Below, piece by piece: positions 1 to 64,000 of a stretch of DNA of 64,000 nucleotides. Position numbers and translations under genes: made by a program. The first letter of the stretch is position 1; each line of letters begins with the position of its first letter. This DNA comes from Streptomyces canus (GTDB lineage: Bacteria; Actinomycetota; Actinomycetes; Streptomycetales; Streptomycetaceae), in assembly GCF_041435015.1 (NCBI RefSeq), contig NZ_CP107989.1:9734001-9798000 (forward strand). The letters run 5' to 3'. The notes under the pieces were generated by a model. The model had not been told where the DNA came from. It was given only the letters and a program-made list of their open reading frames with translations, and made no database searches.

Positions 1-1638
1 GCGCTGAAGACCGTCGGCAAGCAGCTGGACTTCACCGACCTGTACACCAAGCGTGAGGAGCTGCGGTACCGGATCATCGAGGTCATCGGCGTCGACCTCA
101 ACGGCTACCACTTGGAGGACGCGGCGATCGACTATCTGGAGCAGACGCCGCTCACCCAACTGGACCCGGCCAACGTCCTGGACGCCCAGGGCATCCGCAA
201 GATCACCGAGTTGACGGCCATCGAGCACGTGCGCACCAACGAGTTCCAGCGCACCGAGGAGAAGGAGATCACCCGGCAGAACGTCGACGCCCGCGAGGCC
301 ATCCTGGAGCTGGAGCGCCGTCAGGCCGACGCCGAGATCAAGCAGCGCCGCGAGATCGAGACCGTCCGGGCCCGGGAGGAGGCCGAGACGGCTCGGGTGG
401 TGGAGGAGGAGCGGCTGCGTGCGCAGGGCGCGTTCCTCAAGACCGAGGAGCAGCTCGGTATCCAGCGTGAGAACCAGGCCCGCGAGGTCGCCGTCGCACA
501 GAAGAACCGTGAGCGGGTCATCGCCATCGAGAACGAGCGCATCGAGAAGGACCGGCTCCTCGAAGTCATCGCACGGGAGCGGGAGACCGAGCTGACCCGC
601 ATCTCCGCCTCGAAGGAGGTCGAGGCGGAGAAGCGGGAGATCGCCGAGGTCGTGCGCGAGCGCATCGCGGTGGACCGTACGGTCGCCGAGCAGGAGGAGT
701 CCATCAAGAAGCTGCGTGCCGTCGAGGAGGCGGAGCGGCAGCGGCAGGCCGTGATCATCGCCGCTGAGGCCGAGGCGCAGGAGCAGCTGGTCAAGGACAT
801 CAAGGCCGCCGAAGCCGCCGAGCAGGCCGCCGTGCACCGCGCCGCGGAGGAAGTGACCCTGGCCGAGGCCCGGTTGAAGAGTGCCGACCTCGACGCGCGG
901 GCCAAGCTGCGGCTCGCCGAGGGGGTCCAGGCCGAATCCGCGGCCGAGGGGCTCGCGGCCGTCCAGGTCCGTGACAAGGAGGCCGAGGTCATCGAGAAGG
1001 CCGGCCGCGCCGAGGCCGGAGCCGCCGAGGCGCGCATGCGCGCGGAGGCGGAGGGCGCCCGGGCGAAGGCGCTCGCGCAGGCGGAGGGCATCGGCGAGAA
1101 GCTGAAGGCCGAAGCGGCCGGTCTGACCGAGAAGGCCGCCGCGATGGCGGCGCTCGACGACGCCTCCCGCGGTCATGAGGAGTACCGGCTGCGTCTGGAG
1201 GCGGAGAAGGACATCCGGCTCGCCGGTCTTGACGTGCAGCGGCAGGTCGCCGAGGCACAGGCCACGGTGCTCGCCACCGGGCTGGAGAACGCCGACATCA
1301 GCATTGTCGGTGGGGAGTCGGTCTTCTTCGACCGGTTGATGTCCTCCATCGCCCTCGGCAAGGGCGTCGACGGCTTCATGCAGCACTCCGAGACCGCGCA
1401 GGCGCTCGCGCAGCCCTGGCTGGACGGCACCTCCAGGTTCACCGACGACCTGAGCCGTGTTCTCGGCTCCGTCTCGACGGCCGACGTGCGGAACCTGACC
1501 GTGTCCGCCCTGCTGAGGAAGCTCATGAACAGCGCGGACACGAACACCGGAGAGGTGAAGCAACTGCTGGACAGGGCCGGTGAGCTGGGCCTGGCCGACA
1601 CCTCGCTCGCCGCGCTCAACGGCAGCGCAAGGGCCTGA
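1..1638 (+). CDS. Flotillin / SPFH-domain membrane scaffold protein (5' end missing)
   Basis: The reading frame is open from base 1, so the gene begins before the window; about 545 residues are visible. The start reads as the end of an SPFH domain (IIEVIGVDLNGYHLEDAAI). It is followed by about 300 residues of Glu/Ala/Arg-rich coiled coil, typical of flotillins, and a C-terminal region ending ALNGSARA. Flotillins are membrane-anchored and oligomerise into lipid-domain scaffolds. A 1640-residue ATPase starts 133 bp downstream on the same strand, so the two are probably co-expressed. The TTG at 112 is not the real start because family-like sequence continues upstream of it. Confidence 0.88.
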   Translation, partial: ALKTVGKQLDFTDLYTKREELRYRIIEVIGVDLNGYHLEDAAIDYLEQTPLTQLDPANVLDAQGIRKITELTAIEHVRTNEFQRTEEKEITRQNVDAREAILELERRQADAEIKQRREIETVRAREEAETARVVEEERLRAQGAFLKTEEQLGIQRENQAREVAVAQKNRERVIAIENERIEKDRLLEVIARERETELTRISASKEVEAEKREIAEVVRERIAVDRTVAEQEESIKKLRAVEEAERQRQAVIIAAEAEAQEQLVKDIKAAEAAEQAAVHRAAEEVTLAEARLKSADLDARAKLRLAEGVQAESAAEGLAAVQVRDKEAEVIEKAGRAEAGAAEARMRAEAEGARAKALAQAEGIGEKLKAEAAGLTEKAAAMAALDDASRGHEEYRLRLEAEKDIRLAGLDVQRQVAEAQATVLATGLENADISIVGGESVFFDRLMSSIALGKGVDGFMQHSETAQALAQPWLDGTSRFTDDLSRVLGSVSTADVRNLTVSALLRKLMNSADTNTGEVKQLLDRAGELGLADTSLAALNGSARA

Positions 1639-1771
1639 CCCGCCGGGTCCTGACCGGCACGGCCAGGACCCGACCTGCGGGACACGGCCTCACCCGGCCC
1701 GTGGTCCGGAGCTGCCGCACAGGGGACGGCAGCTCCGGACCACGTATTTTCCGACTTCCGAGAGGGACCCC

Positions 1772-4700
1772 ATGACCACCGGTCCGGACACCGGCACCTA
1801 CGAGGTGCTGCGCGACCGCCTCGCCGCGCAGGCCGGCGAACTCGCCCGCCGCGCTGAGGCGCTCAACTCCCGTCGCACCAAGGAATTCGGCTCCACCCGG
1901 CTGGAGTTGACGCGCACCGAGCGGCTGCGCACGGCACACACCTGCGTCCCCCGCGACATCGTTTCCCTCGGCGACGCCGTCCTCTTCGGCCACAACCTTT
2001 TCCCCGGCCGGGGGCCCGAGACGACCGTCGGTGACGTCTTCACCCTGCACGACCGCGACCTGAAGCGGCTCCCCGACAACGCCGTGCCCGGCCTGCTCGA
2101 CGACCCCGCCTTCGTCCGCGAGTTCGCCGCCCTCTACCGCTACTACCGCCAGGCCCACCTCCTCCAACTGCGCCGCACCGGCGGCAAACTGCTGGCCGTC
2201 TTCCAGACCGGGGAGAAGACGGACGACATTCGCGTGCTGCGCTGGGCGCTCACCGACGAGGGCCGGGCAACTTTCCTGGACGCGCGCGGCGAGCGCGATC
2301 ACGCCTTCCCGCCCTCGCACGACGTCCCGTGGACGCGGACAACCCGCGAGGACCACGTCCTCGGCCGTCACCCGCACGTCTCCGTCCAGGGCGAGGTCTT
2401 CGTCGAGACGGTGGCAGGGACGCTGACCGTCAAGGTCGAGGACGACACCGAGACGGGCGAGGGCATCTACTCCGAGCCGGTCGCCGAACCACTGCAGTCC
2501 CTCGCCGACGCGGACATCGCGTACGCGCGCGTGGGCGCCCTGATCCTGCTGGACGTCCTTCCCTACAAGGAGGACGTCCACCGCTACCTGGTCTTCAACA
2601 CCCTCACCAAGAACGTCGTCCGCCTCGACGGCATCGGCCAAGCCTGCCGCCGCCTGCCCGAGGACCAGGGCATCGTCTTCCCCGGCGGCTACTGCCCGGC
2701 CACCGGCGCGGACAAGACGTACGACCTCGACACCGAGGGCCTGGAGTTCGAGCGCGAGGTGCGCTCACCGAACGGCGAGGACGTCCTCTTCGTCTTCCAC
2801 GCGCGCGAGGAAGGCCGCAGCCTGCTCCTGCCGTACAACATGATCCGCAAGGAGATCGCCACCCCCCTGTCCTGCCACGGCTGGGCCCTCTTCGACGACG
2901 GCACGCTCATGATCCTGCGCGCCGACAGCGCCGAGCCGGCCCGCGTGCACCCCCTCCAGCTGTGGCACTCCCCGTACGTCTCCGACACCCATGCCGCCGC
3001 CCAGCCGGTCGGCAGCGGCCCGCTGGCCCGCCTCGGCAACGCCGACCTCGTGCGCGGCATCTCCGACTGCCTGTCCCTCGCGCGCGCGGTCACCGGGGTC
3101 ACCCCGACGAGCGGGGTCTACGAGGCCCTGGTCACCGCATGCGTCCGGGCTGCCGACTCCTCCCACTGGCTGGCCGAGAGCGAACTGGGCGACCTGCTCG
3201 AGCCGCTCACGCAGGTGAGGTCCACCGCCGAGCAGGTGCTGGCCGAGTTCGAGACCGTCCAGGCCCTCACCCGCCAGGCCGCCGACGCGCTCGCTGACGC
3301 GGCCACGCGCGTCGCCATGGTCGTACGGCGGCTGCGTGGCGAGTCTCCGCGCAGCGCCGCCGCCTGGGTGTCGGGGCTGACCGAACTCCGGCAGGCCCAA
3401 GGGCACTTGCTCACCCTCAAGAGCATGCGGTACGCCGACACGCCCCGCATCGACGAGCTCGCCGCCGACGCGGAGTCGGACCTGGCCGCCTTCGGGCAGC
3501 GGGCCGTCACCCACCTCGCCCGCGAGGACGCCTTCGCCGGCCATCGGGCGGACATCGAGCAACTTGTCGCCGACGCCGAGGCGATCGCCACCGTCGCCGA
3601 GGCGGCACGTCTCGCCGCCCGCCTCGACGAACTGGCCGACGGGCTGCGGACGGTGACCGACGTCGTGGCCGGCCTCGACTTCGGTGACGCGACGGTCCGT
3701 ACGTCCATCCTGGAGCGCATCGCCGACGTACTGGGTGGTGTCAACCGCGCCCGCGCGAGCCTCGTCGGCCGCCGCCGCGCACTGTCCGACCGCGAGGGAC
3801 GCGCCGAGTTCGCCGCCGAGTTCGCCCTGCTCGGCCAGGCCGTCACCGGCGCGCTCTCCGCCGCCGACAGCCCCGAGACCTGCGACGAGCAACTCGCCCG
3901 CCTGCTCGTGCAGGTGGAGAGCCTGGAGTCCCGGTTCGCCGAGTACGACGACTTCCTGGGCGACCTCACGGACCAGCGCGAGGAGGGTCTCGAGGCGTTC
4001 GCCGCCCGCAAGCAGACCCTCGCCGACGCCCGCGCCCGCCGTACCGAACGCCTCGCCGACTCGGCGGCCCGCGTCATGGAGACGCTCACCCGGCGCTCCG
4101 CCGCCCTCCCCGACGCGGATGCCGTCGCCACGTACTTCGCCTCCGACCCGATGTCCGCCAAGGTCGGCCGCCTCGCCGACGAGCTGCGCCGACTTGGCGA
4201 CCCCGTGCGCGCGGAGGAACTCGACGGCCGCCTCAAGTCCGCCCGTCAGGAGGCGTTGCGCGCCCTGCGCGACCGCACCGACCTGTACGGCGACGACGGC
4301 CGCACCCTCCGCCTGGGCACCCACCACTTCGCCGTCAACACCCAGCCCCTCGACCTGACCCTGATCCCGCACGGCGACACGCTCGCCTTCGCACTCACCG
4401 GCACCGACTACCGCTCCCCGGTCACCGACCCCGACTTCGCCGCCACCCGCCCGTACTGGCACCGCCCGCTGCCCTCCGAGTCGCCCGAGGTCTACCGCGC
4501 CGAACACCTGGCCGCCCGGCTCCTGGACGAAAACGGCCCGGCGGCTCTCGCGGAGGCCGACGACCTTCCCGTCCTGGTTCGACAGGCGGCACAGACGGCG
4601 TACGACGAGGGATACGAGCGGGGAGTCCACGACCACGACGCGGTGCTGATCCTCACCGCGGTGCTGCGCCTGCACGAAGGCGCAGGCCTGCTCCGCCACC

Positions 4701-6694
4701 AGCCGGCGGCCCGCGCCACCGCTCAGCTGTTCTGGGCGCACCGCACCACGCCCGAGGCGCGCGGGAGCTGGACCCGGCGTGCGGTGTCCCTGGCGCGCGC
4801 CAGGGACACCTTCGGCCTGGCGCCCGCGATCGGCGATCTGCGGGGGGAGCTCGCGCAGGCGATCACCGGAGAGGCCGCGGATGCCGCCGCCGCGTACCTC
4901 TTCGACGAGCTGACCAGCGGCCCCGAGGGGTTCGTGGTCAGCGGAGGCTGCCGCACCCTGCTGGACACGTTCCGTCGTACGGTGGGCACGTCGGCCTACG
5001 ACGACGACCTCGCCGCCCTCGGCGACCTGGCCGCCCGCCGGCAGCTGGTCGAGGCGTGGCTGTCGTCGTACGCGGCCTCAACCGGCGCGGATCTCGCCTC
5101 CGGTGATCTGGCCGAGGCGGTGGCCGCCGAGCTGTGCCCGGACCTGGCCCGCTACGAGTCCGACGCCCCGCTGACCGAGACCGTCGAGGGGCTGCTCGGC
5201 ACCCACCCACGCATCATCGGCCGTACGCTCACCATCCGTGTCGACGAACTCCTCGCCCGGACACGAGAGTTCCGCGCCCACGAGGTCCCCGCCCACCGTG
5301 CCTACCAGCGCCGCCGGACAGCCTTGGTGGCGGCCGAGCGCACCCGGATTCGGCTGGACGAGTACCGGCCGCGGGTGCTGTCCGCTTTCGTGCGCAGCCG
5401 GCTCATCGACGAGGTGTACCTGCCCCTGATCGGCGACAGCCTCGCCAAACAGCTCGGCACCACCGGTGAGTCCGAGCGCACCGACACCGGCGGTCTGCTC
5501 CTGCTCGTCTCCCCGCCGGGCTACGGCAAGACGACGCTCATGGAGTACGTCGCCGACCGCCTCGGCCTGATCCTGGTCAGGGTCAACGGCCCGGCGCTGG
5601 GACACTCCGTCACCTCTCTCGACCCGGCCGAAGCCCCGAACGCCACGGCCCGCCAGGAGGTCGAGAAGATCAACTTCGCGTTGGAGGCGGGCACCAACAC
5701 CCTCTTGTACCTCGACGACATCCAGCACACCTCACCCCAACTGCTCCAGAAGTTCATCTCGTTGTGCGACGCCACCCGCCGCATGGAGGGCGTGCGGGGC
5801 GGTGAGTCGCGGTCGTACGACCTGCGGGGCAAGCGTTTCGCGGTCTGCATGGCCGGCAACCCCTACACGGAGTCCGGCAGTCGCTTCCGCGTGCCCGACA
5901 TGCTCGCCAACCGCGCCGACGTGTGGAACCTGGGGGAGGTCCTGACCGGCAAGGCGGACGCCTTCGCCCTCAGCTTCATCGAGAACGCGCTGACCTCGAA
6001 CCCGGTCCTCGCCCCGCTGGCCGGCCGCGAGCGCACCGACCTCGACCTGCTGATCCGCCTGGCCGACGGTGACACCACGGCCCGTGCCGACCGGTTGACC
6101 CATCCTTATGGGCCCGCTGAGCTGGAGCGGATCCTGGCCGTGCTGCGCCACCTGCTGACGGCACGCGAAACGGTCCTGGCCGTGAACGCCGCCTACATCG
6201 CCTCGGCCGCCCGGACCGACGCGACCCGCACCGAGCCGCCCTTCCGCCTCCAGGGCTCCTACCGCAACATGAACAAGATCACCCAGCGCATCCAGCCGGT
6301 CATGAACGACACCGAGTTGGCGGCGTTGATCGACGACCACTACACGGCCGAGGCCCGGACTCTCACCACCGGAGCCGAGGCCAATCTGCTGAAGCTGGCC
6401 GAACTGCGTGACACGCTGACCACGGAGCAGAGCGCGCGCTGGTCCGAGCTGAAGGCGGCGTACGTCCGCACGCAGACCCTGGGTGGCCCCGAGGGCGACC
6501 CTCCCCCAACCTTCGGCCGGGGGGACCCCCATCTCGCTGCGCTCGCCGGCGCCGTTGCCGCCCTCGGGCTGCTGGCCGAGCGCGTTGCGGCCGTTGAGTC
6601 GGCGATCAACCGCGCAGTCGACCCGCGCCGGCTCCTTGCCAACAACGAGGGTCGGCTCGCGGATCGCTGGGCGCCTGTCCACGAGGAGCACTGA
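1772..6694 (+). CDS. Giant AAA-type ATPase, DNA-repair-ATPase (DUF3686-like) family
   Basis: The protein has 1640 residues from ATG 1772, which is preceded by an AGAGGGA ribosome site; an in-frame extension to 1580 would overlap the flotillin gene. The N-terminal half is a soluble region followed by long coiled coil (about residues 450-830). The ATPase module is C-terminal: Walker A PPGYGKTT near residue 1248 and Walker B TLLYLDDIQ near 1312, then an arginine-rich AAA lid. The family is annotated as DNA-repair ATPase by weak similarity only, and its real function is unknown. Placement directly after a flotillin suggests a membrane-tethered remodelling machine. The coding sequence contains a 26-bp perfect palindrome (4784-4809) and an in-frame interspersed repeat (6497-6530). 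Confidence 0.82.
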   Translation: MTTGPDTGTYEVLRDRLAAQAGELARRAEALNSRRTKEFGSTRLELTRTERLRTAHTCVPRDIVSLGDAVLFGHNLFPGRGPETTVGDVFTLHDRDLKRLPDNAVPGLLDDPAFVREFAALYRYYRQAHLLQLRRTGGKLLAVFQTGEKTDDIRVLRWALTDEGRATFLDARGERDHAFPPSHDVPWTRTTREDHVLGRHPHVSVQGEVFVETVAGTLTVKVEDDTETGEGIYSEPVAEPLQSLADADIAYARVGALILLDVLPYKEDVHRYLVFNTLTKNVVRLDGIGQACRRLPEDQGIVFPGGYCPATGADKTYDLDTEGLEFEREVRSPNGEDVLFVFHAREEGRSLLLPYNMIRKEIATPLSCHGWALFDDGTLMILRADSAEPARVHPLQLWHSPYVSDTHAAAQPVGSGPLARLGNADLVRGISDCLSLARAVTGVTPTSGVYEALVTACVRAADSSHWLAESELGDLLEPLTQVRSTAEQVLAEFETVQALTRQAADALADAATRVAMVVRRLRGESPRSAAAWVSGLTELRQAQGHLLTLKSMRYADTPRIDELAADAESDLAAFGQRAVTHLAREDAFAGHRADIEQLVADAEAIATVAEAARLAARLDELADGLRTVTDVVAGLDFGDATVRTSILERIADVLGGVNRARASLVGRRRALSDREGRAEFAAEFALLGQAVTGALSAADSPETCDEQLARLLVQVESLESRFAEYDDFLGDLTDQREEGLEAFAARKQTLADARARRTERLADSAARVMETLTRRSAALPDADAVATYFASDPMSAKVGRLADELRRLGDPVRAEELDGRLKSARQEALRALRDRTDLYGDDGRTLRLGTHHFAVNTQPLDLTLIPHGDTLAFALTGTDYRSPVTDPDFAATRPYWHRPLPSESPEVYRAEHLAARLLDENGPAALAEADDLPVLVRQAAQTAYDEGYERGVHDHDAVLILTAVLRLHEGAGLLRHQPAARATAQLFWAHRTTPEARGSWTRRAVSLARARDTFGLAPAIGDLRGELAQAITGEAADAAAAYLFDELTSGPEGFVVSGGCRTLLDTFRRTVGTSAYDDDLAALGDLAARRQLVEAWLSSYAASTGADLASGDLAEAVAAELCPDLARYESDAPLTETVEGLLGTHPRIIGRTLTIRVDELLARTREFRAHEVPAHRAYQRRRTALVAAERTRIRLDEYRPRVLSAFVRSRLIDEVYLPLIGDSLAKQLGTTGESERTDTGGLLLLVSPPGYGKTTLMEYVADRLGLILVRVNGPALGHSVTSLDPAEAPNATARQEVEKINFALEAGTNTLLYLDDIQHTSPQLLQKFISLCDATRRMEGVRGGESRSYDLRGKRFAVCMAGNPYTESGSRFRVPDMLANRADVWNLGEVLTGKADAFALSFIENALTSNPVLAPLAGRERTDLDLLIRLADGDTTARADRLTHPYGPAELERILAVLRHLLTARETVLAVNAAYIASAARTDATRTEPPFRLQGSYRNMNKITQRIQPVMNDTELAALIDDHYTAEARTLTTGAEANLLKLAELRDTLTTEQSARWSELKAAYVRTQTLGGPEGDPPPTFGRGDPHLAALAGAVAALGLLAERVAAVESAINRAVDPRRLLANNEGRLADRWAPVHEEH
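4784..4809. repeat. Perfect 26-bp palindrome inside the AAA ATPase gene
   Basis: Bases 4784-4796 (GTGTCCCTGGCGC) are exactly the reverse complement of 4797-4809, with no loop. The palindrome is translated as part of the ATPase. Such a site could be cruciform-prone or a binding site, or may simply reflect local codon choice. Confidence 0.7.
6497..6530. repeat. Inverted C-run/G-run element resembling a Streptomyces interspersed repeat, in frame in the ATPase gene
   Basis: A CCCTCCCCCAACC arm, a short TTC centre and a GG(CC)GGGGGGACCCCC arm lie within the 3' part of the ATPase gene and encode a Pro/Gly linker (DPPPTFGRGDPH). Elements of this look, often near hairpins, are scattered in streptomycete genomes. 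The reading frame is kept, so it was tolerated in a linker. Confidence 0.5.
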
Positions 6695-6695
6695 G

Positions 6696-7289
6696 GTGCC
6701 ACGGACCGGTCGGGAGCCGCTGGCTCGGGAGCTGCCGGACACGGCCACGACCCGCCGGCGAGCGTGTGCGGGTCTGGGCCTGGTCGTGGCGATGCTCGGG
6801 CTGCCCTTCGCCGTCGGCGCCCTGGTCCGGTCGGGGACGATGCTGGGGCTGCTGACCGGTCCCCTCGCCTTCCTGCTCTTCGTCGAGCTGTGTACGGAAC
6901 GTGGGTCGACGCGCTGCTCGTCGGCCAGGTTGACCGCGCGGACCCTGACCGGCATGCGGTCCGTCGACCTGAGCCGCATCACGAGTGTCCGGCTGCAGAC
7001 GACGTTCGCGTACGGCACCGTCCACCGGGTCCTCCTCGTCCGCGACGCACACGGGGTACGGCTCGGCATCACCTCCACTTCCGGGCGGCGCACGCTGCGG
7101 CGGGCGCTCGAACGGCAGTCACGGGCCGTCAGGCGGTCCCCTCCCCGGGTGAGCCGGGCGGCGCGTGCCTGCCTCGGGAGCGGGCGGCCCGGGCAACTCG
7201 CCGTCCACACCGTGCTCGTGTTCCTCGCGCAGGTGGGGCTGGTGTGCGCGTATGTCGTGGTGCTGGTGGAGATCGGCGGGATCGGCTGA
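6696..7289 (+). CDS. Small integral membrane protein of unknown function
   Basis: The GTG start at 6696 lies one base after the stop of the ATPase gene, so translation is probably coupled. The product has 197 residues. There are two adjacent hydrophobic segments near the N-terminus (about residues 25-70, GLGLVVAMLGLPFAVGALV and LLTGPLAFLLFVELC) and one at the C-terminus (HTVLVFLAQVGLVCAYVVVL), with a basic cytoplasmic-looking middle. I recognise no family. Its position makes it the likely third member of the flotillin-ATPase operon, possibly a membrane partner. Confidence 0.68.
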   Translation: MPRTGREPLARELPDTATTRRRACAGLGLVVAMLGLPFAVGALVRSGTMLGLLTGPLAFLLFVELCTERGSTRCSSARLTARTLTGMRSVDLSRITSVRLQTTFAYGTVHRVLLVRDAHGVRLGITSTSGRRTLRRALERQSRAVRRSPPRVSRAARACLGSGRPGQLAVHTVLVFLAQVGLVCAYVVVLVEIGGIG

Positions 7290-7929
7290 CGCGAGCCCTA
7301 GGGAGAACGCCAGTGTGATTGCCGAGCTTCCGCAGGGTGCCGCACAACCCCTGGGAAGGATTACCGGTCTTCTCTACGGGCACCAGGTGTCCCAGGAGCA
7401 CAGGGCAGCAACCGCAGGTCACGCACCCGCTCCGAAACGCGGTCGGCGGGTGAGACCCGCGGGCCCGTTCTGCCAGGAGGCACGGGATGGCTGCACGTCG
7501 TGACACATCGGAGGGCTTCCCGAACTGCTCCCGCAGGCGCGGCGAGGCCCCCATCGGGAGCCTTCAGTCCGCTGTGGAACGCGTAGACGTCAGGCAAGAG
7601 GTGGTCGAACCACTGCTGCGCCGCGCCGACGTGCTGTCGCAGCTCCTGCGGATCGGCCACGCACACGGCCTGCAGGGACAGGAGATGTAGAGGCCCCCGG
7701 GCGTCGTTGGTGGATCGCGCTGGACCATCAGGCACGAACAGGGCGGCTACCCGCGCTCGCGTTCTACGCCGGTGCCTTTGGCCCCGGGAGCGGAGCCGTA
7801 TGTCAGTGGAACCCGCCGTGCGCCGGTGCGTCGCAGCGGGACAACGCGCGCATTCCGCGAGACGCTTCCGCCGGGGACGGCGCGAAGTCTCCGTCCCCGC
7901 CCCCGTCCGCTCTCCTCCCGGAGGCCGCC
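7290..7929. other. 640-bp region without a convincing gene
   Basis: Short open frames exist on both strands. The most protein-like stretch is on the minus strand around 7560-7700 (ending near DHLLPDVYAFHSGL). None has a ribosome site or a recognisable family. It may be the decayed remnant of a gene, and it marks the boundary between the flotillin module and the stress region. Confidence 0.45.
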
Positions 7930-8664
7930 ATGGCAGCATCGCCCGCCCCAACCGAGGACAAGTACCGCTTCGACGACCTGCGTGCGCTCTTCATCAATTG
8001 CACACTCAAGCCGTCCCCTCAGCTGAGCCATACCCAGGGGCTCATCGACAAGAGCCGGGCGATCATGGACGCTCGGGGGGTGACCACGGACGAGATCCGT
8101 GCCGTCGACCACGACATCGCCCCTGGCGTCTATCCGGACATGACCGAACACGGCTTCGCCTCGGACGCCTGGCCCGCGCTGTACGAGCAGGTGATGGCCG
8201 CGGACATCCTCGTGCTGGCCGGGCCGATCTGGCTGGGCGACAACAGCTCGATCACCAAGCAGGTCATCGAGCGGCTGTACAGCTGCTCCAGCCTCCTCAA
8301 CTCCGCGGGACAGTACGCCTATTACGGACGGGCCGGCGGGTGTCTGATCACCGGCAACGAAGACGGCGTGAAGCACTGCGCCATGAACGTCCTCTACAGC
8401 CTCCAACACCTCGGCTACACCATCCCGCCGCAGGCCGATGCGGGCTGGATCGGTGCGGCGGGTCCCGGTCCGTCCTACCTGGACCCCGGCTCGGGAGGCC
8501 CGGAGAACGACTTCACCAACCGCAACACCAGCTTCATGACCTGGAACCTGATGCACCTGGCGGCCCTGCTCAAGCGCGCCGGAGGGATCCCTGCCCACGG
8601 CAATCAGCGCACGGAGTGGGACGCCGGTTGCCGGCCCGGGGCCGACAACCCCGAGCACCGCTGA
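7930..8664 (+). CDS. Flavodoxin-fold NAD(P)H-dependent FMN reductase family protein
   Basis: The protein has 244 residues, with ATG 7930 preceded by GGAGGCC. It opens with a beta strand typical of the fold (ALFINCTLKPSPQ) and the loop that would bind FMN phosphate. It continues with DILVLAGPIWLGDNSS and YYGRAGGCLITGNEDG, both typical of the NADPH-dependent FMN reductase / flavodoxin-like family. The expected role is two-electron reduction of quinones or other acceptors in the cytoplasm. No signal peptide is seen. It precedes a DM13 protein, another redox-type protein, by 124 bp. Confidence 0.82.
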   Translation: MAASPAPTEDKYRFDDLRALFINCTLKPSPQLSHTQGLIDKSRAIMDARGVTTDEIRAVDHDIAPGVYPDMTEHGFASDAWPALYEQVMAADILVLAGPIWLGDNSSITKQVIERLYSCSSLLNSAGQYAYYGRAGGCLITGNEDGVKHCAMNVLYSLQHLGYTIPPQADAGWIGAAGPGPSYLDPGSGGPENDFTNRNTSFMTWNLMHLAALLKRAGGIPAHGNQRTEWDAGCRPGADNPEHR

Positions 8665-8788
8665 ACCAGACCAGGAGGCGTCAGTGCACACCGCTCCGTA
8701 AGGATTCCGTCATCACTCGCGGGGTACGGGACGGCCGCCCGTCGCCGTTGAATGGGCAGACAATCAACTCCCAGGAGACGAGGCAGGG

Positions 8789-9355
8789 ATGGGGCGCGGG
8801 CGCAAGGTGCAGACCAGACCGTTGGTCATCGCGGTGCTGGTGGTGGCCTGTGGGGTTGCCTTCGGACTGTACTGGTTCCAGCCGTGGAAACTGTGGCAGG
8901 ACGAGACCGTCGAGGAGGCCCTGCCCGGGGTGGTGGAGACGTCCGCTCCTCCTGCTGAGGCGCCCTCGTACAAGCCCTCCGAGCAGCCCTCGGCCACCGG
9001 TCCGCAGACGTTGGCCAGGGGAGAGCTGATCAGCCACGAGCATGCGACATCGGGCACGGTGAAGCTCGTACGGCTGGCCGACGGCTCCCACGTCGTCCGA
9101 CTGGAGAACCTCGACACCAGCAATGGGCCGGATCTGCGTGTCTGGCTGACCGACGCCCCTGTGAAGGAGGGGCAGGCCGGCTGGCATGTCTTCGACGACG
9201 GGACGTACGTCAGCCTGGGCAGGCTCAAAGGCAACAAGGGGAGCCAGAACTACGCCCTGCCCAGGGACGTGGATCCGTCGAGATACAACAGCGTGAGCAT
9301 TTGGTGCGACCGTTTCGACGTCTCATTCGGCGCCGCGGAACTCGCTCGCGTCTGA
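8789..9355 (+). CDS. Membrane-anchored DM13-domain protein
   Basis: The product has 188 residues. A single N-terminal membrane anchor (about residues 12-30, PLVIAVLVVACGVAFGLYWF) is followed by a Pro/Ser-rich linker and a C-terminal DM13 domain of about 110 residues. The domain ends with the hallmark SIWCDRFDVSFGAAEL, in which the Cys is the conserved residue proposed to take part in electron transfer in this family. The domain would be outside the cell. The ATG at 8789 has GGAGA about 10 bases upstream. It converges with the nitroreductase-like gene, leaving only 18 bp between the two stops. Confidence 0.82.
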   Translation: MGRGRKVQTRPLVIAVLVVACGVAFGLYWFQPWKLWQDETVEEALPGVVETSAPPAEAPSYKPSEQPSATGPQTLARGELISHEHATSGTVKLVRLADGSHVVRLENLDTSNGPDLRVWLTDAPVKEGQAGWHVFDDGTYVSLGRLKGNKGSQNYALPRDVDPSRYNSVSIWCDRFDVSFGAAELARV

Positions 9356-9373
9356 CAGCGGTACGGCCGCCTC

Positions 9374-10339
9374 TCACCGCGCCGGCACGGACTTGTTGCT
9401 GCGGGGCGAAGCCGGTCCTTCGGGGCCGTACCCGAGGCGGATCACCATCTGCGCGTGGGAGGGGTGGGTGTCCGGCGACGGCATGAGTCGTTCAGCCAGG
9501 TCCGGCCATTCCAGTGCCTGGTGCAGGAGGGACGCCCGGATGCCATACGCGGTGGCGACGAGGAGAACCCGTTCCACAGCTTGGCCCGCGCGGAGCCAGT
9601 CGGTTCGACGGTCGTGGGCGGTGGACAGCACGGCGATCGACGGCTGCTGCTCGAAGGAGCGAGCGGGGTGCGCGTGCCGGTGGGCGCCGAAGTCCCGCAT
9701 CGGGATGTGCTCCCGGTAGTCCTGCGGGCCGAGCACCTCTGATGGCATGCCCAGGCCGGTGCCGTTTCCTTCCGTCACCCAGCGGCGGCTTTCCCTCGCG
9801 CGGTCCGTGTCGGTGGTGTTGCGCTGCTCCGCCTCCCTGGTGAGCCGGAGCACGCTGTCGGCCCGGTGCGGTGAAAGGTGGTGCAGCCGTGCCCCTTCCG
9901 CGTGAGCCGCCTCGGTGAGTTCGGTGATCACAGCGGTGGGCAACGGCCGTTCCGAGAAGGGGAATCGGCTGCTGTGCCGACGCCACACGGCGTCGTACAG
10001 CGAGGTGTACGAGGATGTCCTGGCGCTGCCGCCCAGACGTACGGTGGCCAGCAGGTCCGGCTCGTCGGGGCGCGGGAGCAGCCGGGGCACCGGTTCCCAT
10101 CCGAAGTGCTCGATCGCGATCCGCAGATTCAGTACGGCGCAGCCGACGGACAGGTGGAGGGCCCGTCCGGCCGGGTCGATGTGGCGCAGGCGGCGTCGCG
10201 TGGCCGCGCGGATCTCCAGCGTGAGCGCGTCCGAGTCCAGGCGGAAGCGCCAGGGCTGGGTGTTGTGGATCGACGGTGCGGCCACGGCCGCGGAGACCAG
10301 CGTCTCCAGGGTTGTCGCGTCGAGGACGGTGGTACGCAT
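9374..10339 (-). CDS. Acg-family nitroreductase-fold FMN protein
   Basis: The protein has 321 residues starting at ATG 10339 (GGAGGAA site). The start MRTTVLDATTLETLVSAAV and the motif APSIHNTQPWRF are the signature of the Acg family, relatives of M. tuberculosis Rv2032. This is a duplicated nitroreductase fold that binds FMN but is usually not an active nitroreductase; Rv2032 is a classic DosR-regulon gene. It has a paralogue in this window at 56021-57013. Two DevR-like palindromes at 10431-10464 sit about 100 bp upstream of the start, between it and the response regulator gene. FMN sequestration or redox sensing is the inferred role. Confidence 0.9.
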   Translation of the reverse strand: MRTTVLDATTLETLVSAAVAAPSIHNTQPWRFRLDSDALTLEIRAATRRRLRHIDPAGRALHLSVGCAVLNLRIAIEHFGWEPVPRLLPRPDEPDLLATVRLGGSARTSSYTSLYDAVWRRHSSRFPFSERPLPTAVITELTEAAHAEGARLHHLSPHRADSVLRLTREAEQRNTTDTDRARESRRWVTEGNGTGLGMPSEVLGPQDYREHIPMRDFGAHRHAHPARSFEQQPSIAVLSTAHDRRTDWLRAGQAVERVLLVATAYGIRASLLHQALEWPDLAERLMPSPDTHPSHAQMVIRLGYGPEGPASPRSNKSVPAR

Positions 10340-10430
10340 CGGGGGTTCCTCCCCGCCCTGCGCCGAAGGAAAGCGTCGGGGCTTCTCGGTGACCGGGTCA
10401 GCGTGGCACCCGGCACACGGGGAGGAGCAG

Positions 10431-10464
10431 GGGCCGTCCGGCCCGGGTGGGCTCCGAACGGCCC
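10431..10464. promoter_or_regulatory. Putative DevR/OsdR boxes upstream of the Acg gene
   Basis: GGGCCGTCCGGCCC (10431-10444) has perfect GGGCCG/CGGCCC arms. A second, weaker copy follows 20 bp later (GCTCCGAACGGCCC, 10451-10464). Both lie 92-125 bp upstream of the Acg start. The pattern fits GGGNC-N4-GNCCC, the core of the mycobacterial DosR motif. Confidence 0.72.
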
Positions 10465-10472
10465 GGGCGGAG

Positions 10473-11174
10473 CTATGTCGTGGGACGGCCGCCGGGGTGC
10501 GGCTGTTCCAGGTGGGACGCCAGGACCGCGGCCTGGACGCGGCGCTGGACACCGAGTTTGGCCAGGAGCCGGGAGATGTGGTTCTTGACGGTCTTCTCCG
10601 ACAGGTAGAGCTTCTTGCCGATCTCGCGATTGGTCAGGCCGTCACCGATCAGGGCGAGGATGTCCCGCTCCCGGGGCGACAGGCCGGCCAGTTCGGGTGC
10701 CGGGGCGGGTGCCGCGGCGGGTTCGGCGCGCAGCGAGCGCATCAGGCGGGCCGTGGTCGCGGGGTCGAGCATCGACTGGCCCGAGGCGACCGTACGCACC
10801 GCCGAGGCCAGGTCGGATCCCCGGATCTGCTTGAGCACATAGCCCGAGGCCCCGGCCATGATCGCGTCCAGCAGTGCGTCCTCTTCGTCGAACGAGGTCA
10901 GCATCAGACAGGCCAGCTCCGGCATCCGGTTGCGCAGCTCCCGGCAGACCGTGATGCCGTCGCCGTCCGGCAGGCGTACGTCGAGGACGGCGACGTCCGG
11001 GCGCAGCGCCGGGCCGCGGACGAGGGCGTGCTCCACGGTGTCCGCGTCACCGACCACCGAGATATCCGGTTCGGCGTCGAGCAGGTCGGTGATACCGCGT
11101 CGTACGACCTCGTGATCGTCGAGCAGGAAGACACGGATCGGATCCTGCTCCGTGAAGCTGCGTGTCCCGGTCAT
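10473..11174 (-). CDS. osdR: NarL/FixJ response regulator, DevR/DosR (OsdR) type
   Basis: The protein has 233 residues from ATG 11174 (GAGGGG site); a longer frame to 11231 lacks receiver-domain sequence. The receiver domain runs over residues 12-130 with the acidic pair D19/D20, phospho-acceptor D65 in VAVLDVRLPDGDG, T93 and K115. A linker precedes a LuxR helix-turn-helix (about 165-215). The recognition helix SEKTVKNHISRLLAKLG is nearly the same as in mycobacterial DevR, which supports the palindromes here being its targets. A perfect box (11256-11269) 81 bp upstream suggests autoregulation. The likely partner kinase is 16 kb away at 27331-29058. Confidence 0.92.
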   Translation of the reverse strand: MTGTRSFTEQDPIRVFLLDDHEVVRRGITDLLDAEPDISVVGDADTVEHALVRGPALRPDVAVLDVRLPDGDGITVCRELRNRMPELACLMLTSFDEEDALLDAIMAGASGYVLKQIRGSDLASAVRTVASGQSMLDPATTARLMRSLRAEPAAAPAPAPELAGLSPRERDILALIGDGLTNREIGKKLYLSEKTVKNHISRLLAKLGVQRRVQAAVLASHLEQPHPGGRPTT

Positions 11175-11255
11175 GACGGCCCCTCGTTCCCGGCGACGTA
11201 CGGGCTGCGGGTTGCCCGCGAGCACGATCATCGCTCGCCGGGGCCGGTCGCACCA

Positions 11256-11269
11256 GGGCCGACCGGCCC
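11256..11269. promoter_or_regulatory. Putative DevR/OsdR box between osdR and the pfl remnant
   Basis: GGGCCGACCGGCCC has perfect palindromic arms. It lies between the divergent osdR start (11174) and the pflB remnant start (11378). It could serve osdR autoregulation and formerly pfl expression. Confidence 0.72.
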
Positions 11270-11377
11270 CATCGGCTTGGGCGTGCGCCCCTCACCGGTC
11301 CCCTGGTCATGGCCCGGTGGTCCCTGCTGCCGGGCGGTTCCCGGCGGCGTGGCGACAGCACTGAGAGGGGACCGGCG

Positions 11378-11706
11378 ATGACCATCACCGCGGCAGCAGA
11401 CATCCGGGCGGCCGGAGCCTGGTCGGAATGCGCGGGACCCGGCCGGCGCGAGCGCGTCGACGTGCGGGACTTCATCCAGGCAACCACACGCCCTACGGAC
11501 GGATGACCAGGACGCCATCGATGGCCTGGCCGGCTTCGTGGCCCGGCCCGGCTCCGTCGAGCGCGTGGACGTCCTGCCGTTCCACAAGCTGGGCGTCGCG
11601 ACGTACGAGGCCCTCGGCTTCCTCCCCTTCCCCGCGCGTGACACGCCGAGCCCGACGCGACATTCGGTCGAGCGGGAGCAGTTCCGGGCGCATGGCCTGA
11701 CGGCTT
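11378..11706 (+). pseudogene. Deletion scar of a pyruvate formate-lyase operon (pflB start fused to pflA end)
   Basis: ATG 11378 has a GAGAGGGG ribosome site and begins a frame with AGPGRRERVDVRDFIQ, the conserved N-terminus of formate acetyltransferase. The expected next motif (NHTPYG) continues in another frame. From 11502 the sequence reads DDQDAIDGLAGFVARPGS, then VERVDVLPFHKLGVATYEAL and EQFRAHGL, which is the C-terminus of the pyruvate formate-lyase activating enzyme. Roughly 700 codons of pflB and most of pflA are therefore missing and the two ends are joined. The gene set is oxygen-sensitive and suits an anaerobic regulon; the upstream box at 11256 remains. Confidence 0.75.
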
Positions 11707-11866
11707 GCTCAACGAGGACTTCACCCCAACGGTCCCTGAAAACAGGGCCGTTCAGTCCTGAGGTCACGGACCTTCGGCATCCCGTGGCAGCCGCCGTACG
11801 CGACGAGAGTGAGGGGCGTCAGGTACCGAACGGACCTTCTCGCTCCTCCCCGAAGGGATCACCACC

Positions 11867-12496
11867 ATGGCCGTGCACGAGCACCCTCACCGGAACTCCG
11901 GCCTCCACCTGCCGAACTTCCGCAGGAACCGGACCGCCTCCGGCTCCGATTCGGCGGTGTCGGCACGCACCGGCACGCAGACGGCGCGGGCCTTTGCCTT
12001 CGCCTCGCTGCGTCTGCTCACCGGGTTCGTCTTCCTGTGGGCCTTCCTCGACAAGACCTTCGGCCTCGGCTACGCCACGCAGTCCGGCAAGGGCTGGATC
12101 GACGGCGGCTCGCCCACCAAGGGCTTCCTCGGCGGTGTGGCCGCGGGGCCGATGGAGTCCACCTTCCACTCCTGGGCCGGGGACACCTGGGCCGACTGGC
12201 TGTTCATGCTCGGTCTGCTCGGGATCGGCGTCGCGCTGATCGCCGGGGTGGCACTGCGGTTCGCGGCCGTCGCGGGCACCGTGATGATGGCGCTGATGTG
12301 GGTCGCCGAGTGGCCGCCCGCCCAGCACCTCTCCGACGGCTCGCCGAGCATGTCGACGAACCCCTTCGCGGACTACCACCTCATCTACGCCGTCGTCCTG
12401 ATCGCCCTGGCCGCAGCCTCCGCCGGAGAAACCCTCGGCCTCGGCAGGGTCTGGGCCAAGCTCCCGCTGGTGCGTCGCGGCCGCTGGCTGCGGTGA
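11867..12496 (+). CDS. DoxX/DoxD-like membrane protein
   Basis: The protein has 209 residues with ATG 11867 preceded by GAAGGG. After a 40-residue hydrophilic N-terminus there are four hydrophobic segments: ASLRLLTGFVFLWAFLDKTF, WLFMLGLLGIGVALIAGVAL, FAAVAGTVMMALMWVAEW and YHLIYAVVLIALAAA. This matches the four-helix DoxX / thiosulfate-quinone oxidoreductase small-subunit fold. Members couple to membrane redox or thiol stress, but substrates are rarely known. It sits between the pfl remnant and a USP operon. Confidence 0.75.
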   Translation: MAVHEHPHRNSGLHLPNFRRNRTASGSDSAVSARTGTQTARAFAFASLRLLTGFVFLWAFLDKTFGLGYATQSGKGWIDGGSPTKGFLGGVAAGPMESTFHSWAGDTWADWLFMLGLLGIGVALIAGVALRFAAVAGTVMMALMWVAEWPPAQHLSDGSPSMSTNPFADYHLIYAVVLIALAAASAGETLGLGRVWAKLPLVRRGRWLR

Positions 12497-12555
12497 GCGC
12501 GGGAGGCGCGGCGGGCCCGTCGGCAGGGTCCGCCGCACCACATCGACGCGGGCCA

Positions 12556-12589
12556 GGGCCGGTCGGCCCATGGCAGGGACCTGTGGCCC
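12556..12589. promoter_or_regulatory. Pair of putative DevR/OsdR boxes upstream of the USP-ADH-USP operon
   Basis: GGGCCGGTCGGCCC (12556-12569) and GGGACCTGTGGCCC (12576-12589) are 20 bp apart centre to centre. They lie 65-99 bp upstream of the USP start at 12655. Two-turn spacing would allow cooperative binding on one face of the helix. Confidence 0.74.
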
Positions 12590-12654
12590 CTGCCGGCGGC
12601 CAACGTCCGAAGACCAAGCTCGAATCGGGACCCCCGATCCAGAAGGTGGAGATC

Positions 12655-13560
12655 ATGACCCGTACCCTCACCGTCGGCCTCGACGGCTCTCCCGAGAGCC
12701 GGGCGGCGGCCGAGTGGGCCGCCCGTGAAGCACAACTGCTCGGCCTGCCGCTGAAGTTGGTCCAGGTCTGGGAGCCGGTTCCGGCCCCCATGGCCCAGGC
12801 GCCGCTCCTCGGTCCCGAGACCCACCAGCACTGGACCGAGCGGATCCCCCGGGAGACGGCCGAAGGCATCCGACTGCGCCACCCCGGCCTCGACGTGATC
12901 ACCGAGCAGTTGTCCGGCCGGCCCGCCGAAGCGTTGGCGGACGCGGCGAAGGACGCCGAGCTGCTGGTCCTGGGCTCCCGTGGGCTGAGCGGGATCGGCG
13001 GGTTCATGGTCGGTTCCGTCGGTCTGTGCGTCGTGGCGCATGCCGAGCGTCCGGTCGTCCTGGTGAGGGCCGGCGAGCAGGCTGCCGACGAGCACGAGAT
13101 GGACCCGGTCGGCATCCCGTCCGCCGCAGCCCCGTTCCGGCCCGTCGTCCTCGGCCTCGACATCGAGAGCCCCGACGAGGAGCTGATCGCCTTCGCGTTC
13201 GCGGCCGCCGTCCGCCGGAGCACATCCCTGCGGGTGGTCCACGGGTGGAACCCGCCGCCGTACTACGCCTACGGGCTCTCCGTCGACCTGGAACTCCACG
13301 GAGAACTGGCCCGGTCCGAGACCACCGCCCTGGCCGAGGTCCTGCTCCCGTGGCGCGAGAAGTTCCCGGACGTCGAGGTCTCCGGGGAGTCCTCCTACGG
13401 CAGCCCCGGCAACCACCTCGTCGACGCCTCCCGCGAGGCCTCACTGGTCGTCGTGGGACGGCGCATCCGGCGCAGCCCGTTCGGCGCCCACATCGGCTCG
13501 GTCACCCACACCGTCCTGCATCACTCCACCGCCCCCGTCGCCGTCGTCCCGCACAACTGA
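12655..13560 (+). CDS. Tandem-domain universal stress protein
   Basis: The product has 301 residues from ATG 12655 (AAGGTGGAG site). It has two USP domains of about 145 residues. The first starts TLTVGLDGSPESRAAAEWA and ends with the ATP-binding glycine loop (GSRGLSGIGGFMVGSVG) and RPVVLVR. The second starts PVVLGLDIESPDEELIAFA and ends VGRRIRRSPFGAHIGSVTHT and APVAVVPHN. This is the Rv2005c/Rv2623-like subtype, shared with the USP at 61673. It heads an apparent operon with an alcohol dehydrogenase (25 bp downstream) and another USP, behind two DevR-like boxes. Confidence 0.93.
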   Translation: MTRTLTVGLDGSPESRAAAEWAAREAQLLGLPLKLVQVWEPVPAPMAQAPLLGPETHQHWTERIPRETAEGIRLRHPGLDVITEQLSGRPAEALADAAKDAELLVLGSRGLSGIGGFMVGSVGLCVVAHAERPVVLVRAGEQAADEHEMDPVGIPSAAAPFRPVVLGLDIESPDEELIAFAFAAAVRRSTSLRVVHGWNPPPYYAYGLSVDLELHGELARSETTALAEVLLPWREKFPDVEVSGESSYGSPGNHLVDASREASLVVVGRRIRRSPFGAHIGSVTHTVLHHSTAPVAVVPHN

Positions 13561-13585
13561 CCTTCACCCCCAAGGAGCAGACATC

Positions 13586-14608
13586 ATGAAGGCAGCGGTC
13601 GTACGAGCCTTCGGCGAACCTCTGGTCATCGAGGACCGGCCCGACCCCGAGCCCGGCCCCGGCCAGGTCCGCGTCCGGGTGGAGGCCTCCGGGCTGTGCC
13701 ACACCGACATCCACGCCGCCCGGGGCGACTGGCCCGTCAAGCCGACCCCGCCCTTCGTCCCCGGTCACGAGGGCGTCGGCCTGGTCGAGAAGCTCGGCGA
13801 GGGCGTCACCCACCTGAGCGTCGGGCAGCGCGTCGCCGTGCCCTGGCTGGGCAAGGCGTGCGGGCGGTGCGAACACTGCCTGTCCGGCTGGGAGACGCTG
13901 TGCGAGCGGCAGATCAACACCGGCTACGGCTGTGACGGCGGGTACGCCGAGAAGATGCTGGCCTGGGCCGACTTCGCGCAGCCGGTGCCGCACGGCGTCA
14001 CGGCCTTCGACGCCGCCCCGCTGACGTGTGCGGGCGTGACGACGTACAAGGCGCTCAAGGTCGCCGGCGTGCGGCCCGCGCAGCTCGTCGCGATCTCCGG
14101 CGTCGGCGGCCTCGGTCACCTGGCCGTGCAGTACGCGAAGATCGCCGGGGCGCAGGTCGCCGCGATCGACGTCACCGACGAGAAGCTGGAACTCGCCGCC
14201 GAACTCGGCGCGGACCTGGTGATCGATGCCCGCAAGGACGACGTGGGCGAGGTGCTCAAGCGGTACGGCGGAGCCCACGCGGCGATCGCGCTCGCGGTGA
14301 ACGAGGCCGCTTTCGCCGCCGTCAACTCCGGGCTGCGGCGCGGCGGAAAGCTCGTCATGGTCGCCCTGCCCGCGCACGGCACGATCCAGGTCCCGATCTT
14401 CGACACCGTCCTGAACGGCACGAGCGTGATCGGTTCGATCGTCGGCACCCGGCAGGACCTCGCCGAGGTGTTCCAGCTGCACGCGGCCGGCCGTACCCGG
14501 GTCATCCACGAGACCCGCCCGCTGGCGAGCGTGAACGAGTCCATCGACGACGTCCTGCGGGGCGAGGTCAAGGCCCGGATCGTCTTCGACCTCGGCGTGG
14601 GACGGTGA
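13586..14608 (+). CDS. Zinc-dependent alcohol dehydrogenase (AdhP-like)
   Basis: The protein has 340 residues with a strong AAGGAG site. Catalytic zinc ligands C38, H61-E62 and C148 are present (LCHTDIH, GHEGVG, LTCAG). The structural zinc cysteines are C92, C95, C98 and C106. The NAD-binding loop is SGVGGLGHLAVQYAK. It should interconvert primary alcohols and aldehydes with NAD(H). Inside a hypoxia operon, the useful direction is aldehyde reduction to reoxidise NADH. It is flanked by USPs on the same strand; the next gene starts 5 bp after its stop. Confidence 0.93.
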   Translation: MKAAVVRAFGEPLVIEDRPDPEPGPGQVRVRVEASGLCHTDIHAARGDWPVKPTPPFVPGHEGVGLVEKLGEGVTHLSVGQRVAVPWLGKACGRCEHCLSGWETLCERQINTGYGCDGGYAEKMLAWADFAQPVPHGVTAFDAAPLTCAGVTTYKALKVAGVRPAQLVAISGVGGLGHLAVQYAKIAGAQVAAIDVTDEKLELAAELGADLVIDARKDDVGEVLKRYGGAHAAIALAVNEAAFAAVNSGLRRGGKLVMVALPAHGTIQVPIFDTVLNGTSVIGSIVGTRQDLAEVFQLHAAGRTRVIHETRPLASVNESIDDVLRGEVKARIVFDLGVGR

Positions 14609-14613
14609 GGGCG

Positions 14614-15486
14614 ATGGACCTGCCGATCGTCGTCGGTGTCGACGGCTCCGAGGCCGGACTGCGGGCCGTCGACTGGGCGGCCGACGAGGCCGCCCTGCGC
14701 GGGCTGCCGTTGCGGCTGGTGTACGCCTCACTGTGGGAGCGGTACGAGGGCGAGGCGCTCGCCGAGGACCTGGGCCGGCCGTCCGAACAGGTGCGGGCCG
14801 AGGACATCGTGGCGGCCGCCGCCCGGCGGGCCGCCCGGCGCCGGGCCGACGTGAAGATCTCCACCGAGGTGCTGCCCGAGGAAGCCGAGTACACGCTGGT
14901 GCACGAGAGCCGCGGGGCCGCCCTGCTGGTCACGGGCACCCGGGGCCGCGGCAGCCTCGCCGGGGCGCTGCTGGGCTCCGTGAGCCTGACCGTGGCCGGG
15001 CACGCGCACTGCCCGATGATCGTGGTGCGCGGCGACCAGGACGACCGGGCCCGCCCGGGACAGCATGACCGCGTCGTCGTCGGCGCCGGAGACACTTCGG
15101 CCGCCTCGGAGACGATGCGCTTCGCCTTCGAGGAGGCGCGGCGACGGGGTGCCGTACTGGAGGCCGTCCGGGCCTGGCGGTGCCCCGCGTACGAGACCAC
15201 GGACCACCCCCAGCTCGCCGGTGAACCCGCCCGGCTGCACGAGCAGCACGCGGTGGACGCCCTGGAAGCGGCACTCAAGGAGGCCCCCGACGACGTCGTG
15301 GTGCGTCGGCGCACTGTGGAGGGCCACGCCAGGACCGTCCTGGTGGGGGCCTCGCGCGACGCCGACCTCCTGATCATCGGGGCCAGGCGCCGCCCGCGGC
15401 ACTTCGGGCTCCAGCTGGGCCGCGTGGCCCATGGGGTACTGCTCCACTCCGACTGTCCGGTCGCCGTCGTGCCCGAACCGGTGTGA
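14614..15486 (+). CDS. Tandem-domain universal stress protein
   Basis: The protein has 290 residues from ATG 14614, with GAGGG 3 bases upstream. Domain 1 starts PIVVGVDGSEAGLRAVDWA and carries YASLWERYEG, the mark of the second USP subtype here (also at 29308, 54937 and 61116). Its glycine loop is GTRGRGSLAGALLGSVS. Domain 2 ends IGARRRPRHFGLQLGRVAHG and CPVAVVPEPV. It is the last gene of the USP-ADH-USP unit and converges with PPK2. Confidence 0.92.
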   Translation: MDLPIVVGVDGSEAGLRAVDWAADEAALRGLPLRLVYASLWERYEGEALAEDLGRPSEQVRAEDIVAAAARRAARRRADVKISTEVLPEEAEYTLVHESRGAALLVTGTRGRGSLAGALLGSVSLTVAGHAHCPMIVVRGDQDDRARPGQHDRVVVGAGDTSAASETMRFAFEEARRRGAVLEAVRAWRCPAYETTDHPQLAGEPARLHEQHAVDALEAALKEAPDDVVVRRRTVEGHARTVLVGASRDADLLIIGARRRPRHFGLQLGRVAHGVLLHSDCPVAVVPEPV

Positions 15487-15527
15487 CGATGGTGATCGTG
15501 GCGACGGCGACCGTGGTGACCGGCTGC

Positions 15528-16331
15528 TCAGAGACTCGCCGCGTGGTCGGGGACGAAGGTCTGCAGATCGCGCGGCGGGCGCTCGTAGCCGGTCGACTCC
15601 GGGCGCACCGGCAGCTCCAGCACCGGCGGGGGCACGTCGTGGTAGGGCAGCGAACCCAGCAGGTGGGCGATCATGTTCAGCCGCGCCTGCCGCTTGTCGT
15701 CGCTCTCCACGATGTACCACGGCGCCTCGGAGATGTCGGTGTGCACCATCATGTCGTCCTTGGCCCGCGAGTACGCCTCCCAGTGGGTGATCGACTCCAG
15801 GTCCATCGGCGAGAGCTTCCAGCGCCGCAGCGGATCCTCCAGCCGCTTGCGGAACCGCTCCTGCTGCTCGGTGTCGCTCACCGAGAACCAGTACTTGCGC
15901 AGCACGATCCCCGCTTCGACCAGCATCCGTTCGAATATCGGGCATTGCCGCAGGAAGAGCTGGTACTCCTCCCTCGTGCAGAAGCCCATCACGTGCTCGA
16001 CCCCGGCCCGGTTGTACCAGGACCGGTCGAACAGCACGATCTCTCCGGCGGCCGGCAGATGCTCGACGTACCTCTGGAAGTACCACTGGCTGCGCTCGCG
16101 CTCGGTCGGCTTGGGGAGCGCCGCGATCCGGGCGACGCGGGGGTTGAGATGCTCCGCGACCCGCTTGATGGTGCCGCCCTTGCCCGCCGCGTCCCGCCCC
16201 TCGAACACGACGACCACCCGGGCGCCCTCGGCCCGCACCCACTCCTGGAGCCTCACCAACTCCGTCTGAAGACGCAGCAGTTCCTTCTCGTACGTCTTGC
16301 GCGGCACCTTCGCCGCGGCCTTGCCGGCCAT
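15528..16331 (-). CDS. ppk2: Polyphosphate kinase 2 (polyphosphate:nucleotide phosphotransferase)
   Basis: The protein has 267 residues from ATG 16331 (GGAGG site). The PPK2 core is complete: Walker [12 protein letters not shown] (residues 43-53), the Walker B-type motif [18 protein letters not shown], and the basic lid [18 protein letters not shown]. It contains one PPK2 domain, so it should phosphorylate nucleoside diphosphates (or monophosphates) from polyphosphate. This would regenerate ATP/GTP when respiration stops. It is divergent from phosphoketolase, with only 41 bp between the starts, so the two promoters must overlap. Confidence 0.93.
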
Positions 16332-16372
16332 GCCGCCTCCACCGCCCGATGACCTACTCACGGAGCCATCCC

Positions 16373-18766
16373 ATGTCCGAGGCACAACGCGTCGAACACC
16401 AGGACGCCACCGTACTTTCCGACGACGAACTGCGCACCCTGGACGCCCACTGGCGAGCCGCCAACTACCTGGCCGCCGGGCAGATCTACCTGCTGGCCAA
16501 CCCGCTGCTGACCGAGCCCCTGAAACCGGAGCACATCAAGCCCCGGCTGCTCGGCCACTGGGGCACCTCGCCCGGACTGAACCTCGTCCACACCCACCTC
16601 AACCGCGTGATCAAGGCGCGCGGGCTCGACGCGCTGTGCGTGTGGGGGCCGGGGCACGGCGGGCCGTCGGTCCTCGCCAACTCCTGGCTGGAGGGCAGTT
16701 ACAGCGAGACCTACCCGGACGTGCCGCGCGACGGCCAGGGGATGGAGCGGCTGTTCCGGCAGTTCTCCTTCCCGGGCGGGGTGCCCAGCCATGTCGCCCC
16801 GGAGACACCCGGGTCGATCCACGAGGGCGGTGAGCTCGGTTACTCCCTCTCGCACGCCTACGGAGCGGCCTTCGACAACCCCGATCTGCTGGTCGCCTGT
16901 GTGATCGGCGACGGCGAGGCGGAGACCGGGCCGCTCGCCGCCGCCTGGCACTCCAACAAGTTCCTCGACCCGGTGCACGACGGCGCGGTCCTGCCCATCC
17001 TCCACCTCAACGGCTACAAGATCGCGAACCCGACGGTGCTCGCCCGCCTCCCGGAGGCCGAACTCGACGCGCTGCTGCGCGGCTACGGCCACGACCCGAT
17101 CCACGTCACCGGCGACGACCCGATGACCGTCCACCGTGCCATGGCCCATGCCTTCGACCAGGCCCTGGACCGGATCGAGGTGATGCAGCGGACGGCCCGC
17201 GAGGACGGCGTGAGCGAGCGGGTGCACTGGCCCGTCATCGTGCTGCGCACGCCCAAGGGCTGGACCGGCCCGGCGGAGGTGGACGGCGTGCCCGTCGAGG
17301 GCACCTGGCGAGCCCACCAGGTCCCGCTGGCCAACGTGCGCGAAAACCCCGAGCACCTGCGGCAGTTGGAGGCCTGGCTGCGGTCGTACCATCCGCAGCA
17401 GCTGTTCGACGCCGACGGCCGCCCCGTGGCGGACGTCCTGGCCTGTGTGCCCGAGGGCACCAAGCGCCTCGGTTCCGGTCCGCACGCCAACGGAGGGCTG
17501 CTCGTACGCGACCTGCCCGTCCCGGACCTCGACCGCTTCGCCGTACCCGTCGACAAGCCGGGCACCACCCTGCACGAGCCGACCCGGGTCCTCGGCGATC
17601 TCCTCGAGCAGGTCATGCACGACACCTCAGCCCGCCGGGACTTTCGTGTCGTCGGCCCCGACGAGACCGCCTCCAACCGCCTCCAGGCCATCTTCAACGC
17701 CAGTGGCAAGGCCTGGCAGGCCGAACTGCTCCCGGCCGACGAACACCTCGAACGGCACGGCCGGGTGATGGAGATCCTCTCCGAACACACCTGCCAGGGC
17801 TGGCTGGAGGGCTACCTTCTCACCGGGCGGCATGGACTGTTCTCCTGCTACGAAGCCTTCGTTCACATCGTCGACTCCATGGTCAACCAGCACATCAAGT
17901 GGCTGAAGACCTCACGGGAGTTGGCCTGGCGCGCTCCGATCGCCTCCCTCAACTACCTGCTGACCTCGCACGTCTGGCGCCAGGACCACAACGGCTTCTC
18001 CCACCAGGACCCCGGCTTCGTCGACCACGTCCTCAACAAGAGCCCCGAGGTCGTCCGCGTCTATCTTCCGCCGGACGCCAACACCCTGCTCTCCGTGGCG
18101 GATCACGTGCTGCGCAGCCGCGACTACGTCAATGTCGTCGTCGCCGGCAAGCAGCCCTGCTTCGACTGGCTGTCCATGGACCAGGCCCGCGCCCACTGCG
18201 CCCGCGGGGCCGGGATCTGGGACTGGGCGGGCACCGAGGACGGCTCCCGCGAACCCGACGTCGTCCTGGCCTGCGCCGGTGACGTACCCACGCTGGAGGT
18301 GCTGGCCGCCGCCCAGCTGCTGCGCCACCACCTGCCCGACCTCGCCCTCCGCGTGGTCAACGTCGTCGACATGACCCGGCTGCTGCCCCGCGAGGAACAC
18401 CCGCACGGAATGAGCGACTTCGAGTACGACGGCCTGTTCACCACCGACAAGCCGGTGATCTTCGCCTACCACGGCTACCCCTGGCTCATCCACCGCCTCA
18501 GCTACCGCCGCACCGGCCACAAGAACCTGCATGTGCGCGGCTACAAGGAGTCCGGCACCACGACCACCCCCTTCGACATGGTCGTCCGCAACGACCTCGA
18601 CCGCTACCGCCTCGTCATGGACGTCATCGACCGCGTCCCCGGCCTCGCCGTCCGCGCCGCCGCTCTGCGTCAGCAGATGGCCGACGCCCGTACCCGCCAC
18701 CAGGCGTGGATCCGCAAGCACGGCACCGACCTGCCCGAGGTCGCCGACTGGACCTGGAACGCCTGA
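16373..18766 (+). CDS. xfp: Xylulose-5-phosphate / fructose-6-phosphate phosphoketolase
   Basis: The protein has 797 residues, the usual family length. ATG 16373 has CGGAG 8 bases upstream; ATG 16349 is in frame but less well placed. The thiamine diphosphate signature [19 protein letters not shown] and the phosphoketolase pattern [14 protein letters not shown] are present. The enzyme splits Xu5P or F6P with phosphate to give acetyl phosphate plus a triose or tetrose phosphate. Acetyl phosphate can make ATP by substrate-level phosphorylation. An 11-bp-stem terminator follows at 18855. Confidence 0.95.
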
Positions 18767-18854
18767 ACACCTGCCTCGTGCGTCTTCGACCCGGGCTGCA
18801 CCAACCGGCTCCTCGACCTCACGGACTCGTCGCCGACGCCTGACCCACCCGGAC

Positions 18855-18884
18855 GGAGACCGGTGCCGCCGATCACCGGTCTCC
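18855..18884 (+). terminator. Hairpin terminator after phosphoketolase
   Basis: GGAGACCGGTG (18855-18865) pairs perfectly with CACCGGTCTCC (18874-18884) around an 8-base loop, and a pyrimidine stretch follows. It lies 88 bp after the phosphoketolase stop. Confidence 0.72.
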
Positions 18885-18894
18885 TTCCATGCAC

Positions 18895-19165
18895 CAGGAC
18901 GACCAGCGGATCGACCCCGTAGGTGGCCGAGACCATCGGCGACGCCCCGCACAACGACGGGCTGACCATGGACGTGCTACCCGCCCGGCAGATGGCGAGC
19001 GTGTCCTCGTACGACGCCGTCGCGCCCTCGCCGAACGCGCCCTTTGGCTCTTCAGCACCGGGTCGCTCGACGCCTCGTCCTCCGAGCGGGACATTCCGTC
19101 CGTGTCCGGAGTGCAACGGGCCATGACCCGGCTGGGCACCAGGGATCACTCCATGTTCGGCAGAC
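18895..19165 (+). pseudogene. Remnant of a flavodoxin-domain protein
   Basis: From 18923 one frame reads VAETIGDAPHNDGLTMDVLP then ARQMASVSSYDAV, which matches the start of the flavodoxin-domain family (FMN loop, then the alpha1-beta2 region). A TAG lies immediately upstream. About 25 residues normally between DAV and RALAERALWLFSTG are missing, and the sequence then continues in another frame as SLDASSSERDIPSVSGVQ and RAMTRLGTRDHSMFG. The end is missing too. The gene has suffered an internal deletion, at least one frameshift and loss of the C-terminus. Confidence 0.68.
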
Positions 19166-19204
19166 GGCGGCCACGGTGCCCGTGTTCCGGGCACCGTGGC
19201 CGCC
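19166..19204. terminator. Strong bidirectional terminator hairpin
   Basis: Bases 19166-19181 (GGCGGCCACGGTGCCC) pair perfectly with 19189-19204 around a 7-base loop. The hairpin begins 14 bp past the stop of the minus-strand USP gene, so it most likely ends that transcript. Confidence 0.78.
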
Positions 19205-19217
19205 TGCCGAGCCCTGC

Positions 19218-19874
19218 CTACGTGGGCACCACGGCGACGGGGCACAGGGCCTCGGTCAGGAGTGCCCGCAAGGTCGGCCCTGGCTCGCGCTCCTGAGTCC
19301 GGCCCACGACCACCAGCGCGGCGCTCGCGGAACGCCGGCTCAGCGCCTGGGCCGGAGGCAACAGCCGGACGTCCTCCAGTACGTGTACGTCGGAGTGCCT
19401 CTCCCGCCACGGTCGGAGTGCGTCGGAGAGCAGCTGCACCTCGTGGTCCTCCCAGGCGGCCCGGTCCTCCTCCGGCACACCGAAGGGCAACTCGGCGGCG
19501 CAGGAAGGGAACCTCCAGGCGTACACGGCACGCAGCCGCACGCCCCGCATCCTTGCGGTGTCGAAGGCGAAGTCGACGGCCGCTCGAGCGGGTTCACGGG
19601 CGTCCACGCCCAGTACGATTCCAGCGCCGGAGCGTGCCGAGGGGGGAGCGGCGGGCACCTCGGGAACCAGCACGAGAGGGCAGCCCGGGAGCACGACGCC
19701 GTCCGGGTCTCGTGCGCCGGTGACGACCAGCTCCGCGTCGTTCAGCCCGTCGGGTTGCCCGTCGTGGACAACCCGGAGCGCGCTTCCGCGTCGTGTCGCT
19801 TCCTGACGGGCCCAGCGGACGACTGACTCGTGGTGCGTCGAGCCTTGAACACGGGCGACGATGACTCGTTCCAT
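19218..19874 (-). CDS. Universal stress protein with a shortened first domain
   Basis: The product has 218 residues instead of about 290. The second USP domain is complete (GIVLGVDAREPARAAVDFAF through CPVAVVPT). The first domain is reduced to about 72 residues: its start (MERVIVARVQGSTHHESVVR) and its final strands (AELVVTGARD, CPLVLVPEV) are joined without the middle. It starts 15 bp after the stop of the Rv1733c-like gene, so the two form one operon under the box at 20590. A strong terminator follows. Confidence 0.85.
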   Translation of the reverse strand: MERVIVARVQGSTHHESVVRWARQEATRRGSALRVVHDGQPDGLNDAELVVTGARDPDGVVLPGCPLVLVPEVPAAPPSARSGAGIVLGVDAREPARAAVDFAFDTARMRGVRLRAVYAWRFPSCAAELPFGVPEEDRAAWEDHEVQLLSDALRPWRERHSDVHVLEDVRLLPPAQALSRRSASAALVVVGRTQEREPGPTLRALLTEALCPVAVVPT

Positions 19875-19889
19875 GAGGTTCTGTCCCCT

Positions 19890-20471
19890 TCAACCGGTCC
19901 TGTGCCCCCACTTCGGACCCAGCAGGTCCCACTCCCGTCCCCAGCTGTCGATGCGCTGCCGGTCGAGCCGCCACCGTACGACCGCTCCCACGCCGAGGAC
20001 CGCGCCGGTGAGGGCGAGTCCGGCGGCGGTGCCCAGCGCCCCGGCCTCGACAGCGGCTTCCCCGGCACTCGGCGGTGCGGTGGCCGGCGCGCCGTGGGCG
20101 TCCTGCCAGACCACGACTCGAGTTCCGGCCTTCAACCCGGTGTCGACCAGGGCGCGCCCGGTGCGGGCGGAGCCGTCGGGGGTCGTCCAGCGGACGGTGG
20201 CCGAAGCCTTGTCGTCCGACGACTGCGCCGCCGACATGTGCTTCGGCGTGTCGGTGAGGAGCACCGCGTGGGTGGAACGGCGATCGGTACGCAGTTGTGC
20301 GAGTGTCTCGTCCGCGGCGTGTGCCGTCACCAGGCCGACAGCGGTTCCTCCCATCGCGACGACGGCCCACAGTGCCAGGATGATCCATGCCTCGGCGATG
20401 TCGTCGCGCCGCCTCAACGGGTTGTTCCGCCAGCGCCAGAACCACTTCTTCGTCCGTTTGCCGTGGGCCAT
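19890..20471 (-). CDS. Rv1733c-like two-span membrane protein
   Basis: The protein has 193 residues from ATG 20471 (GGAAGGGG site). The layout is a basic start (KWFWRWRNNPLRRRDDIAEA), a first helix WIILALWAVVAMGGTAVGLV, an external domain of about 100 residues containing VRWTTPDGSARTGRALV, a second helix, and a short tail ending EWDLLGPKWGHRTG. This matches the Rv1733c family, a DosR-regulon membrane protein of unknown function. A paralogue with the same plan is at 60343-60948. A perfect DevR-like box lies 119 bp upstream. Confidence 0.83.
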   Translation of the reverse strand: MAHGKRTKKWFWRWRNNPLRRRDDIAEAWIILALWAVVAMGGTAVGLVTAHAADETLAQLRTDRRSTHAVLLTDTPKHMSAAQSSDDKASATVRWTTPDGSARTGRALVDTGLKAGTRVVVWQDAHGAPATAPPSAGEAAVEAGALGTAAGLALTGAVLGVGAVVRWRLDRQRIDSWGREWDLLGPKWGHRTG

Positions 20472-20589
20472 GGCTTCGCACCCCTTCCGGTCGTCACACC
20501 GTCGACGGTGGCAGCCCCGGGCGGGCGACGGCATGGGCCGAAGGGGCTGCACTCACGGGCCGCTCGGGACAGGTTTCCGGCCGTGGAGA

Positions 20590-20603
20590 GGGCCGTTCGG
20601 CCC
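20590..20603. promoter_or_regulatory. Putative DevR/OsdR box upstream of the Rv1733c-like/USP operon
   Basis: GGGCCGTTCGGCCC has perfect arms. Two weaker partial copies lie closer to the gene (GGGCCGAAGGGGCT at 20535 and GGGCCGCTCGGGAC at 20557). All are within the 173-bp gap upstream of the start at 20471. Confidence 0.72.
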
Positions 20604-20644
20604 ACGGGTACCGGAACGGTGAGGCGCGTACATCGCCGTGCGCG

Positions 20645-21040
20645 TCATCCCGCGGCGGCAGGGAGAAACCCGACGGTCGGCGGGGGAGTGGCCTGTGCCG
20701 CCGGCAGGTGCGGGTGTATCTCGAAGACACCGCCCAGACCGGTGGCCCGGAGGACCCGCAGCAAGCGGCTGCTCCCGCTGACCAGCCGGAGTCGGCCGTG
20801 CCGAGCCTGGATCCGGTTCCGGGTCCGGCACAGAACACTCAGCCCGGCGCAGTCGATGAAGGACACGGAACGCAGGTCGATCACCAGGTCGGGGTGGCTG
20901 GCGGAGGACAGGACGTCAAGGTGGGCGGCCAGCGAGATCGCCGTCACGAGGTCGATCTCGCCGTGCGGCGTCACGACGGTGGTCCCCTCGACGGTGCGTA
21001 CCGTGTGAGGCGGGGCAGACCTCGCTTGGTTCTCGGACAT
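20645..21040 (-). CDS. STAS-domain protein (anti-sigma factor antagonist-like) with Cys at the phospho-site
   Basis: The protein has 131 residues. The STAS fold is clear: TVVTPHGEIDLVTAISLAAH, LVIDLRSVSFIDCAGLSVL and LRLVSGSSRLLRVLRATGL. Antagonists of this type normally carry a phosphorylatable serine after the Asp of the D-S-S/A-G motif; here the motif is D63-C64-A-G, so phospho-switching by the usual route should be impossible. The start at ATG 21040 has only a weak ribosome site. DevR-like boxes lie 37-74 bp upstream, shared with a divergent alcohol dehydrogenase. Confidence 0.82.
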   Translation of the reverse strand: MSENQARSAPPHTVRTVEGTTVVTPHGEIDLVTAISLAAHLDVLSSASHPDLVIDLRSVSFIDCAGLSVLCRTRNRIQARHGRLRLVSGSSRLLRVLRATGLGGVFEIHPHLPAAQATPPPTVGFLPAAAG

Positions 21041-21076
21041 GGTGAGATCAAAGCCGCGCCGACGGACGACGCGGAA

Positions 21077-21179
21077 GGGCCGAACGGTCCCTGGCCACCG
21101 GGCCCGGTCGGCCCACGAACGGCTCGTGACAACCATGGGGAGCATGCCCTGTCGGTCGGGAAAGGGGCCCGACCGGCCC
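21077..21179. promoter_or_regulatory. Cluster of three DevR/OsdR-like boxes between the STAS and alcohol dehydrogenase genes
   Basis: GGGCCGAACGGTCC (21077-21090), GGCCCGGTCGGCCC (21101-21114) and GGCCCGACCGGCCC (21166-21179) each match at least 10 of the 12 arm positions. The gap separates divergent starts at 21040 and 21323, so both genes may respond. Confidence 0.68.
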
Positions 21180-21322
21180 AAGCGGTCTCCGCACCGGCGG
21201 GCCACGCTGGAGGTGCGGGGCACATCCGGCGCGGGGACGACGCCAGACTCTCACCGGCAGCCGAAACCCCACCCCACCGCCGATCCCGGGCTCCGCAGCC
21301 GATCGAGTGGATGAGGAGCGTC

Positions 21323-22393
21323 ATGAAGGGCTATGTGTTCCACGGCGCCGGACAGGCCGCCTGGGAAGAGGTCCCCGACCCGGCGGTCAAGGACCCCACC
21401 GATGCGATCGTGCGCGTCGTGGCCGTCACCATCTGCGGCACCGACCTGCACATCCTCAAGGGCGACGTCCCGGAGGTACACCCCGGCACCGTGCTGGGGC
21501 ACGAGGCGGTCGGCGAGATCGTCGAGGTCGGCAGCGATGTACGGACCGTGCGACCGGGGGACCGGGTTCTGGTCTCCTGCATCAGCGCGTGCGGGCGCTG
21601 TCCCTACTGCCGTCAGGGAATGTACGGCCAGTGCCGCGGCGGAGGAGGCTGGATCCTCGGCCACCTGATCGACGGTACGCAGGCCGAATACGTCCGCGTC
21701 CCCCACGCCGACCTGTCCGTGCACCCGCTGCCCGCCGCGATGAACAGCGCGGACGCCGTCCTGCTGGCGGACATCTTCCCGACGTCCTACGAGGTGGGCG
21801 TGCTCAACGGTCACGTACGCCCCGGAGACACCGTCGTCGTGGTCGGAGCAGGCCCCATCGGACTGGCGGCCATCGCCACGGCCCGGCTGTTCTCTCCCGA
21901 GCGGATCGTCGCCGTGGACCTGGCCCCGGCCCGGCTGGACGCCGCCCGACGGCTCGGCGCCGATGCCGTGGCCGATGCCAGGGAAGCCCCCGAGCAGCTG
22001 ATCGCCGACCTCACCGACGGGCTCGGCGCGGACGTCGTCATCGAGGCCGTCGGTGTGCCGGAGAGCTTCGAGCTGTGCACCCGCATGGTCCGCCCCGGCG
22101 GTCACGTCGCCAACATCGGCGTGCACGGGGCCCCCGCGACCCTGCACCTCGAAGACCTGTGGATCAAGAACATCACCATCACGACCGGACTCGTCGACAC
22201 CCACTCCACCCCGACCCTGCTCCGGATGGCGGCCGCCGGCCGGCTGCCCACCTCGGAGCTGGTCACCCACACCTTCCCGCTGGACCACATGCAGGAGGCG
22301 TACGACGTCTTCTCCCGGGCCGTCGACACCGGCGCCCTCAAGATCGTGCTCGGCGCGGAGCAGCACCAGACCGTCGCCGTGCGCGAGGGCTGA
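21323..22393 (+). CDS. Zinc-dependent alcohol dehydrogenase, second type
   Basis: The protein has 356 residues from ATG 21323 (GAGGAG site); another ATG at 21311 is in frame but lacks a site. Catalytic ligands C38 and H60-E61 and structural cysteines C90, C93, C96 and C104 are present. The NAD loop is VVVGAGPIGLAAIATA. The long GGGGWILGHLIDGTQAEYV loop is typical of the IPDH/threonine-dehydrogenase-like branch, so it is not a recent duplicate of the enzyme at 13586. An HTH-PPOX gene starts 18 bp after its stop, probably in the same transcript. Confidence 0.92.
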   Translation: MKGYVFHGAGQAAWEEVPDPAVKDPTDAIVRVVAVTICGTDLHILKGDVPEVHPGTVLGHEAVGEIVEVGSDVRTVRPGDRVLVSCISACGRCPYCRQGMYGQCRGGGGWILGHLIDGTQAEYVRVPHADLSVHPLPAAMNSADAVLLADIFPTSYEVGVLNGHVRPGDTVVVVGAGPIGLAAIATARLFSPERIVAVDLAPARLDAARRLGADAVADAREAPEQLIADLTDGLGADVVIEAVGVPESFELCTRMVRPGGHVANIGVHGAPATLHLEDLWIKNITITTGLVDTHSTPTLLRMAAAGRLPTSELVTHTFPLDHMQEAYDVFSRAVDTGALKIVLGAEQHQTVAVREG

Positions 22394-22411
22394 CGAAAGG
22401 ACGTGACGACC

Positions 22412-23074
22412 ATGGCCGAACACAGGGAGGCCGAAAGGCCGTTGGGCGACCTGGGCCGCCGTCTCGCCACGCGCCGCGCACAACTCGGTCTGAGCCGAAA
22501 GGAAACGGCGACCAGGGCGGGCATCGCGCCCGGCTACCTGAGGCACCTGGAGGAGAACCCCGGCGCCACGCCGAACCGGGGAACACTTCTCAGCCTGGCT
22601 GCGGCTCTGGAGACCACGGTGGCGGAGCTCACCGGCGCAGCCACGGACCTGCCTCCCGGCCTGGAACAGGCGGCCCGTACCCCCGAGTTCACCGAGCTGA
22701 GCATGGACGAGTGCAGAGCTCTGCTCGGAACGCACGGCGTGGGGAGGATCGCGGTGACCACCGAGTCCGGGCCCGGCATCGTTCCGGTCAACTACAGCGT
22801 CACCGAAGGCACCATCGTCTTTCGGACCGCTTCCGGTACGACACCGTCGCTGGCGGCCGGTCACCAGGTGGCTTTCGAGGTCGACCACATCGACGACGCC
22901 TTCAGCCGTGGCTGGAGCGTGTTGGTGCGCGGACACGCTCGGACCGTGACGGACTCCGGCGAGGCCCACCGGCTCGCGGACCAGGCGTACAGCACGCCCT
23001 GGGCGGGAGGGAGCCGTGATCTGTGGGTGCGTGTGGAGCCGGACACGATCACGGGACGCCGGATCAGCGTGTGA
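22412..23074 (+). CDS. XRE helix-turn-helix fused to a PPOX (flavin/F420-type) domain
   Basis: The protein has 220 residues. ATG 22412 has AAAGGA 10 bases upstream; the GTG at 22403 is too close to that site. Residues 10-75 form an XRE/Cro-type HTH (LATRRAQLGLSRKETATRAG, IAPGYLRHLEE). Residues 90-215 form a split-barrel pyridoxamine-phosphate-oxidase-like domain (MDECRALLGTHGVGRIAVT, PVNYSVTEGTIVFRT, VAFEVDHIDDAFSRGWSVLV). Split barrels bind FMN, F420 or heme. A DNA-binding domain on one suggests a redox-sensing transcription factor. A longer paralogue is at 57075-57983. Confidence 0.88.
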   Translation: MAEHREAERPLGDLGRRLATRRAQLGLSRKETATRAGIAPGYLRHLEENPGATPNRGTLLSLAAALETTVAELTGAATDLPPGLEQAARTPEFTELSMDECRALLGTHGVGRIAVTTESGPGIVPVNYSVTEGTIVFRTASGTTPSLAAGHQVAFEVDHIDDAFSRGWSVLVRGHARTVTDSGEAHRLADQAYSTPWAGGSRDLWVRVEPDTITGRRISV

Positions 23075-23221
23075 CACGGGCAGAGACGGATGGCTGATCC
23101 ACCCGCGTCAGGCCGTCCGCAACGGCCCTGCTCGGCACGACACGCGGGAGGCGGAGCGGCGCGGTCTGCGACTGCATGGCCTGCACTCCGGGACGCACCG
23201 GCACCGCGATCGCGTGACCCA

Positions 23222-23279
23222 CACCGCCGGCGGCCGGGCGGGCAGGGCTCAGCCCTCGTCCGCCCGGCCGCCGGCGGTG
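23222..23279. terminator. Convergent terminator with a perfect 20-bp stem
   Basis: Bases 23222-23241 pair perfectly with 23260-23279 around an 18-base loop. It lies between the convergent HTH-PPOX (stop 23074) and PPOX (stop 23249) genes and overlaps the last codons of the latter. Confidence 0.72.
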
Positions 23280-23713
23280 AGCCTGATGCCCGTGACCAGC
23301 TCGGGCCGGATGCGGATCGCGTAGTCCATGGGCTGATCCACCCACGGCTCCAGCATCGCCTGGTAGCGGTCCAGTTCACCGGGGTCGGTCACCGGCCGGG
23401 CGTACCCCGTCACCACCACGCTCCAGCCCAGATGCGTCGTCGCGTCGATGTCGTCCGCCTCGTAGGCGACGACGACACCGGGGCCGTCGGCCTGCTGCGT
23501 GTACGAGGTCAGGGCGGTGCCCTCGTGCGTGCGGATGACGACGTCCCCGCCGTCCAGGACGTGGTTGACCGTGCGGACGGTCGGGAGCGCGTGCAAGGTG
23601 AAGACGATCCTTCCCAGGGACACGCTGCCCAGCAGTCGCAGTGCCTCGGCGCTGTCGAGCTCGATGCGGCGGCGCGGTCCTGCGAAGGCCGGCCGCCCGG
23701 CGTTGTGGACCAT
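23249..23713 (-). CDS. PPOX-family (pyridoxamine 5'-phosphate oxidase-like) flavoprotein
   Basis: The protein has 154 residues from ATG 23713 (GGAAAG site) and is a stand-alone split-barrel domain (LDSAEALRLLGSVSLGRIVF, VNHVLDGGDVVIRTHEG, VVAYEADDIDATTHLGWSVV). It lacks the HTH of its neighbours. Relatives such as Rv0080 belong to the DosR regulon and sit beside a ribosome-hibernation gene, as this one does. A DevR-like box lies about 120 bp upstream, just past the stop of the upstream gene, so it may be transcribed separately. Cofactor and substrate cannot be told from sequence. Confidence 0.85.
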   Translation of the reverse strand: MVHNAGRPAFAGPRRRIELDSAEALRLLGSVSLGRIVFTLHALPTVRTVNHVLDGGDVVIRTHEGTALTSYTQQADGPGVVVAYEADDIDATTHLGWSVVVTGYARPVTDPGELDRYQAMLEPWVDQPMDYAIRIRPELVTGIRLTAGGRADEG

Positions 23714-23833
23714 GACGGACTTTCCGTTGGGGTTTCGTGGCGTACTGCCCGGTCGGAATACACACGGAGCGACACCGCGGGGGATCGGTGCCGCTCCTTC
23801 TTCAAGCTTCTCCCTGGCCGAGGGCCGCGCCAA

Positions 23834-23847
23834 GGGCCGATGGTCCC
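23834..23847. promoter_or_regulatory. Putative DevR/OsdR box upstream of the PPOX gene
   Basis: GGGCCGATGGTCCC fits GGGNC-N4-GNCCC exactly. A weaker neighbour GGGACCGGACGGCT starts at 23854, again 20 bp away. Both lie between the hibernation-factor stop (23869) and the PPOX start (23713). Confidence 0.65.
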
Positions 23848-23868
23848 CGACCAGGGACCGGACGGCTC

Positions 23869-24285
23869 TCACTCATCGGGAGCCGAACTCCCGCGGCTTC
23901 CGTCGCCGCGCGTCGCGCCGCCGCGCCACGGAGGCGGCCCGGCCGACCGGCGGGCCGTGTCCGTGAGGTGCACGGCCCTGTCCGCGCGGGCGCGCAGCCG
24001 GTCCTCCAGCCGGTCCGCGAGCGCGTGCGCGTCGGCTTCCCGAAGGTGTACGACGACGAGGTGGCCGCCCATCCGGACCTCGGCCCCGGCGGACCACGGC
24101 AGGACCTGGTGTGCGGAGGCCCTGCTGATCGTCACTCTGCCTCTGACGGCCGGAAGTCCCGGCCGGGTCAGGGCCGCGTGGACCTTGGCCCGGAAGTACG
24201 CGAGTGCTTCGTCGTCCACGTCGCCGTCCGTCCGTACCCGGACGGCGAGGGGTGTGTCCTGGGTGCTGACATCCCTGTCGGTCAT
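23869..24285 (-). CDS. HPF/RaiA-type ribosome-hibernation domain protein
   Basis: The protein has 138 residues from ATG 24285 (AGGAG site). Residues 13-110 resemble the HPF/YfiA fold (LAVRVRTDGDVDDEALAYFR, VRGRVTISRASAHQV, VRMGGHLVVVHLREADAHAL). The C-terminal tail is Gly/Arg-rich and the dimerisation domain of long-form HPF is absent. It would bind the 30S decoding region and store ribosomes inactive. It follows PPDK by 55 bp on the same strand. The pairing with a PPOX gene recalls Rv0079 (RafH)-Rv0080. The match is fold-level, so confidence is moderate. Confidence 0.7.
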   Translation of the reverse strand: MTDRDVSTQDTPLAVRVRTDGDVDDEALAYFRAKVHAALTRPGLPAVRGRVTISRASAHQVLPWSAGAEVRMGGHLVVVHLREADAHALADRLEDRLRARADRAVHLTDTARRSAGPPPWRGGATRGDGSRGSSAPDE

Positions 24286-24340
24286 GTGATCCGCTCCTGT
24301 GATCGTTCGGTGCGTGCTGCCGGTCCCGTACGGTGTGCCC

Positions 24341-27028
24341 TCACCGGCTGTCGCTGCCCTCGGTGTCGGACAGCGCCGCCCGGCCCGCCTCCAGACGCGC
24401 CACCGGGACCCGGAACGGCGAGCAGGACACGTAGTCCAGGCCCGCCGCGTGGAAGAAGTGGACGGAGTCGGGATCGCCGCCGTGTTCGCCGCAGACGCCG
24501 AGCGTCAGGCCGGGACGGGCGGTGCGGCCCTCTTCGACCGCGATCCGGATCAGCCGCCCCACGCCGTCGCGGTCGATCGTCTCGAACGGCGAGGTGGGGA
24601 AGACGCCCTTGTCGAGGTAGGCGGAGAAGAACGCCGCCTCGACGTCGTCGCGTGAGAAGCCCCAGGTGGTCTGGGTGAGGTCGTTCGTGCCGAAGGAGAA
24701 GAACTCCGCCTCCTCGGCGATCCGGCCGGCGGTGAGCGCGGCGCGGGGCAGCTCGATCATCGTGCCGACCGGGCACCGCACCGGAACACCGGACTCGTAC
24801 GAGACCTCGTCCAGCACCCGCTCCACCTCGGCGCGCTCGATCCGCAGTTCCTCGACCGCGCCGACCAGCGGCACCATGATCTCGGCCCGCGGAGAGCCTC
24901 CGGCCCTCGTGCGGGCCACGACGGCCTCGGCGACGGCCCGTACCTGCATGGCGACCAGGCCCGGAACCACCAGCCCCAGGCGCACGCCGCGCAGGCCGAG
25001 CATCGGGTTCTCCTCGTGCATGCGGTTCACCGCGGAGAGCAACTCGGCCTCGTGCGGCTCCGGTTGCTCACCGCGGGCCTCGGCGGCCGCGATGCGTACG
25101 GCGAGTTCGGTGCGGTCGGGCAGGAACTCGTGCAACGGCGGATCCAGCAGGCGGATGGTCACGGGCAGTCCGTCCATCGCCTCCAGGATGTCGGTGAAGT
25201 CCTGCCGCTGGAGCGGCAGGAGAGCAGCCAGTGCCCGGTCGCGATCGGAGTCCGTTGCGGCGAGGATCATCGCCTCGACCAGCTTGCGGCGCTCGCCGAG
25301 GAACATGTGCTCGGTACGGCACAGTCCCACGCCCTGCGCGCCGAACCGGCGGGCGCGCCGCGCGTCCTCGGGGGTGTCGGCGTTGGCGCGGACCTCCAAC
25401 CGCCGTAGGGAGTCGGCCTGTTCGAGAGAGCGGGCCACCGCGGCCACGACGCCGCCGGGCTGCTCGCCGGTCTCCAGGTACCGCATCGCCTCGGAGGCGA
25501 CCAGCGGCACCGCACCCGCGTACACGGCTCCGGCGGTGCCGTCCACCGAGATGACCGTGCCCTCCCCCACAACGGTTCCGTCGGGGGTGGTGAAGTGCCG
25601 GGCCGCGGTGTCCACGGCGAGTTCCTCCGCGCCGCAGACGCACACCTTGCCCATGCCCCGGGCGACCACCGCGGCGTGGCTCGTCTTGCCGCCCCGGCTG
25701 GTCAGCACGGCCTCGGCGGCGACCATGCCGGGCAGGTCGTCGGGGGTGGTCTCCTGGCGGACGAGCACCGTCCTCTCGCCGGCCGCGGCACGCCGTACGG
25801 CCTCGGCGGAGTCGAAGACCGCCGCGCCGACCGCCGCGCCGGGGGAGGCCGGGAGGCCGTGGGCGAGCGCGGTACCGGTGACGTCGGTGTCGAACCGGGG
25901 GAACATCAGCCGGGCCAGGCCCTCGCCGCTGACCCGGGCCAGTGCCTCCTCCGCAGTGATCTGCCCTTCCTTGACCAGTTCGGCGGCGATGGCGAACGCG
26001 GCCTCGGCGGTGCGCTTGCCGACCCGGGTCTGGAGCATCCACAGCGTGCCGCGCTCGATGGTGAATTCGATGTCGCACAGGTCGCGGTAGTGCCGCTCCA
26101 GGGTCCCCATGTGGTCGCGCAGGCGCCGGTAGGAGTCAGGGTCCAGTCGCTCCAGTTCGGTCAGGGGCACGGTGTTGCGGATGCCGGCGACGACGTCCTC
26201 GCCCTGGGCGTTGGCCAGGTAGTCGCCGTACAGTCCGGGCCGGCCGGTGGCCGGGTCGCGGGTGAAGGCGACGCCGCTGCCGGAGTCGGGGCCGAGATTG
26301 CCGTAGACCATGCGCTGCACGGTGACCGCCGTGCCGAGGTCGTCGGGGATGTGCTCGCGGCGGCGGTACAGGCGGGCGCGTTCGCCGTTCCAGGACCGGA
26401 AGACGGCGAGGATCGCGAGGCGCAGCTGCTCGGCGGGCGACTGGGGGAACGCCCGGCCCGTCTCGTCGAGGATCAGCCGCTTGTACGTCTCGACCAGCCC
26501 GGCGAGGTCGTTCGCGTCCAGGTACAGGTCGTCGGGGGCTTCGCGGGCCTCCTTGAGCAGGGTCATGGCCTCGTCGAACCGGGCGGTGTCGACTCCCATG
26601 ACCGTACTGCCGAACATCTGGACGAGCCGGCGGTAGGAATCCCAGGCGAAGCGGTCACTGCCGGAGGTCTTGGCGAGGCCCAGGACGGAGTCGTCGTTCA
26701 GGCCGATGTCCAGGACGGTCTCCATCATGCCGGGCATGGAGAAGCGGGCCCCGGACCGGACGGACACCAGCAGCGGGTCGTCCCGCTGCCCCAGTCGGCG
26801 CCCGGCGGACTCCTCCAGGGCAGACAGGTGCCGGGAGACCTCGGCCGACATGCCCTCCGGCTCGGCGCCGGTCGCCAGGAAGGCCCGGCAGGCGTCGGTG
26901 GTCACGGTGAAGCCCGGCGGGACCGGCAGGCCCAGCCGGGTCATCTCGGCCAGGTTCGCGCCCTTGCCGCCCAACAGGTCGGCCATGTCCCGGCGGCCCT
27001 CGCGGAAGTCGTGCACGTAACGGACCAT
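24341..27028 (-). CDS. ppdK: Pyruvate, phosphate dikinase
   Basis: The protein has 895 residues, normal for the family, from ATG 27028 (GAGGAG site). The N-terminal ATP-grasp domain opens LLGGKGANLAEMTRLGLPVP. The swivelling phospho-histidine is in GGKTSHAAVVARGMGKVCVCG (His near residue 450). The C-terminal PEP barrel has RTEHMF and the catalytic Cys in GVCGEHGG (near 845). The enzyme interconverts PEP + AMP + PPi and pyruvate + ATP + phosphate. In the ATP-forming direction it yields extra ATP at the expense of PPi. A perfect DevR-like box lies 112 bp upstream. Confidence 0.96.
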   Translation of the reverse strand: MVRYVHDFREGRRDMADLLGGKGANLAEMTRLGLPVPPGFTVTTDACRAFLATGAEPEGMSAEVSRHLSALEESAGRRLGQRDDPLLVSVRSGARFSMPGMMETVLDIGLNDDSVLGLAKTSGSDRFAWDSYRRLVQMFGSTVMGVDTARFDEAMTLLKEAREAPDDLYLDANDLAGLVETYKRLILDETGRAFPQSPAEQLRLAILAVFRSWNGERARLYRRREHIPDDLGTAVTVQRMVYGNLGPDSGSGVAFTRDPATGRPGLYGDYLANAQGEDVVAGIRNTVPLTELERLDPDSYRRLRDHMGTLERHYRDLCDIEFTIERGTLWMLQTRVGKRTAEAAFAIAAELVKEGQITAEEALARVSGEGLARLMFPRFDTDVTGTALAHGLPASPGAAVGAAVFDSAEAVRRAAAGERTVLVRQETTPDDLPGMVAAEAVLTSRGGKTSHAAVVARGMGKVCVCGAEELAVDTAARHFTTPDGTVVGEGTVISVDGTAGAVYAGAVPLVASEAMRYLETGEQPGGVVAAVARSLEQADSLRRLEVRANADTPEDARRARRFGAQGVGLCRTEHMFLGERRKLVEAMILAATDSDRDRALAALLPLQRQDFTDILEAMDGLPVTIRLLDPPLHEFLPDRTELAVRIAAAEARGEQPEPHEAELLSAVNRMHEENPMLGLRGVRLGLVVPGLVAMQVRAVAEAVVARTRAGGSPRAEIMVPLVGAVEELRIERAEVERVLDEVSYESGVPVRCPVGTMIELPRAALTAGRIAEEAEFFSFGTNDLTQTTWGFSRDDVEAAFFSAYLDKGVFPTSPFETIDRDGVGRLIRIAVEEGRTARPGLTLGVCGEHGGDPDSVHFFHAAGLDYVSCSPFRVPVARLEAGRAALSDTEGSDSR

Positions 27029-27139
27029 GACGCTGCGCTCCTCGGCTCGGCGGACCCGGTTCGGCTCCTCGGTCACGACGTGGCCTCAGCGTCGAACACC
27101 GCCGGGTCCACCCGGCAGGTGCTGTCCGTCCCCGGTCCG

Positions 27140-27153
27140 GGGCCGAACGGCCC
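27140..27153. promoter_or_regulatory. Putative DevR/OsdR box between ppdK and the sensor kinase
   Basis: GGGCCGAACGGCCC has perfect arms, extended to GGGG/CCCC. It lies 112 bp from the ppdK start (minus strand) and 177 bp from the kinase start (plus strand) in a 302-bp gap that holds no gene. Confidence 0.74.
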
Positions 27154-27330
27154 CAGTGCGGCCCTGCGAGGTAGGGCGGATGCCCGGTACGCGTCCGTTC
27201 ACGGCAAAGGCGGTCACCGGACCCTCTGTCGCCGATCCGAATGCGTACCGTCACCCGCCGTCGGCCGGTAGCGTGGTCCACGACCGGAGCGGCAGGTGTG
27301 AGCCCGTCCGAGGGACCCGAGGAGACGCAG

Positions 27331-29058
27331 GTGGCAAGCCCCCAGGAGCCGCAGGAGGCCCGTGTACGGCTGCCGCAACTGAGGCTGGACGAGCTCCTAG
27401 AGGAGCTTCAGGCGCGGCTGGACGCGGCCCGTGGCACCCGGGACCGGGTGCACAGCCTGCTGGAGGCGGTGCTCTCGGTCGGCCGCGAGCTGGATCTGGA
27501 GCAGGCGCTGCACAGCATCGTCGAAGCCGCCGGAGTGCTCGTCGACGCGGAGTACGCGGCCCTCGGCGTGATCGGTCCGGACGGCAGGCGTCTCTCCGCC
27601 TTCCACACCGTCGGGGTCACCGAGGAGCAGATCGCCCGGATCGGCCCCTTCCCCGAGGGCCACGGCATCCTCGGTGAGCTGATCCGCCATCCCGAGCCGC
27701 TGCGCCTGACGAAGATCTCCGAGCATCCCTCGTCATACGGCTTCCCGGACCACCATCCGCCGATGAACAGCTTCCTTGGCGTGCCCATCCGCGTGCGCGA
27801 CCAGATCTTCGGCAACCTGTACCTCACCGAGAAGCGGGGCGGCGCGCGGTTCGACGAGGACGACGAGTCCGTTCTCTCGACCCTGGCGGTGGCGGCAGGG
27901 GTCGCCATCGACAACGCCCGCCTCTATGAGGACTCCCGGCTGCGGGAGCGCTGGCTGCGGGCGAACGCGGAGGTCACCCACAGCCTCATGTCCGGCGGCG
28001 GGCGCACCGACGTGCTCGGCCTGATCGCCGAGCGGGCCGGCGAGATCACCGGATCGGCGCTGGCCGCGGTCGCGCTGCCCATGGAGGACACCGGGTCGCT
28101 CGCCGTGGAGATCGCCGTCGGGCTGGATTCCGACGCGCACAAGGGGCTCGTGCTCCCGGTGGACGCGACCTTGATGGGGCTGGCCTTCTCCAGGGTCGCC
28201 CCTGCCGTCAGTGCGGACGTCTCCCACGACGAACGCGTTACCCCGGAACCGCCCCGTTTCCAGGGGCTCGGTCCCGCCGTGGCCGTGCCCATCGGGACGG
28301 GCGAGGACGGAGTCCGAGGCGTGCTTCTGCTGGCACGGGAGGCCGGTCGGCCGGAGTTCACCACGACCGAGACCGAGACCCTGCAAGGCTTCGCCGCGCA
28401 GGCCGCCGTCGCCATGGAACTGGCGGAGCGTCGTCAGGACGCCGAGCAGATCGCGGTGCTCAAGGACCGCGACCGGATCGCCCGTGACCTGCACGACCTG
28501 GCGATCCAGCGGTTGTTCGCCACGGGAATGACCCTGCAGAGCGCTGGCCGGTTCATCGAGCATCCAGAGGCGGCCGAGCGTGTCGTCCGGGCAGTGGACG
28601 ACCTGGACGAGACCATCAAGATCATCAGGTCGACGATCTTCGGGCTGCGAGCGCGTGACAGCGGGGCCGGGGCGGGACTGCGCGCCCGGGTCGTACGGGC
28701 CGTCGGTGAGGCGGCCCCGGTGCTGGGCTTCACGCCCAGCGTGCGCATGGAAGGACTGCTCGACACCGACGTGCCGCGCGAGATCGCCGACCACGCGCTG
28801 GCCGTGCTCTCCGAGGCCCTCACCAACATCGCCCGGCACGCCCACGCCGACCGCGCCGACCTGGCGCTGGAGTGCGACGGCCGCCAACTGCGGCTGACGG
28901 TCACCGACAACGGCGTGGGAGTTCCGGCCGGCGGCCGCCGCAGCGGACTGCTCAACATGGCCGAACGGGCCGAACAGCTGGGCGGCGAACTGGAGTTGAG
29001 CAGTACGCCTGACGGCGGCGCCACACTGGTGTGGCGGGTGCCGGTGGGGGAGCGGTAG
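27331..29058 (+). CDS. osdK: GAF-GAF sensor histidine kinase, DevS/DosT (OsdK) type
   Basis: From GTG 27331, with GAGGAG 6-7 bases upstream, the product has 575 residues, the length of DevS (an ATG at 27241 has no site). GAF-A (about 40-200) contains HPSSYGFPDHHPPMNSFLGV; H142, just before PPM, matches the heme-ligand histidine of DevS. GAF-B covers about 215-370. The kinase core has phospho-His H388 in DRIARDLHDLAIQRLF, N-box EALTNIARHAHA, and ATP motifs VTDNGVG and SGLLNMAERAEQLGG. There are no membrane spans, so it is a cytoplasmic O2/NO/CO or redox sensor. The presumed partner is osdR at 10473. Confidence 0.92.
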   Translation: MASPQEPQEARVRLPQLRLDELLEELQARLDAARGTRDRVHSLLEAVLSVGRELDLEQALHSIVEAAGVLVDAEYAALGVIGPDGRRLSAFHTVGVTEEQIARIGPFPEGHGILGELIRHPEPLRLTKISEHPSSYGFPDHHPPMNSFLGVPIRVRDQIFGNLYLTEKRGGARFDEDDESVLSTLAVAAGVAIDNARLYEDSRLRERWLRANAEVTHSLMSGGGRTDVLGLIAERAGEITGSALAAVALPMEDTGSLAVEIAVGLDSDAHKGLVLPVDATLMGLAFSRVAPAVSADVSHDERVTPEPPRFQGLGPAVAVPIGTGEDGVRGVLLLAREAGRPEFTTTETETLQGFAAQAAVAMELAERRQDAEQIAVLKDRDRIARDLHDLAIQRLFATGMTLQSAGRFIEHPEAAERVVRAVDDLDETIKIIRSTIFGLRARDSGAGAGLRARVVRAVGEAAPVLGFTPSVRMEGLLDTDVPREIADHALAVLSEALTNIARHAHADRADLALECDGRQLRLTVTDNGVGVPAGGRRSGLLNMAERAEQLGGELELSSTPDGGATLVWRVPVGER

Positions 29059-29185
29059 CGGAGACGGGGCCCGCGCCATCCCTGACATCGTGATGCCCCG
29101 CTGAAGGGCCGCGCACGGCACTCCGAGGACGAACGCGTCGTCGACCGTCCGGCCGCCGGCCGTTCGGCGATGACGGCGACGCCAT

Positions 29186-29219
29186 GGGCCGAACGGCCCC
29201 GGTCGGGGCCCGTTCGCCC
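29186..29219. promoter_or_regulatory. Pair of putative DevR/OsdR boxes upstream of the USP-HAD-GH65 operon
   Basis: GGGCCGAACGGCCC (29186-29199, perfect arms) and GGGCCCGTTCGCCC (29206-29219) are 20 bp apart centre to centre. They lie 88-122 bp upstream of the USP start at 29308, the same arrangement as at 12556-12589. Confidence 0.74.
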
Positions 29220-29307
29220 CTGCTGCGTTCCGTCCGCGAGTGCGACGCTGACGTCGGAGCCCTGTGCCGCACGACGGCGTGCGGCCCGGCAGAAGGCGGT
29301 GGGAATC

Positions 29308-30186
29308 ATGGAGCTGCCCCTGGTCGTGGGTGTCGACGGTTCGGACGCGAGCCTCGCGGCGGTCGACTGGGCCGTGGACGAGGCAGCCCGGCTCGGACTG
29401 CCGCTGCGCCTGGTGTACGCCTCCCTCTGGGAGCGCTACGAGGGGGCCCTGCCCTTCGGCGGGCTCGAACGCCCCTCGCAACAAGTGATGGCGGACTCGA
29501 TCGTCGGCACCGCTGCGGAGCGCGCCCACCGGCGCAACCCCGAGGTGAAGGTCGTTTCCACGGAGGTGATCCTCGCGGAGGCATCGGACGCCCTCCTGCG
29601 CGAGGCCAACAACGCCCATGCCCTGGTGACCGGCTCCCGGGGCCGGGGCGAGCTGACCGGTCTGCTGCTCGGCTCGGTGAGCCTGGCCGTGGCGGCCCGC
29701 GCGCACTGCCCGGTGATCGTGGTCCGGGGCGACCGGGCCGGCCTGGCCGGCACCCACGAGCGGATCCTGCTCGGCGCGGGCGACTCCGCGTCCGCCGGTG
29801 AAGCGGTGCGGTTCGCCGTCCGGGAGGCAGAGGCACGCGGGTGCACGCTGGACGCCGTACGCGCCTGGCGGTGCCCCGCGCAGGAGAGCGCCGATCACCC
29901 CCGGCCGGCCGAGGACCCGGCCCGCGACCACGAGCAGCGCGCGTCCGCCCTGCTCGACGCCGTGCTGCACGACGCGAGCGCCGACCACCCCGGTGTACGG
30001 ATGCGTCGTACCACCGTGGAGGGCTCGGCCCGCAAGGTACTGCTCGACCGGTCGGCCGCCGCGGACCTGGTGATCGTCGGGGCGCGGCGCAGGTCCGGCC
30101 ACTTCGGCCTCCAGCTGGGCAGGGTCGGGCACACGCTGCTGCACCACGCCCAGTGCCCGGTGGCCGTCGTACCCCAGCGGGTGTGA
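29308..30186 (+). CDS. Tandem-domain universal stress protein
   Basis: The protein has 292 residues from ATG 29308. It is closely similar to the USP at 14614 (LPLVVGVDGSDASLAAVDWA, YASLWERYEGALPFG, GSRGRGELTGLLLGSVSLAV, IVGARRRSGHFGLQLGRVGH). Both glycine-rich ATP loops are intact. It is first in a three-gene unit: the HAD gene overlaps its stop by 4 bases. A USP beside HAD and GH65 domains recalls the Rv2005c-Rv2006 neighbourhood in M. tuberculosis. Confidence 0.93.
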   Translation: MELPLVVGVDGSDASLAAVDWAVDEAARLGLPLRLVYASLWERYEGALPFGGLERPSQQVMADSIVGTAAERAHRRNPEVKVVSTEVILAEASDALLREANNAHALVTGSRGRGELTGLLLGSVSLAVAARAHCPVIVVRGDRAGLAGTHERILLGAGDSASAGEAVRFAVREAEARGCTLDAVRAWRCPAQESADHPRPAEDPARDHEQRASALLDAVLHDASADHPGVRMRRTTVEGSARKVLLDRSAAADLVIVGARRRSGHFGLQLGRVGHTLLHHAQCPVAVVPQRV

Positions 30187-30962
30187 CGGTGCGCCGCCCG
30201 CCGCCCCCGGTGGCGTCCCGCGACACGCTCGCACCCGTGCTGCGGGACGTTTGGGCCGTGGTCTTCGACACCGACGGAGTGATCACCGACTCGGCCCGCG
30301 TGCACGCCGCAGCCTGGAAGACGGCCTTCGACGCATTCCTGCGCGCACACCCGCCCGAGGATCCCGGTCTGCGCCGCCCCTTCGACGCGCGGGACGACTA
30401 TCTGCGGTACGTGGACGGCAAGTCCCGCCTCGACGGCGCCGCCGCCTTCCTCGCCGCACGCGCTGTCGGTGCGTCGGGGGAGACGGTGCGCGCCGTCGCG
30501 GCCGAGAAGGAGCGACTGTTCAGCGGGCGGCTGCGCGAACACGGTGTCGACGCCTACCCGGGGACCGTCCGGCTGGTGCGGGCCCTGCGCCGGGCGGGGA
30601 TCCCGGTGGCGGCGGCCTCCGCGTCCCGGCACGCCGGTGAACTGCTCGCCGGCGCCGGGGTGTCGGACCTCTTCGACGTCCTGGTCGACGGCGGCGAGGC
30701 GGCCCGGCTGGGACTGGCGGGCAAACCCCGGCCCGATCTCTTCCTGGAGGCGGCCCGAAGGCTCGGGGTGCCCGCCGACCGTGCCGCCGTCGTCGAGGAC
30801 GCCCTGGCCGGCGTCGAGGCGGGCCGGAACGGCGGTTTCGCCCTCGTCGTCGGCGTGGACCGTGCCGCCGGCCCGGACACCGCGGCGAGACTGCTGCGGC
30901 ACGGCGCCGACATCGTCGTACGCGATCTCGAAGAGCTGCTTGCGGGAGGGACGCCGCGGTGA
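30183..30962 (+). CDS. HAD-family beta-phosphoglucomutase-like enzyme
   Basis: The protein has 259 residues from GTG 30183, which overlaps the USP stop as GTGA, so translation is coupled. HAD motif I is VVFDTDGVITD (nucleophile and acid Asp), the cap loop has YVDGKSRLDG (typical of beta-phosphoglucomutase substrate binding), motif II is VAAASAS, motif III lies around GKPRPDLFLEAA and motif IV is VVEDALAGVEAG. Beta-PGM converts beta-glucose 1-phosphate to glucose 6-phosphate, the product a GH65 phosphorylase would release. The GH65 gene follows with another 4-base overlap. Confidence 0.9.
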   Translation: MTVRRPPPPVASRDTLAPVLRDVWAVVFDTDGVITDSARVHAAAWKTAFDAFLRAHPPEDPGLRRPFDARDDYLRYVDGKSRLDGAAAFLAARAVGASGETVRAVAAEKERLFSGRLREHGVDAYPGTVRLVRALRRAGIPVAAASASRHAGELLAGAGVSDLFDVLVDGGEAARLGLAGKPRPDLFLEAARRLGVPADRAAVVEDALAGVEAGRNGGFALVVGVDRAAGPDTAARLLRHGADIVVRDLEELLAGGTPR

Positions 30963-33331
30963 CCGACCGGACCTGGGAGTACGAGGGCTACGACGCCGCC
31001 GAGGAGCGGCTTCGGGAGTCGCTGTGCACGCTGGGCAACGGGTACTTCGCGACCCGGGGTGCCCTGCCCGAGTGCGTCGTGGACGAGGTGCACTACCCGG
31101 GCACGTATGCCGCGGGCTGCTACAACCGGCTGACCTCCCGGGTGGCGGGGCGCGCGGTCGAGAACGAGGACATGGTCAACCTGCCGAACTGGCTGCCGCT
31201 CAGGTTCCGCCTCGACGGGGAACGGTGGCTCACCCCGGACGCGGCGGCGGTCACCGGTCACCGCCTCGTCCTGCACCTCACCTCGGGACTCCTGGAGCGA
31301 CACACGCGCTACGACCTCGGCGAGGAACGGGAACTGACAGTTCGGCAGTTGCGGCTGGTGCACATGGGGGACCCACATCTGGGCGCCCTGCGCACCGAGT
31401 TCACCTCCCAGAACCTCGCAGGGGAGCTGGAGGTGGAGGCGGCCCTCGACGGAGGCGTGACCAACGCAGGTGTGCCGCGCTACCGGGATCTGGACGGTCG
31501 CCACCTGACCCACGTGCACACGGGAACCGCTGCCGACCCGGCGACGGTGTGGCTGCGCTGCCGTACCACCACCTCCGACATCCGTATCGGCATGGCCGCC
31601 CGTCTCACCGCCGACGCCCCGATCGCCGTACGGCACGAGACTCCACGGGCCGTCCAGCAGCTGCGCCTGAACCTGGAACCGGGCCGCACCGTCACCGTCG
31701 ACAAGGTCGTCGCCCTGCACACCTCGCGCGACCCCGCGATCAGCGACCCCCTGCACGCGGCCGTCGAACGAGTCGGCCGCGCCCCCGGCTTCGACGATCT
31801 CCTGGAGACGCACCTCACGGCCTGGGACCAGCTCTGGCGGCGCGCCGACCTGACCGTGCCCGGGGAACCCGGCCGCATCCTGCGGCTGCACCTGTTCCAC
31901 GTGCTCCAGACGCTCTCGCCGCACACCGCCGACCTCGACGTCGGTGTGCCCGCGCGGGGGCTGCACGGGGAGGCGTACCGAGGACACGTCTTCTGGGACG
32001 AGCTGTTCGTGCTGCCCTACCTCAACCTGCACTTCCCCGAGGTGTCCCGCGCCCTGCTCCGCTACCGCCACCGCCGCCTCGAACAGGCCCGCACGGAGGC
32101 GCGCGCCACCGGTCGGCGCGGCGCCCTGTACCCCTGGCAGAGCGGCAGCGACGGCCGTGAGGAGACCCAGCAGCTGCACCTCAACCCACGCTCCGGGCGC
32201 TGGCTGCCGGACAACTCCCGGCTCCAGCACCACGTCGGATCGGCGATCGCGTACAACGTGTGGCAGTACTGCCAGGCCAGCGGAGACACCGAGTTCCTGC
32301 ACACCAAGGGTGCGGAGATGCTTCTTCAGATCGCCCGCTTCTGGGCCGACTCGGCCGTCTACGACGAGTCCCTGCGGCGCCACCGCATCCGGGGTGTGGT
32401 CGGCCCCGACGAGTACCACGAGGCCTACCCCGGAGCCTCGGAGCCCGGCCTGGACGACAACGCGTACACCAACGTCACCGCCGCCTGGGTGCTGACCCGC
32501 GCGCTCGAGCTGCTGGAGAGCCTGCCCGAGCCCAGGCGCCGGGAACTCGTCGAGCGCGCGGGCCTGGACGGGGGCGAGCTCGAGCAGTGGGAGGACGTCT
32601 CGCGCACCCTCCACGTCCCCTTCCACCAGGGAGTCATCAGCCAGTTCGACGGCTACGGCGACCTCGCCGAACTCGACTGGGACGGCTACCGCAAGCGGTA
32701 CGAGGACATCCGCCGCCTGGACCGGATCCTGGAGGCGGAGGGCGACACGGTCAACCGTTACCAGGCCTCCAAGCAGGCCGACGTGCTGATGCTCGGCTAC
32801 CTGTTCTCCCCGGCCGAGCTCCGCTCCCTCTTCGAGAGGCTGGGCCACCGCCTCGACGACGACATCTGGCGGCGCACCGTCGATCACTACCTGGCCCGCA
32901 CCAGCCACGGCTCCACCCTCAGCGGCCTGGTCCACGGGTGGGTCCTGGCCCGCGCCCGGCGCGCGGACGCCTGGACCTACTGCCAGGAGGCCCTGCGCGG
33001 AGACATCGCCGACCTCCAGGGTGGCACCACTGGAGAGGGCATCCATCTGGGCGCCATGGCCGGCACGCTCGACCTCGTCCAGCGCGGCCTCACCGGCCTG
33101 GAAACCCGCCAGGGCGCCCTGTGGCTCGACCCGGTACCGCTGCCCGAGCTGTCGTCGTACGGCTTCTCCTTGCGCTACCAGGACCATTGGGGGGTGCGGC
33201 TGCGGCTGGAGCGGCGGCTGCTGGAGATCACCGTGCCGTCCTCCGACGCGGCCCCGATCGACGTACACCTGCCGGACCGCTCGGTGGGCCTCCAGCCCGG
33301 AGAGACGGCCCGGCTGGTCCTGCCGGAGTGA
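30959..33331 (+). CDS. Glycoside hydrolase family 65 disaccharide phosphorylase
   Basis: The protein has 790 residues from GTG 30959 (GTGA overlap with the HAD gene). It has the GH65 N-terminal beta-sandwich (LCTLGNGYFATRG) and the (alpha/alpha)6 barrel with HVFWDELFVLPYL, catalytic acid E485 in GPDEYHE, KQADVLML (605-612) and the phosphate loop SHGSTLS (649-655). It should phosphorolyse an alpha-glucobiose (trehalose, kojibiose or maltose type) to beta-glucose 1-phosphate, which the preceding enzyme would isomerise. The exact sugar cannot be decided from sequence. A paralogue with an internal deletion is at 52949-54883. Confidence 0.93.
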   Translation: MTDRTWEYEGYDAAEERLRESLCTLGNGYFATRGALPECVVDEVHYPGTYAAGCYNRLTSRVAGRAVENEDMVNLPNWLPLRFRLDGERWLTPDAAAVTGHRLVLHLTSGLLERHTRYDLGEERELTVRQLRLVHMGDPHLGALRTEFTSQNLAGELEVEAALDGGVTNAGVPRYRDLDGRHLTHVHTGTAADPATVWLRCRTTTSDIRIGMAARLTADAPIAVRHETPRAVQQLRLNLEPGRTVTVDKVVALHTSRDPAISDPLHAAVERVGRAPGFDDLLETHLTAWDQLWRRADLTVPGEPGRILRLHLFHVLQTLSPHTADLDVGVPARGLHGEAYRGHVFWDELFVLPYLNLHFPEVSRALLRYRHRRLEQARTEARATGRRGALYPWQSGSDGREETQQLHLNPRSGRWLPDNSRLQHHVGSAIAYNVWQYCQASGDTEFLHTKGAEMLLQIARFWADSAVYDESLRRHRIRGVVGPDEYHEAYPGASEPGLDDNAYTNVTAAWVLTRALELLESLPEPRRRELVERAGLDGGELEQWEDVSRTLHVPFHQGVISQFDGYGDLAELDWDGYRKRYEDIRRLDRILEAEGDTVNRYQASKQADVLMLGYLFSPAELRSLFERLGHRLDDDIWRRTVDHYLARTSHGSTLSGLVHGWVLARARRADAWTYCQEALRGDIADLQGGTTGEGIHLGAMAGTLDLVQRGLTGLETRQGALWLDPVPLPELSSYGFSLRYQDHWGVRLRLERRLLEITVPSSDAAPIDVHLPDRSVGLQPGETARLVLPE

Positions 33332-33483
33332 GCGGGGTCACGGCCGTTCGTGGGCGTGGATCCCGGAGATCAGGTGCGTGCGGTGCGGCAGGCCCGGGAG
33401 TCCTGGGAAAGCTGCCGTCGATCACTCCGTTCTCCAGTCGACCCGCCGTACGAAGGCACTCCGCGGTGCGACATACTCTCCCG

Positions 33484-33972
33484 ATGAGTTCACGCACTTC
33501 CCCGATCGGCCGGCCGATCACCATACGGAGGGCCGTCGCACGGGATGCCAAACGGCTCACGCGGCTCGTGCGTGGCTCAAGCGCCTACCAGGGTAAGTAC
33601 GCAGCCGCAGTCGCGGGCTACCGGGTCGGTCCTGATTACATCGAGGCCCACCGCACCTTTGTGGCTGTCGGCGCAGACGAGCATGGAGGCCGGGTCCTCG
33701 GGTTCTACTCGCTCATCCTCGCCCCACCGGAGCTCGACCTGCTGTTCGTCGCCGACGAAGCTCAAGGACGGGGTATCGGACGGCTCCTCGTCGCGCACAT
33801 GCAGTCCGAGGCCCGCGCCGCCGGCCTCGACCGCCTCAAGGTCGTGTCGCATCTTCCCGCCGAGGACTTCTACCACCGCGTCGGTGCGGTGCGGACCGGG
33901 ACCGCGTTCGCGAACCCACCCGCCGTGCCGTGGGACCGTCCCGAATTCGAGTTTCGCATTCCCCCGGAATGA
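33484..33972 (+). CDS. GNAT-family N-acetyltransferase
   Basis: The protein has 162 residues from ATG 33484. The acetyl-CoA loop is LLFVADEAQGRGIGRLLVAH (the Q-x-x-G-x-G/A motif) and the C-terminal strand is EDFYHRVGAVRTG. No good Shine-Dalgarno is seen, and a CATACT sequence ends 9 bases before the ATG, so the mRNA may be leaderless. The substrate is unknown. No DevR-like box is nearby, so it is probably outside the stress regulon. Confidence 0.85.
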   Translation: MSSRTSPIGRPITIRRAVARDAKRLTRLVRGSSAYQGKYAAAVAGYRVGPDYIEAHRTFVAVGADEHGGRVLGFYSLILAPPELDLLFVADEAQGRGIGRLLVAHMQSEARAAGLDRLKVVSHLPAEDFYHRVGAVRTGTAFANPPAVPWDRPEFEFRIPPE

Positions 33973-34492
33973 CGCGCGGCGCCGTTTCGCGCGGCACGGG
34001 CTTCGCCTGCGAGGCGCAGCGGGCGACGGTGTCAGTCACCGATCGCGGAGACGCCATCGGGCTTCACCGCCCCGTACACCTGAGACAAACACTCCCGACC
34101 GCCCACCGCTGGTAGCGGAGATCCAGTACCAGCTGCTGCCCGCGTCACCGTCGTGCCGTCGTGCCGTCGTGCGAGGCAGCACAGCTCACTCTGTGCGGCA
34201 GCCTGGACGCCTCCGAGGCACTCAGCGGCGACACCTTCGTCCTTGCGGGCGCCCTGCGCGGCGTCCACCGCGAAGGAGCTGGCCTCGCCGAACAAGCCCA
34301 CCCGGCCGACCACAAACGCGGCCACGTCAACCGGCCTGCACCCGGCCGCCGTCGGCCGGGTTGTCCGCGAACTCCCCCGGAATTGTCCTTGATCGGTAAC
34401 GGACGCATCCTGTGGCCGTCTTCGCTCGTCCTGCCAGGTGGGTCGCAAGGTGACCAGGGAATCGGCGAGAACTGCGTGAAGGCGGGACGGAC
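33973..34492. other. 520-bp region without a supported gene
   Basis: Frames on both strands lack ribosome sites and family motifs. A plus-strand stretch around 34165-34320 (LTLCGSLDASEALSGDTFVL) looks protein-like and could be a decayed gene, but I cannot identify it. Confidence 0.4.
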
Positions 34493-35263
34493 ATGGCACG
34501 GCACGGCGGGCGGGGCTGGAACGGCAAGGTGCTCGGGGCGGCGCTCGGGGTGACGTTGCTCGCTGCCGGTGCCTCGGTGTGGACCGCGCAGGCCGGAGCG
34601 TTGGGCAGCCAGTCGCCCAAGGTGACCACGTCGACCACGCAGGGAAGTGCCGTCAAGCCGGTCGCGGTGGACATCGCGCACGCCTCTGACCAGGGGGCGC
34701 GGGGCGTCAACATCACCATCGACGACGGCCCCGACCCCGTGTGGACCCCCCAAGTGCTCGACGTGCTGCGCCAGTACGGGGTCAAGGCCACGTTCTGCAT
34801 GGTGGGCACACAGGCGCAGGCCCACCCGGACCTGGTCAAGCAGGTGGTCGCGGCCGGGCACCGACTGTGCGACCACTCGGTGTCCCACGACACCACCATG
34901 GACAAGAAGCCCCAGGCCTACCAGGCGCAGCAGATCCTGGACGCCGAACGCATGATCACCCAGGCGTCCGGTGGCGTACGGCCGATGTACTACCGAGCCC
35001 CCGGCGGCGCCTTCACCCCGTACAGCCGCCACCTCGCCGCCTCCCGGGGCATGCGCCCGCTCGGCTGGAACGTGGACTCCAAGGACTTCGAACGGCCGGG
35101 GACGGCCGCCATCGTCGACACCGTGGAACGGGAGCTGCCGGGCGGGCCGACGATCCTCTTCCACGACGCGGGCGGCGACCGCTCCCAGACCGTCGAGGCC
35201 CTGCGCCAGATCCTGCCGCGGCTCAAGGAACAGGGTTACTCCTACGGCTTCCCCGTGCGCTGA
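34493..35263 (+). CDS. Secreted polysaccharide deacetylase (NodB/CE4)
   Basis: The protein has 256 residues. A basic N-terminus and hydrophobic stretch (about residues 12-33) form a signal peptide or anchor. The CE4 motifs are complete: TIDDGP with D77/D78, the metal histidines H128 and H132 in DHSVSHD, RAPGG (168-172), WNVDSKDF, and LFHDAGG near the end. It should remove N-acetyl groups from cell-wall peptidoglycan or chitin-type polymers outside the cell. ATG 34493 has AAGGCGGGA upstream. No operon partner is seen. Confidence 0.92.
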   Translation: MARHGGRGWNGKVLGAALGVTLLAAGASVWTAQAGALGSQSPKVTTSTTQGSAVKPVAVDIAHASDQGARGVNITIDDGPDPVWTPQVLDVLRQYGVKATFCMVGTQAQAHPDLVKQVVAAGHRLCDHSVSHDTTMDKKPQAYQAQQILDAERMITQASGGVRPMYYRAPGGAFTPYSRHLAASRGMRPLGWNVDSKDFERPGTAAIVDTVERELPGGPTILFHDAGGDRSQTVEALRQILPRLKEQGYSYGFPVR

Positions 35264-35313
35264 ACCCGGCAGCCCCAGCAGCCCGCACACCAGCAGCGCG
35301 CCCGGCGTGACCC

Positions 35314-35820
35314 CTACTCGACGAAGTCCGGCTGCCATGGCAACACCCGAAAGTCACCGGTGCCGCTCTTCACGCGCTCGAACGGCGCCGAACTCACGCA
35401 TTTGGGCAGGTCCTTGGTCTCCACCGGATTGCCCACGGAAGCCCAGCTGTAGCCCAATCGGTCGTGCCGGCCCACGTCGTGCACGGTGAAGCCCACCCGC
35501 TTGCCCTTCGCTCCCGGCAGATCGCTGCCGGGAGCGCCGCGGAACCATCGCCGATCCGCTCAGCTGCAACTGGCCGAGGTGAGAGCGGACACGACGGTGC
35601 GCACCTTCAGCGTGAGCCACTCGGGCCGTCGCCCGCCTGGCCCCAGCACGCAGGCAGGCCCGACGAGCACCCCAATCAGGGTCTGTCGTACGGGGCTTGC
35701 CGTCGGCAGGACACTCGGCCCGTCGCAGCCCGCGTAGAGAACAACGTCGGCGACAGACGCGGCGAGCAGGAGACCAACGGTGAGTCCGTGGGCGCGGCCC
35801 GGACGGAAACGGTCCTCATG
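35314..35820 (-). pseudogene. Decayed small secreted-protein gene
   Basis: On the minus strand the 5' part reads GLTVGLLLAASVADVVLYAG then CDGPSVLPTASPVRQ, a signal-peptide/lipobox-like start, continuing to LKVRTVVSALTSASCS and a TGA. A different frame then carries a protein-like end (KRVGFTVHDVGRHDRLGYSW and ERVKSGTGDFRVLPW, stop at 35314). The two halves look like one gene broken by a stop or frameshift around 35560. I do not recognise the family. Confidence 0.42.
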
Positions 35821-35855
35821 CTGATCACCGTAGGCCGGCGCCCCGGCAGTGGGAT

Positions 35856-35900
35856 CGGCCGAACGGCCGAGGGCCCGCCCGCGATCCCGACCGTTCGGCC
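35856..35900. promoter_or_regulatory. Divergent pair of box-like palindromes upstream of the DUF4333 operon
   Basis: CGGCCGAACGGCCG (35856-35869) and CCGTTCGGCC (35891-35900) share the GGCCGAACGG core of the DevR-like boxes, but the outer GG/CC bases are not kept. The two copies are inverted and could pair as a hairpin. They lie 69-113 bp upstream of the start at 35969. Confidence 0.5.
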
Positions 35901-35968
35901 GAGGCGCGCGCCCGGGCCCGCGGGCGAGGGTGGGATCGCATCCTCACCACGGACATCAGGAGTACGCG

Positions 35969-36340
35969 ATGCAGCGCAGCAAGTTTCTCCTCGGCCTCGT
36001 CGGAGGCGCGACCGCACTGGTTGCGCTGGGCGGGCTCGGTACGCATCTGCTGGCCGGCACCGAGTCGACCAGTCGCCTGGACGAGTACAGCACGGCGTCG
36101 GTGGACGGCCACAAGGCGCTCGCGGCGAATGTCGTCGCCGGGCGCACCGAGAGCAAGTTCCACCCGCTGCCCTGGGTCGGCGACAAGGTCTCCGGTGTCA
36201 CCTGCCCGACCGGGCTCAAGGCCGTGGCCGGAGCCACCCTCACCTGCACCGGTGAGAAGAGCGACGGCGAAAGCGTCGAGATACCCGTCCGGGTGACCCG
36301 GGCCGACGCCAAGAGCGTCACCTGGAAGTTCGAGCGCTGA
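35969..36340 (+). CDS. Exported DUF4333-type small protein
   Basis: The protein has 123 residues from ATG 35969 (AGGAG site). A signal peptide or anchor (KFLLGLVGGATALVALGGLG) is followed by a compact domain with two cysteines (VSGVTCPTGLKAVAGATLTC), typical of DUF4333 proteins, which are exported and probably disulfide-bonded. Function is unknown. It is the first gene of an apparent operon with an ABC ATPase (19 bp gap) and an FtsX-like permease, so it may be an extracellular partner of that system. Confidence 0.75.
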   Translation: MQRSKFLLGLVGGATALVALGGLGTHLLAGTESTSRLDEYSTASVDGHKALAANVVAGRTESKFHPLPWVGDKVSGVTCPTGLKAVAGATLTCTGEKSDGESVEIPVRVTRADAKSVTWKFER

Positions 36341-36359
36341 GAAGGGGCGACGAGACACC

Positions 36360-37043
36360 GTGAGCACCGTCCTGGCCGGGTACGGCCTGGTCAAGAAGTA
36401 CGGCTCCACCACCGCACTGGCCGGGGTGGATGTGGAGGTCCACGAGCGCGACTCGCTGGCGATCATGGGCCCGTCCGGGTCCGGCAAGTCCACCTTGCTG
36501 CACACCCTCGCCGGGATCGTCCGACCCGACGACGGTCAGGTGCTGTTGCGCGGCGAGCGCATCGACAACCTGGGCGAGAACAAGCTCAGCGCCCTGCGCC
36601 GCAAGCGGTTCGGGTTCGTGTTCCAGTCGGGTCAGCTGCTGCCGGAGCTGCCCGCCGAGGAGAACGTCGCGCTGCCGCTGATGCTGGAGGGCATGCCGCG
36701 CAAGGAGGCCGCCGCCCGCGCCCGCCGCTGGTTCGCGCCGCTGGGCCTGGACGGGTTGGAGCTCCGCCGTCCCGGCCAGCTCTCCGGCGGCCAGGCACAG
36801 CGCGTCGCCATCGCCCGCGCCCTGGCCACCGAGCCGGACGTGGTGTTCGCCGACGAGCCCACCGGCGCCCTGGACCAGCGCACCAGCACGGAGGTGGTCC
36901 ACCTGCTGACCTCCGCCACCCGGGAGACGGGCGCCGCCCTGGTGATGGTCACCCACGACGCCGACGTGGCCGCGCACTGCGACCGGATCCTCCAGGTCCG
37001 CGACGGCCGTATCGGCGGCCACTGCCAGTACACCGTCGCCTGA
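36360..37043 (+). CDS. ABC transporter ATP-binding protein (LolD/MacB type)
   Basis: The protein has 227 residues from GTG 36360. It contains Walker A GPSGSGKST (37-45), Q-loop FVFQSGQLLPELPAEENVAL, signature LSGGQAQR, Walker B VVFADEPTGALD and the switch His in VMVTHDAD. The TGALD Walker B ending is typical of the MacB/LolD/FtsE group that pairs with FtsX-like permeases. The permease gene follows 19 bp downstream. The system probably acts mechanically on the envelope or exports a peptide or lipid, but its substrate is unknown. Confidence 0.94.
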   Translation: MSTVLAGYGLVKKYGSTTALAGVDVEVHERDSLAIMGPSGSGKSTLLHTLAGIVRPDDGQVLLRGERIDNLGENKLSALRRKRFGFVFQSGQLLPELPAEENVALPLMLEGMPRKEAAARARRWFAPLGLDGLELRRPGQLSGGQAQRVAIARALATEPDVVFADEPTGALDQRTSTEVVHLLTSATRETGAALVMVTHDADVAAHCDRILQVRDGRIGGHCQYTVA

Positions 37044-37062
37044 CCCCCCGGAGGCAGCCGTC

Positions 37063-39078
37063 ATGCGTTCCCCCGTCCTGCCCCTGACCTGGCACCTCGC
37101 CAGGTCCTCCGGCCGTCGCGGCCTCCAGTCCCAGCTGCTCGCGGCCGGTGCCGCCGCCGTCGGCTCGTTTCTCCTGCTGCTGATGACTGCCGCCGCCCTC
37201 GGTGCGGGGGCTCGCGCCGACCACACCACGTGGCGCACCCCCGACGCCGTATCGGCCAGGGAAGCGACGGCGGTCCAGGCCACGACCACGACATACGTAC
37301 GCCAGGAACCCGTGAGCGTCGTGAACCTGGCCCGCCTGCCCGGCCGTGGACAAACCCCGGCGCCTCCCGGCCTGAGCCGCTTCCCGAGACAGGGTCAGGT
37401 GTACGTCTCTCCTGCCCTGGCCGAACTGCTGCGCAAGCTCCCCGCTGCCCAACTCGCCGACCGCTTCCCGAAGGTGAGCTCCTACGGCACGATCGGCGCC
37501 GCCGGTCTCGCCTCGCCCGACGAGCTGGTCGCGGTGATCGGACGGGCGCCCGGGGACGCGGCCGTCTCCAAGGCGGCCGGGGAGCAGAACTACTACGACG
37601 AGGGGCTGACGAAGCGCGCATGGGTCTCCGGGTTCTCCGGCACCAAGGCCAGTGTGTTCACCGGCATCGACCGGGGGGCCGTGCTGCTGGGCGTGGTGCT
37701 GCTCGTCATGCCGGTCGTCGTGCTGGCCTCGGCGGCCGGGCGGCTCGGCGCGGCTCGGCGTGAACAGCGGCTGGCCGCGCTGCGGCTGGCCGGGGCGACG
37801 CCGCGGCAGATCCTCGCCATGACCGCCGTCGAGGCCGCGGGAGTCGGCGCAGCCGGGGCGATGGCGGGCGCGCTCGCCTACACGGCACTGCTGCCCGCGC
37901 TCGCCGACATCCCGTACGGCGTCGGCACCTGGTACACCGGCCGGCTGTGGGTGGGGCTGCCCTGGCTGGCGGCCGTGGTGGCGGCCGTCACCGCGCTGAT
38001 CACCGTCAGCGCGGTGACCATGCTGCGCCAGGTCGCCACCTCGCCCCTGGGCGTCGCCCAGCAGGCGAACCCGCGCCGCACCCGCGCGATCCGTCTGCTG
38101 CTGTTCGTCGCGGTCCTGGGCTACATCTGGGCGACCACGGGCGACAGCGGACAGCTCAAGCCCCGGCAATTGCTCGCCCTGCTGGCGCTCTTCTACGGCG
38201 CGTTCTGGCTGTTCGGCCCCTGGGTCGTGGACCGATTGGGCCGGATCGTGGGCCGACGCGCCAGGCGCCCGGCCACGCTGCTGGCCGCGCGTCGGCTCAG
38301 CGACGACCCGCGCGCGGTCTGGCGCACCGTCAGCGGCTTGGTCCTCGCCGGGTTCGTGGCCGGGTTCTTCTCCGTCAGTACGCTGTACTTCGACGGTCCC
38401 AGCCACCGCGACCAGGTCGGGGTGATCACCGCGAACGCCGCCGACGCCCGGCATACCGCCGCCCAGGCCCGTACGCTCCTGCGGCAGGCCGGCGTCATCG
38501 CGACCGTCACCGTCACGAGCGAGGACGACTACGACAGTCTGCTCGGCGGTGCCGACGGCGTCATCGCCCACGTCTCCGGCGGCCAGGCCCGCATCGACAC
38601 CGGCGTCACCGCGCTCACCCCCCTCGGATCGGGCCGCTACCCGTTCACACAGGAGTACGCGTCCGCGTCGGACGACATGGTCGTCGCCCGCGTCGCCACT
38701 GTCAGCACTGCCACCCTGGTGCTGAGCTTCCTCGTCGCAGCCGCCTCCGCCGGCCTTACGGCCGCTGCGAACGTCCTCGACCGACGCCGGATGTACGGCC
38801 TGCTGCGGCTGGCCGGCACCCCGCTTCAGGTGCTGGACGGGGCCCGGATCCGCGAGACCGTCATCCCGCTTGTCGTCCTGGCAGGCGGCACCACCGCCAT
38901 GGGTGCCTTCGGCGCCATGCAGCTCAACAAGGCGGCCGGTACCACGATCAACGCCTCCGGTGTCGTGCAACTGGTGATCTGCCTGGCCGTCGGCACGCTG
39001 GCCATGCTCACCGCGATCACCGGCAGCAGGCCCCTGCTGCGGAACGTCACGGAGGGGCCGGCACAGACGGCGGACTGA
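37063..39078 (+). CDS. FtsX-like ABC transporter permease
   Basis: The protein has 671 residues from ATG 37063 (GGAGG site). It has an N-terminal membrane helix, an extracellular domain of about 150 residues, three helices around residues 205-330 (VLLGVVLLVMPVVVLASAAG, LAAVVAAVTALITVSAVTM), further helices around 345-390 and 425-445, a second outer segment, and a final set of helices near the C-terminus. The repeated ARREQRLAALRLAGATPRQI and DRRRMYGLLRLAGTPLQVL elements are the FtsX/MacB coupling motifs. It forms one transporter with the preceding ATPase. Confidence 0.9.
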   Translation: MRSPVLPLTWHLARSSGRRGLQSQLLAAGAAAVGSFLLLLMTAAALGAGARADHTTWRTPDAVSAREATAVQATTTTYVRQEPVSVVNLARLPGRGQTPAPPGLSRFPRQGQVYVSPALAELLRKLPAAQLADRFPKVSSYGTIGAAGLASPDELVAVIGRAPGDAAVSKAAGEQNYYDEGLTKRAWVSGFSGTKASVFTGIDRGAVLLGVVLLVMPVVVLASAAGRLGAARREQRLAALRLAGATPRQILAMTAVEAAGVGAAGAMAGALAYTALLPALADIPYGVGTWYTGRLWVGLPWLAAVVAAVTALITVSAVTMLRQVATSPLGVAQQANPRRTRAIRLLLFVAVLGYIWATTGDSGQLKPRQLLALLALFYGAFWLFGPWVVDRLGRIVGRRARRPATLLAARRLSDDPRAVWRTVSGLVLAGFVAGFFSVSTLYFDGPSHRDQVGVITANAADARHTAAQARTLLRQAGVIATVTVTSEDDYDSLLGGADGVIAHVSGGQARIDTGVTALTPLGSGRYPFTQEYASASDDMVVARVATVSTATLVLSFLVAAASAGLTAAANVLDRRRMYGLLRLAGTPLQVLDGARIRETVIPLVVLAGGTTAMGAFGAMQLNKAAGTTINASGVVQLVICLAVGTLAMLTAITGSRPLLRNVTEGPAQTAD

Positions 39079-39254
39079 TCCCGTACCGACGGCAGGCCGG
39101 CTGCTCGCGACGCAGCCCCGACATCACGCAATGAGCGCGCCGACGACGGGACGGCAGCGCCAAGAGGAAATCCCGAGCCCGGTTGACAGTGCCTTGACAC
39201 TCGGGCCGTTCGAGGCCGCTTGGCTATCACCGCCTGGGGCCGAAGCCGACTGGG

Positions 39255-40178
39255 CTACCCGGTGGTGAGCGCTTTGCCGTAGACCGTGGAACTTCGCTGG
39301 ACGGTCATGCCGATCCGTTCGTACAGGGACAGCGCGCCGGTGTCCGAGTGCGTCCACAGCGTGCAGGTCTGCTTCCCCTGCCGGTAGAAGGTGCGGAACG
39401 CTTCTCGCAGCAGCATGCGAGCGATCCCTCGATTGCGGTGGTCGCGGCGTACCGCAACCCGCTCGACGTACCCCTCGTCGCCACCCGGAACGTCCAGCGA
39501 CAGTACCGCGCCGACCATCTGGCCGCCGGCGAAGGCCACCGGTGACGCCGCAGGTTCGAACGTTGCTTGTTCGACCGTGTGCCTGGCCCACTCCGCGTAG
39601 GTCTTCCGCCGCTGCTGCCACTCGTCGAAAGCGTCCTCGGTGAGCTGGTACGCCGCCTGTTCGTCGCCAGGCCGAAACGCTCGGACGGTGATGGCCGCCG
39701 GCGTCTCGGGCACCTCCGGTTCGACGGGCATCGCGATCTCCAGGAGCCACTCGGTGACGAGCCGGGAGTAGCCACTGGACCGCAGGAGAGCTGTCGCCGG
39801 GTGATCGCTGTCGGAGACCGTCTGGGCAATGCGGTCGCTTCCCAACTGCCGGGCCCGTGCCTCGGTCCAAGCCAGAAGCGAACTGCCAAGACCCTGCCCC
39901 CGGTGACCGGGGTGCACATGAACCGTGGCCCGCCGCCCCTTCACCCAGCTCCAGCCCGCGAGCTCTCCCTCGGAGTCGCGAACGAGCACCGTGTCGGACC
40001 TCAGTTCCAGGCCTGGCAGGCTGAGATCAGCCGCAATGCGATCGGAACCGGTCGATGCACGGCCATGCAGCTCGTTCTCGCATGCGGTGACCAGACAGTG
40101 AACTGCGTGGACATCAGCGGTTGTTGCCGATCGGCTCCGGTACCCGGCAGGCAGCGACTTCGGGGAAAGATCAGACAT
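39255..40178 (-). CDS. Two-domain GNAT acetyltransferase (mycothiol synthase-like architecture)
   Basis: The protein has 307 residues. Two GNAT domains are visible: the first with HVHPGHRGQGLGSSLLAW, the second with VERVAVRRDHRNRGIARMLL and a C-terminal LYERIGM. The tandem layout resembles MshD (mycothiol synthase) and related antibiotic acetyltransferases. Similarity to MshD beyond the fold is not evident, so the substrate is left open. The start at 40178 has only a weak ribosome site. Confidence 0.82.
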   Translation of the reverse strand: MSDLSPKSLPAGYRSRSATTADVHAVHCLVTACENELHGRASTGSDRIAADLSLPGLELRSDTVLVRDSEGELAGWSWVKGRRATVHVHPGHRGQGLGSSLLAWTEARARQLGSDRIAQTVSDSDHPATALLRSSGYSRLVTEWLLEIAMPVEPEVPETPAAITVRAFRPGDEQAAYQLTEDAFDEWQQRRKTYAEWARHTVEQATFEPAASPVAFAGGQMVGAVLSLDVPGGDEGYVERVAVRRDHRNRGIARMLLREAFRTFYRQGKQTCTLWTHSDTGALSLYERIGMTVQRSSTVYGKALTTG

Positions 40179-40262
40179 GAGGTGAACCCTGCGCCATACG
40201 CACTTTCATGTCGACCTGAATACCTGCTGTACCACCCCGGCCTCCACCACCGGGTCGCGTCG

Positions 40263-40571
40263 TCATCGGTCTGAACGGCTGACAGCACTCGGTGTGCGGC
40301 CCGTGAGCCGGACGGCGATCCACTCCTGCAACTGCCGGTCGGAGTAGGGGCTGTCCCGAAGCGCGAACCATTCCAAGTACTGCAAGATGTTCTCCGAGCG
40401 TTCCGGGTGGCCCACCGCGATCACATCGACGCCGATCTCGCCCGTCGAGGCGTTGACGTACACACTGCTGTCGAGGGCCATCATGGCGAAGCCCGGGTGG
40501 CCCGGGTGTATGCCGAGGAACGCCGACGCCGCGCCCCGGCCCATGATGTCCCAGCGTTTCAGGAGCCGGAC
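40263..40571 (-). pseudogene. C-terminal fragment of an unknown gene, truncated at a recombination junction
   Basis: The minus strand reads VRLLKRWDIMGRGAASAFLG, then DSSVYVNASTGEIGVDVIAV and QYLEWFALRDSPYSDRQLQE, ending at 40263. The sequence is protein-like, but it has no start and stops matching anything where the plus-strand SDR gene begins (about 40575-40597). I do not recognise the family. Confidence 0.45.
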
Positions 40572-40587
40572 CCGGTCCACACCGCCG

Positions 40588-41469
40588 GTGCGGTTCGGCG
40601 GCCACGTCACGGGCGCCAACCAAGGACTCGGCCGTGCCCTCGTCGAAGGACTGGCGGCCCGCATGCACCAGGACGACCTCGTCCTGCTCACCGGCCGCAG
40701 CCATCAGCGCGTGGCCGACGCCGCCCGCGAGGTCGCCCTGTTGCCCGGCACACGTGCCCGCGTGGAGGGCCGTGTCCTCGACGTCACGGACACCGATGCC
40801 GTCGCCCGCCTCGCCGAGGACCTCCGCGGCCGGCACGGAGGAGTCGACGTCCTCATCTCCAACGCCGTGGCTCGCCTGTTGCCCGAGGAGTCGCAGGCCG
40901 CGCGGGCGGACGAGTTCATCGACGTCTCCAACACCGCCACGCACGCGATCCTGCGGTCCTTCGGCCCTGTTCTTCGCCCGGGCGGCCGGCTGCTCGTCGT
41001 GGCCAGCAGCCTGGGCACCCTCGGTCATCTCGACCCGCGGCTGCACCACTTGTTCGACGGGGCGAGCCTGGAGCAGGTCGAGTACGCCGTCGAGTCGTGG
41101 CGCAGCGCCATCCACCGCAAGAGCGCGCAGGAGGCGGGCTGGCCCGTGTGGCTGAACGTGCCGTCCAAGGTGGCTCAGGTCGCCGCCGTCCGCGCTGTCG
41201 CCGCCGAACGCCGCGCACGCGACCTGGCCACCGGCACCCTGATCGCCTCTGTGTGCCCCGGCATGGTCGACACCGCCACGTCACGCCCCTGGTTCAGCGA
41301 CTACAGCGGTGCGCAGTCACCGGCCCAGGCTGCCGCGGCCGTGCGCGACCTGGTTTTCGCCGATCACGTCGATCCCACCCTGTACGGCGAGTTGGTCCGC
41401 TTCGGAAGGGCCCGGCCCTGGCACGACGGCACACCTCCACGGGAACAGGACCGGATGCTCACGCCCTGA
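40588..41469 (+). CDS. Short-chain dehydrogenase/reductase with altered N-terminus
   Basis: From GTG 40588 the product has 293 residues and begins RFGGHVTGANQGLGRALVEG, where the family normally has a hydrophobic strand before TGANKGLGR. The rest is intact: DVLISNAVARLL (NAG-like motif), SS in VVASSLGTLGHL, a W-P-V-W-L-N-V-P-S-K-V active-site region in place of the usual Y-x-x-x-K context, and PGMVDTATSRPWF. There is no ribosome site, and the region upstream belongs to an antisense gene fragment. The gene was probably truncated and fused during a rearrangement; it may be inactive. Confidence 0.62.
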   Translation: MRFGGHVTGANQGLGRALVEGLAARMHQDDLVLLTGRSHQRVADAAREVALLPGTRARVEGRVLDVTDTDAVARLAEDLRGRHGGVDVLISNAVARLLPEESQAARADEFIDVSNTATHAILRSFGPVLRPGGRLLVVASSLGTLGHLDPRLHHLFDGASLEQVEYAVESWRSAIHRKSAQEAGWPVWLNVPSKVAQVAAVRAVAAERRARDLATGTLIASVCPGMVDTATSRPWFSDYSGAQSPAQAAAAVRDLVFADHVDPTLYGELVRFGRARPWHDGTPPREQDRMLTP

Positions 41470-41738
41470 ACGCACGGGGCCCGCCATCAAATCAAATCTC
41501 CTGACCTTCTCTTCTTGGAATGGCTGCTGCAGGAGTATCGGCCGGAATTCAGTCGGGCTCTCTGGCTGATCTTCCGTGCGGAGCGTTACTGGAATTTGGC
41601 GTGGATGGAGTCATACGAGACAGTGCATCGGACTTTCGGGAGTTTTGAGCGCACGATCCTGGCACGCTTGCGGCGGCGCGGACGGCCGATACGGGCGGTC
41701 GCGTCAACGCCTTCGTTGTCGAGCGGAAAGAGAAGACA

Positions 41739-42190
41739 ATGCGATCTTCTCTGGCCAGGGCACTCGTTGCCACGAGCGCCGTCGTCGGCATTGCCGCTGG
41801 AGGCCTTGCGGGTGCGAGTGCGAGCGTGGCGGCCGCGCAGCCGGTCACCAAGCCCGCGGTCAGCAGCCAGCGTGTCGCCCCCCAGGCGGTGAACAACCTG
41901 GGCCTGAACACAGCCCGAGCCAAGAACTGGCAGAGCTGCCTGAACGCTTGGGGCTTCAACGCCGGTACCGAGGACGGACACTGGGTACCAACAGCTGGAA
42001 GGCGGCCCAGAGAATGCTCAACGCCTGGGGCTACAACGCCGGTACCGTCGACGGGATCGTCGGAACCAACACGATCAGGGCGCTGCAGAATTTCTTGAAC
42101 GCGGTTGGCGAAAATGCCGGAACCGCTGACGGGGTCGCCGGACCGCAGACCAGGGCCGCGTTCTGGAGTTACAACGCCACAGGCTGCTGA
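41739..42190 (+). pseudogene. Secreted peptidoglycan-binding-domain protein with a one-base frameshift
   Basis: ATG 41739 begins a clear signal peptide (MRSSLARALVATSAVVGIAA) and the first PG_binding_1-type repeat (NWQSCLNAWGFNAGTEDG). At about 41978 the frame breaks. The second and third repeats follow in another frame (NSWKAAQRMLNAWGYNAGTV and ALQNFLNAVGENAGTADG), ending at 42190. Adding one C to make CACCTGG would restore GHLGTNSWK. It is a recent frameshift or a sequencing error. A terminator hairpin follows at 42212. Confidence 0.75.
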
Positions 42191-42211
42191 GTCAACGCTT
42201 CGTGTCGCGTC

Positions 42212-42248
42212 GGGCCGGTCGAGCGGGAATGGGCTGCTCGACCGGCCC
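42212..42248 (+). terminator. Hairpin terminator after the peptidoglycan-binding gene
   Basis: GGGCCGGTCGAGC (42212-42224) pairs perfectly with GCTCGACCGGCCC (42236-42248) around an 11-base loop, 22 bp after the stop. Confidence 0.72.
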
Positions 42249-42389
42249 GGAACACCGTCGTAGTCGTGAGGGCGGTGGCGTGTGTATCGCCGGCCTCGGC
42301 GGAGGGCGCGTTCGAGGTGGTCGTCGTCGGTGAAGGCGATCTTGGCCGGCGGACCTCGCCATGCGGTGACCAGATGCCAGAAGCGCCGC

Positions 42390-42512
42390 CGCAGTCATTT
42401 CACCTGCGGCCACGCGTCGTTCTTCCACAGCTCGACGCTCGTCGCCTTCCATTGGCCGTCGAGCGGGAGACTGTCAGGACCAGCCGTGTCGGTGCAGCAG
42501 CCGCCACACCGC
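42390..42512 (-). mobile_element. IS630-family transposase relic
   Basis: On the minus strand VWRLLHRHGWS is followed by a stop and then QSPARRPMEGDERRA, and in a shifted frame SVELWKNDAWPQVK. This is the end of the IS630 winged-helix transposase N-terminal part (HGWSxQxPARRxxERDE...ELWKKxxWPQVK). A stop and a frameshift show it is dead. No inverted ends were recognised. The surrounding 42191-42862 region holds no other gene. Confidence 0.62.
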
Positions 42513-42862
42513 CGCCATCGCGCAGCCGATGGCGAACAGCGCGAGGTGGCGACGCGGCTGCCGGCGAATTGTGGACGGCGGCAGCGGTGGCCGGCATCGA
42601 CACCGAGGACTGGATCCGCGACGAACCGGAACTGCCCGGCATCTGCCTGCGGGTGGCCGCTCAGTCGGAGAGCGGGCCGGATACCGACCCGCCGGACTGA
42701 CGATGCCGGGCCGTCCTCGCGGCGACCCGGGTGGGCTGTACCGGGTTGCGGAGCCCCTCATCACACGGCCGACCCCGTCCGTTCCGCAGCACTCGCGGGG
42801 CGGCGACGACCCGCGCCCGACACGGGGACACACCCCACATCGGCCGTCCCGCCCCGGCAAGT

Positions 42863-43483
42863 TCAGCTGTTGGTCTCTTCGGGCTGCGCCTCGGCCGCCG
42901 GGGTGGTCTCCGCCTCCGGTGCGGTGTAGTAGACGGAGGAGCCCTGCTTGGTGCGCTGGGCCTGGCTCCTGGCCACAAGTCCCTCGAGGGTGACGCGTAC
43001 GACCTTGGTCTTGATGTCGCGCTCGGGATGGGCCTGGCCGAGCGCCGCGGAGATCTCCGCAGCGGAGCGCGGTTCCTTCTGCTCGGTGAGGTGGCTGCGG
43101 ATGAGCCCCACCAAAGTGGGCTGGGCCGCCTTCGTCTCGGACTTGGCGGTGGACTTCTTGGCCGTCGTGCCTTCCTGCGCAGCGGTGGACTTCCGTGCGG
43201 TTTGCTTGCTGCGCGGTGCGGCCTTGGCCTTCTGCCGGGGAGCCGGCACCTTGGCGGCCTCGGCCGAGGGTGTGGACTCCTTGGTCGTCTGTGTGACGCC
43301 GAGCGCCTGCTGGATGCTCACCAGCACGCTGTGATCATGCTGTAGGGCGACCAACTGCTGTTGCAGGGCAGCGATGTCCCCGCTGATGCGTTCCTGCTCC
43401 TTGAGGTTGGTCTCGAGATCGGTGGCAACTTGGGTGCTGTACTGGTGTGTCAGTCCCGTGGTGTCGGTCGTGCTCTCGGACAT
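42863..43483 (-). CDS. Coiled-coil, Lys/Ala-linker, winged-helix-like regulatory protein
   Basis: The protein has 206 residues. It has an N-terminal coiled coil (about 15-65, DLETNLKEQERISGDIAALQ), a low-complexity Lys/Ala/Thr/Ser linker of the histone-H1 kind (about 80-125, ARKSTAAQEGTTAKKSTAKS), and a C-terminal domain resembling a small winged helix (TLVGLIRSHLTEQKEPRSAA through LEGLVARSQAQRTKQGSSVY). It may be a nucleoid-associated or regulatory DNA-binding protein. The linker composition argues for DNA binding but I cannot name the family. Confidence 0.68.
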   Translation of the reverse strand: MSESTTDTTGLTHQYSTQVATDLETNLKEQERISGDIAALQQQLVALQHDHSVLVSIQQALGVTQTTKESTPSAEAAKVPAPRQKAKAAPRSKQTARKSTAAQEGTTAKKSTAKSETKAAQPTLVGLIRSHLTEQKEPRSAAEISAALGQAHPERDIKTKVVRVTLEGLVARSQAQRTKQGSSVYYTAPEAETTPAAEAQPEETNS

Positions 43484-43849
43484 GATGCTGGCCTTTCCTC
43501 GGTGTGCGGCCGTGACGCAGAGGCGGAGCGCAACGCTGAACCGGGCAGCGTGGGCTGCACTGGCAGCGCGGATGCCGTAACTGCCACAGAATTCCTTGGC
43601 ATAGAGATACTACGGACAAGCGGAGCCAACTGTTCTCTGCGCGCAGCATCTGCTGTCCCCTGGCGAGGTCATGGCTGCCATGTCCGGGCGGCCGGGGCCG
43701 GACTTCAACGTGGCAGGGTGGGCCATGTACACGGAAGGGGGAGGCGCCGGAGTGCCTCGTCGGTGTCCCGCTGGTGATGCGACGGAGGCAGCGCTCGGAC
43801 TCCTGCGGCCGCTCGGCACACGCTGACACGGTGAGCGCCCTGGACGTGA

Positions 43850-43877
43850 CTGCGACCGTCCGGCCGTACGGTCGCAG
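43850..43877. promoter_or_regulatory. Perfect 10-bp inverted repeat upstream of the ECF sigma gene
   Basis: CTGCGACCGT (43850-43859) and ACGGTCGCAG (43868-43877) are exact inverted copies with an 8-base spacer, 34 bp before the sigma-factor start. It could be an operator or a short hairpin. The rest of the 428-bp gap 43484-43911 shows no gene. Confidence 0.55.
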
Positions 43878-43911
43878 TGAACTCGCGCACTGGGCCGGTT
43901 AGGATCCTGGC

Positions 43912-44859
43912 ATGGCCCTGACCTTCAGCGACGTGGATCGGTTCGAGGCGGCCAGGCCGCGTCTCGAGGCCATCGCCTACCGCATGCTCGGCTCGGCGAG
44001 CGAGGCGGAGGACGCCGTACAGGAGACGTATCTGCGGTGGCAGGCCGCCGATGTCGGGCGCATCGAGGTGCCCGAGGCATGGCTGACCAAGGTGCTCACC
44101 AACCTCTGCCTCAACCAGCTCACGTCCGCCCGCGCGCGTCGCGAGACATACGTCGGCCAGTGGCTGCCCGAACCTTTGCTCGAAGGGGACCCGATGCTGG
44201 GCCCGGCGGAGACGGTCGAGCAGCGCGAGTCGGTGTCGTACGCCGTGATGGTCCTCTTGGAGCGGCTCGCGCCCAACGAGCGGGCGGTGTACGTGCTGCG
44301 CGAGGCATTCGCCTACGCCCACCGGGAGATCGCCGAGATCCTGGACCTGAGCGAGGCGGCCAGCCAGCAGATCTTCCATCGTGCGAAGAAGCATGTGGCG
44401 CAGGGCGGGGCGCGGGTCGAGATCGACCAGGCGGCCGTGCGCCGGATCGTCGAGGAGTTCCTCGCTGCGGCGACCAGTGGTGAGACCCAGCCGTTGATCG
44501 AGCTGCTCACCTCGGACGCCATCGCGGTGGGCGACGGCGGCGGAAAGGTGCCGGCCCGGGCCAGTGCCTTCGAGGGCGCACGTGCGGTGGCGAAGTTCCT
44601 GCGCGGGTTGTTCAAGCCGACCCGGGCCAAGCGGGATCTGCTCGGCGGTTCCCCCGACTTCTACGCCGCCACGGTCAACGGCGGCCCCGCGGTCATCGCG
44701 GTGGTCGAGGGCCGTGTCTTCGGCATCATGTGCCTGGAGCCGACACAAGAGGGCATCGTCGCGGTGCGCAGCCAGGTCAATCCGGACAAGCTGGAGCGGG
44801 TGACGCAGCGTTGGGCGGCGGGCGATTTCGGTCCTCCCGTCCTGACCGAAGCCCTCTGA
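43912..44859 (+). CDS. ECF41-type RNA polymerase sigma factor (SigJ-like)
   Basis: The protein has 315 residues. Sigma region 2 is at the start (RPRLEAIAYRMLGSASEAED, AVQETYLRWQ) and region 4 has LAPNERAVYVLREAFAYAHR and EIAEILDLSEAASQQIFHRA. A C-terminal SnoaL/NTF2-like domain of about 130 residues follows (VEEFLAAATSGETQPLIELL), which in ECF41 factors regulates activity in place of a classical anti-sigma factor. ECF41 genes usually sit next to an oxidoreductase target, and here an FAD oxidoreductase starts 114 bp downstream. Confidence 0.92.
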   Translation: MALTFSDVDRFEAARPRLEAIAYRMLGSASEAEDAVQETYLRWQAADVGRIEVPEAWLTKVLTNLCLNQLTSARARRETYVGQWLPEPLLEGDPMLGPAETVEQRESVSYAVMVLLERLAPNERAVYVLREAFAYAHREIAEILDLSEAASQQIFHRAKKHVAQGGARVEIDQAAVRRIVEEFLAAATSGETQPLIELLTSDAIAVGDGGGKVPARASAFEGARAVAKFLRGLFKPTRAKRDLLGGSPDFYAATVNGGPAVIAVVEGRVFGIMCLEPTQEGIVAVRSQVNPDKLERVTQRWAAGDFGPPVLTEAL

Positions 44860-44973
44860 CTTCTTGCGTGACGCAGGTCACTCCTGTCTCCTGTCAGGAA
44901 TCGGCGGGCTGCCCGGTTCAAGGGGCGTGACCGGGCCAGAAGGCACCGGACCCGCGCAGACAGGAGCAGGAAC

Positions 44974-46170
44974 ATGCAGCACCGGATCATCGTCCTCGGC
45001 GCCGGCTACTCCGGAGCGATCGCGGCAGGCCGACTCGCCAAGCGGCTGCGTCGTGAGGACGTCGCCATCACCCTCGTCAACGCAGAGCCCGACTTCGTCG
45101 AGCGGGTCCGGATGCACCAGTTGGCCGTGGGCCAGGGGCTGAAGCCGCGCCCGCTGCGCGAGATGTTCGCGGGCACGGGAGTCGAACTGAAGCTCGGGAA
45201 GGTCACGTCGATCGACGTGGACCGCAAGACGGTCGTGGTGCAGGGCGCCGAAGAGGCGGCGGAGTTGCCGTACGACACCCTCGTCTACGCCCTCGGCAGC
45301 GCCGGCAACGACAACGGCGTCCCCGGCGTCGCCGAGCACGCCCACCAGATCGCGAGCCGCCCCGGCGCGCTCCGGCTGCGCGAGCGCCTGAGCCGGCTCG
45401 CCGAGGGCGAGACGGTCCTTGTCGGGGGCGGCGGCCTGACGGGCCTGGAGTTCTCGACGGAGGTGGCCGAGGCCCGCCCGGACCTTGACATCACCCTCGT
45501 CACGCGCGCCGGACTGGGCGACTGGCTCTCCCCGAAGGGCCGCGCGCACCTGCGCCACGTCATCGACGGGCTCGGCATCACGGTGTATGAGAACGCCGCG
45601 GTGACCGCGGTCGAGGCGGACCAGGTCACGACGGCGGACGGCCGGACCCTCCCGGCTGCCGTCACCGTCTGGACCACGGGCTTCGCGGTGCACCCGCTGG
45701 CCGCGGCCACCAGCCTCGAACTCGCGGACACCGGCCGCATCGTGGTCGACGCGACGATGCGCTCGATCTCCCACCCGGACCTGTACGCGATCGGCGACGC
45801 CGGCCATGCCCTGGGCGCCGGAGACAAGCCGCTGCGCATGTCCTGCGCCTCTGGCACCCCCATGGCCTGGCAGGCCGCCGACTCCATCGCCGCCCGCCTG
45901 ACCGGCGGCAAGCTGCCGAACGCCCCGCTGCGCTACTTCAACCAGTGCATCTCTCTCGGTCGCAAGGAGGGCCTGATCCAGTTCGTCACCGCCGACGATC
46001 GCTCCGTCAACCACGCCCTGACCGGCCGCTTCGCGGCCCGCTACAAGGAACTGGTCTGCAAGGGTGCGGCCTGGGGCGTCGCCAACCCGACGATGGGCAT
46101 TCCGGTACGGCGGCGACGGGTGGCGGCCGGACGGATCGCGTCGAAGGGGGCGGCGCGTGTGTCGGCGTGA
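44974..46170 (+). CDS. NAD(P)/FAD-dependent oxidoreductase (NDH-2-like)
   Basis: The protein has 398 residues from ATG 44974 (AGGAGCAGG site). The FAD Rossmann motif is IIVLGAGYSGAIAAGRLAKR, the NAD(P) Rossmann motif LVGGGGLTGLEFSTEVAE, and the second FAD contact DLYAIGDAGHALG. It has the size of pyridine-nucleotide disulfide/type II NADH dehydrogenase relatives, without the redox-active CxxxxC. The likely acceptor is a quinone or small molecule. The upstream gap contains TGTCAGG and CGGTTC about 17 bp apart, broadly like ECF41 promoters, so it is a probable target of the adjacent sigma factor. Confidence 0.88.
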   Translation: MQHRIIVLGAGYSGAIAAGRLAKRLRREDVAITLVNAEPDFVERVRMHQLAVGQGLKPRPLREMFAGTGVELKLGKVTSIDVDRKTVVVQGAEEAAELPYDTLVYALGSAGNDNGVPGVAEHAHQIASRPGALRLRERLSRLAEGETVLVGGGGLTGLEFSTEVAEARPDLDITLVTRAGLGDWLSPKGRAHLRHVIDGLGITVYENAAVTAVEADQVTTADGRTLPAAVTVWTTGFAVHPLAAATSLELADTGRIVVDATMRSISHPDLYAIGDAGHALGAGDKPLRMSCASGTPMAWQAADSIAARLTGGKLPNAPLRYFNQCISLGRKEGLIQFVTADDRSVNHALTGRFAARYKELVCKGAAWGVANPTMGIPVRRRRVAAGRIASKGAARVSA

Positions 46171-46432
46171 TGGACGACTTCGTGCGCGACATCCCGGCGT
46201 GCGCACGGCAGGCACGGCGTACGCCGTAGGCGTGGCTCGGGGGGCGTATGGGACGCGGCCGACCCTGCGTGAACCGTCGGTGACAGGCCGGTCGGGTTGA
46301 GGCGAGTCCGGTGCGTCCGGCTGCTCGCGCGGGATGGGTGACGGACCTTGCGGCGGTCCTCCACTTGCCTGAGGGTTCCAGCCCGCCGTGCGTCACACAG
46401 CCCCACCTGTGACACGGCCGGGCTACGGAGCG

Positions 46433-46466
46433 TTGACGCATGCCGATATAGGCATATGATGACGTC
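46433..46466 (+). promoter_or_regulatory. Leaderless promoter with an operator in the spacer (arsR-type gene)
   Basis: TTGACG (46433-46438) and TATGAT (46455-46460) are near-consensus -35 and -10 boxes 16 bp apart. The ATG of the regulator begins 7 bases after the -10, where transcription should start, so the mRNA is leaderless. The palindrome ATGCC-N6-GGCAT fills the spacer, a natural operator for self-repression. A second palindrome, ATGACGTCAT, covers the start region. Confidence 0.8.
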
Positions 46467-46829
46467 ATGGCACGAGCGGCGACGACCTCGGACGCGTTCA
46501 ACGCGATCGCCGAACCACAGCGGCGGGAGATCCTGCTGCTGTTGCGGGGCGGCGAGCGTCCGGTGACCGACCTGGCGCGGGACCTGGGGATGACCCAGCC
46601 ACAGGCGTCCAAGCACCTGCGGGTCCTCCGGGAGGTCGGGCTCGTGCGGGTCCGCGGGGCGGGCAAGCAGCGGCTGTACGGCCTGGACGCCCGCGGGCTG
46701 CGCCCGATCCACGAGTGGGTGGGCGGCTTCGAGCGGTTCTGGAGCGAGAGCTTCGACCGGCTGGACGAGTACGTGCGCGATCTGCAACAGGCAAGACAGG
46801 AGGAACCAGCGGATGACGACGACGAGTAG
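46467..46829 (+). CDS. ArsR-family transcriptional repressor
   Basis: The protein has 120 residues with a winged helix at about 10-90 (AFNAIAEPQRREILLLLRGG, PVTDLARDLGMTQPQASKHL, RVLREVGLVRVRGAGKQRLY). No metal-binding CxC motif is present, as in the subgroup that pairs with SRPBCC proteins. It has no Shine-Dalgarno and is probably translated from a leaderless mRNA. The next gene overlaps it by 17 bases, and a RibD/DHFR-like gene overlaps that by one base, making a three-gene operon under its own control. Confidence 0.92.
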   Translation: MARAATTSDAFNAIAEPQRREILLLLRGGERPVTDLARDLGMTQPQASKHLRVLREVGLVRVRGAGKQRLYGLDARGLRPIHEWVGGFERFWSESFDRLDEYVRDLQQARQEEPADDDDE

Positions 46830-47349
46830 CGGTGCGGAGCCCGACCGCCCGACCGCGGACCGCGAGATCGTGATCTCCCGGGCCATCGGCGCCCCACGGG
46901 AGCTGGTGTTCGAGGCGTTCACACAGGTCCGGCACCTGTCGCGATGGTGGGGACCGGAAGGGTTCACCACCACGACGCGGTCCTTCGAGTTCCGCGTCGG
47001 CGGAGCCTGGGACTTCGTGATGCACGGCCCGGACGGGACCGACTACCAGGAGTGGATCACCTGGCGGGAGATCGTTCCGCCGGAGCGGATCGCGCTGCTG
47101 CACGGCGAGTCCCGCGACGACCCCAACGCCTTCGAGTCGGTCCTGGCCTTCGAGCCGGCCGGCGACGACACCCGGATCGTGATGCGCACGGTGTTCCCCA
47201 CCAAGGAACTCCGCGACGAGGCGGTGGAGAAGTACCACGCGATCGAGGGCGGCGAGCAGACCCTGAGCAACCTGGCGGCCTACGTCGCCGAACTCACCCG
47301 GAACGACACCGGCCGCGATGAGGCCACCCCGAAGGGAGCGGAGAGCTGA
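46813..47349 (+). CDS. SRPBCC-domain (AHSA1-like) protein
   Basis: The protein has 178 residues. The AHSA1/START-like fold is recognisable: VISRAIGAPRELVFEAFTQV, HLSRWWGPEGFTTTTRSFEF and WITWREIVPPERIALLHGES. Such proteins bind hydrophobic ligands in a helix-grip cavity and are very often encoded with ArsR regulators. It overlaps the ArsR gene and touches the downstream gene (TGATG), so translation is coupled through the operon. The ligand is unknown. Confidence 0.9.
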   Translation: MTTTSSGAEPDRPTADREIVISRAIGAPRELVFEAFTQVRHLSRWWGPEGFTTTTRSFEFRVGGAWDFVMHGPDGTDYQEWITWREIVPPERIALLHGESRDDPNAFESVLAFEPAGDDTRIVMRTVFPTKELRDEAVEKYHAIEGGEQTLSNLAAYVAELTRNDTGRDEATPKGAES

Positions 47350-48014
47350 TGACCGGGAAGGTGTTCTTCAGCGTGACGATGTCACTCGACGGCTTCGTGG
47401 CACCCGAGCCCGTGCCGCCCGAGGACGCCTTCTCGCCCGAGAAGCAGGACGATCCGAGCGTCAGGCGCTGGATGTCGAAGTGGGCCGAACTGCAGGCGTG
47501 GGCGTTCCCGCAGCGGTGGTTCCGGGAGAACCTCAAGCTCGGCGAGGGCGGCGAGGAAGGAATCGACAACGACATCGCACGGGCGACGTACGAGCGCACC
47601 GGCGCGAGCGTCATGGGTAAGCGCATGTTCGACGCCGGCGAGCCGGCCTGGCCGGAGGAAGCGCCTTTCCACACGCCGGTGTTCGTCGTCACCCACACCA
47701 GTCGTGCCCCGTGGGAGCGGCCGGGCGGCACCACCTTCCACTTCGTCAACGACGGCATCGAGAGCGCCCTCGACCGGGCCCGCGAGGCAGCCGGCGACCG
47801 CGACGTGCGCATCGCAGGCGGCGCCGAGACGATCCAGGAGTACCTGGACAGCGGCCTGATCGACGAGTTCTCGATCACGCTCGCACCCGTGCTGTTCGGC
47901 ACCGGCATCCGCCTGTTCGACCGTGTGGACCCCGACCGCCTGTCTCTCGCCCAGACCCGGACCGACGCATCGTCCCGGGTGACCCACCTGACCTACACCG
48001 TCGGCAAACGCTAG
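47349..48014 (+). CDS. RibD C-terminal / dihydrofolate reductase-like protein
   Basis: The protein has 221 residues beginning GKVFFSVTMSLDGFVAPEPV, the typical start of the DHFR-like RibD_C family. It continues with ASVMGKRMFDAGEPAWP, PVFVVTHTSRAPWE, DRDVRIAGGAETIQEYLDSG (nucleotide-binding loop) and LIDEFSITLAPVLFGTGIRL. It probably reduces a small molecule with NAD(P)H; family members are widespread in actinomycetes with unknown substrates. It is the last gene of the ArsR-SRPBCC operon. Confidence 0.92.
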   Translation: MTGKVFFSVTMSLDGFVAPEPVPPEDAFSPEKQDDPSVRRWMSKWAELQAWAFPQRWFRENLKLGEGGEEGIDNDIARATYERTGASVMGKRMFDAGEPAWPEEAPFHTPVFVVTHTSRAPWERPGGTTFHFVNDGIESALDRAREAAGDRDVRIAGGAETIQEYLDSGLIDEFSITLAPVLFGTGIRLFDRVDPDRLSLAQTRTDASSRVTHLTYTVGKR

Positions 48015-48159
48015 GCGGCGTTCCCGCAGCGTGCGGAGCAGGCGTGTCCCCGGAGGGCGAGGTGATCGGACGCATGCCGCGTGACCGCCTGGGTGAGCAG
48101 GCAGCCAAGGCCCGGCCCGTGAACCACCCGTGTGGCTCACGCGCCCTGAGCACAGTGAA

Positions 48160-48313
48160 CCCGGCACTTCGACTGCTGAAGCACCAGCTCGGCCGGGATC
48201 TCGACGCCACTAACGCCCAGGCCGAGCGGCTCCTCGGGCGGCGGCCACATCCCATCGAGGACACCATCGCGGAGACCGCCGAGAGTCTCCTCGCCCAGGG
48301 CATAAGGAACTGA
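48160..48313 (+). pseudogene. C-terminal relic of an extended SDR / epimerase-like protein
   Basis: The frame ends NPALRLLKHQLGRDLDATNA, QAERLLGRRPHPIEDTIAET, AESLLAQGIRN. This resembles the conserved end of NAD-dependent epimerase-type proteins (kARrlLGWxPRxxEDaIvxTAESLlxLGlv). Nothing upstream matches the Rossmann part, so only the tail survives. Similarity is short and confidence limited. Confidence 0.45.
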
Positions 48314-48504
48314 CCCGCTCGTAACCGACCGACGCGGCAACCCTGCGCGCCGATCGGGGCCTGGAACTGCAGGCAGGAAGGCAGCGGGGACCATCCATCC
48401 CCCGGGCGCGATCGGCCCGACTCCTGGGCGACTCCGGGACGGCGGGACATTGCCGGCCGGGCGATGTCGCTGACTGACGAGGCCCGACCGATGGCGGGAC
48501 AGTC

Positions 48505-48590
48505 CTACAGCCGGTCATCCACGGGCGAGCCCGCGGTGACCGCTCCGGCCGCGGCGGCAGCAGCGGCTCGATCAGCATCCACAAGCCGGC
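48505..48590 (-). mobile_element. IS5-like transposase N-terminal relic
   Basis: On the minus strand LWMLIEPLLPPRPERSPRAR-P matches the conserved start of IS5-group transposases (LWxxIxPLLPPxPxRxxxxRP). The remainder is missing on both sides. It lies in the gene-poor stretch between the SDR relic and the DUF6069 gene. Confidence 0.5.
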
Positions 48591-48646
48591 GTCCACGGCC
48601 ACGGCCGGGTACGCACACCTCACGAACGGCCCAATCGGCACACGTG

Positions 48647-49123
48647 TCATGCCCGACCGCGCGGCACACCGCCTCCATCTGGTGCTGTTCGCGGCGTACT
48701 TGGTGTGGGCGGTCTCCCCCCAATGGCATCGGCTCGCGGCCCGGGGGACGTGCCGCCCAGCCCCGGGACCAGTACCGCCGCCACTGCCAGGTGCATCAGA
48801 GCGAGGGAGACCCGGGTGCCGCTGGCGATGCCGTTGCCGATGAACGGCAGGAAGGAAACGGTCAGTACGGCGCCCGCCACCGCCGTCCAGATGGCGTGGG
48901 CGCGCCGCACCCCGAACCGCTCCAGGGCAGCCAGCAGCCCCCACCCGGAGAGTGACGCGAGCAGTGCGACGACGCCCACAGGCGCGGCGCCGAGGTCGAG
49001 CGTCTGCTCGCCGTCGGTGATTCCCAGCCGGTGCCCCAGCAGTGGGTCCGCGACCAGCCACACCAGGACGGCGGCCAGGACCGCCAGGGCGACTACCCGC
49101 AGTCGCCTCCTCCTCACGCTCAC
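48647..49123 (-). CDS. DUF6069-like four-helix membrane protein
   Basis: The protein has 158 residues. GTG 49123 overlaps the stop of the TetR gene as GTGA, so the two are translationally coupled. Four hydrophobic segments are visible (VVALAVLAAVLVWLVADPLL, VGVVALLASLSGWGLLAALE, AIWTAVAGAVLTVSFLPFIG, LALMHLAVAAVLVPGL). The last 45 residues are Pro/Arg-rich and may be an extension into degenerate sequence. The family commonly sits beside TetR regulators; function unknown. Confidence 0.75.
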   Translation of the reverse strand: MSVRRRRLRVVALAVLAAVLVWLVADPLLGHRLGITDGEQTLDLGAAPVGVVALLASLSGWGLLAALERFGVRRAHAIWTAVAGAVLTVSFLPFIGNGIASGTRVSLALMHLAVAAVLVPGLGGTSPGPRADAIGGRPPTPSTPRTAPDGGGVPRGRA

Positions 49124-49731
49124 TTGGCGCCCGATGAGAGCGCCCCGTGCAGGAAGACCTCCGCCAGCTCCTGCGGGGTGAGGTCGGGCTCGTCGTCCGT
49201 ACGCGGCTGGGTGAAGAGCAGTCCGAAGAAGAGGGCCGCGATCTGCTCCGGCGGCCGCCGAAGAGCGGCCCTGTCGGGCTCCAGCAGATCCGCGAGGGCC
49301 GCGCGGATACGGGTTGTCGACTCGGTGCGGCCCGCGCCGCGCACCGTACCGGGGTGCTTGCCGCCGCCATGCCCCAGCGAGCCGGCGATCGCGCCCATCC
49401 TGGCGAGGTGCGCCTGCAGTGCCTCGGCCGCCTCCGCGAGCCGGTCGGGCAGCGGCTGGGACAGGTCGATTGCGTCGAGCTCACGGATCGCGTGCTCGGG
49501 GGAGAGCGCCTCGGCCATGCAGGCGTGCAACAGCTCGTCCTTGTCGGCGAAGACCCGGAAGATCGTTCCCTCGCCGATGCCTGCGGCGCGGGCGATCTTC
49601 GCGGTCGTCACCGCGGCGCCGTACTCGGCGATCAGCGGGATCGCGGTCTGGATGATCATCGCGCGCCGCTGCTCCGGCGACATGGCGGGGGCGCGGCGGC
49701 GGGTGGTCTGGTTCTCCTTGGGTGCTGTCAT
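49120..49731 (-). CDS. TetR-family transcriptional regulator
   Basis: The protein has 203 residues. The N-terminal HTH is clear: RRAMIIQTAIPLIAEYGAAV, TTAKIARAAGIGEGTIFRVF, ADKDELLHACM. The C-terminal half is a ligand-binding helical domain. Its start is followed upstream by a double palindromic operator (49746-49786), so it is very likely self-regulated and also controls the coupled membrane protein. The inducer is unknown. Confidence 0.93.
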   Translation of the reverse strand: MTAPKENQTTRRRAPAMSPEQRRAMIIQTAIPLIAEYGAAVTTAKIARAAGIGEGTIFRVFADKDELLHACMAEALSPEHAIRELDAIDLSQPLPDRLAEAAEALQAHLARMGAIAGSLGHGGGKHPGTVRGAGRTESTTRIRAALADLLEPDRAALRRPPEQIAALFFGLLFTQPRTDDEPDLTPQELAEVFLHGALSSGAK

Positions 49732-49745
49732 GACTACGAGACTAC

Positions 49746-49786
49746 GGAGTGAGTCCTCACTCCGTCAATGAGTGAGGACTCACTCC
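49746..49786. promoter_or_regulatory. Tandem palindromic operators of the TetR regulator
   Basis: GGAGTGAGTCCTCACTCC (49746-49763) and GAGTGAGGACTCACTCC (49770-49786) are both GAGTGAG-N2-CTCACTC palindromes and are inverted copies of each other, about 24 bp apart. They begin 15 bp upstream of the TetR start. The spacing fits cooperative binding of two dimers. Confidence 0.85.
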
Positions 49787-49838
49787 GCTCATATTCTTTT
49801 CCGACCGACCTGACGCCCTGTCCCGGGATTGCTCGTCC

Positions 49839-49876
49839 TTGACAATAGGCAGGTGAATGCCTGCATAATGGTGGGT
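49839..49876 (+). promoter_or_regulatory. Promoter and operator of the ArsR-SRPBCC fusion gene
   Basis: TTGACA (49839-49844) is followed by CATAAT (49864-49869; spacer 19) or TGCATA (49862-49867; spacer 17). AGGCA-N6-TGCCT, a palindrome of the same size as the one in front of the other ArsR gene, lies in the spacer. The GTG at 49877 is 8 bases after CATAAT, again suggesting a leaderless mRNA. Confidence 0.65.
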
Positions 49877-50686
49877 GTGAGCCTCGAAGCAACAGCGATG
49901 GACTCGGTGTTCAAGGCGCTGGCCGATCCCACCCGGCGGCTCCTGCTCGACCGGCTACGCGAGCACAACGGGCAGACCCTGCGCGAACTGTGCGAGCGCC
50001 TCGGCATGGCGCGCCAGTCGGCGACGCAGCACCTGGACATCCTCGTGCGGGCCAATCTCGTCACGGTGGTACGGCGCGGCCGGGAGCGGCTGCACTACCT
50101 CAACCCCGCCCCGATCCACGAGATCGAGGACCGCTGGATCTCCGGCTTCGACAAGCCCCGCCTGCAAGCGATCAGCGCCATCAAGCACCAGGCAGAGGAG
50201 TACGCCATGACCAACGCACCCACACCGGTGCCGGACTACGTATACGTCACCTACATCCGCGCCAGTGCGGAGCAGGTGTGGCAAGCTCTGACCGACGCCG
50301 ACCTGACGGCACGCTTTTGGGGACACGCCAACGTCTCCGACTGGCAGCCGGGCTCGGCCTGGGAACACCGGCGAGCCGACGGATCAGGCAAGATCGACGT
50401 GGTGGGCCGTGTCCTGAAGGCCGAGCCCCCGACCCGGCTGGTCATCACCTTTGACGACGCCCCCGATGCGGAATCGCCGGGAGAGCCGTCGGTCGTCACC
50501 TTTCTCGTCGAACCGCATCAGGACATCGTCCGCCTCACCGTGACCCACGAGAACCTCCCCAACCAGGAGATGCTGGGCGGCATCTCGGCCGGCTGGCCCG
50601 CCGTGCTGGCGAACCTCAAGTCGATGCTGGAAACCGGCGAGGTCCTGCCGCAGGCGCCCTGGGAGATGACCCGCGCCCACACCTGA
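49877..50686 (+). CDS. ArsR regulator fused to an SRPBCC domain
   Basis: The protein has 269 residues from GTG 49877; ATG 49898 (MDSVFKALADPTRRLLLDRL) is the alternative start and neither has a clear ribosome site. Residues 8-105 form an ArsR winged helix (TLRELCERLGMARQSATQHL). Residues 125-265 form an AHSA1-like SRPBCC domain (VYVTYIRASAEQVWQALTDA, TARFWGHANVSDWQPGSAWE). The fusion joins in one chain what the 46467-47349 pair encodes separately, so the SRPBCC cavity may sense the inducer. Its own operator lies in the promoter spacer. Confidence 0.9.
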   Translation: MSLEATAMDSVFKALADPTRRLLLDRLREHNGQTLRELCERLGMARQSATQHLDILVRANLVTVVRRGRERLHYLNPAPIHEIEDRWISGFDKPRLQAISAIKHQAEEYAMTNAPTPVPDYVYVTYIRASAEQVWQALTDADLTARFWGHANVSDWQPGSAWEHRRADGSGKIDVVGRVLKAEPPTRLVITFDDAPDAESPGEPSVVTFLVEPHQDIVRLTVTHENLPNQEMLGGISAGWPAVLANLKSMLETGEVLPQAPWEMTRAHT

Positions 50687-50744
50687 GCCGCGACTCGCCG
50701 CCTCCTGTTCATTCCGCCTGCGCCCGCACAGAGAGGTGCAAGAC

Positions 50745-51260
50745 ATGCTGGACACCGCCCCACTCCAGGACGCCTACCGCGCACTGCTCGACGCAGCCGC
50801 CACCGTGGCCGACGCCGACGACCCCAACCCCGCCCCGCCAGAAGGCGAGTGGAACGCCGACCAGATCCTTGCGCACGTCTCTCTCATCAGCGCCGCCACG
50901 ATCGCCTCCGTCGCGGGTATCGCTGCGGGGGCCAACACGACGTACGACAACCGGATCGCCCTCGACGTCTGGACCATCGAGCAAACCATCGCGCACGCCG
51001 GCGGCAACGCCGTGCTCCGGGACCGCATCAGCGGCCAGGCAGCCGCCCTGTGCGCACTCGCCGGAGGTGCGGCGCTCAGCGACGCCGAGCTCAGTACCCC
51101 AGTGCTCGCACGACTCCTGTCCCACGACACCCTCCTGGTCGATCAGCCCATGTCACTACGCGACATCGTCACTGGCCTGGCGGAGGCGGAACTGCCCGGC
51201 CACACGAAACAGCTCCTCGCCCTGCTCCCCGACCGGGCCGGTGCCGAGGCCCCGCGGTGA
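50745..51260 (+). CDS. DinB-like helical-bundle protein
   Basis: The protein has 171 residues from ATG 50745 (AGAGAGG site; GTG 50736 lies inside that site). It looks like a DinB/maleylpyruvate-isomerase-type four-helix bundle: LLDAAATVADADDPNPAP, PEGEWNADQILAHVSLISAA and ALCALAGGAALSDAELSTPV. The first conserved His is in ILAHV and a later one in GHTKQL. Such bundles bind a metal and act as thiol transferases. It starts 58 bp after the ArsR-SRPBCC fusion and is probably its co-transcribed partner. Confidence 0.75.
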   Translation: MLDTAPLQDAYRALLDAAATVADADDPNPAPPEGEWNADQILAHVSLISAATIASVAGIAAGANTTYDNRIALDVWTIEQTIAHAGGNAVLRDRISGQAAALCALAGGAALSDAELSTPVLARLLSHDTLLVDQPMSLRDIVTGLAEAELPGHTKQLLALLPDRAGAEAPR

Positions 51261-51351
51261 CCAGGTCACAGCGAACCTGACTTCGGCTCGTCAGGGAGGT
51301 GTTCGGCGAACTTGCCGATACCGATGGGCTGTTGGCTGTACACCGCGGTGC

Positions 51352-51429
51352 GTGAGCCGGAAGTCGGCCTACCAGTGGCACCGCGTATGGCGGGACCGAC
51401 GCGAGGAGCCGGCAAGCGGTCCGGTTGGG
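51352..51429 (+). mobile_element. IS630-family transposase N-terminal fragment
   Basis: VSRKSAYQWHRVWRDRREEP is the helix-turn-helix motif of IS630-family transposase N-termini (FRVSRKSAYRWHRxWRDGGxxAL). It is cut off on both sides. It lies on the opposite strand to the IS630 relic at 42390, so it is probably a separate event. Confidence 0.6.
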
Positions 51430-51550
51430 CCTTCATGGCCTCCGTCCACCTGGCGCCGGTCTGACCCTGCCGGCGCCATCCGGCATCCTTTCGGAAGCCG
51501 CACAGCCGGGCACCCCGTGGGTCTGCCGCAGGTTTGGGTGACAGGTTCGG

Positions 51551-51733
51551 TCACGCGGCCTGGAGGGCCGGTGTGGTCATGACGGTTTCGTATTCGATGG
51601 GGGTCAGCCGGCCGAGTGCGGCTTGTCTGCGGCGTCGGTGGTAGGTCCTCTCAATCCAGGTCACGATCGCGATCCGCAGCTCCTCGCGGGTGCTCCAGCT
51701 CCGGCGGTCGAGGACGTTTTTCTGCAGCAGGCT
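51551..51733 (-). mobile_element. IS3-family transposase C-terminal relic
   Basis: [40 protein letters not shown] and GRLTPIEYE form the C-terminal part of an IS3-type integrase-core transposase. The DDE catalytic core is missing upstream. The rest of 51261-51973 shows no gene. Confidence 0.8.
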
Positions 51734-51973
51734 GAAGAAGGGGCGCGTCAGACGCCTTGCCGTCTCCTCCGACGACAGACCTGTCGCGGGAGCCGCGTCC
51801 GAGCGTCGGCTTGCCTCGGCAGCGGGCCTCTGGCCGTCACCGCGGCGGTTCACGGTCGTCGCCGAGGTGTGCCCGGACGGCTCTGCGTGCTGGGTGCCAC
51901 AACCGCTCCCGCCCTGTGACCGGCCGCCCCTTGAGGACGGAACCCCGTTCCTCAGAGTGCCATCCCTGCTCGT

Positions 51974-52852
51974 TCACGGCTGAGCGCCGTCGCGGCCGTG
52001 GTCGGCGGCGTATGCGGCGAACACTTCCGTCGGCGGGCCGCCCGTGCGGAGGAAACGCTGGTCGAGGATGTCGGCGAGGTCCTTCAGCGCCCCGGCGAGT
52101 AGGGTGCCGGCCAGTCGCACCTCCGGCCGTCCAGCCGCCTCCCCGCGCTCGGCCAGCACGGCGGCGTAACCGATCATGGCCGCCAGCGACGAATGGTCCT
52201 CCCCGTCATGGAAGTAGTACGCCTCGGCGTACTGGGTGAAGTCGATGCGGACGCATGCGACGTCGGTAACCAGGCTGTCCAGCAATAGCGCCCCCGCGGT
52301 GCAGTCGATCTGCCGTGTCGTCGGATCCGCGTCGCGCAGCAGAGCCAGTCGGACGGCCAGGACCCTCCTGCGGGTAAGTGCCGGGTAGATCTCCAGCACC
52401 CAGGAGACGGTGGCCGTCAGGAGGGCGAAACCGATGAGGGCTTCGAGCGGTGAGACCAGACGGAGCCAGCCCTCGGCAGGCGCGATGTCGCCCAACCCGA
52501 GGGTGGCCACCGTGACGAGCGACAGGTACACGGAGTCGAGCAGCGCCGGCTCCTGCGCCGCCTGGGAACCGGGGGAGAAGGTGAACGCCCCGGGCATGTG
52601 GGGCCAGTAGACGATCGCCCAGCCGAGTACGACGGTGACGGCCCACATGCCCACGACCGTGACCATGGCGAGCGGTCCGACGAGCCCGACCACGCGGCCG
52701 GGTGCACGGAATCGCCGGGCGAGGCGCCACAGTGCTGTCATCACGAGGCGGCTCAGGCCACCGTGGCGGGTGGGGTGCCACAGCGTATGGAACAGATCCC
52801 GCAAGGTGACCATGACGAGCCCGCCACCGACCAGCGAGACCAACCACTTCAT
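51974..52852 (-). CDS. Two-helix potassium-channel-like protein with unusual filter TLGLGD
   Basis: The protein has 292 residues. A first helix near residues 5-20 and others around 57-83 and 131-153 flank a pore loop LLDSVYLSLVTVATLGLGDI. The selectivity filter TLGLGD (117-122) replaces the standard TVGYGD. The soluble C-terminal domain of about 130 residues lacks a Rossmann GxGxxG, so it is not a typical RCK domain. It starts 96 bp downstream of the GH65-like gene on the same strand, possibly the same transcript. Ion selectivity is uncertain because of the filter. Confidence 0.8.
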   Translation of the reverse strand: MKWLVSLVGGGLVMVTLRDLFHTLWHPTRHGGLSRLVMTALWRLARRFRAPGRVVGLVGPLAMVTVVGMWAVTVVLGWAIVYWPHMPGAFTFSPGSQAAQEPALLDSVYLSLVTVATLGLGDIAPAEGWLRLVSPLEALIGFALLTATVSWVLEIYPALTRRRVLAVRLALLRDADPTTRQIDCTAGALLLDSLVTDVACVRIDFTQYAEAYYFHDGEDHSSLAAMIGYAAVLAERGEAAGRPEVRLAGTLLAGALKDLADILDQRFLRTGGPPTEVFAAYAADHGRDGAQP

Positions 52853-52948
52853 CCGCGTCTCCCAGGGCCCTTTGGCATGAAACGGAAATCCGCTTCGGAG
52901 CCTAGGCGGTGTGCGGCACGTGACGGTGCGGATGCGGGTGCGCCACGC

Positions 52949-54883
52949 TCATTCGCTCGGATCATCCGCCTTCAGAACGAGCGTGCAGGTCTCCCCGGGC
53001 GCGATCGTCACGGCTCGGTCGGCCAGCACCACGCGGATAGCTGATTCCTCCGAGTCGGGCACGCCGATCTGCAACTGTCCGCTCAGGCGCCGTATGCCTA
53101 CCCCCCAGTGGCCGCGATAGCGCAGCGAGAAGCCGTACTCGGAGAGCGCCGGAAGAGGCACGGGGTCCAGCCACAGGGCGTCCTCGCGCGTCTCCAGTCC
53201 CGTCAGTCCACGCTGGACCAGGTCGAGGGTCCCGGCCATCGCCCCGAGGTTCAGCCGGATGCGATCGCGCAGTTCCTCCCGGCGCCAGGCGGGAAGGCGC
53301 CGCAGGAGGTCCAGGGCGCGGCCGAGTACCCAGGCGGCGGTGACGTTCGTGTACGCGTTGTCGTTCAGCCCCGGCTGAGCGGCGCCCGGGTAGGAGTCGT
53401 GGTACTCGTCGGGGCCGACGACTCCGCGGATGTGGTAGCGCTCCGTCGCGGGATCGAAGGCCGCGAGGTCCGCCCAGAAGCGGGCGATCTGCAGCAGCAT
53501 CTCCGCACCCCTCGTGTGCAGGAACTCGGTGTCACCGGTGGCCTCGCAGTACTGCCACACGTTGTACGCGATCGCCGAGCCCACGTGGTGCTGGAGCCGG
53601 GAGTGGTCCGGTAGCCAGCGCCCCGAGCGGGGGTTGAGATGCCACTCCTGGGTCTCCTCGCGACCGTCGCTGCCGCTCTGCCAGGGGTACATCGCCCCGC
53701 TCCGGCCGATGGCGGCGGCGGCTTCACAGGCCCGCGGGAGGCGTCGGTACCGGTAGTTCAGCAGAGCCCGGGAGACCTCCGGAAAGTGCAGGTTCAGGTG
53801 CGGCAGGACGAACAGCTCGTCCCAGAAGACGTGGCCCCGGTACGCCTCGCCGTGCAGGCCCCGGGCGGGGACGCCCGCGTCCAGGTCCGCGGTGTGCGGG
53901 GACAGCGTCTGCAGGAGGTGGAAGAGGTGGAAGCGCAGGACGCGCCCGGACTGACCAGGCACCTGGATCTCCGCGCGCCGCCACAACCGATCCCAGGCCG
54001 CTACATGGGAGTTCAGCAGGCCCGCGAAGTCGTCCGCCGAGGACAGTCGGTCTACCGCCGCCCCGAGAGGATCGCTGATCGCCGTGTCGCGTGAGGTGTG
54101 CAGCGCCACGGTCTTCTCCACGGCGACGGGACGGCCGGGAGCGAGCGGGAGCACCAGGCGGTGAACGGCACGGTGGCGGGCCGGGCGGAGCTCCGACAAG
54201 GCCGGTGGCCGGTCGGTGACGATCGTCCGGGCGGCCATGGCCACACCGATGTCGGAGGTACTGGTCCGGCAGGTCAGCCAGACCGTGTGGGGTTCCCTCG
54301 CCCCGGTCCGCACCTGGGTCAGCTGGTGGCCGTTGAGGGCACGGTAGCGGTGCACATTGCCGTTGGTCACCTCGCCGTCGAGGCAGGACTCGATCTCGAC
54401 CTCTCCCGACCAGTCCTCGGCGGTGAAGACCGTCCGTAGTGCGGCCAGATGAGGATCACCCATGTGCACGAGGCGGGTCTGCTCGACGGCGACCACGCCT
54501 GTTCTCTCGTCCCGGTGGCGGAAGGTACGGGTGAGCGTTCCGCGGCGCAGATCCAGGGTGTGCCGGTGGGCGAGGAGGGTGTGCGGACGGGGGGCGAACC
54601 AAGGGCTCCACGCACCCTCGGCGCGGCGCAGGCGGAACCGCAGGAGCAGCCAGTTCGGGAGATTGACCAGGTCCTCGTTCACCACCTGTCGTCCCGCCAC
54701 CGTCGACTCCGGGCGGTTGTAGCATCCGGCCGCGTAGGTTCCCGGGTAGTGCACCAGGCCCGCCCGGCACTCGGGCACCGCGCCGCGTGTGGCGAAGTAA
54801 CCGTTGCCGAGCGTGCAGAGCGATTCCCGCAGCTGTTCGGCAGCGGGGTCGTATCCCTTCCACGCCCAGGTCCACTCCGACAT
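52949..54883 (-). CDS. GH65 family protein with a 159-residue internal deletion
   Basis: The protein has 644 residues and is similar throughout to the 790-residue GH65 at 30959 (start WTWAWKGYDPAAEQLRESLC, catalytic acid in GPDEYHD). After RREELRDRIRL it jumps to NLGAMAGTLDLVQRGLTGLE, omitting what corresponds to residues 538-696 of the paralogue. The missing part contains KQADVLML and SHGSTLS, which hold phosphate and close the barrel. The frame is kept, so a protein is made, but phosphorolysis should be lost. It follows a USP gene by 53 bp, probably as one operon. Confidence 0.85.
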   Translation of the reverse strand: MSEWTWAWKGYDPAAEQLRESLCTLGNGYFATRGAVPECRAGLVHYPGTYAAGCYNRPESTVAGRQVVNEDLVNLPNWLLLRFRLRRAEGAWSPWFAPRPHTLLAHRHTLDLRRGTLTRTFRHRDERTGVVAVEQTRLVHMGDPHLAALRTVFTAEDWSGEVEIESCLDGEVTNGNVHRYRALNGHQLTQVRTGAREPHTVWLTCRTSTSDIGVAMAARTIVTDRPPALSELRPARHRAVHRLVLPLAPGRPVAVEKTVALHTSRDTAISDPLGAAVDRLSSADDFAGLLNSHVAAWDRLWRRAEIQVPGQSGRVLRFHLFHLLQTLSPHTADLDAGVPARGLHGEAYRGHVFWDELFVLPHLNLHFPEVSRALLNYRYRRLPRACEAAAAIGRSGAMYPWQSGSDGREETQEWHLNPRSGRWLPDHSRLQHHVGSAIAYNVWQYCEATGDTEFLHTRGAEMLLQIARFWADLAAFDPATERYHIRGVVGPDEYHDSYPGAAQPGLNDNAYTNVTAAWVLGRALDLLRRLPAWRREELRDRIRLNLGAMAGTLDLVQRGLTGLETREDALWLDPVPLPALSEYGFSLRYRGHWGVGIRRLSGQLQIGVPDSEESAIRVVLADRAVTIAPGETCTLVLKADDPSE

Positions 54884-54936
54884 CCGTCGCCCTCCTCAGT
54901 TGGTGAGCCGTGGGAGGGTGCCTGCACCGGCGAACC

Positions 54937-55836
54937 TCAGACCCGATGAGGGACGACGGCGACCGGGCAAGCGGAGTGGTGCAGCAGGGCGTGGGCGACA
55001 CTGCCGAGTTGCAGACCGGAATGCCCGTGCCGGCGCAGAGCACCGACGACGATCAGGTCGGCATCGGCCGACGCCTCCAGCAGGACACGGTGGGCGGGGC
55101 CCTCGACCGCGCGGTGGCTGACATCGACCTGGGGGTGCTCCCGTACGACCTCGCGCAGCGCGTCGCCGAGGGTGGCCGATACTTGCTCCTCGGGCGCCAC
55201 GGCGGCGTCCGCCGCGAGCCGGGGGCCGCCCGGGAGGGACTCAGTGGGAGGGGAGCCTGGTTCGTGAACCGGACTGCGCCAGGCTCGTACGGCGGTCAGA
55301 GCGCAGCCGCGCACCTCGGCCTCGCGGGCGGCGAACCGCACGGCACCCGCGCCTCCAGTCGCATCGCCGACTCCCACCACGACCCGGCCGAGGGATCCCC
55401 GGAGGTTGCGCTCGTCGCCTCGGACGACGATGACCGGGCACATGGCGCGAGCCGCCACCGTGAGGCTGACCGATCCCAGTAGCAGCCCGGCGACCTCGCC
55501 GCGGCCATGAACGCCCGTGACCAGGGCGAATGCCTCGGACCCCGCTCGAAGCAGCGTGGACACCGCATCGGCGGCCACCACGTCGGCGGACACCTTCACC
55601 TCGGGGTCGCGGAGCCTGGCTCGTTCCGCGCAGGAGGCGACGATGTTCTGCGCCATGACCTCTCCGGCGGGGCGATCGGTGCTGAAGGCGGGCCGGGCTC
55701 TTTCGTAGTGCTCCCAGAGGGAGGCATGGACGAGCCGCAGCGGCAGGCTGTGGCGGTCCGCTTCGTACACCGCCCAGTCGACCGCCAGCAGACTGGATTC
55801 CGATCCGTCGACGCCCACGACCAGCGGGAGTTCCAT
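54937..55836 (-). CDS. Tandem-domain universal stress protein
   Basis: The protein has 299 residues from ATG 55836. It belongs to the same subtype as the USPs at 14614 and 29308 (LPLVVGVDGSESSLLAVDWA, ASLWEHYERARPAF, GVHGRGEVAGLLLGSVSLTV, VGALRRHGHSGLQLGSVAHA, CPVAVVPHRV). Both glycine loops are present. It appears to head a USP-GH65-channel unit. The upstream 184 bp lacks a good DevR-like box; only a 15-bp palindrome GGGTCG-N3-CGACCC (55960-55974) is present. Confidence 0.92.
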   Translation of the reverse strand: MELPLVVGVDGSESSLLAVDWAVYEADRHSLPLRLVHASLWEHYERARPAFSTDRPAGEVMAQNIVASCAERARLRDPEVKVSADVVAADAVSTLLRAGSEAFALVTGVHGRGEVAGLLLGSVSLTVAARAMCPVIVVRGDERNLRGSLGRVVVGVGDATGGAGAVRFAAREAEVRGCALTAVRAWRSPVHEPGSPPTESLPGGPRLAADAAVAPEEQVSATLGDALREVVREHPQVDVSHRAVEGPAHRVLLEASADADLIVVGALRRHGHSGLQLGSVAHALLHHSACPVAVVPHRV

Positions 55837-56020
55837 CGGGGCCACCGCCTTCCGTCCCGTTGCTGACAGACCCCCTCTGAATACCGTCGCACCGCCCGCA
55901 CGCCGCCGCGACATTCGGGCGGCACTCGGACCGGGGCCGTCGCCGGGTTGCGGTGCGTCGGGTCGCGACGACCCTGGAGACGACGGCTGGGCGTGGTCCC
56001 CGGCCGTGGACAGTCCAGGG

Positions 56021-57013
56021 TCAGGCTTCGATGTCGAGTACCTCCGACACAGGGCGGCGTGGTGTGCCGGGACCGTGGGGGCCGTAGCCCAGGCGCAGCA
56101 GGACCTGCGTGTAGCCCGTCCCGGTCATCGGGTCGCGCACTGGCCAGCGCAGGTCCGTCCATTCGAGAGGCTGGGTCACGAAGGAGCTGGCGAGCCCCTC
56201 GCGAGTGGCCAGCAGCAGGACGTGTTCCATCGCCTGGCCGGCGCGGAGCCAGTCCTCCGGGCGGTCGTGATCCGTGCTGATCAGAGCCAGTTGAGGGTTC
56301 TGCTCGAAGTCCGCCGCGTCACGTCCCGCCACCCGCCGAGGGCCCGCGAAGTCGCGCATGGGAGCCTTGCCCCCGCGCTTGCGCGGACCGAAGGCGTAGT
56401 ACGGGACTCCGTCGTCGGCGGCGCTCACCGACGGGGCGTCGATACGCGTCCACCGGGCCAGGTCCTGGTCGCTGCCGCGGTCGGTGATGTTGCGTGCCTC
56501 CGCTTCCTGAGCCAGTTCCAGCACTTCCCCCAGATGCCATGAGGTGGGGAACGTCAATGCCGCTCCTTCGGTGAGAGCGGCCGCGGCGAGAGCCTCCCGC
56601 ACGGCCTCGGGGAGCTGTCTCTCCTCGAACGGGTAGCGGCTGCTGTGCCGTTGGCGGATCGCCGGATACAGTGCGTCGAGGCCGCTCTCACCGCTCGTAC
56701 GGCCGGCCAACCGCACGCTCGCGAGGAGTGACCGGTCGGTGAGGTCGGGCAGCAGCCGGGTTTCCGGGTGCCGGCCCTCGTGGACGATGGCTGCCCTCAG
56801 GTTCAACAGGGCGGCACCGCAGCCGAGATGAAGGCCGCGGGTATCGGGGTCGGAGTGCGGCATGGTGCGCTCGAAGTCGGCCCATACCTCGAAAGCGCGG
56901 CTGCGCCGGAGATAGCGGAAGCGCCAGGGCTGCACGTTGTGCATCGACGGCGCGGCCACCGCGTCGTGTACCACGGAGGCCACCCACTCGTCGGACGGTG
57001 CTGGCCGGCTCAT
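56021..57013 (-). CDS. Acg-family nitroreductase-fold FMN protein, second copy
   Basis: The protein has 330 residues from ATG 57013 (GAAGGG site). It shares the plan of the protein at 9374: AAPSMHNVQPWRFRYLRRSR, LHLGCGAALLNLRAAI, RHSSRYPFEERQLPEAVREA, LISTDHDRPEDWLRAGQAME and LRLGYGPHGPGTPRRPV. The identity pattern is that of diverged paralogues rather than a recent duplicate. It lies downstream of the DUF1918-HTH-PPOX gene (61-bp gap, same strand) and may share its transcript. Confidence 0.9.
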   Translation of the reverse strand: MSRPAPSDEWVASVVHDAVAAPSMHNVQPWRFRYLRRSRAFEVWADFERTMPHSDPDTRGLHLGCGAALLNLRAAIVHEGRHPETRLLPDLTDRSLLASVRLAGRTSGESGLDALYPAIRQRHSSRYPFEERQLPEAVREALAAAALTEGAALTFPTSWHLGEVLELAQEAEARNITDRGSDQDLARWTRIDAPSVSAADDGVPYYAFGPRKRGGKAPMRDFAGPRRVAGRDAADFEQNPQLALISTDHDRPEDWLRAGQAMEHVLLLATREGLASSFVTQPLEWTDLRWPVRDPMTGTGYTQVLLRLGYGPHGPGTPRRPVSEVLDIEA

Positions 57014-57074
57014 CAGAACACCCTTCGGTAGCCGTCGGGACGGGAGCGCTCTTCCATGACCGGCGACTGCCTGG

Positions 57075-57983
57075 TCATTCATCGGCTGGAGTGATGCGGC
57101 GGCCCGTGAGGTGTGTGGGCCGGATCGACACCCACATCTCGCGTTCACCGCCCGGCCATGGCGTGGTGTGGGCGTCTTCGGTGAGTCTGCGCACGGTGTC
57201 GGGTTCCGTCACAACGCTCGCGGGGCCGACGGCGAGGACGCTCCAGCCCCGGCTGAGGGCTTCGTCCATGTGATCGACCTCGAAGGCGACCTCGGTTCCG
57301 ACGGCTGCCGCGGGTGTGAGGTTGGGCGCGGTCCGGAAGACGATCGCGTCATCGATGACGTCGTAGTTGACCGGCACGACCGCCGGGCGGCCGCCCTGCG
57401 CCGACACCGCGACGCGCCCCACGCCGTGGGTGGAGAGCAAGGTGCGGCATTCCTCCGGGCCGATGTCCAGCAGCTGAGGATGCTGCAGTGCCTGTCCGTG
57501 GCCGGGTGGCAGATCCATTCCTCCTCCGCGCAGCGTGGTGACGGTGGTGCCCAGCGCGTCGGCCAGCCTGATGAGGGTCGCCATACTCGGGTCGGCAGGC
57601 TGTTCCTCCAGGTAATCCAGATAGCCGGAGGCCATGCCGGCGCGGCGGGCCGTCTCCTCTCGGCTGAGGTTCTGTCTCCGGCGTTCGGCGGCCACGCGTC
57701 GGCCGATGTCACCGGGGCCGGGTGCCCTGGGCGGCATGACGTTCGCCTCGGCCGTGTCGGGGCCGGAGGGGGTGAGGGTGCTCCCGGGCTGTCCGTGTTC
57801 GAGATGGCGGATGTGTGCGTCGGGCCCGGGGAACACGAGCGTCACTTCGTCCGTGTCCGACCAGCGCACGTCGTAGGGAGGCGTTCCGTCCTCGTGATGG
57901 AGTCCGACGATCTCGCCGTCGCGCTTGGCGGCGCCGGTCGTCGTGCGTTCGATGACGAGTTGGTCGCCGAGGTGAGCTCGCAT
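57075..57983 (-). CDS. DUF1918-HTH-PPOX three-domain fusion protein
   Basis: The protein has 302 residues from ATG 57983 (GAGGAGAGGG site). Residues 1-62 form a DUF1918 domain (MRAHLGDQLVIERTTTGAAK, GTPPYDVRWSDTDEVTLVFP). Residues 85-150 form an XRE-type HTH (RRVAAERRRQNLSREETARR, AGMASGYLDYLEE). Residues 165-300 form a PPOX-type split barrel (EECRTLLSTHGVGRVAVSAQ, PVNYDVIDDAIVFRT, VAFEVDHMDEALSRGWSVLA). The last two domains match the protein at 22412. DUF1918 proteins such as Rv0569 are known DosR-regulon members. A DNA-binding flavin- or heme-linked redox regulator is the most natural reading. Confidence 0.88.
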   Translation of the reverse strand: MRAHLGDQLVIERTTTGAAKRDGEIVGLHHEDGTPPYDVRWSDTDEVTLVFPGPDAHIRHLEHGQPGSTLTPSGPDTAEANVMPPRAPGPGDIGRRVAAERRRQNLSREETARRAGMASGYLDYLEEQPADPSMATLIRLADALGTTVTTLRGGGMDLPPGHGQALQHPQLLDIGPEECRTLLSTHGVGRVAVSAQGGRPAVVPVNYDVIDDAIVFRTAPNLTPAAAVGTEVAFEVDHMDEALSRGWSVLAVGPASVVTEPDTVRRLTEDAHTTPWPGGEREMWVSIRPTHLTGRRITPADE

Positions 57984-58104
57984 GGCGTCCGCCCTCTCCT
58001 CAGAATGAGGCTGTGTCCAACGTGTCACGCGCGACGGGCGGCCGCGTGGGACCGGTCAGCCGCGGAGGCCACCCCACCCGGCTCCGGCACACCCGTCGCC
58101 CCGC

Positions 58105-58562
58105 TCAGCCGGTGATCTCGATGCGCTGAGCCTTGCCCTTCTCGGTCTTGGGGACCTTCACCGTGAGGACTCCGTTGTTCAGATCCGCGCTGATGTGCTC
58201 GGTGTCGGAGTTCGGCGGCAGAATCGTGCGGTAGTCGAACTGGCCGATGTGACGGGTCTGTCGGCGGACCGTCCCGGTGTGTTCCTTCTCCTCGATCTCA
58301 CCGTGGATGTCGAGTTCACCTTCGGCGACCTCCACGGTGATCTGGTCCTTGTCCACTCCGGGCAGCTCCAGTTCCACCAGGTAGGCGTCCTCGGTGTCCT
58401 CGATGTCTGCCAGGGGGCCCATGGCTCGGCCGTACCGAACCCGGGGAAGCCGCCACCAGAAAAGGCGGTGTGCATGAGCTGGTCCACCCTGGTACGCAGG
58501 TCCTCCAGCTCCCGCAGGGCTGCCGGAAGACCACCTCTGCTGTGTCGTGCGGGGTGTGTCAT
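58105..58562 (-). pseudogene. Hsp20 small heat-shock protein with a one-base frameshift
   Basis: ATG 58562 (AAGGAGGG site) opens the expected N-terminal region (RELEDLRTRVDQLMHTAFSG, GGFPGFGTAEPWAP). At the G/C run 58413-58417 the frame breaks, and the alpha-crystallin domain continues in another frame (PLADIEDTEDAYLVELELPG, VLTVKVPKTEKGKAQRIEIT). Six instead of five bases in that run would restore WAPLADIED. An internal ATG at 58422 could still give a 105-residue protein containing the whole crystallin domain. Hsp20 (HspX/Acr) is the hallmark DosR-regulon product. Confidence 0.82.
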
Positions 58563-58612
58563 GGCTGATCCCTCCTTGACTTCCTTCTTGGGTGTCGCTG
58601 TGTCGCCGTCGG

Positions 58613-58900
58613 TCACGTGGGCCACCCGGTGACCTCCCGGCTGTGTGGCTGCGATGCGCCCATGCCCTCGATGTCGCGCTCGGCGGTCTTCAGCAGCTGC
58701 CTGGCCAGGTTGTTCATGGCCCGGCCCGCTGCCAGTTCGTCACCGATCTCCGGCACGTTCGCGTCCGCCGGATGGCAGTGCGCGGTGCCGCGACCGGTGA
58801 GCTCTGTGGCGCCGGTGTCCAGGGTCAGATGTGCCTTCGTCGTTCCCGTGTCGTCCTCGAACAGGTGAAGGTGAATCGTCCATTCCAACGTATGCGGCAT
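58613..58900 (-). CDS. DUF1876 (Rv1738-like) small protein
   Basis: The protein has 95 residues from ATG 58900 (GGAGGAG site). It reads LEWTIHLHLFEDDTGTTKAH, LTLDTGATELTGRGTAHCHP and IGDELAAGRAMNNLARQLLK, the DUF1876 pattern. Rv1738 of M. tuberculosis, one of the most strongly hypoxia-induced DosR genes, belongs to this family and has a fold like ribosome-hibernation factors. It lies 11 bp after the nicotinate phosphoribosyltransferase stop in the same operon. Confidence 0.88.
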   Translation of the reverse strand: MPHTLEWTIHLHLFEDDTGTTKAHLTLDTGATELTGRGTAHCHPADANVPEIGDELAAGRAMNNLARQLLKTAERDIEGMGASQPHSREVTGWPT

Positions 58901-58911
58901 CGCTCTCCTCC

Positions 58912-60303
58912 TCACCTAGGTACGGACCGATGTGATCCGGGCGGGGCACTTTCTGGGACCTGGGGCCGTGCGGAGGCGGCAGGCATCTCGTCCTCGATGC
59001 GCTGCCGGACGCGGGCCGTGAGTACGCTCAGTCGCTCGGAGGTCGTCGCCCGGGGCGCGACGGGCGCTCGGATCCGGCGGGCGGCCGAGGGCAACTCTCC
59101 CAGGTCCGCGGCGAGTCTGGCCCGGCACTCGTCGAGCATGGGCCGCCTGCCGGTGCGCCGCCCGTTCAGCATCACCGTCTCCAGCAGCGGAGCGCCGTCG
59201 GCGGGGGGCTGCTCATGGGCGAGAGCGATCTCGTCGGCGCAGCCTGGGCGGCGGAACACCTGTTTGCGGCCGGGCGCCGTCACCTTCGCCGACGAGAGCT
59301 TCATCACCGGGCGGCCGTCGAACTCGACCAGCTTGTAGGCGGAGTCCAGATACGGCGCGTCGGCCGACACGCCGACACGGGTGCCCACGGCGTACGTGTC
59401 GATCGGTGCTCCGGAGCGCACGAGGTCGTCCACGGCGTACTCGTCGAGACCACCACTGGCGACGATCCGCACGTCCGGCAACCCCGCGTCGTCGAGGAGG
59501 GAGCGGGCGCGGGCCGCCAGGCTCCCGAGGTCGCCACTGTCCAGACGTATGGCTGAGCCGGGTCCGCGGTCGAGGTCCCGCAGTACGCGTGCCGCTACGC
59601 GGACTCCTTCTTCGGTGTCGTAGGTGTCCACCAGCAGGGTCACCGGGCCGGGGTGGGACCGGGCGAAGGCGCGGAACGAGTCCTCCTCCGAGGCGAACGC
59701 CTCCACGAAGGAGTGGGCCATCGTGCCGACGGCGGGGATGCCCTCGGCGGTGGCCGCCGCCACGTTGCTGGTCCCGGCGAAGCCGACCGTCGCACCCAGA
59801 CGAGCGGCCTGGAACCCCGCCTGCGGCCCGTGGGAGCGCCGCAAGGAGAAGTCGACGACCGGATGACCGGCCGCCGCGACGACACAGCGCGCGGCCTTCG
59901 AAGCGATCGTCGTCTGATGGCTGAGTTGGTTGAGCACATACGTCTCTACCAACTGCGCCTGCGGAAGCGGTGCGGTCACCTCCAGCAGCGGCTCGCCCGC
60001 GAGCACGATCCGCCCCTCCGGCACCGCCCGCACCTGGCCGGTGAATGTCAGGCCGAGCAGCGGCTCCAGGTCCCCTGGCGGCCTGTGCAGCGCGGAAGCG
60101 AAGGCGTCGACGTCCTCGGGGCCGACATGAAAGTCGGCCAGGTAGTCGAGTGCCGACTCGAGCCCCGCCGCCACCAGGAAGCCGCGTTCAGGGGGCAGGT
60201 TGCGGACGAAGAGGCTGAACGTCGCCTGGCCGGTCATCTCCTCCCGCAGGTAGGACATGGCCATCGTGACTTCGTACAGATCGGTGGTCGTCGCATCCGA
60301 CAT
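58912..60303 (-). CDS. pncB: Nicotinate phosphoribosyltransferase
   Basis: The protein has 463 residues from ATG 60303 (AGGAGG site). Family sequence is evident: TTDLYEVTMAMSYLREEMTG, YVLNQLSHQTTIASKAARCV, VVDFSLRRSHGPQAG, GTSNVAAATAEGIPAVGTMA, LVDTYDTEEGV, IRLDSGDLGSLA and YKLVEFDGRPVMKLSSAKVT. It converts nicotinate and PRPP to nicotinate mononucleotide (NAD salvage). A second such gene (Rv0573c, pncB2) is in the M. tuberculosis DosR regulon. It follows the Rv1733c-like gene by 39 bp and shares its promoter. Confidence 0.93.
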   Translation of the reverse strand: MSDATTTDLYEVTMAMSYLREEMTGQATFSLFVRNLPPERGFLVAAGLESALDYLADFHVGPEDVDAFASALHRPPGDLEPLLGLTFTGQVRAVPEGRIVLAGEPLLEVTAPLPQAQLVETYVLNQLSHQTTIASKAARCVVAAAGHPVVDFSLRRSHGPQAGFQAARLGATVGFAGTSNVAAATAEGIPAVGTMAHSFVEAFASEEDSFRAFARSHPGPVTLLVDTYDTEEGVRVAARVLRDLDRGPGSAIRLDSGDLGSLAARARSLLDDAGLPDVRIVASGGLDEYAVDDLVRSGAPIDTYAVGTRVGVSADAPYLDSAYKLVEFDGRPVMKLSSAKVTAPGRKQVFRRPGCADEIALAHEQPPADGAPLLETVMLNGRRTGRRPMLDECRARLAADLGELPSAARRIRAPVAPRATTSERLSVLTARVRQRIEDEMPAASARPQVPESAPPGSHRSVPR

Positions 60304-60342
60304 CGGTGTCACCTCCTGGGGTTCCGTCCCGCCTCCTGCTCG

Positions 60343-60948
60343 TCACCGGCGGAAGCGCGCGGACCACTGCGGTTCCACCAGGTCCCATTCGGCGTCCCAG
60401 TGCGCATACCTTCTCCGGTCCAGGACCAGGCGCATGCCTGCCAAGGCCGCGTAGGATCCGGCGGCCACGCCGAACGCCGCCATGGCGCCCACCATCCAGC
60501 CACGGCTCGTCGCATTGAGAGTGCTCGTCGGCGGACTGGTGACGGTTCCCTCCCGCGTCACCCACACCCGCACGGTGGCGCCTTTGGGAGTTCCCGGCTT
60601 CACGAGGGCCGCTCCCGTCCGCACGACACCGTTGGTGTCGGTCCAGCGGACCTGAGCCGGTCGCTTCGCCCAGCCCTCGTCGCTCTGGACGCCCGCTGTC
60701 AGTCGGGCGGTGACCTGGTGCCGCTCCGCCGCCTGGGAACGCACGGTGCCCATCGACGCTTCGTACGCCGTCAGTCCCGCGCTGACCGCGGCTGCCGGCA
60801 GCCCGAGGACGAGAACGACCATCAGGACGCGGCGGACCCAGCATTCGAATCTGTCGGAGGTACGTCGCAGGGAGTTCGCGCCCTTGTACGCGTGATCGCC
60901 GCGCCGGGACGGCGGGCCGGATGCATACGGCGAACCTTGTGCGCTCAT
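60343..60948 (-). CDS. Rv1733c-like two-span membrane protein, second copy
   Basis: The protein has 201 residues from ATG 60948 (GGAGG site). It repeats the plan of the protein at 19890: basic N-terminus, helix VRRVLMVVLVLGLPAAAVSA, external domain with VRWTDTNGVVRTGAALVKPG, second helix WMVGAMAAFGVAAGSYAALA, and tail AHWDAEWDLVEPQWSARFRR. Function is unknown; relatives are DosR-induced. It is the first gene of a minus-strand operon (Rv1733c-like, pncB, DUF1876, hsp20) behind the box at 61027. Confidence 0.83.
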   Translation of the reverse strand: MSAQGSPYASGPPSRRGDHAYKGANSLRRTSDRFECWVRRVLMVVLVLGLPAAAVSAGLTAYEASMGTVRSQAAERHQVTARLTAGVQSDEGWAKRPAQVRWTDTNGVVRTGAALVKPGTPKGATVRVWVTREGTVTSPPTSTLNATSRGWMVGAMAAFGVAAGSYAALAGMRLVLDRRRYAHWDAEWDLVEPQWSARFRR

Positions 60949-61026
60949 GAGTCGGCCTCCAGCATCTCGCTGGTCCGTCCCCCACCACCAGCTCCCACAG
61001 TCGACCGGCAGCGGGCTCGCGGCACA

Positions 61027-61040
61027 GGGCCGAAAGTCCC
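61027..61040. promoter_or_regulatory. Putative DevR/OsdR box upstream of the Rv1733c-like/pncB/hsp20 operon
   Basis: GGGCCGAAAGTCCC fits GGGNC-N4-GNCCC exactly and, with its half GTCCC, is the site here closest to the mycobacterial form. It lies 78 bp upstream of the start at 60948. Confidence 0.7.
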
Positions 61041-61115
61041 TGTGGGGCGGGTTTCCGGCCCAGGTTTTCGCCGGACGCCGACCTGGTCCCTCGCCGTAGA
61101 CCCCGGTCATGTCGG

Positions 61116-61454
61116 TCATACCTGGGGAACGACCGCGACGGGACACGGCGAGTGATGCAGGAGTGCGTGATTGATCAAGCCCAGCTGCAGGCCCGGGTGG
61201 CCCTGCCGCCTGCGTGCGCCGACGACCAGCAGGTCCGCCTCCGATGCCGCGTCCAGCAGTGCTCGGCGGGCCGGGCCCTCGATGACCATGGGGTTCGCCC
61301 GGGCGTCGCGATACCGCTGCACAAGGCCACGCAGGGCGGAATCGAGGCGGAGCGACATACTGTGCCGGGCCGGCTCGGCGGCGCCCCAGTTCACCGCCAC
61401 CGCCTCCAGGCTCGATTCGGATCCGTCGATGCCGATCACCACGGGAATCGCCAC
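61116..61454 (-). pseudogene. Universal stress protein with its middle deleted
   Basis: From GTG 61454 (GAGGAG site) the frame gives 112 residues: the first strand and helix of USP domain 1 (IPVVIGIDGSESSLEAVAVN) joined through a short stretch to the end of domain 2 (MVIEGPARRALLDAASEADL, VGARRRQGHPGLQLGLINHA, CPVAVVPQV). About 180 residues are absent compared with the USPs at 14614 and 29308. It may fold as a hybrid single domain, but it looks like a deletion product. Confidence 0.75.
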
Positions 61455-61672
61455 CGCACCCGTCTCCTCTCGTGGCAGGTGCCATGTGCCAGGTGCCTGG
61501 ACTTCCTCCCCTCTACGGCTCCGCATGCGCCGGGGAGGATATTGGGGTACTCCTCGTAGGAGAGAAGCACCGCGCTCGGCATGTCGGCGACGTCCGGAGC
61601 ATGCACGCCATCGGACTCGTTCACCGTCACCCACCGTCGTATCCAGTTTCGTACGAGACGGAGGCCGCCGCC

Positions 61673-62536
61673 ATGCAGCCAGTGATCACCGTGGGCCTCG
61701 ACGGCTCACCCGAGAGCCTCGCCGCCGCCCGTTGGGCCGCCGACGAGGCGGACAGGCGCAAACTCACGCTGCGCCTGCTGCACGCGTGGCCGCTGCTGGT
61801 GCCGGAACCGGCCCGTGTCCCTTCGGAAGTGGATCAGAACTACTGGGCGAAGCGCTTCGTCCACACCGCGCGCGCGGAACTGGAATCCAGCCACCCGGGT
61901 CTGACCATCATCGGGAGCCTGGTGGCCGACGACGCCCGGAAGGCTTTGCTCCAGGCGGCGTCGGACTCCGAGCTGATCGTGCTCGGCTCACGGGGGCTGG
62001 ATTCCGTCGGAAGCTACTTCCTGGGTGACGTCAGCATGCCGGTCGTTGCCCGGACAGAGCGGCCGGTGGTCCTGGTCCGCACGGGATACGGGACAGCGCA
62101 GCCGACGCCGGCGAACCGTGTGGTCGTGGCACTGAAACTCCACGGATCCAGCGACGAACTGCTCGACTTCGCCTTCCACACCGCCGCGGTCAGAGGGGTT
62201 GCGCTCCTGGCCGTGCACGGCCGAAGCGTGCCGTTGCACGCGCGCGTGCCCTGGGGCGTGGACCACGCCGTGACCGAAGAGATGACAGGGGACGCGCAGC
62301 AGGAGCTGAGCAAGGCCCTGCACCGCTGGCGCGAGAAGTACCCGCAGGTGGACGCGGCCCACGCCATCCGGCTCGAGACGCCCGCGAAGGCCGTCGTTCA
62401 TGCTGGCGAAGGCGCCGCGCTGCTCGTCGTCGGCCGGCGCACACACCGGCACGACATGGCACCCCACCTGGGCCACGTGACCCACGCCGCCATCCATCAC
62501 GGGCGCTGCCCCGTCGCCGTCGTCCCCCATGGCTGA
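61673..62536 (+). CDS. Tandem-domain universal stress protein
   Basis: The protein has 287 residues from ATG 61673 (GGAGG site). It is the same subtype as the USP at 12655: VITVGLDGSPESLAAARWAA, GSRGLDSVGSYFLGDVSMPV, RPVVLVRTGYG, NRVVVALKLHGSSDELLDFA, VGRRTHRHDMAPHLGHVTHA, CPVAVVPHG. The next gene begins inside its last codons (8-base overlap). This USP plus kinase/P-loop pairing recalls Rv2005c-Rv2004c. I see no clear box in the 218 bp upstream. Confidence 0.93.
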   Translation: MQPVITVGLDGSPESLAAARWAADEADRRKLTLRLLHAWPLLVPEPARVPSEVDQNYWAKRFVHTARAELESSHPGLTIIGSLVADDARKALLQAASDSELIVLGSRGLDSVGSYFLGDVSMPVVARTERPVVLVRTGYGTAQPTPANRVVVALKLHGSSDELLDFAFHTAAVRGVALLAVHGRSVPLHARVPWGVDHAVTEEMTGDAQQELSKALHRWREKYPQVDAAHAIRLETPAKAVVHAGEGAALLVVGRRTHRHDMAPHLGHVTHAAIHHGRCPVAVVPHG

Positions 62537-64000
62537 GCCCGGCCACCCCGGGCCACCGCGCCCGCGCGCGCAGGTGTGCGAGACCCATACCGCAATCGTT
62601 TTCTTCGCCGGAGACCGCGCCTACAAGGTCAAGAAACCGGTGGACCTGGGATTCCTGGACTACACCTCGCGCGCGGCGCGCCAGGACGCGTGCGAACGCG
62701 AAGTCGCTCTCAACCGCCGCTTCGCCCCCGACGTCTACCTGGGTCTGGGCGAGTTCCGCAGTCCCGACGCGGAGGCGCCCGAACCTCTCGTGGTGATGCG
62801 ACGCATGCCCGCGGACCGGCGTCTCTCCCGCCTGGTACGAGAAGGGGCCGTCCCGGACGATGTCCTCCGGGCCGTCGCCCGGCACCTCGCCGCGTGGCAC
62901 GCGGAAGCGCCCCGTGGCCCGGACGTGGACGAGCAGGGCACGCGGGACGCCCTGTCGTCGCGCTGGGAGGCCAGCTTCGCGCAGGTCCACGCGCTGGCCG
63001 ACGACGGCTCCGTGCCCGAGGGGATGACGGAGACGGAACAACTGGTGCGCCGCTATCTCGCAGGCCGCGAGGGGTTGTTCGCGTCCCGTGTCGAGCAAGG
63101 GCGCGTGGTCGACGGCCACGGTGACCTGCTCGCCGAGGACATCTTCTGCCTCGATGACGGACCCCGTGTCCTGGACTGCCTGGAGTTCGACGACCAGCTG
63201 CGCTACGTCGACGGCCTGGACGACGCCGCCTTCCTCGCCATGGACCTGGAACAGCTCGGCGCCCCGGAGGCCGCCTCCTCCTTCCTCGCGCAGTACAGCG
63301 AGTACTCCGGTGATCCGGCACCCGCGTCGCTGTGGCACCACTACGTCGCCTACCGCGCGTTCGTCCGTGCCAAGGTCTCACTGATCCAGGCCCGCCAGGG
63401 CGCGCCAGACGCGGGGGCGGCATCACGCAGGCTGGTCTCGACGACGCTGCGCCACCTGCGCACCTCCGCCGTCGGCCTGACCGTTGTCGGCGGGCTGCCG
63501 GGCAGCGGGAAGTCCACCCTCTCCGGTGCGCTGGCCGACCGGCTGGGGGTCACCCTGCTCAGCAGCGACCGCGTCCGCAAGGAACTGGCGGGTATGCCCG
63601 CGGAACAGTCCGCGGCGGCCGGCTACGGCGAAGGGCTGTACACACCCGAGTGGACCGCCAGGACCTACGCCACCCTCCTCGACCGGGCGGCCGCCCTGCT
63701 GTCCGCCGGCGAGTCCGTCGTTCTGGACGCCACCTGGTCCGACACGGCACAGCGTGAATCGGCACGGCTTGTGGCCGAACGCACCAGCGCCGACCTGGTC
63801 GCCCTGCACTGCCACGTCCCGGACGACGTGTCAGCGGCCCGCCTGAACACGCGCGCCTCCGGGCCGTCGGACGCCGATCTCGACATCGCCACCGCCATGG
63901 CGGCCAGGGAACCCGAGTGGCCCGAGGCCGTCGCCGTCGACACCAGCGGTCCGTTGGAGTCCGCGGTCGCCCGGGCGCTGGCAGCCGTACGCCCCTGGGG
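62529..64000 (+). CDS. Phosphotransferase-like / P-loop kinase fusion (Rv2004c-like), 3' end missing
   Basis: The frame is open from ATG 62529 to the window edge (490 residues visible). Residues 20-290 form an aminoglycoside-phosphotransferase-like kinase domain (FFAGDRAYKVKKPVDLGFLD with the ATP lysines, VVDGHGDLLAEDIFCLDDG in the catalytic loop). Residues 315-490 form a P-loop domain with Walker A GLPGSGKST (near 322-330) and SSDRVRKELAGMP. This two-domain layout is that of Rv2004c, a DosR-regulon protein of unknown substrate. Overlap with the USP gene indicates coupling. Confidence 0.88.
   Translation, partial: MAEPGHPGPPRPRAQVCETHTAIVFFAGDRAYKVKKPVDLGFLDYTSRAARQDACEREVALNRRFAPDVYLGLGEFRSPDAEAPEPLVVMRRMPADRRLSRLVREGAVPDDVLRAVARHLAAWHAEAPRGPDVDEQGTRDALSSRWEASFAQVHALADDGSVPEGMTETEQLVRRYLAGREGLFASRVEQGRVVDGHGDLLAEDIFCLDDGPRVLDCLEFDDQLRYVDGLDDAAFLAMDLEQLGAPEAASSFLAQYSEYSGDPAPASLWHHYVAYRAFVRAKVSLIQARQGAPDAGAASRRLVSTTLRHLRTSAVGLTVVGGLPGSGKSTLSGALADRLGVTLLSSDRVRKELAGMPAEQSAAAGYGEGLYTPEWTARTYATLLDRAAALLSAGESVVLDATWSDTAQRESARLVAERTSADLVALHCHVPDDVSAARLNTRASGPSDADLDIATAMAAREPEWPEAVAVDTSGPLESAVARALAAVRPW

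Follow-up and report, generated by a model that had tools for sequence, protein, structure and literature searches.

The window, by which we mean the whole 64,000-nucleotide stretch of Streptomyces canus DNA analyzed here, encodes a response regulator, a sensor kinase and the following predicted targets:

9374 to 10339, minus strand: predicted target, Acg-family FMN-binding oxidoreductase (Rv3131_FMN_oxido model, 302 bits, cut-off 199)
10473 to 11174, minus strand: osdR, encoding a 233-aa NarL-type response regulator of the DevR/OsdR type
12655 to 13560, plus strand: predicted target, universal stress protein (USP), with an alcohol dehydrogenase-like gene (13586-14608) and another USP gene (14614-15486) downstream
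19890 to 20471, minus strand: predicted target, Rv1733c-family protein (175 bits, cut-off 80)
24341 to 27076, minus strand: predicted target, pyruvate, phosphate dikinase (PPDK; TIGR01828, 1239 bits, cut-off 843)
27298 to 29058, plus strand: osdK, GAF-GAF-HisKA_3-HATPase sensor kinase of the DevS/DosT type; reading frame open from 27241

For osdR, the ATG at 11174 was chosen as the start over a longer open reading frame from 11231. The closest PDB match of its product is Mycobacterium tuberculosis DevR (3c3w, 252.8 bits, the next match reaching 140), and among the 25 best NCBIfam models listed for it none scores above its own cut-off. The recognition helix, which a preliminary description of this DNA had called near-identical to that of DevR, is indeed so, reading EKTVKNHISRLLAKLG against EKTVKNYVSRLLAKLG in DevR, with two differences. 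The best PDB matches of OsdK are the GAF domains of 2vzw (E 7e-49), which we take to be DosT, and DevS 2y8h (E 2e-44), together with the kinase domains of DevS and DosT. OsdK keeps an HHPPM motif, the second histidine of which (residue 172 of the 605-aa form) is presumably the heme ligand. On these domain and residue matches we class OsdK as a DevS/DosT-type sensor with two GAF domains, a HisKA_3 domain and a putative heme histidine; it is the one full-length DevS/DosT-like kinase found in the genome.

The preliminary description reported six copies of the palindrome GGGCCG-NN-CGGCCC with perfect arms, and all six are present at exactly 10431, 11256, 12556, 20590, 27140 and 29186, compared with a mean of 0.14 and a maximum of 2 in 100 shuffles of the window. 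Eight near copies had also been listed. Those at 10451, 21077, 21101, 21166, 23834 and 61027 carry one or two mismatches each, the one placed at 29206 lies one base later (29207, two mismatches), and at 12576 there is no match within two mismatches. Near copies taken by mismatch count alone are weak, uninformative evidence, since the window holds 58 matches with at most two mismatches for 43.1 +/- 6.7 expected; sites were therefore scored with a matrix built from 25 published S. coelicolor OsdR sites. The window was divided into 10,999 intergenic and 52,986 coding bases using our own gene calls, with two starts set by hand. At a score of at least 13 the matrix finds 10 sites, 10/10 intergenic and 0 coding, and the reversed matrix none; at 11.5 or above there are 13 sites, one of them within a gene (15160), against 1 for the reversed matrix, and at 10 or above 14 against 3. 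The predicted boxes and their partners are as follows:

10430 to 10445: predicted OsdR box, score 15.1, 91 bp before the Acg/Rv3131-family gene (9374-10339, minus)
10450 to 10465: weaker partner box, score 8.1, 20 bp from the 10430 box
11255 to 11270: predicted OsdR box, score 18.8, the best of the window, near edge 81 bp before osdR in an autoregulatory position
11744 to 11759: predicted OsdR box, score 14.0, 108 bp before a gene at 11867
12555 to 12570: predicted OsdR box, score 17.2, near edge 85 bp before the USP gene 12655-13560
20589 to 20604: predicted OsdR box, score 18.3, 118 bp before the Rv1733c-family gene (19890-20471, minus)
21076 to 21091: predicted OsdR box, score 16.1, 36 bp before a STAS-domain gene
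21100 to 21115 and 21165 to 21180: further boxes, score 11.8 each, in the same divergent region, toward an alcohol dehydrogenase-like gene at 21323
23833 to 23848: predicted OsdR box, score 15.6, 120 bp before a PNPOx-like gene (23249-23713, minus)
23854 to 23869: partner box, score 8.3, 21 bp from the 23833 box
27118: weak partner box, score 7.3, beside the 27139 box
27139 to 27154: predicted OsdR box, score 18.2, between the divergent PPDK (63 bp) and osdK (144 bp, start 27298) genes
29185 to 29200: predicted OsdR box, score 16.5, 108 bp before a USP gene (29308-30186)
29206 to 29221: partner box, score 10.4, 21 bp from the 29185 box
61026 to 61041: predicted OsdR box, score 16.6, 78 bp before an Rv1733c-family gene (60343-60948, minus)

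The strong box at 11744 was absent from the earlier list. The 61026 site precedes the Rv1733c-family gene on the minus strand and does not lie directly in front of the stress gene to its right. The core target families (USP, Rv3131/Acg and Rv1733c, the last of which we take to be a member of the M. tuberculosis DevR/DosR regulon) are all represented behind boxes. The proposed match to a DosR-type motif and regulator also stands, the published OsdR consensus AGGGCCGATCGGCCCT being the same palindrome, and the pattern itself is real.

Over the whole genome the palindrome shows no excess, either with perfect arms (27 sites against 31 for the reversed pattern) or in a degenerate form (22 against 30 for the reversed control). 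These totals would favor a chance product of a G+C-rich genome, yet 9/27 perfect-arm sites fall in two clusters, each with an osdR, and the grouping of 6/27 within 18.8 kb was reached by 0/20,000 uniform random placements. The non-random feature is the clustering of the sites, not their genomic total, and together with the contrast between intergenic and coding DNA described below it refutes a chance origin, whose probability we consider negligible. A further 18 perfect-arm sites lie beyond the two clusters. Of these, 11 are inside genes, two with scores as high as 18.6, so a good match in sequence is not enough to define a site. The other 7 are intergenic and could be genuine; given the lack of excess over the reversed control, we make no claim for single sites outside the two clusters.

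The same matrix was applied to 80 loci of relatives, picked by regulator protein and not by motif, where it finds 256 intergenic sites (99 per 100 kb) against 26 coding ones (1.96 per 100 kb), counts that are not independent because the relatives are close kin; the reversed matrix gives 2 and 17, respectively. An equal density of the motif in coding or unrelated intergenic DNA, named beforehand as the outcome that would speak against the motif, was seen neither in the window nor in these loci, nor in 23 control regions. The median distance of a site to the nearest start is 105 bp, and a box lies upstream of 61/85 genes having OsdR as their best match and, at a low rate, of unclassified genes (59/746). 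Boxes are often paired, with 68 counts at +/-20-22 bp against 1 in the control (275 sites). Of the 80 loci, 50 hold an OsdK-like gene scoring over 300 bits, in 27/50 cases no more than 2 kb from an osdR; in the window the two genes are 16 kb apart, outside an operon arrangement, and gene order is no defining property of OsdR/OsdK function.

Inverted repeats that are rich in G+C and intergenic could also fold in RNA and act as terminators or attenuators. Convergent gaps, where terminators belong, contain 2/252 of the relatives' sites despite making up 13.5% of the counted bases (p about 2e-13), a T-rich run (at least 5 T in 8) adjoins 0/252, and a terminator scan of positions 10300-29400 returned 4 candidates where 3.6 would arise by chance, and no candidate coincided with a box. 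We reject the hairpin reading on these three results as highly improbable. The presence of many copies within 19 kb might likewise suggest a short MITE- or REP-like element that was dispersed by copying. In 240 relatives' sites, however, conservation is limited to a 14-16 bp core, no base rising above 50% at any of the three positions that flank it at each end, and the distance to the start is kept; with its flanks unconserved, a copied repeat is rejected as less probable still.

The palindromes are thus almost certainly operator sites, OsdR/DevR boxes, for the OsdR encoded at 10473-11174, as judged from sequence comparison. By analogy with S. coelicolor, a fall in oxygen (or a rise in NO) would lead the GAF-domain kinase OsdK to phosphorylate OsdR, a dimer of which would occupy a strong box some 36-145 bp upstream of the start codon, while a second dimer would often sit on a weaker one at a distance of two helical turns (20-22 bp). 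Bound OsdR would then switch on genes of stress and low-oxygen metabolism. Its own gene would be among them, and probably osdK as well, by way of the box at 27139 that osdK shares with PPDK.

The sites might instead be read mainly by another regulator, or by a second OsdR (OsdR2) encoded near the other chromosome end, 75% identical to OsdR and expected to read the same boxes because its recognition stretch is identical. In S. coelicolor, moreover, OsdK has a second partner, SCO3818, and at 7.936 Mb of the S. canus genome a shorter GAF kinase adjoins a regulator 42% identical to OsdR. Against this, osdR lies inside the cluster behind the best box of the window, as OsdR-type genes of relatives commonly do behind theirs, and we regard a different main reader as unlikely.

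Around the gene for OsdR2 there is a separate cluster of boxes, which also takes in the genes for pyruvate formate-lyase and AdhE. A set of 58 pyruvate formate-lyase genes from Streptomyces includes one group of 37, of which 36 have a box within their 20-kb region, compared with 2/23 control regions. A tree of 103 OsdR rows resolves two supported groups of 22 and 81 rows, 14 and 9 of which adjoin pyruvate formate-lyase, proportions that are biased because the enzyme itself served in part to collect the rows; row L199, beside a pfl gene split in two frames, was labelled 'no'. We dropped the idea that pyruvate formate-lyase under OsdR had gone unreported, since a study of S. lividans (PMC6302529) lists a putative one (SCO0206) among genes whose expression follows osdR. 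The activase noted there is a putative pseudogene, an N-terminal fragment. In S. canus, PflA and PflB lie with OsdR2, and both score above their curated cut-offs with nearly the whole model covered. In S. aureus, pfl and adhE are controlled by the redox regulator Rex (PMC5355995), which might conceivably act on the second cluster too. We tentatively suggest, as a real possibility rather than a favored one, that a large part of Streptomyces has a two-regulator dormancy system in which OsdR and OsdR2 share one box and probably one kinase, the second arm inducing genes for a mixed-acid type of fermentation (PflB-PflA, AdhE, ADP-forming acetyl-CoA synthetase-like and D-2-hydroxyacid dehydrogenase) at oxygen exhaustion. 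If so, 'obligate aerobes' would gain an oxygen-sensed fermentative survival mode. This would bear on the 'anaerobic paradox', whereby bacteria without anaerobic growth keep genes of anaerobic metabolism (PMC5069765), and which the OsdR-linked pyruvate formate-lyase group of many Streptomyces makes testable.

The analysis places the stress island of S. canus under a known oxygen-linked dormancy switch and supplies a scored set of boxes. For S. coelicolor, the OsdR regulon and motif were published in 2016 (Urem et al., PMC5069765) with gel shifts, mutated boxes, promoter assays, phosphorylation-dependent binding and low-oxygen induction. OsdR/OsdK (SCO0203/SCO0204) of that species agree with the present system in consensus and in targets (osdR, USP, nitroreductase, PPDK, PNPOx-like and alcohol/zinc dehydrogenase genes). 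Box positions are also similar, at -81 (osdR, SCO0204) and -100 (uspA) there and at 81 and 85 bp (near edge) or 96 and 100 bp (far edge) here, bearing in mind that published figures may use either edge. The differences are that osdR and osdK, an operon in S. coelicolor, are separated here, that the PPDK box is shared with osdK rather than with a USP gene, and that S. canus has a second OsdR with its own cluster. M. tuberculosis DevR/DosR (DevS/DosT-DevR) shares the near-identical recognition stretch, the same type of GAF kinase and targets of the Rv3131/Acg and Rv1733c families; the pairing of a primary with an adjacent weaker box, bound cooperatively by DevR (PMC3029386), is common to both. 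The differences are the box sequence, here GGGCCG-NN-CGGCCC, and the fermentation genes of the second cluster. Likeness to DevR does not alone fix the motif, because PolR, a DevR homologue of Microlunatus, is reported to bind a different, direct-repeat sequence (PMC6754071). The kind of regulon is therefore one already described, to which S. canus adds a second regulator copy and a link to fermentation genes.

The six palindromes with perfect arms that the preliminary description had placed in the window (GGGCCG-NN-CGGCCC at 10431, 11256, 12556, 20590, 27140 and 29186) were all recovered at these coordinates, compared with a mean of 0.14 and a maximum of 2 in 100 dinucleotide-preserving shuffles. 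Eight near copies had also been proposed; six stand as described, with one or two mismatches, the one at 29206 is shifted by one base (29207), and the one at 12576 drops out, with more than two mismatches. The window holds 58 matches with up to two mismatches against 43.1 ± 6.7 expected, and counting mismatches alone is poor evidence for near copies. A position-specific matrix was therefore built from published sites, using the 25 OsdR site sequences in Table 1 of the S. coelicolor study (PMC5069765), which are independent of the window.

At a score of 13 or above, the matrix returned 10 sites in the window and its reversed form, used as control, returned none. All 10 fall in the 10,999 intergenic bases and none in the 52,986 coding bases, as delimited by our own gene calling, in which the osdR start and that of one universal stress protein gene were set by hand; the preliminary description had taken equal density in coding DNA to speak against the motif, and the densities clearly differ. 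Lowering the threshold to 11.5 yields 13 sites, one of them intragenic (15160), versus 1 with the reversed matrix, and a threshold of 10 yields 14 versus 3. The matrix also picked up a strong box at 11744-11759 that was absent from the preliminary list. The window palindromes are predicted with very high confidence to be OsdR boxes.

The regulator and the kinase are encoded as follows.

10473-11174, minus strand, ATG at 11174: osdR, response regulator with receiver and LuxR-type domains (searched on a longer reading frame from 11231)
27298-29058, plus strand: osdK, sensor kinase, GAF-GAF-HisKA_3-HATPase (domains searched on the reading frame from 27241)

The closest solved relative of the regulator is M. 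tuberculosis DevR (252.8 bits; runner-up 140), and the DevR-like recognition helix noticed earlier is borne out by the stretch EKTVKNHISRLLAKLG here and EKTVKNYVSRLLAKLG in DevR; among the matches listed, its closest named relatives are from Streptomyces. In the kinase, the first GAF domain matches 2vzw (E 7e-49), which is catalogued as a probable histidine kinase and which we take to be DosT, and DevS (2y8h, E 2e-44); the kinase domain hits DevS and DosT chains, and the HHPPM motif is retained. Searching the genome with OsdK revealed no second full-length kinase of this type. The next-best match (E 3e-26) spans residues 63-233 only and adjoins a match to residues 369-605, so the two together delineate a shorter GAF kinase at 7.9355-7.9367 Mb. 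Over residues 63-233 this kinase shares 41% identity with OsdK, the response regulator adjoining it (~7.936 Mb) is 42% identical to OsdR, and the pair, at 7935515-7937300 of the 10.39-Mb contig carrying the window, is a possible cross-talk partner.

Genes preceded by a box in the window, with the distance from the near edge of the box to the predicted start codon
Acg/Rv3131-type oxidoreductase gene: 91 bp
osdR: 81 bp
Gene 11867: 108 bp
Universal stress protein gene 12655: 85 bp
Rv1733c-family gene 19890: 118 bp
STAS gene: 36 bp
PNPOx-like gene: 120 bp
PPDK and osdK, on opposite sides of one box: 63 bp (PPDK), 144 bp (osdK)
Universal stress protein gene 29308: 108 bp
Second Rv1733c-family gene, 60343: 78 bp

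Genes 19890 and 60343, both box-preceded and without a Pfam match, were assigned to the Rv1733c family through NCBIfam, and the assignment of 60343 explains the site at 61026. No match in Pfam or NCBIfam was obtained for gene 11867; its product (11867-12496) has 209 aa, and an OsdR box precedes 12 of its 19 homologues in the loci of relatives. A 12-pair hairpin at 23766-23797, between the box at 23833 and the start of the PNPOx-like gene at 23713, possibly lies inside the leader of that gene. Elsewhere in the window are two glycoside hydrolase family 65 genes (30959-33331 and 52949-54883), the first of which comes after a HAD-like hydrolase and a box-bearing stress gene, and a 1640-aa protein (1772-6694) that carries an AAA domain at its C-terminus besides DUF3686 and DUF7902.

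Conservation was assessed in 80 loci of relatives, the best 80 of at least 571 confirmed regulator-protein matches, in whose choice the motif played no part. At a score of 13 or above, 258.5 kb of intergenic DNA yielded 256 sites (2 with the reversed matrix) and 1,326 kb of coding DNA yielded 26 (17 with the reversed matrix), and 79 of these 80 best-matching loci have at least one box, counts that are not independent, many of the species being close kin. Convergent gaps are avoided (2 of 252 boxes), the median distance to the nearest start is 105 bp, and the bases flanking the boxes show no strong preference. Boxes precede OsdR-type (61/85), Rv1733c-type (20/29), STAS (8/8) and PflB (5/5) genes and, at lower rates, PNPOx-like (18/45), universal stress protein (50/159) and PPK2 (2/22) genes, along with 59 of 746 unclassified ones.

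Over the whole genome (10.68 Mb, 5 contigs) the perfect-arm pattern is not in excess, with 27 sites versus 31 for the pattern read backwards. Six of the 27 fall inside an 18.8-kb part of the window, a concentration matched by none of 20,000 uniform placements, and three more lie between 261.9 and 274.3 kb on the contig that carries the window. Among the 18 outside both clusters, 11 are intragenic, two of them scoring 18.6. Central bases are A or T in 14 of 18 cases in the two clusters versus 15 of 36 elsewhere.

Features of the second cluster
262267-262905 of the 10.39-Mb contig: OsdR2, 75% identical to OsdR
253.6, 257.5, 261.9, 262.1, 263.0, 274.3, 275.0, 283.6 and 285.6 kb: boxes
AdhE: NF010378, 1325 bits, above cut-off
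PflA (activase): TIGR02493, 294.5, above cut-off
PflB: TIGR01255, 1145, above cut-off
Carbamate kinase: 381, above its cut-off of 361
Flavohaemoprotein-like and ADP-forming acetyl-CoA synthetase-like genes: both below cut-off
D-2-hydroxyacid dehydrogenase and universal stress proteins

OsdR2 is located near the contig end opposite the window's cluster, which lies ~0.63 Mb from its own end, and the 80 kb around it contain nine sites scoring at least 13, all intergenic (reversed matrix, 1). The region at 253-286 kb combines an OsdR-type cluster with fermentation genes in a Streptomyces-type genome. Judging from the sequence, the second cluster could constitute a fermentative arm that shares its box and kinase with the first, a tentative reading to which we give somewhat less than even weight.

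The genus survey covered 150 genomes, with 19 regulator candidates scored per genome. The regulator was detected at E <= 1e-70 in 139, with two to five copies in 85 of these, where matches near 1e-75 may be remoter relatives. PflB occurs in 55 genomes (54 above cut-off), with 58 genes, one split across two frames, that fall into three groups at 25% mean distance. Regions of up to 20 kb round 57 pflB genes, with that of this genome as the 58th, were compared with 23 control regions, 500 kb off, from the same genomes.

Boxes and osdR in pfl regions (intergenic box, score >=13, in region; osdR in region; box >=10 immediately upstream of pflB; box >=13 immediately upstream of pflB)
Own group, including this genome's PflB: 36/37; 21/37; 26/37 (reversed, 1/37); 12/37
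Second group: 0/11; 0/11; 1/11; 0/11
Third group: 3/10; 2/10; 4/10; 3/10
Control regions: 2/23; 0/23

Unrelated regions, for which equal motif density had likewise been named as contrary evidence, are thus poor in boxes, and the own group differs from them in both boxes (Fisher, p 7e-13) and osdR (p 2e-6). In 16 of its 37 regions there is no osdR. The link between pfl and OsdR is one of shared neighbourhood together with boxes; direct OsdR control of this genome's pflB is only likely, rather than strongly indicated, because the box before it scores 11.5.

Pairing of boxes was evaluated around 275 strong intergenic sites from the relatives, the window and the second cluster, with identical contexts entered once. 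Weaker sites (score >=7) number 68 at offsets of -22 to -20 and +20 to +22, versus 1 with the reversed matrix, and 148 versus 25 over all offsets to 80 bp, strong-strong pairs entering the count twice. Since 21 bp makes two helical turns, paired boxes would accommodate two OsdR dimers, both on one face of the DNA. DevR of M. tuberculosis binds cooperatively to a primary site and a weaker one next to it (PMC3029386). In the S. coelicolor study (PMC5069765) the words "tandem", "spacing" and "paralog" are absent from the main text, and Table 1 places two sites 20 bp apart (-248, -268) before SCO0517.

Neither two OsdR clusters in one genome nor the genus-wide link between a pfl group and OsdR boxes is described among the literature matches listed in a search of mostly open-access papers. 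The S. coelicolor OsdR-OsdK system has been described in print (PMC5069765), with a consensus, gel shifts that included mutated boxes, promoter assays and microarrays, and in S. lividans the putative pyruvate formate-lyase SCO0206 is among the osdR-correlated genes, its activase being a putative pseudogene fragment (PMC6302529). With the system and the SCO0206 correlation published, the type of regulon seen here is therefore already known. The published S. coelicolor boxes (PMC5069765), at -81 (osdR), -100 (uspA) and -99 (nitroreductase gene), occupy positions similar to those found here, if not necessarily identical, as the edge from which that paper counts may differ.
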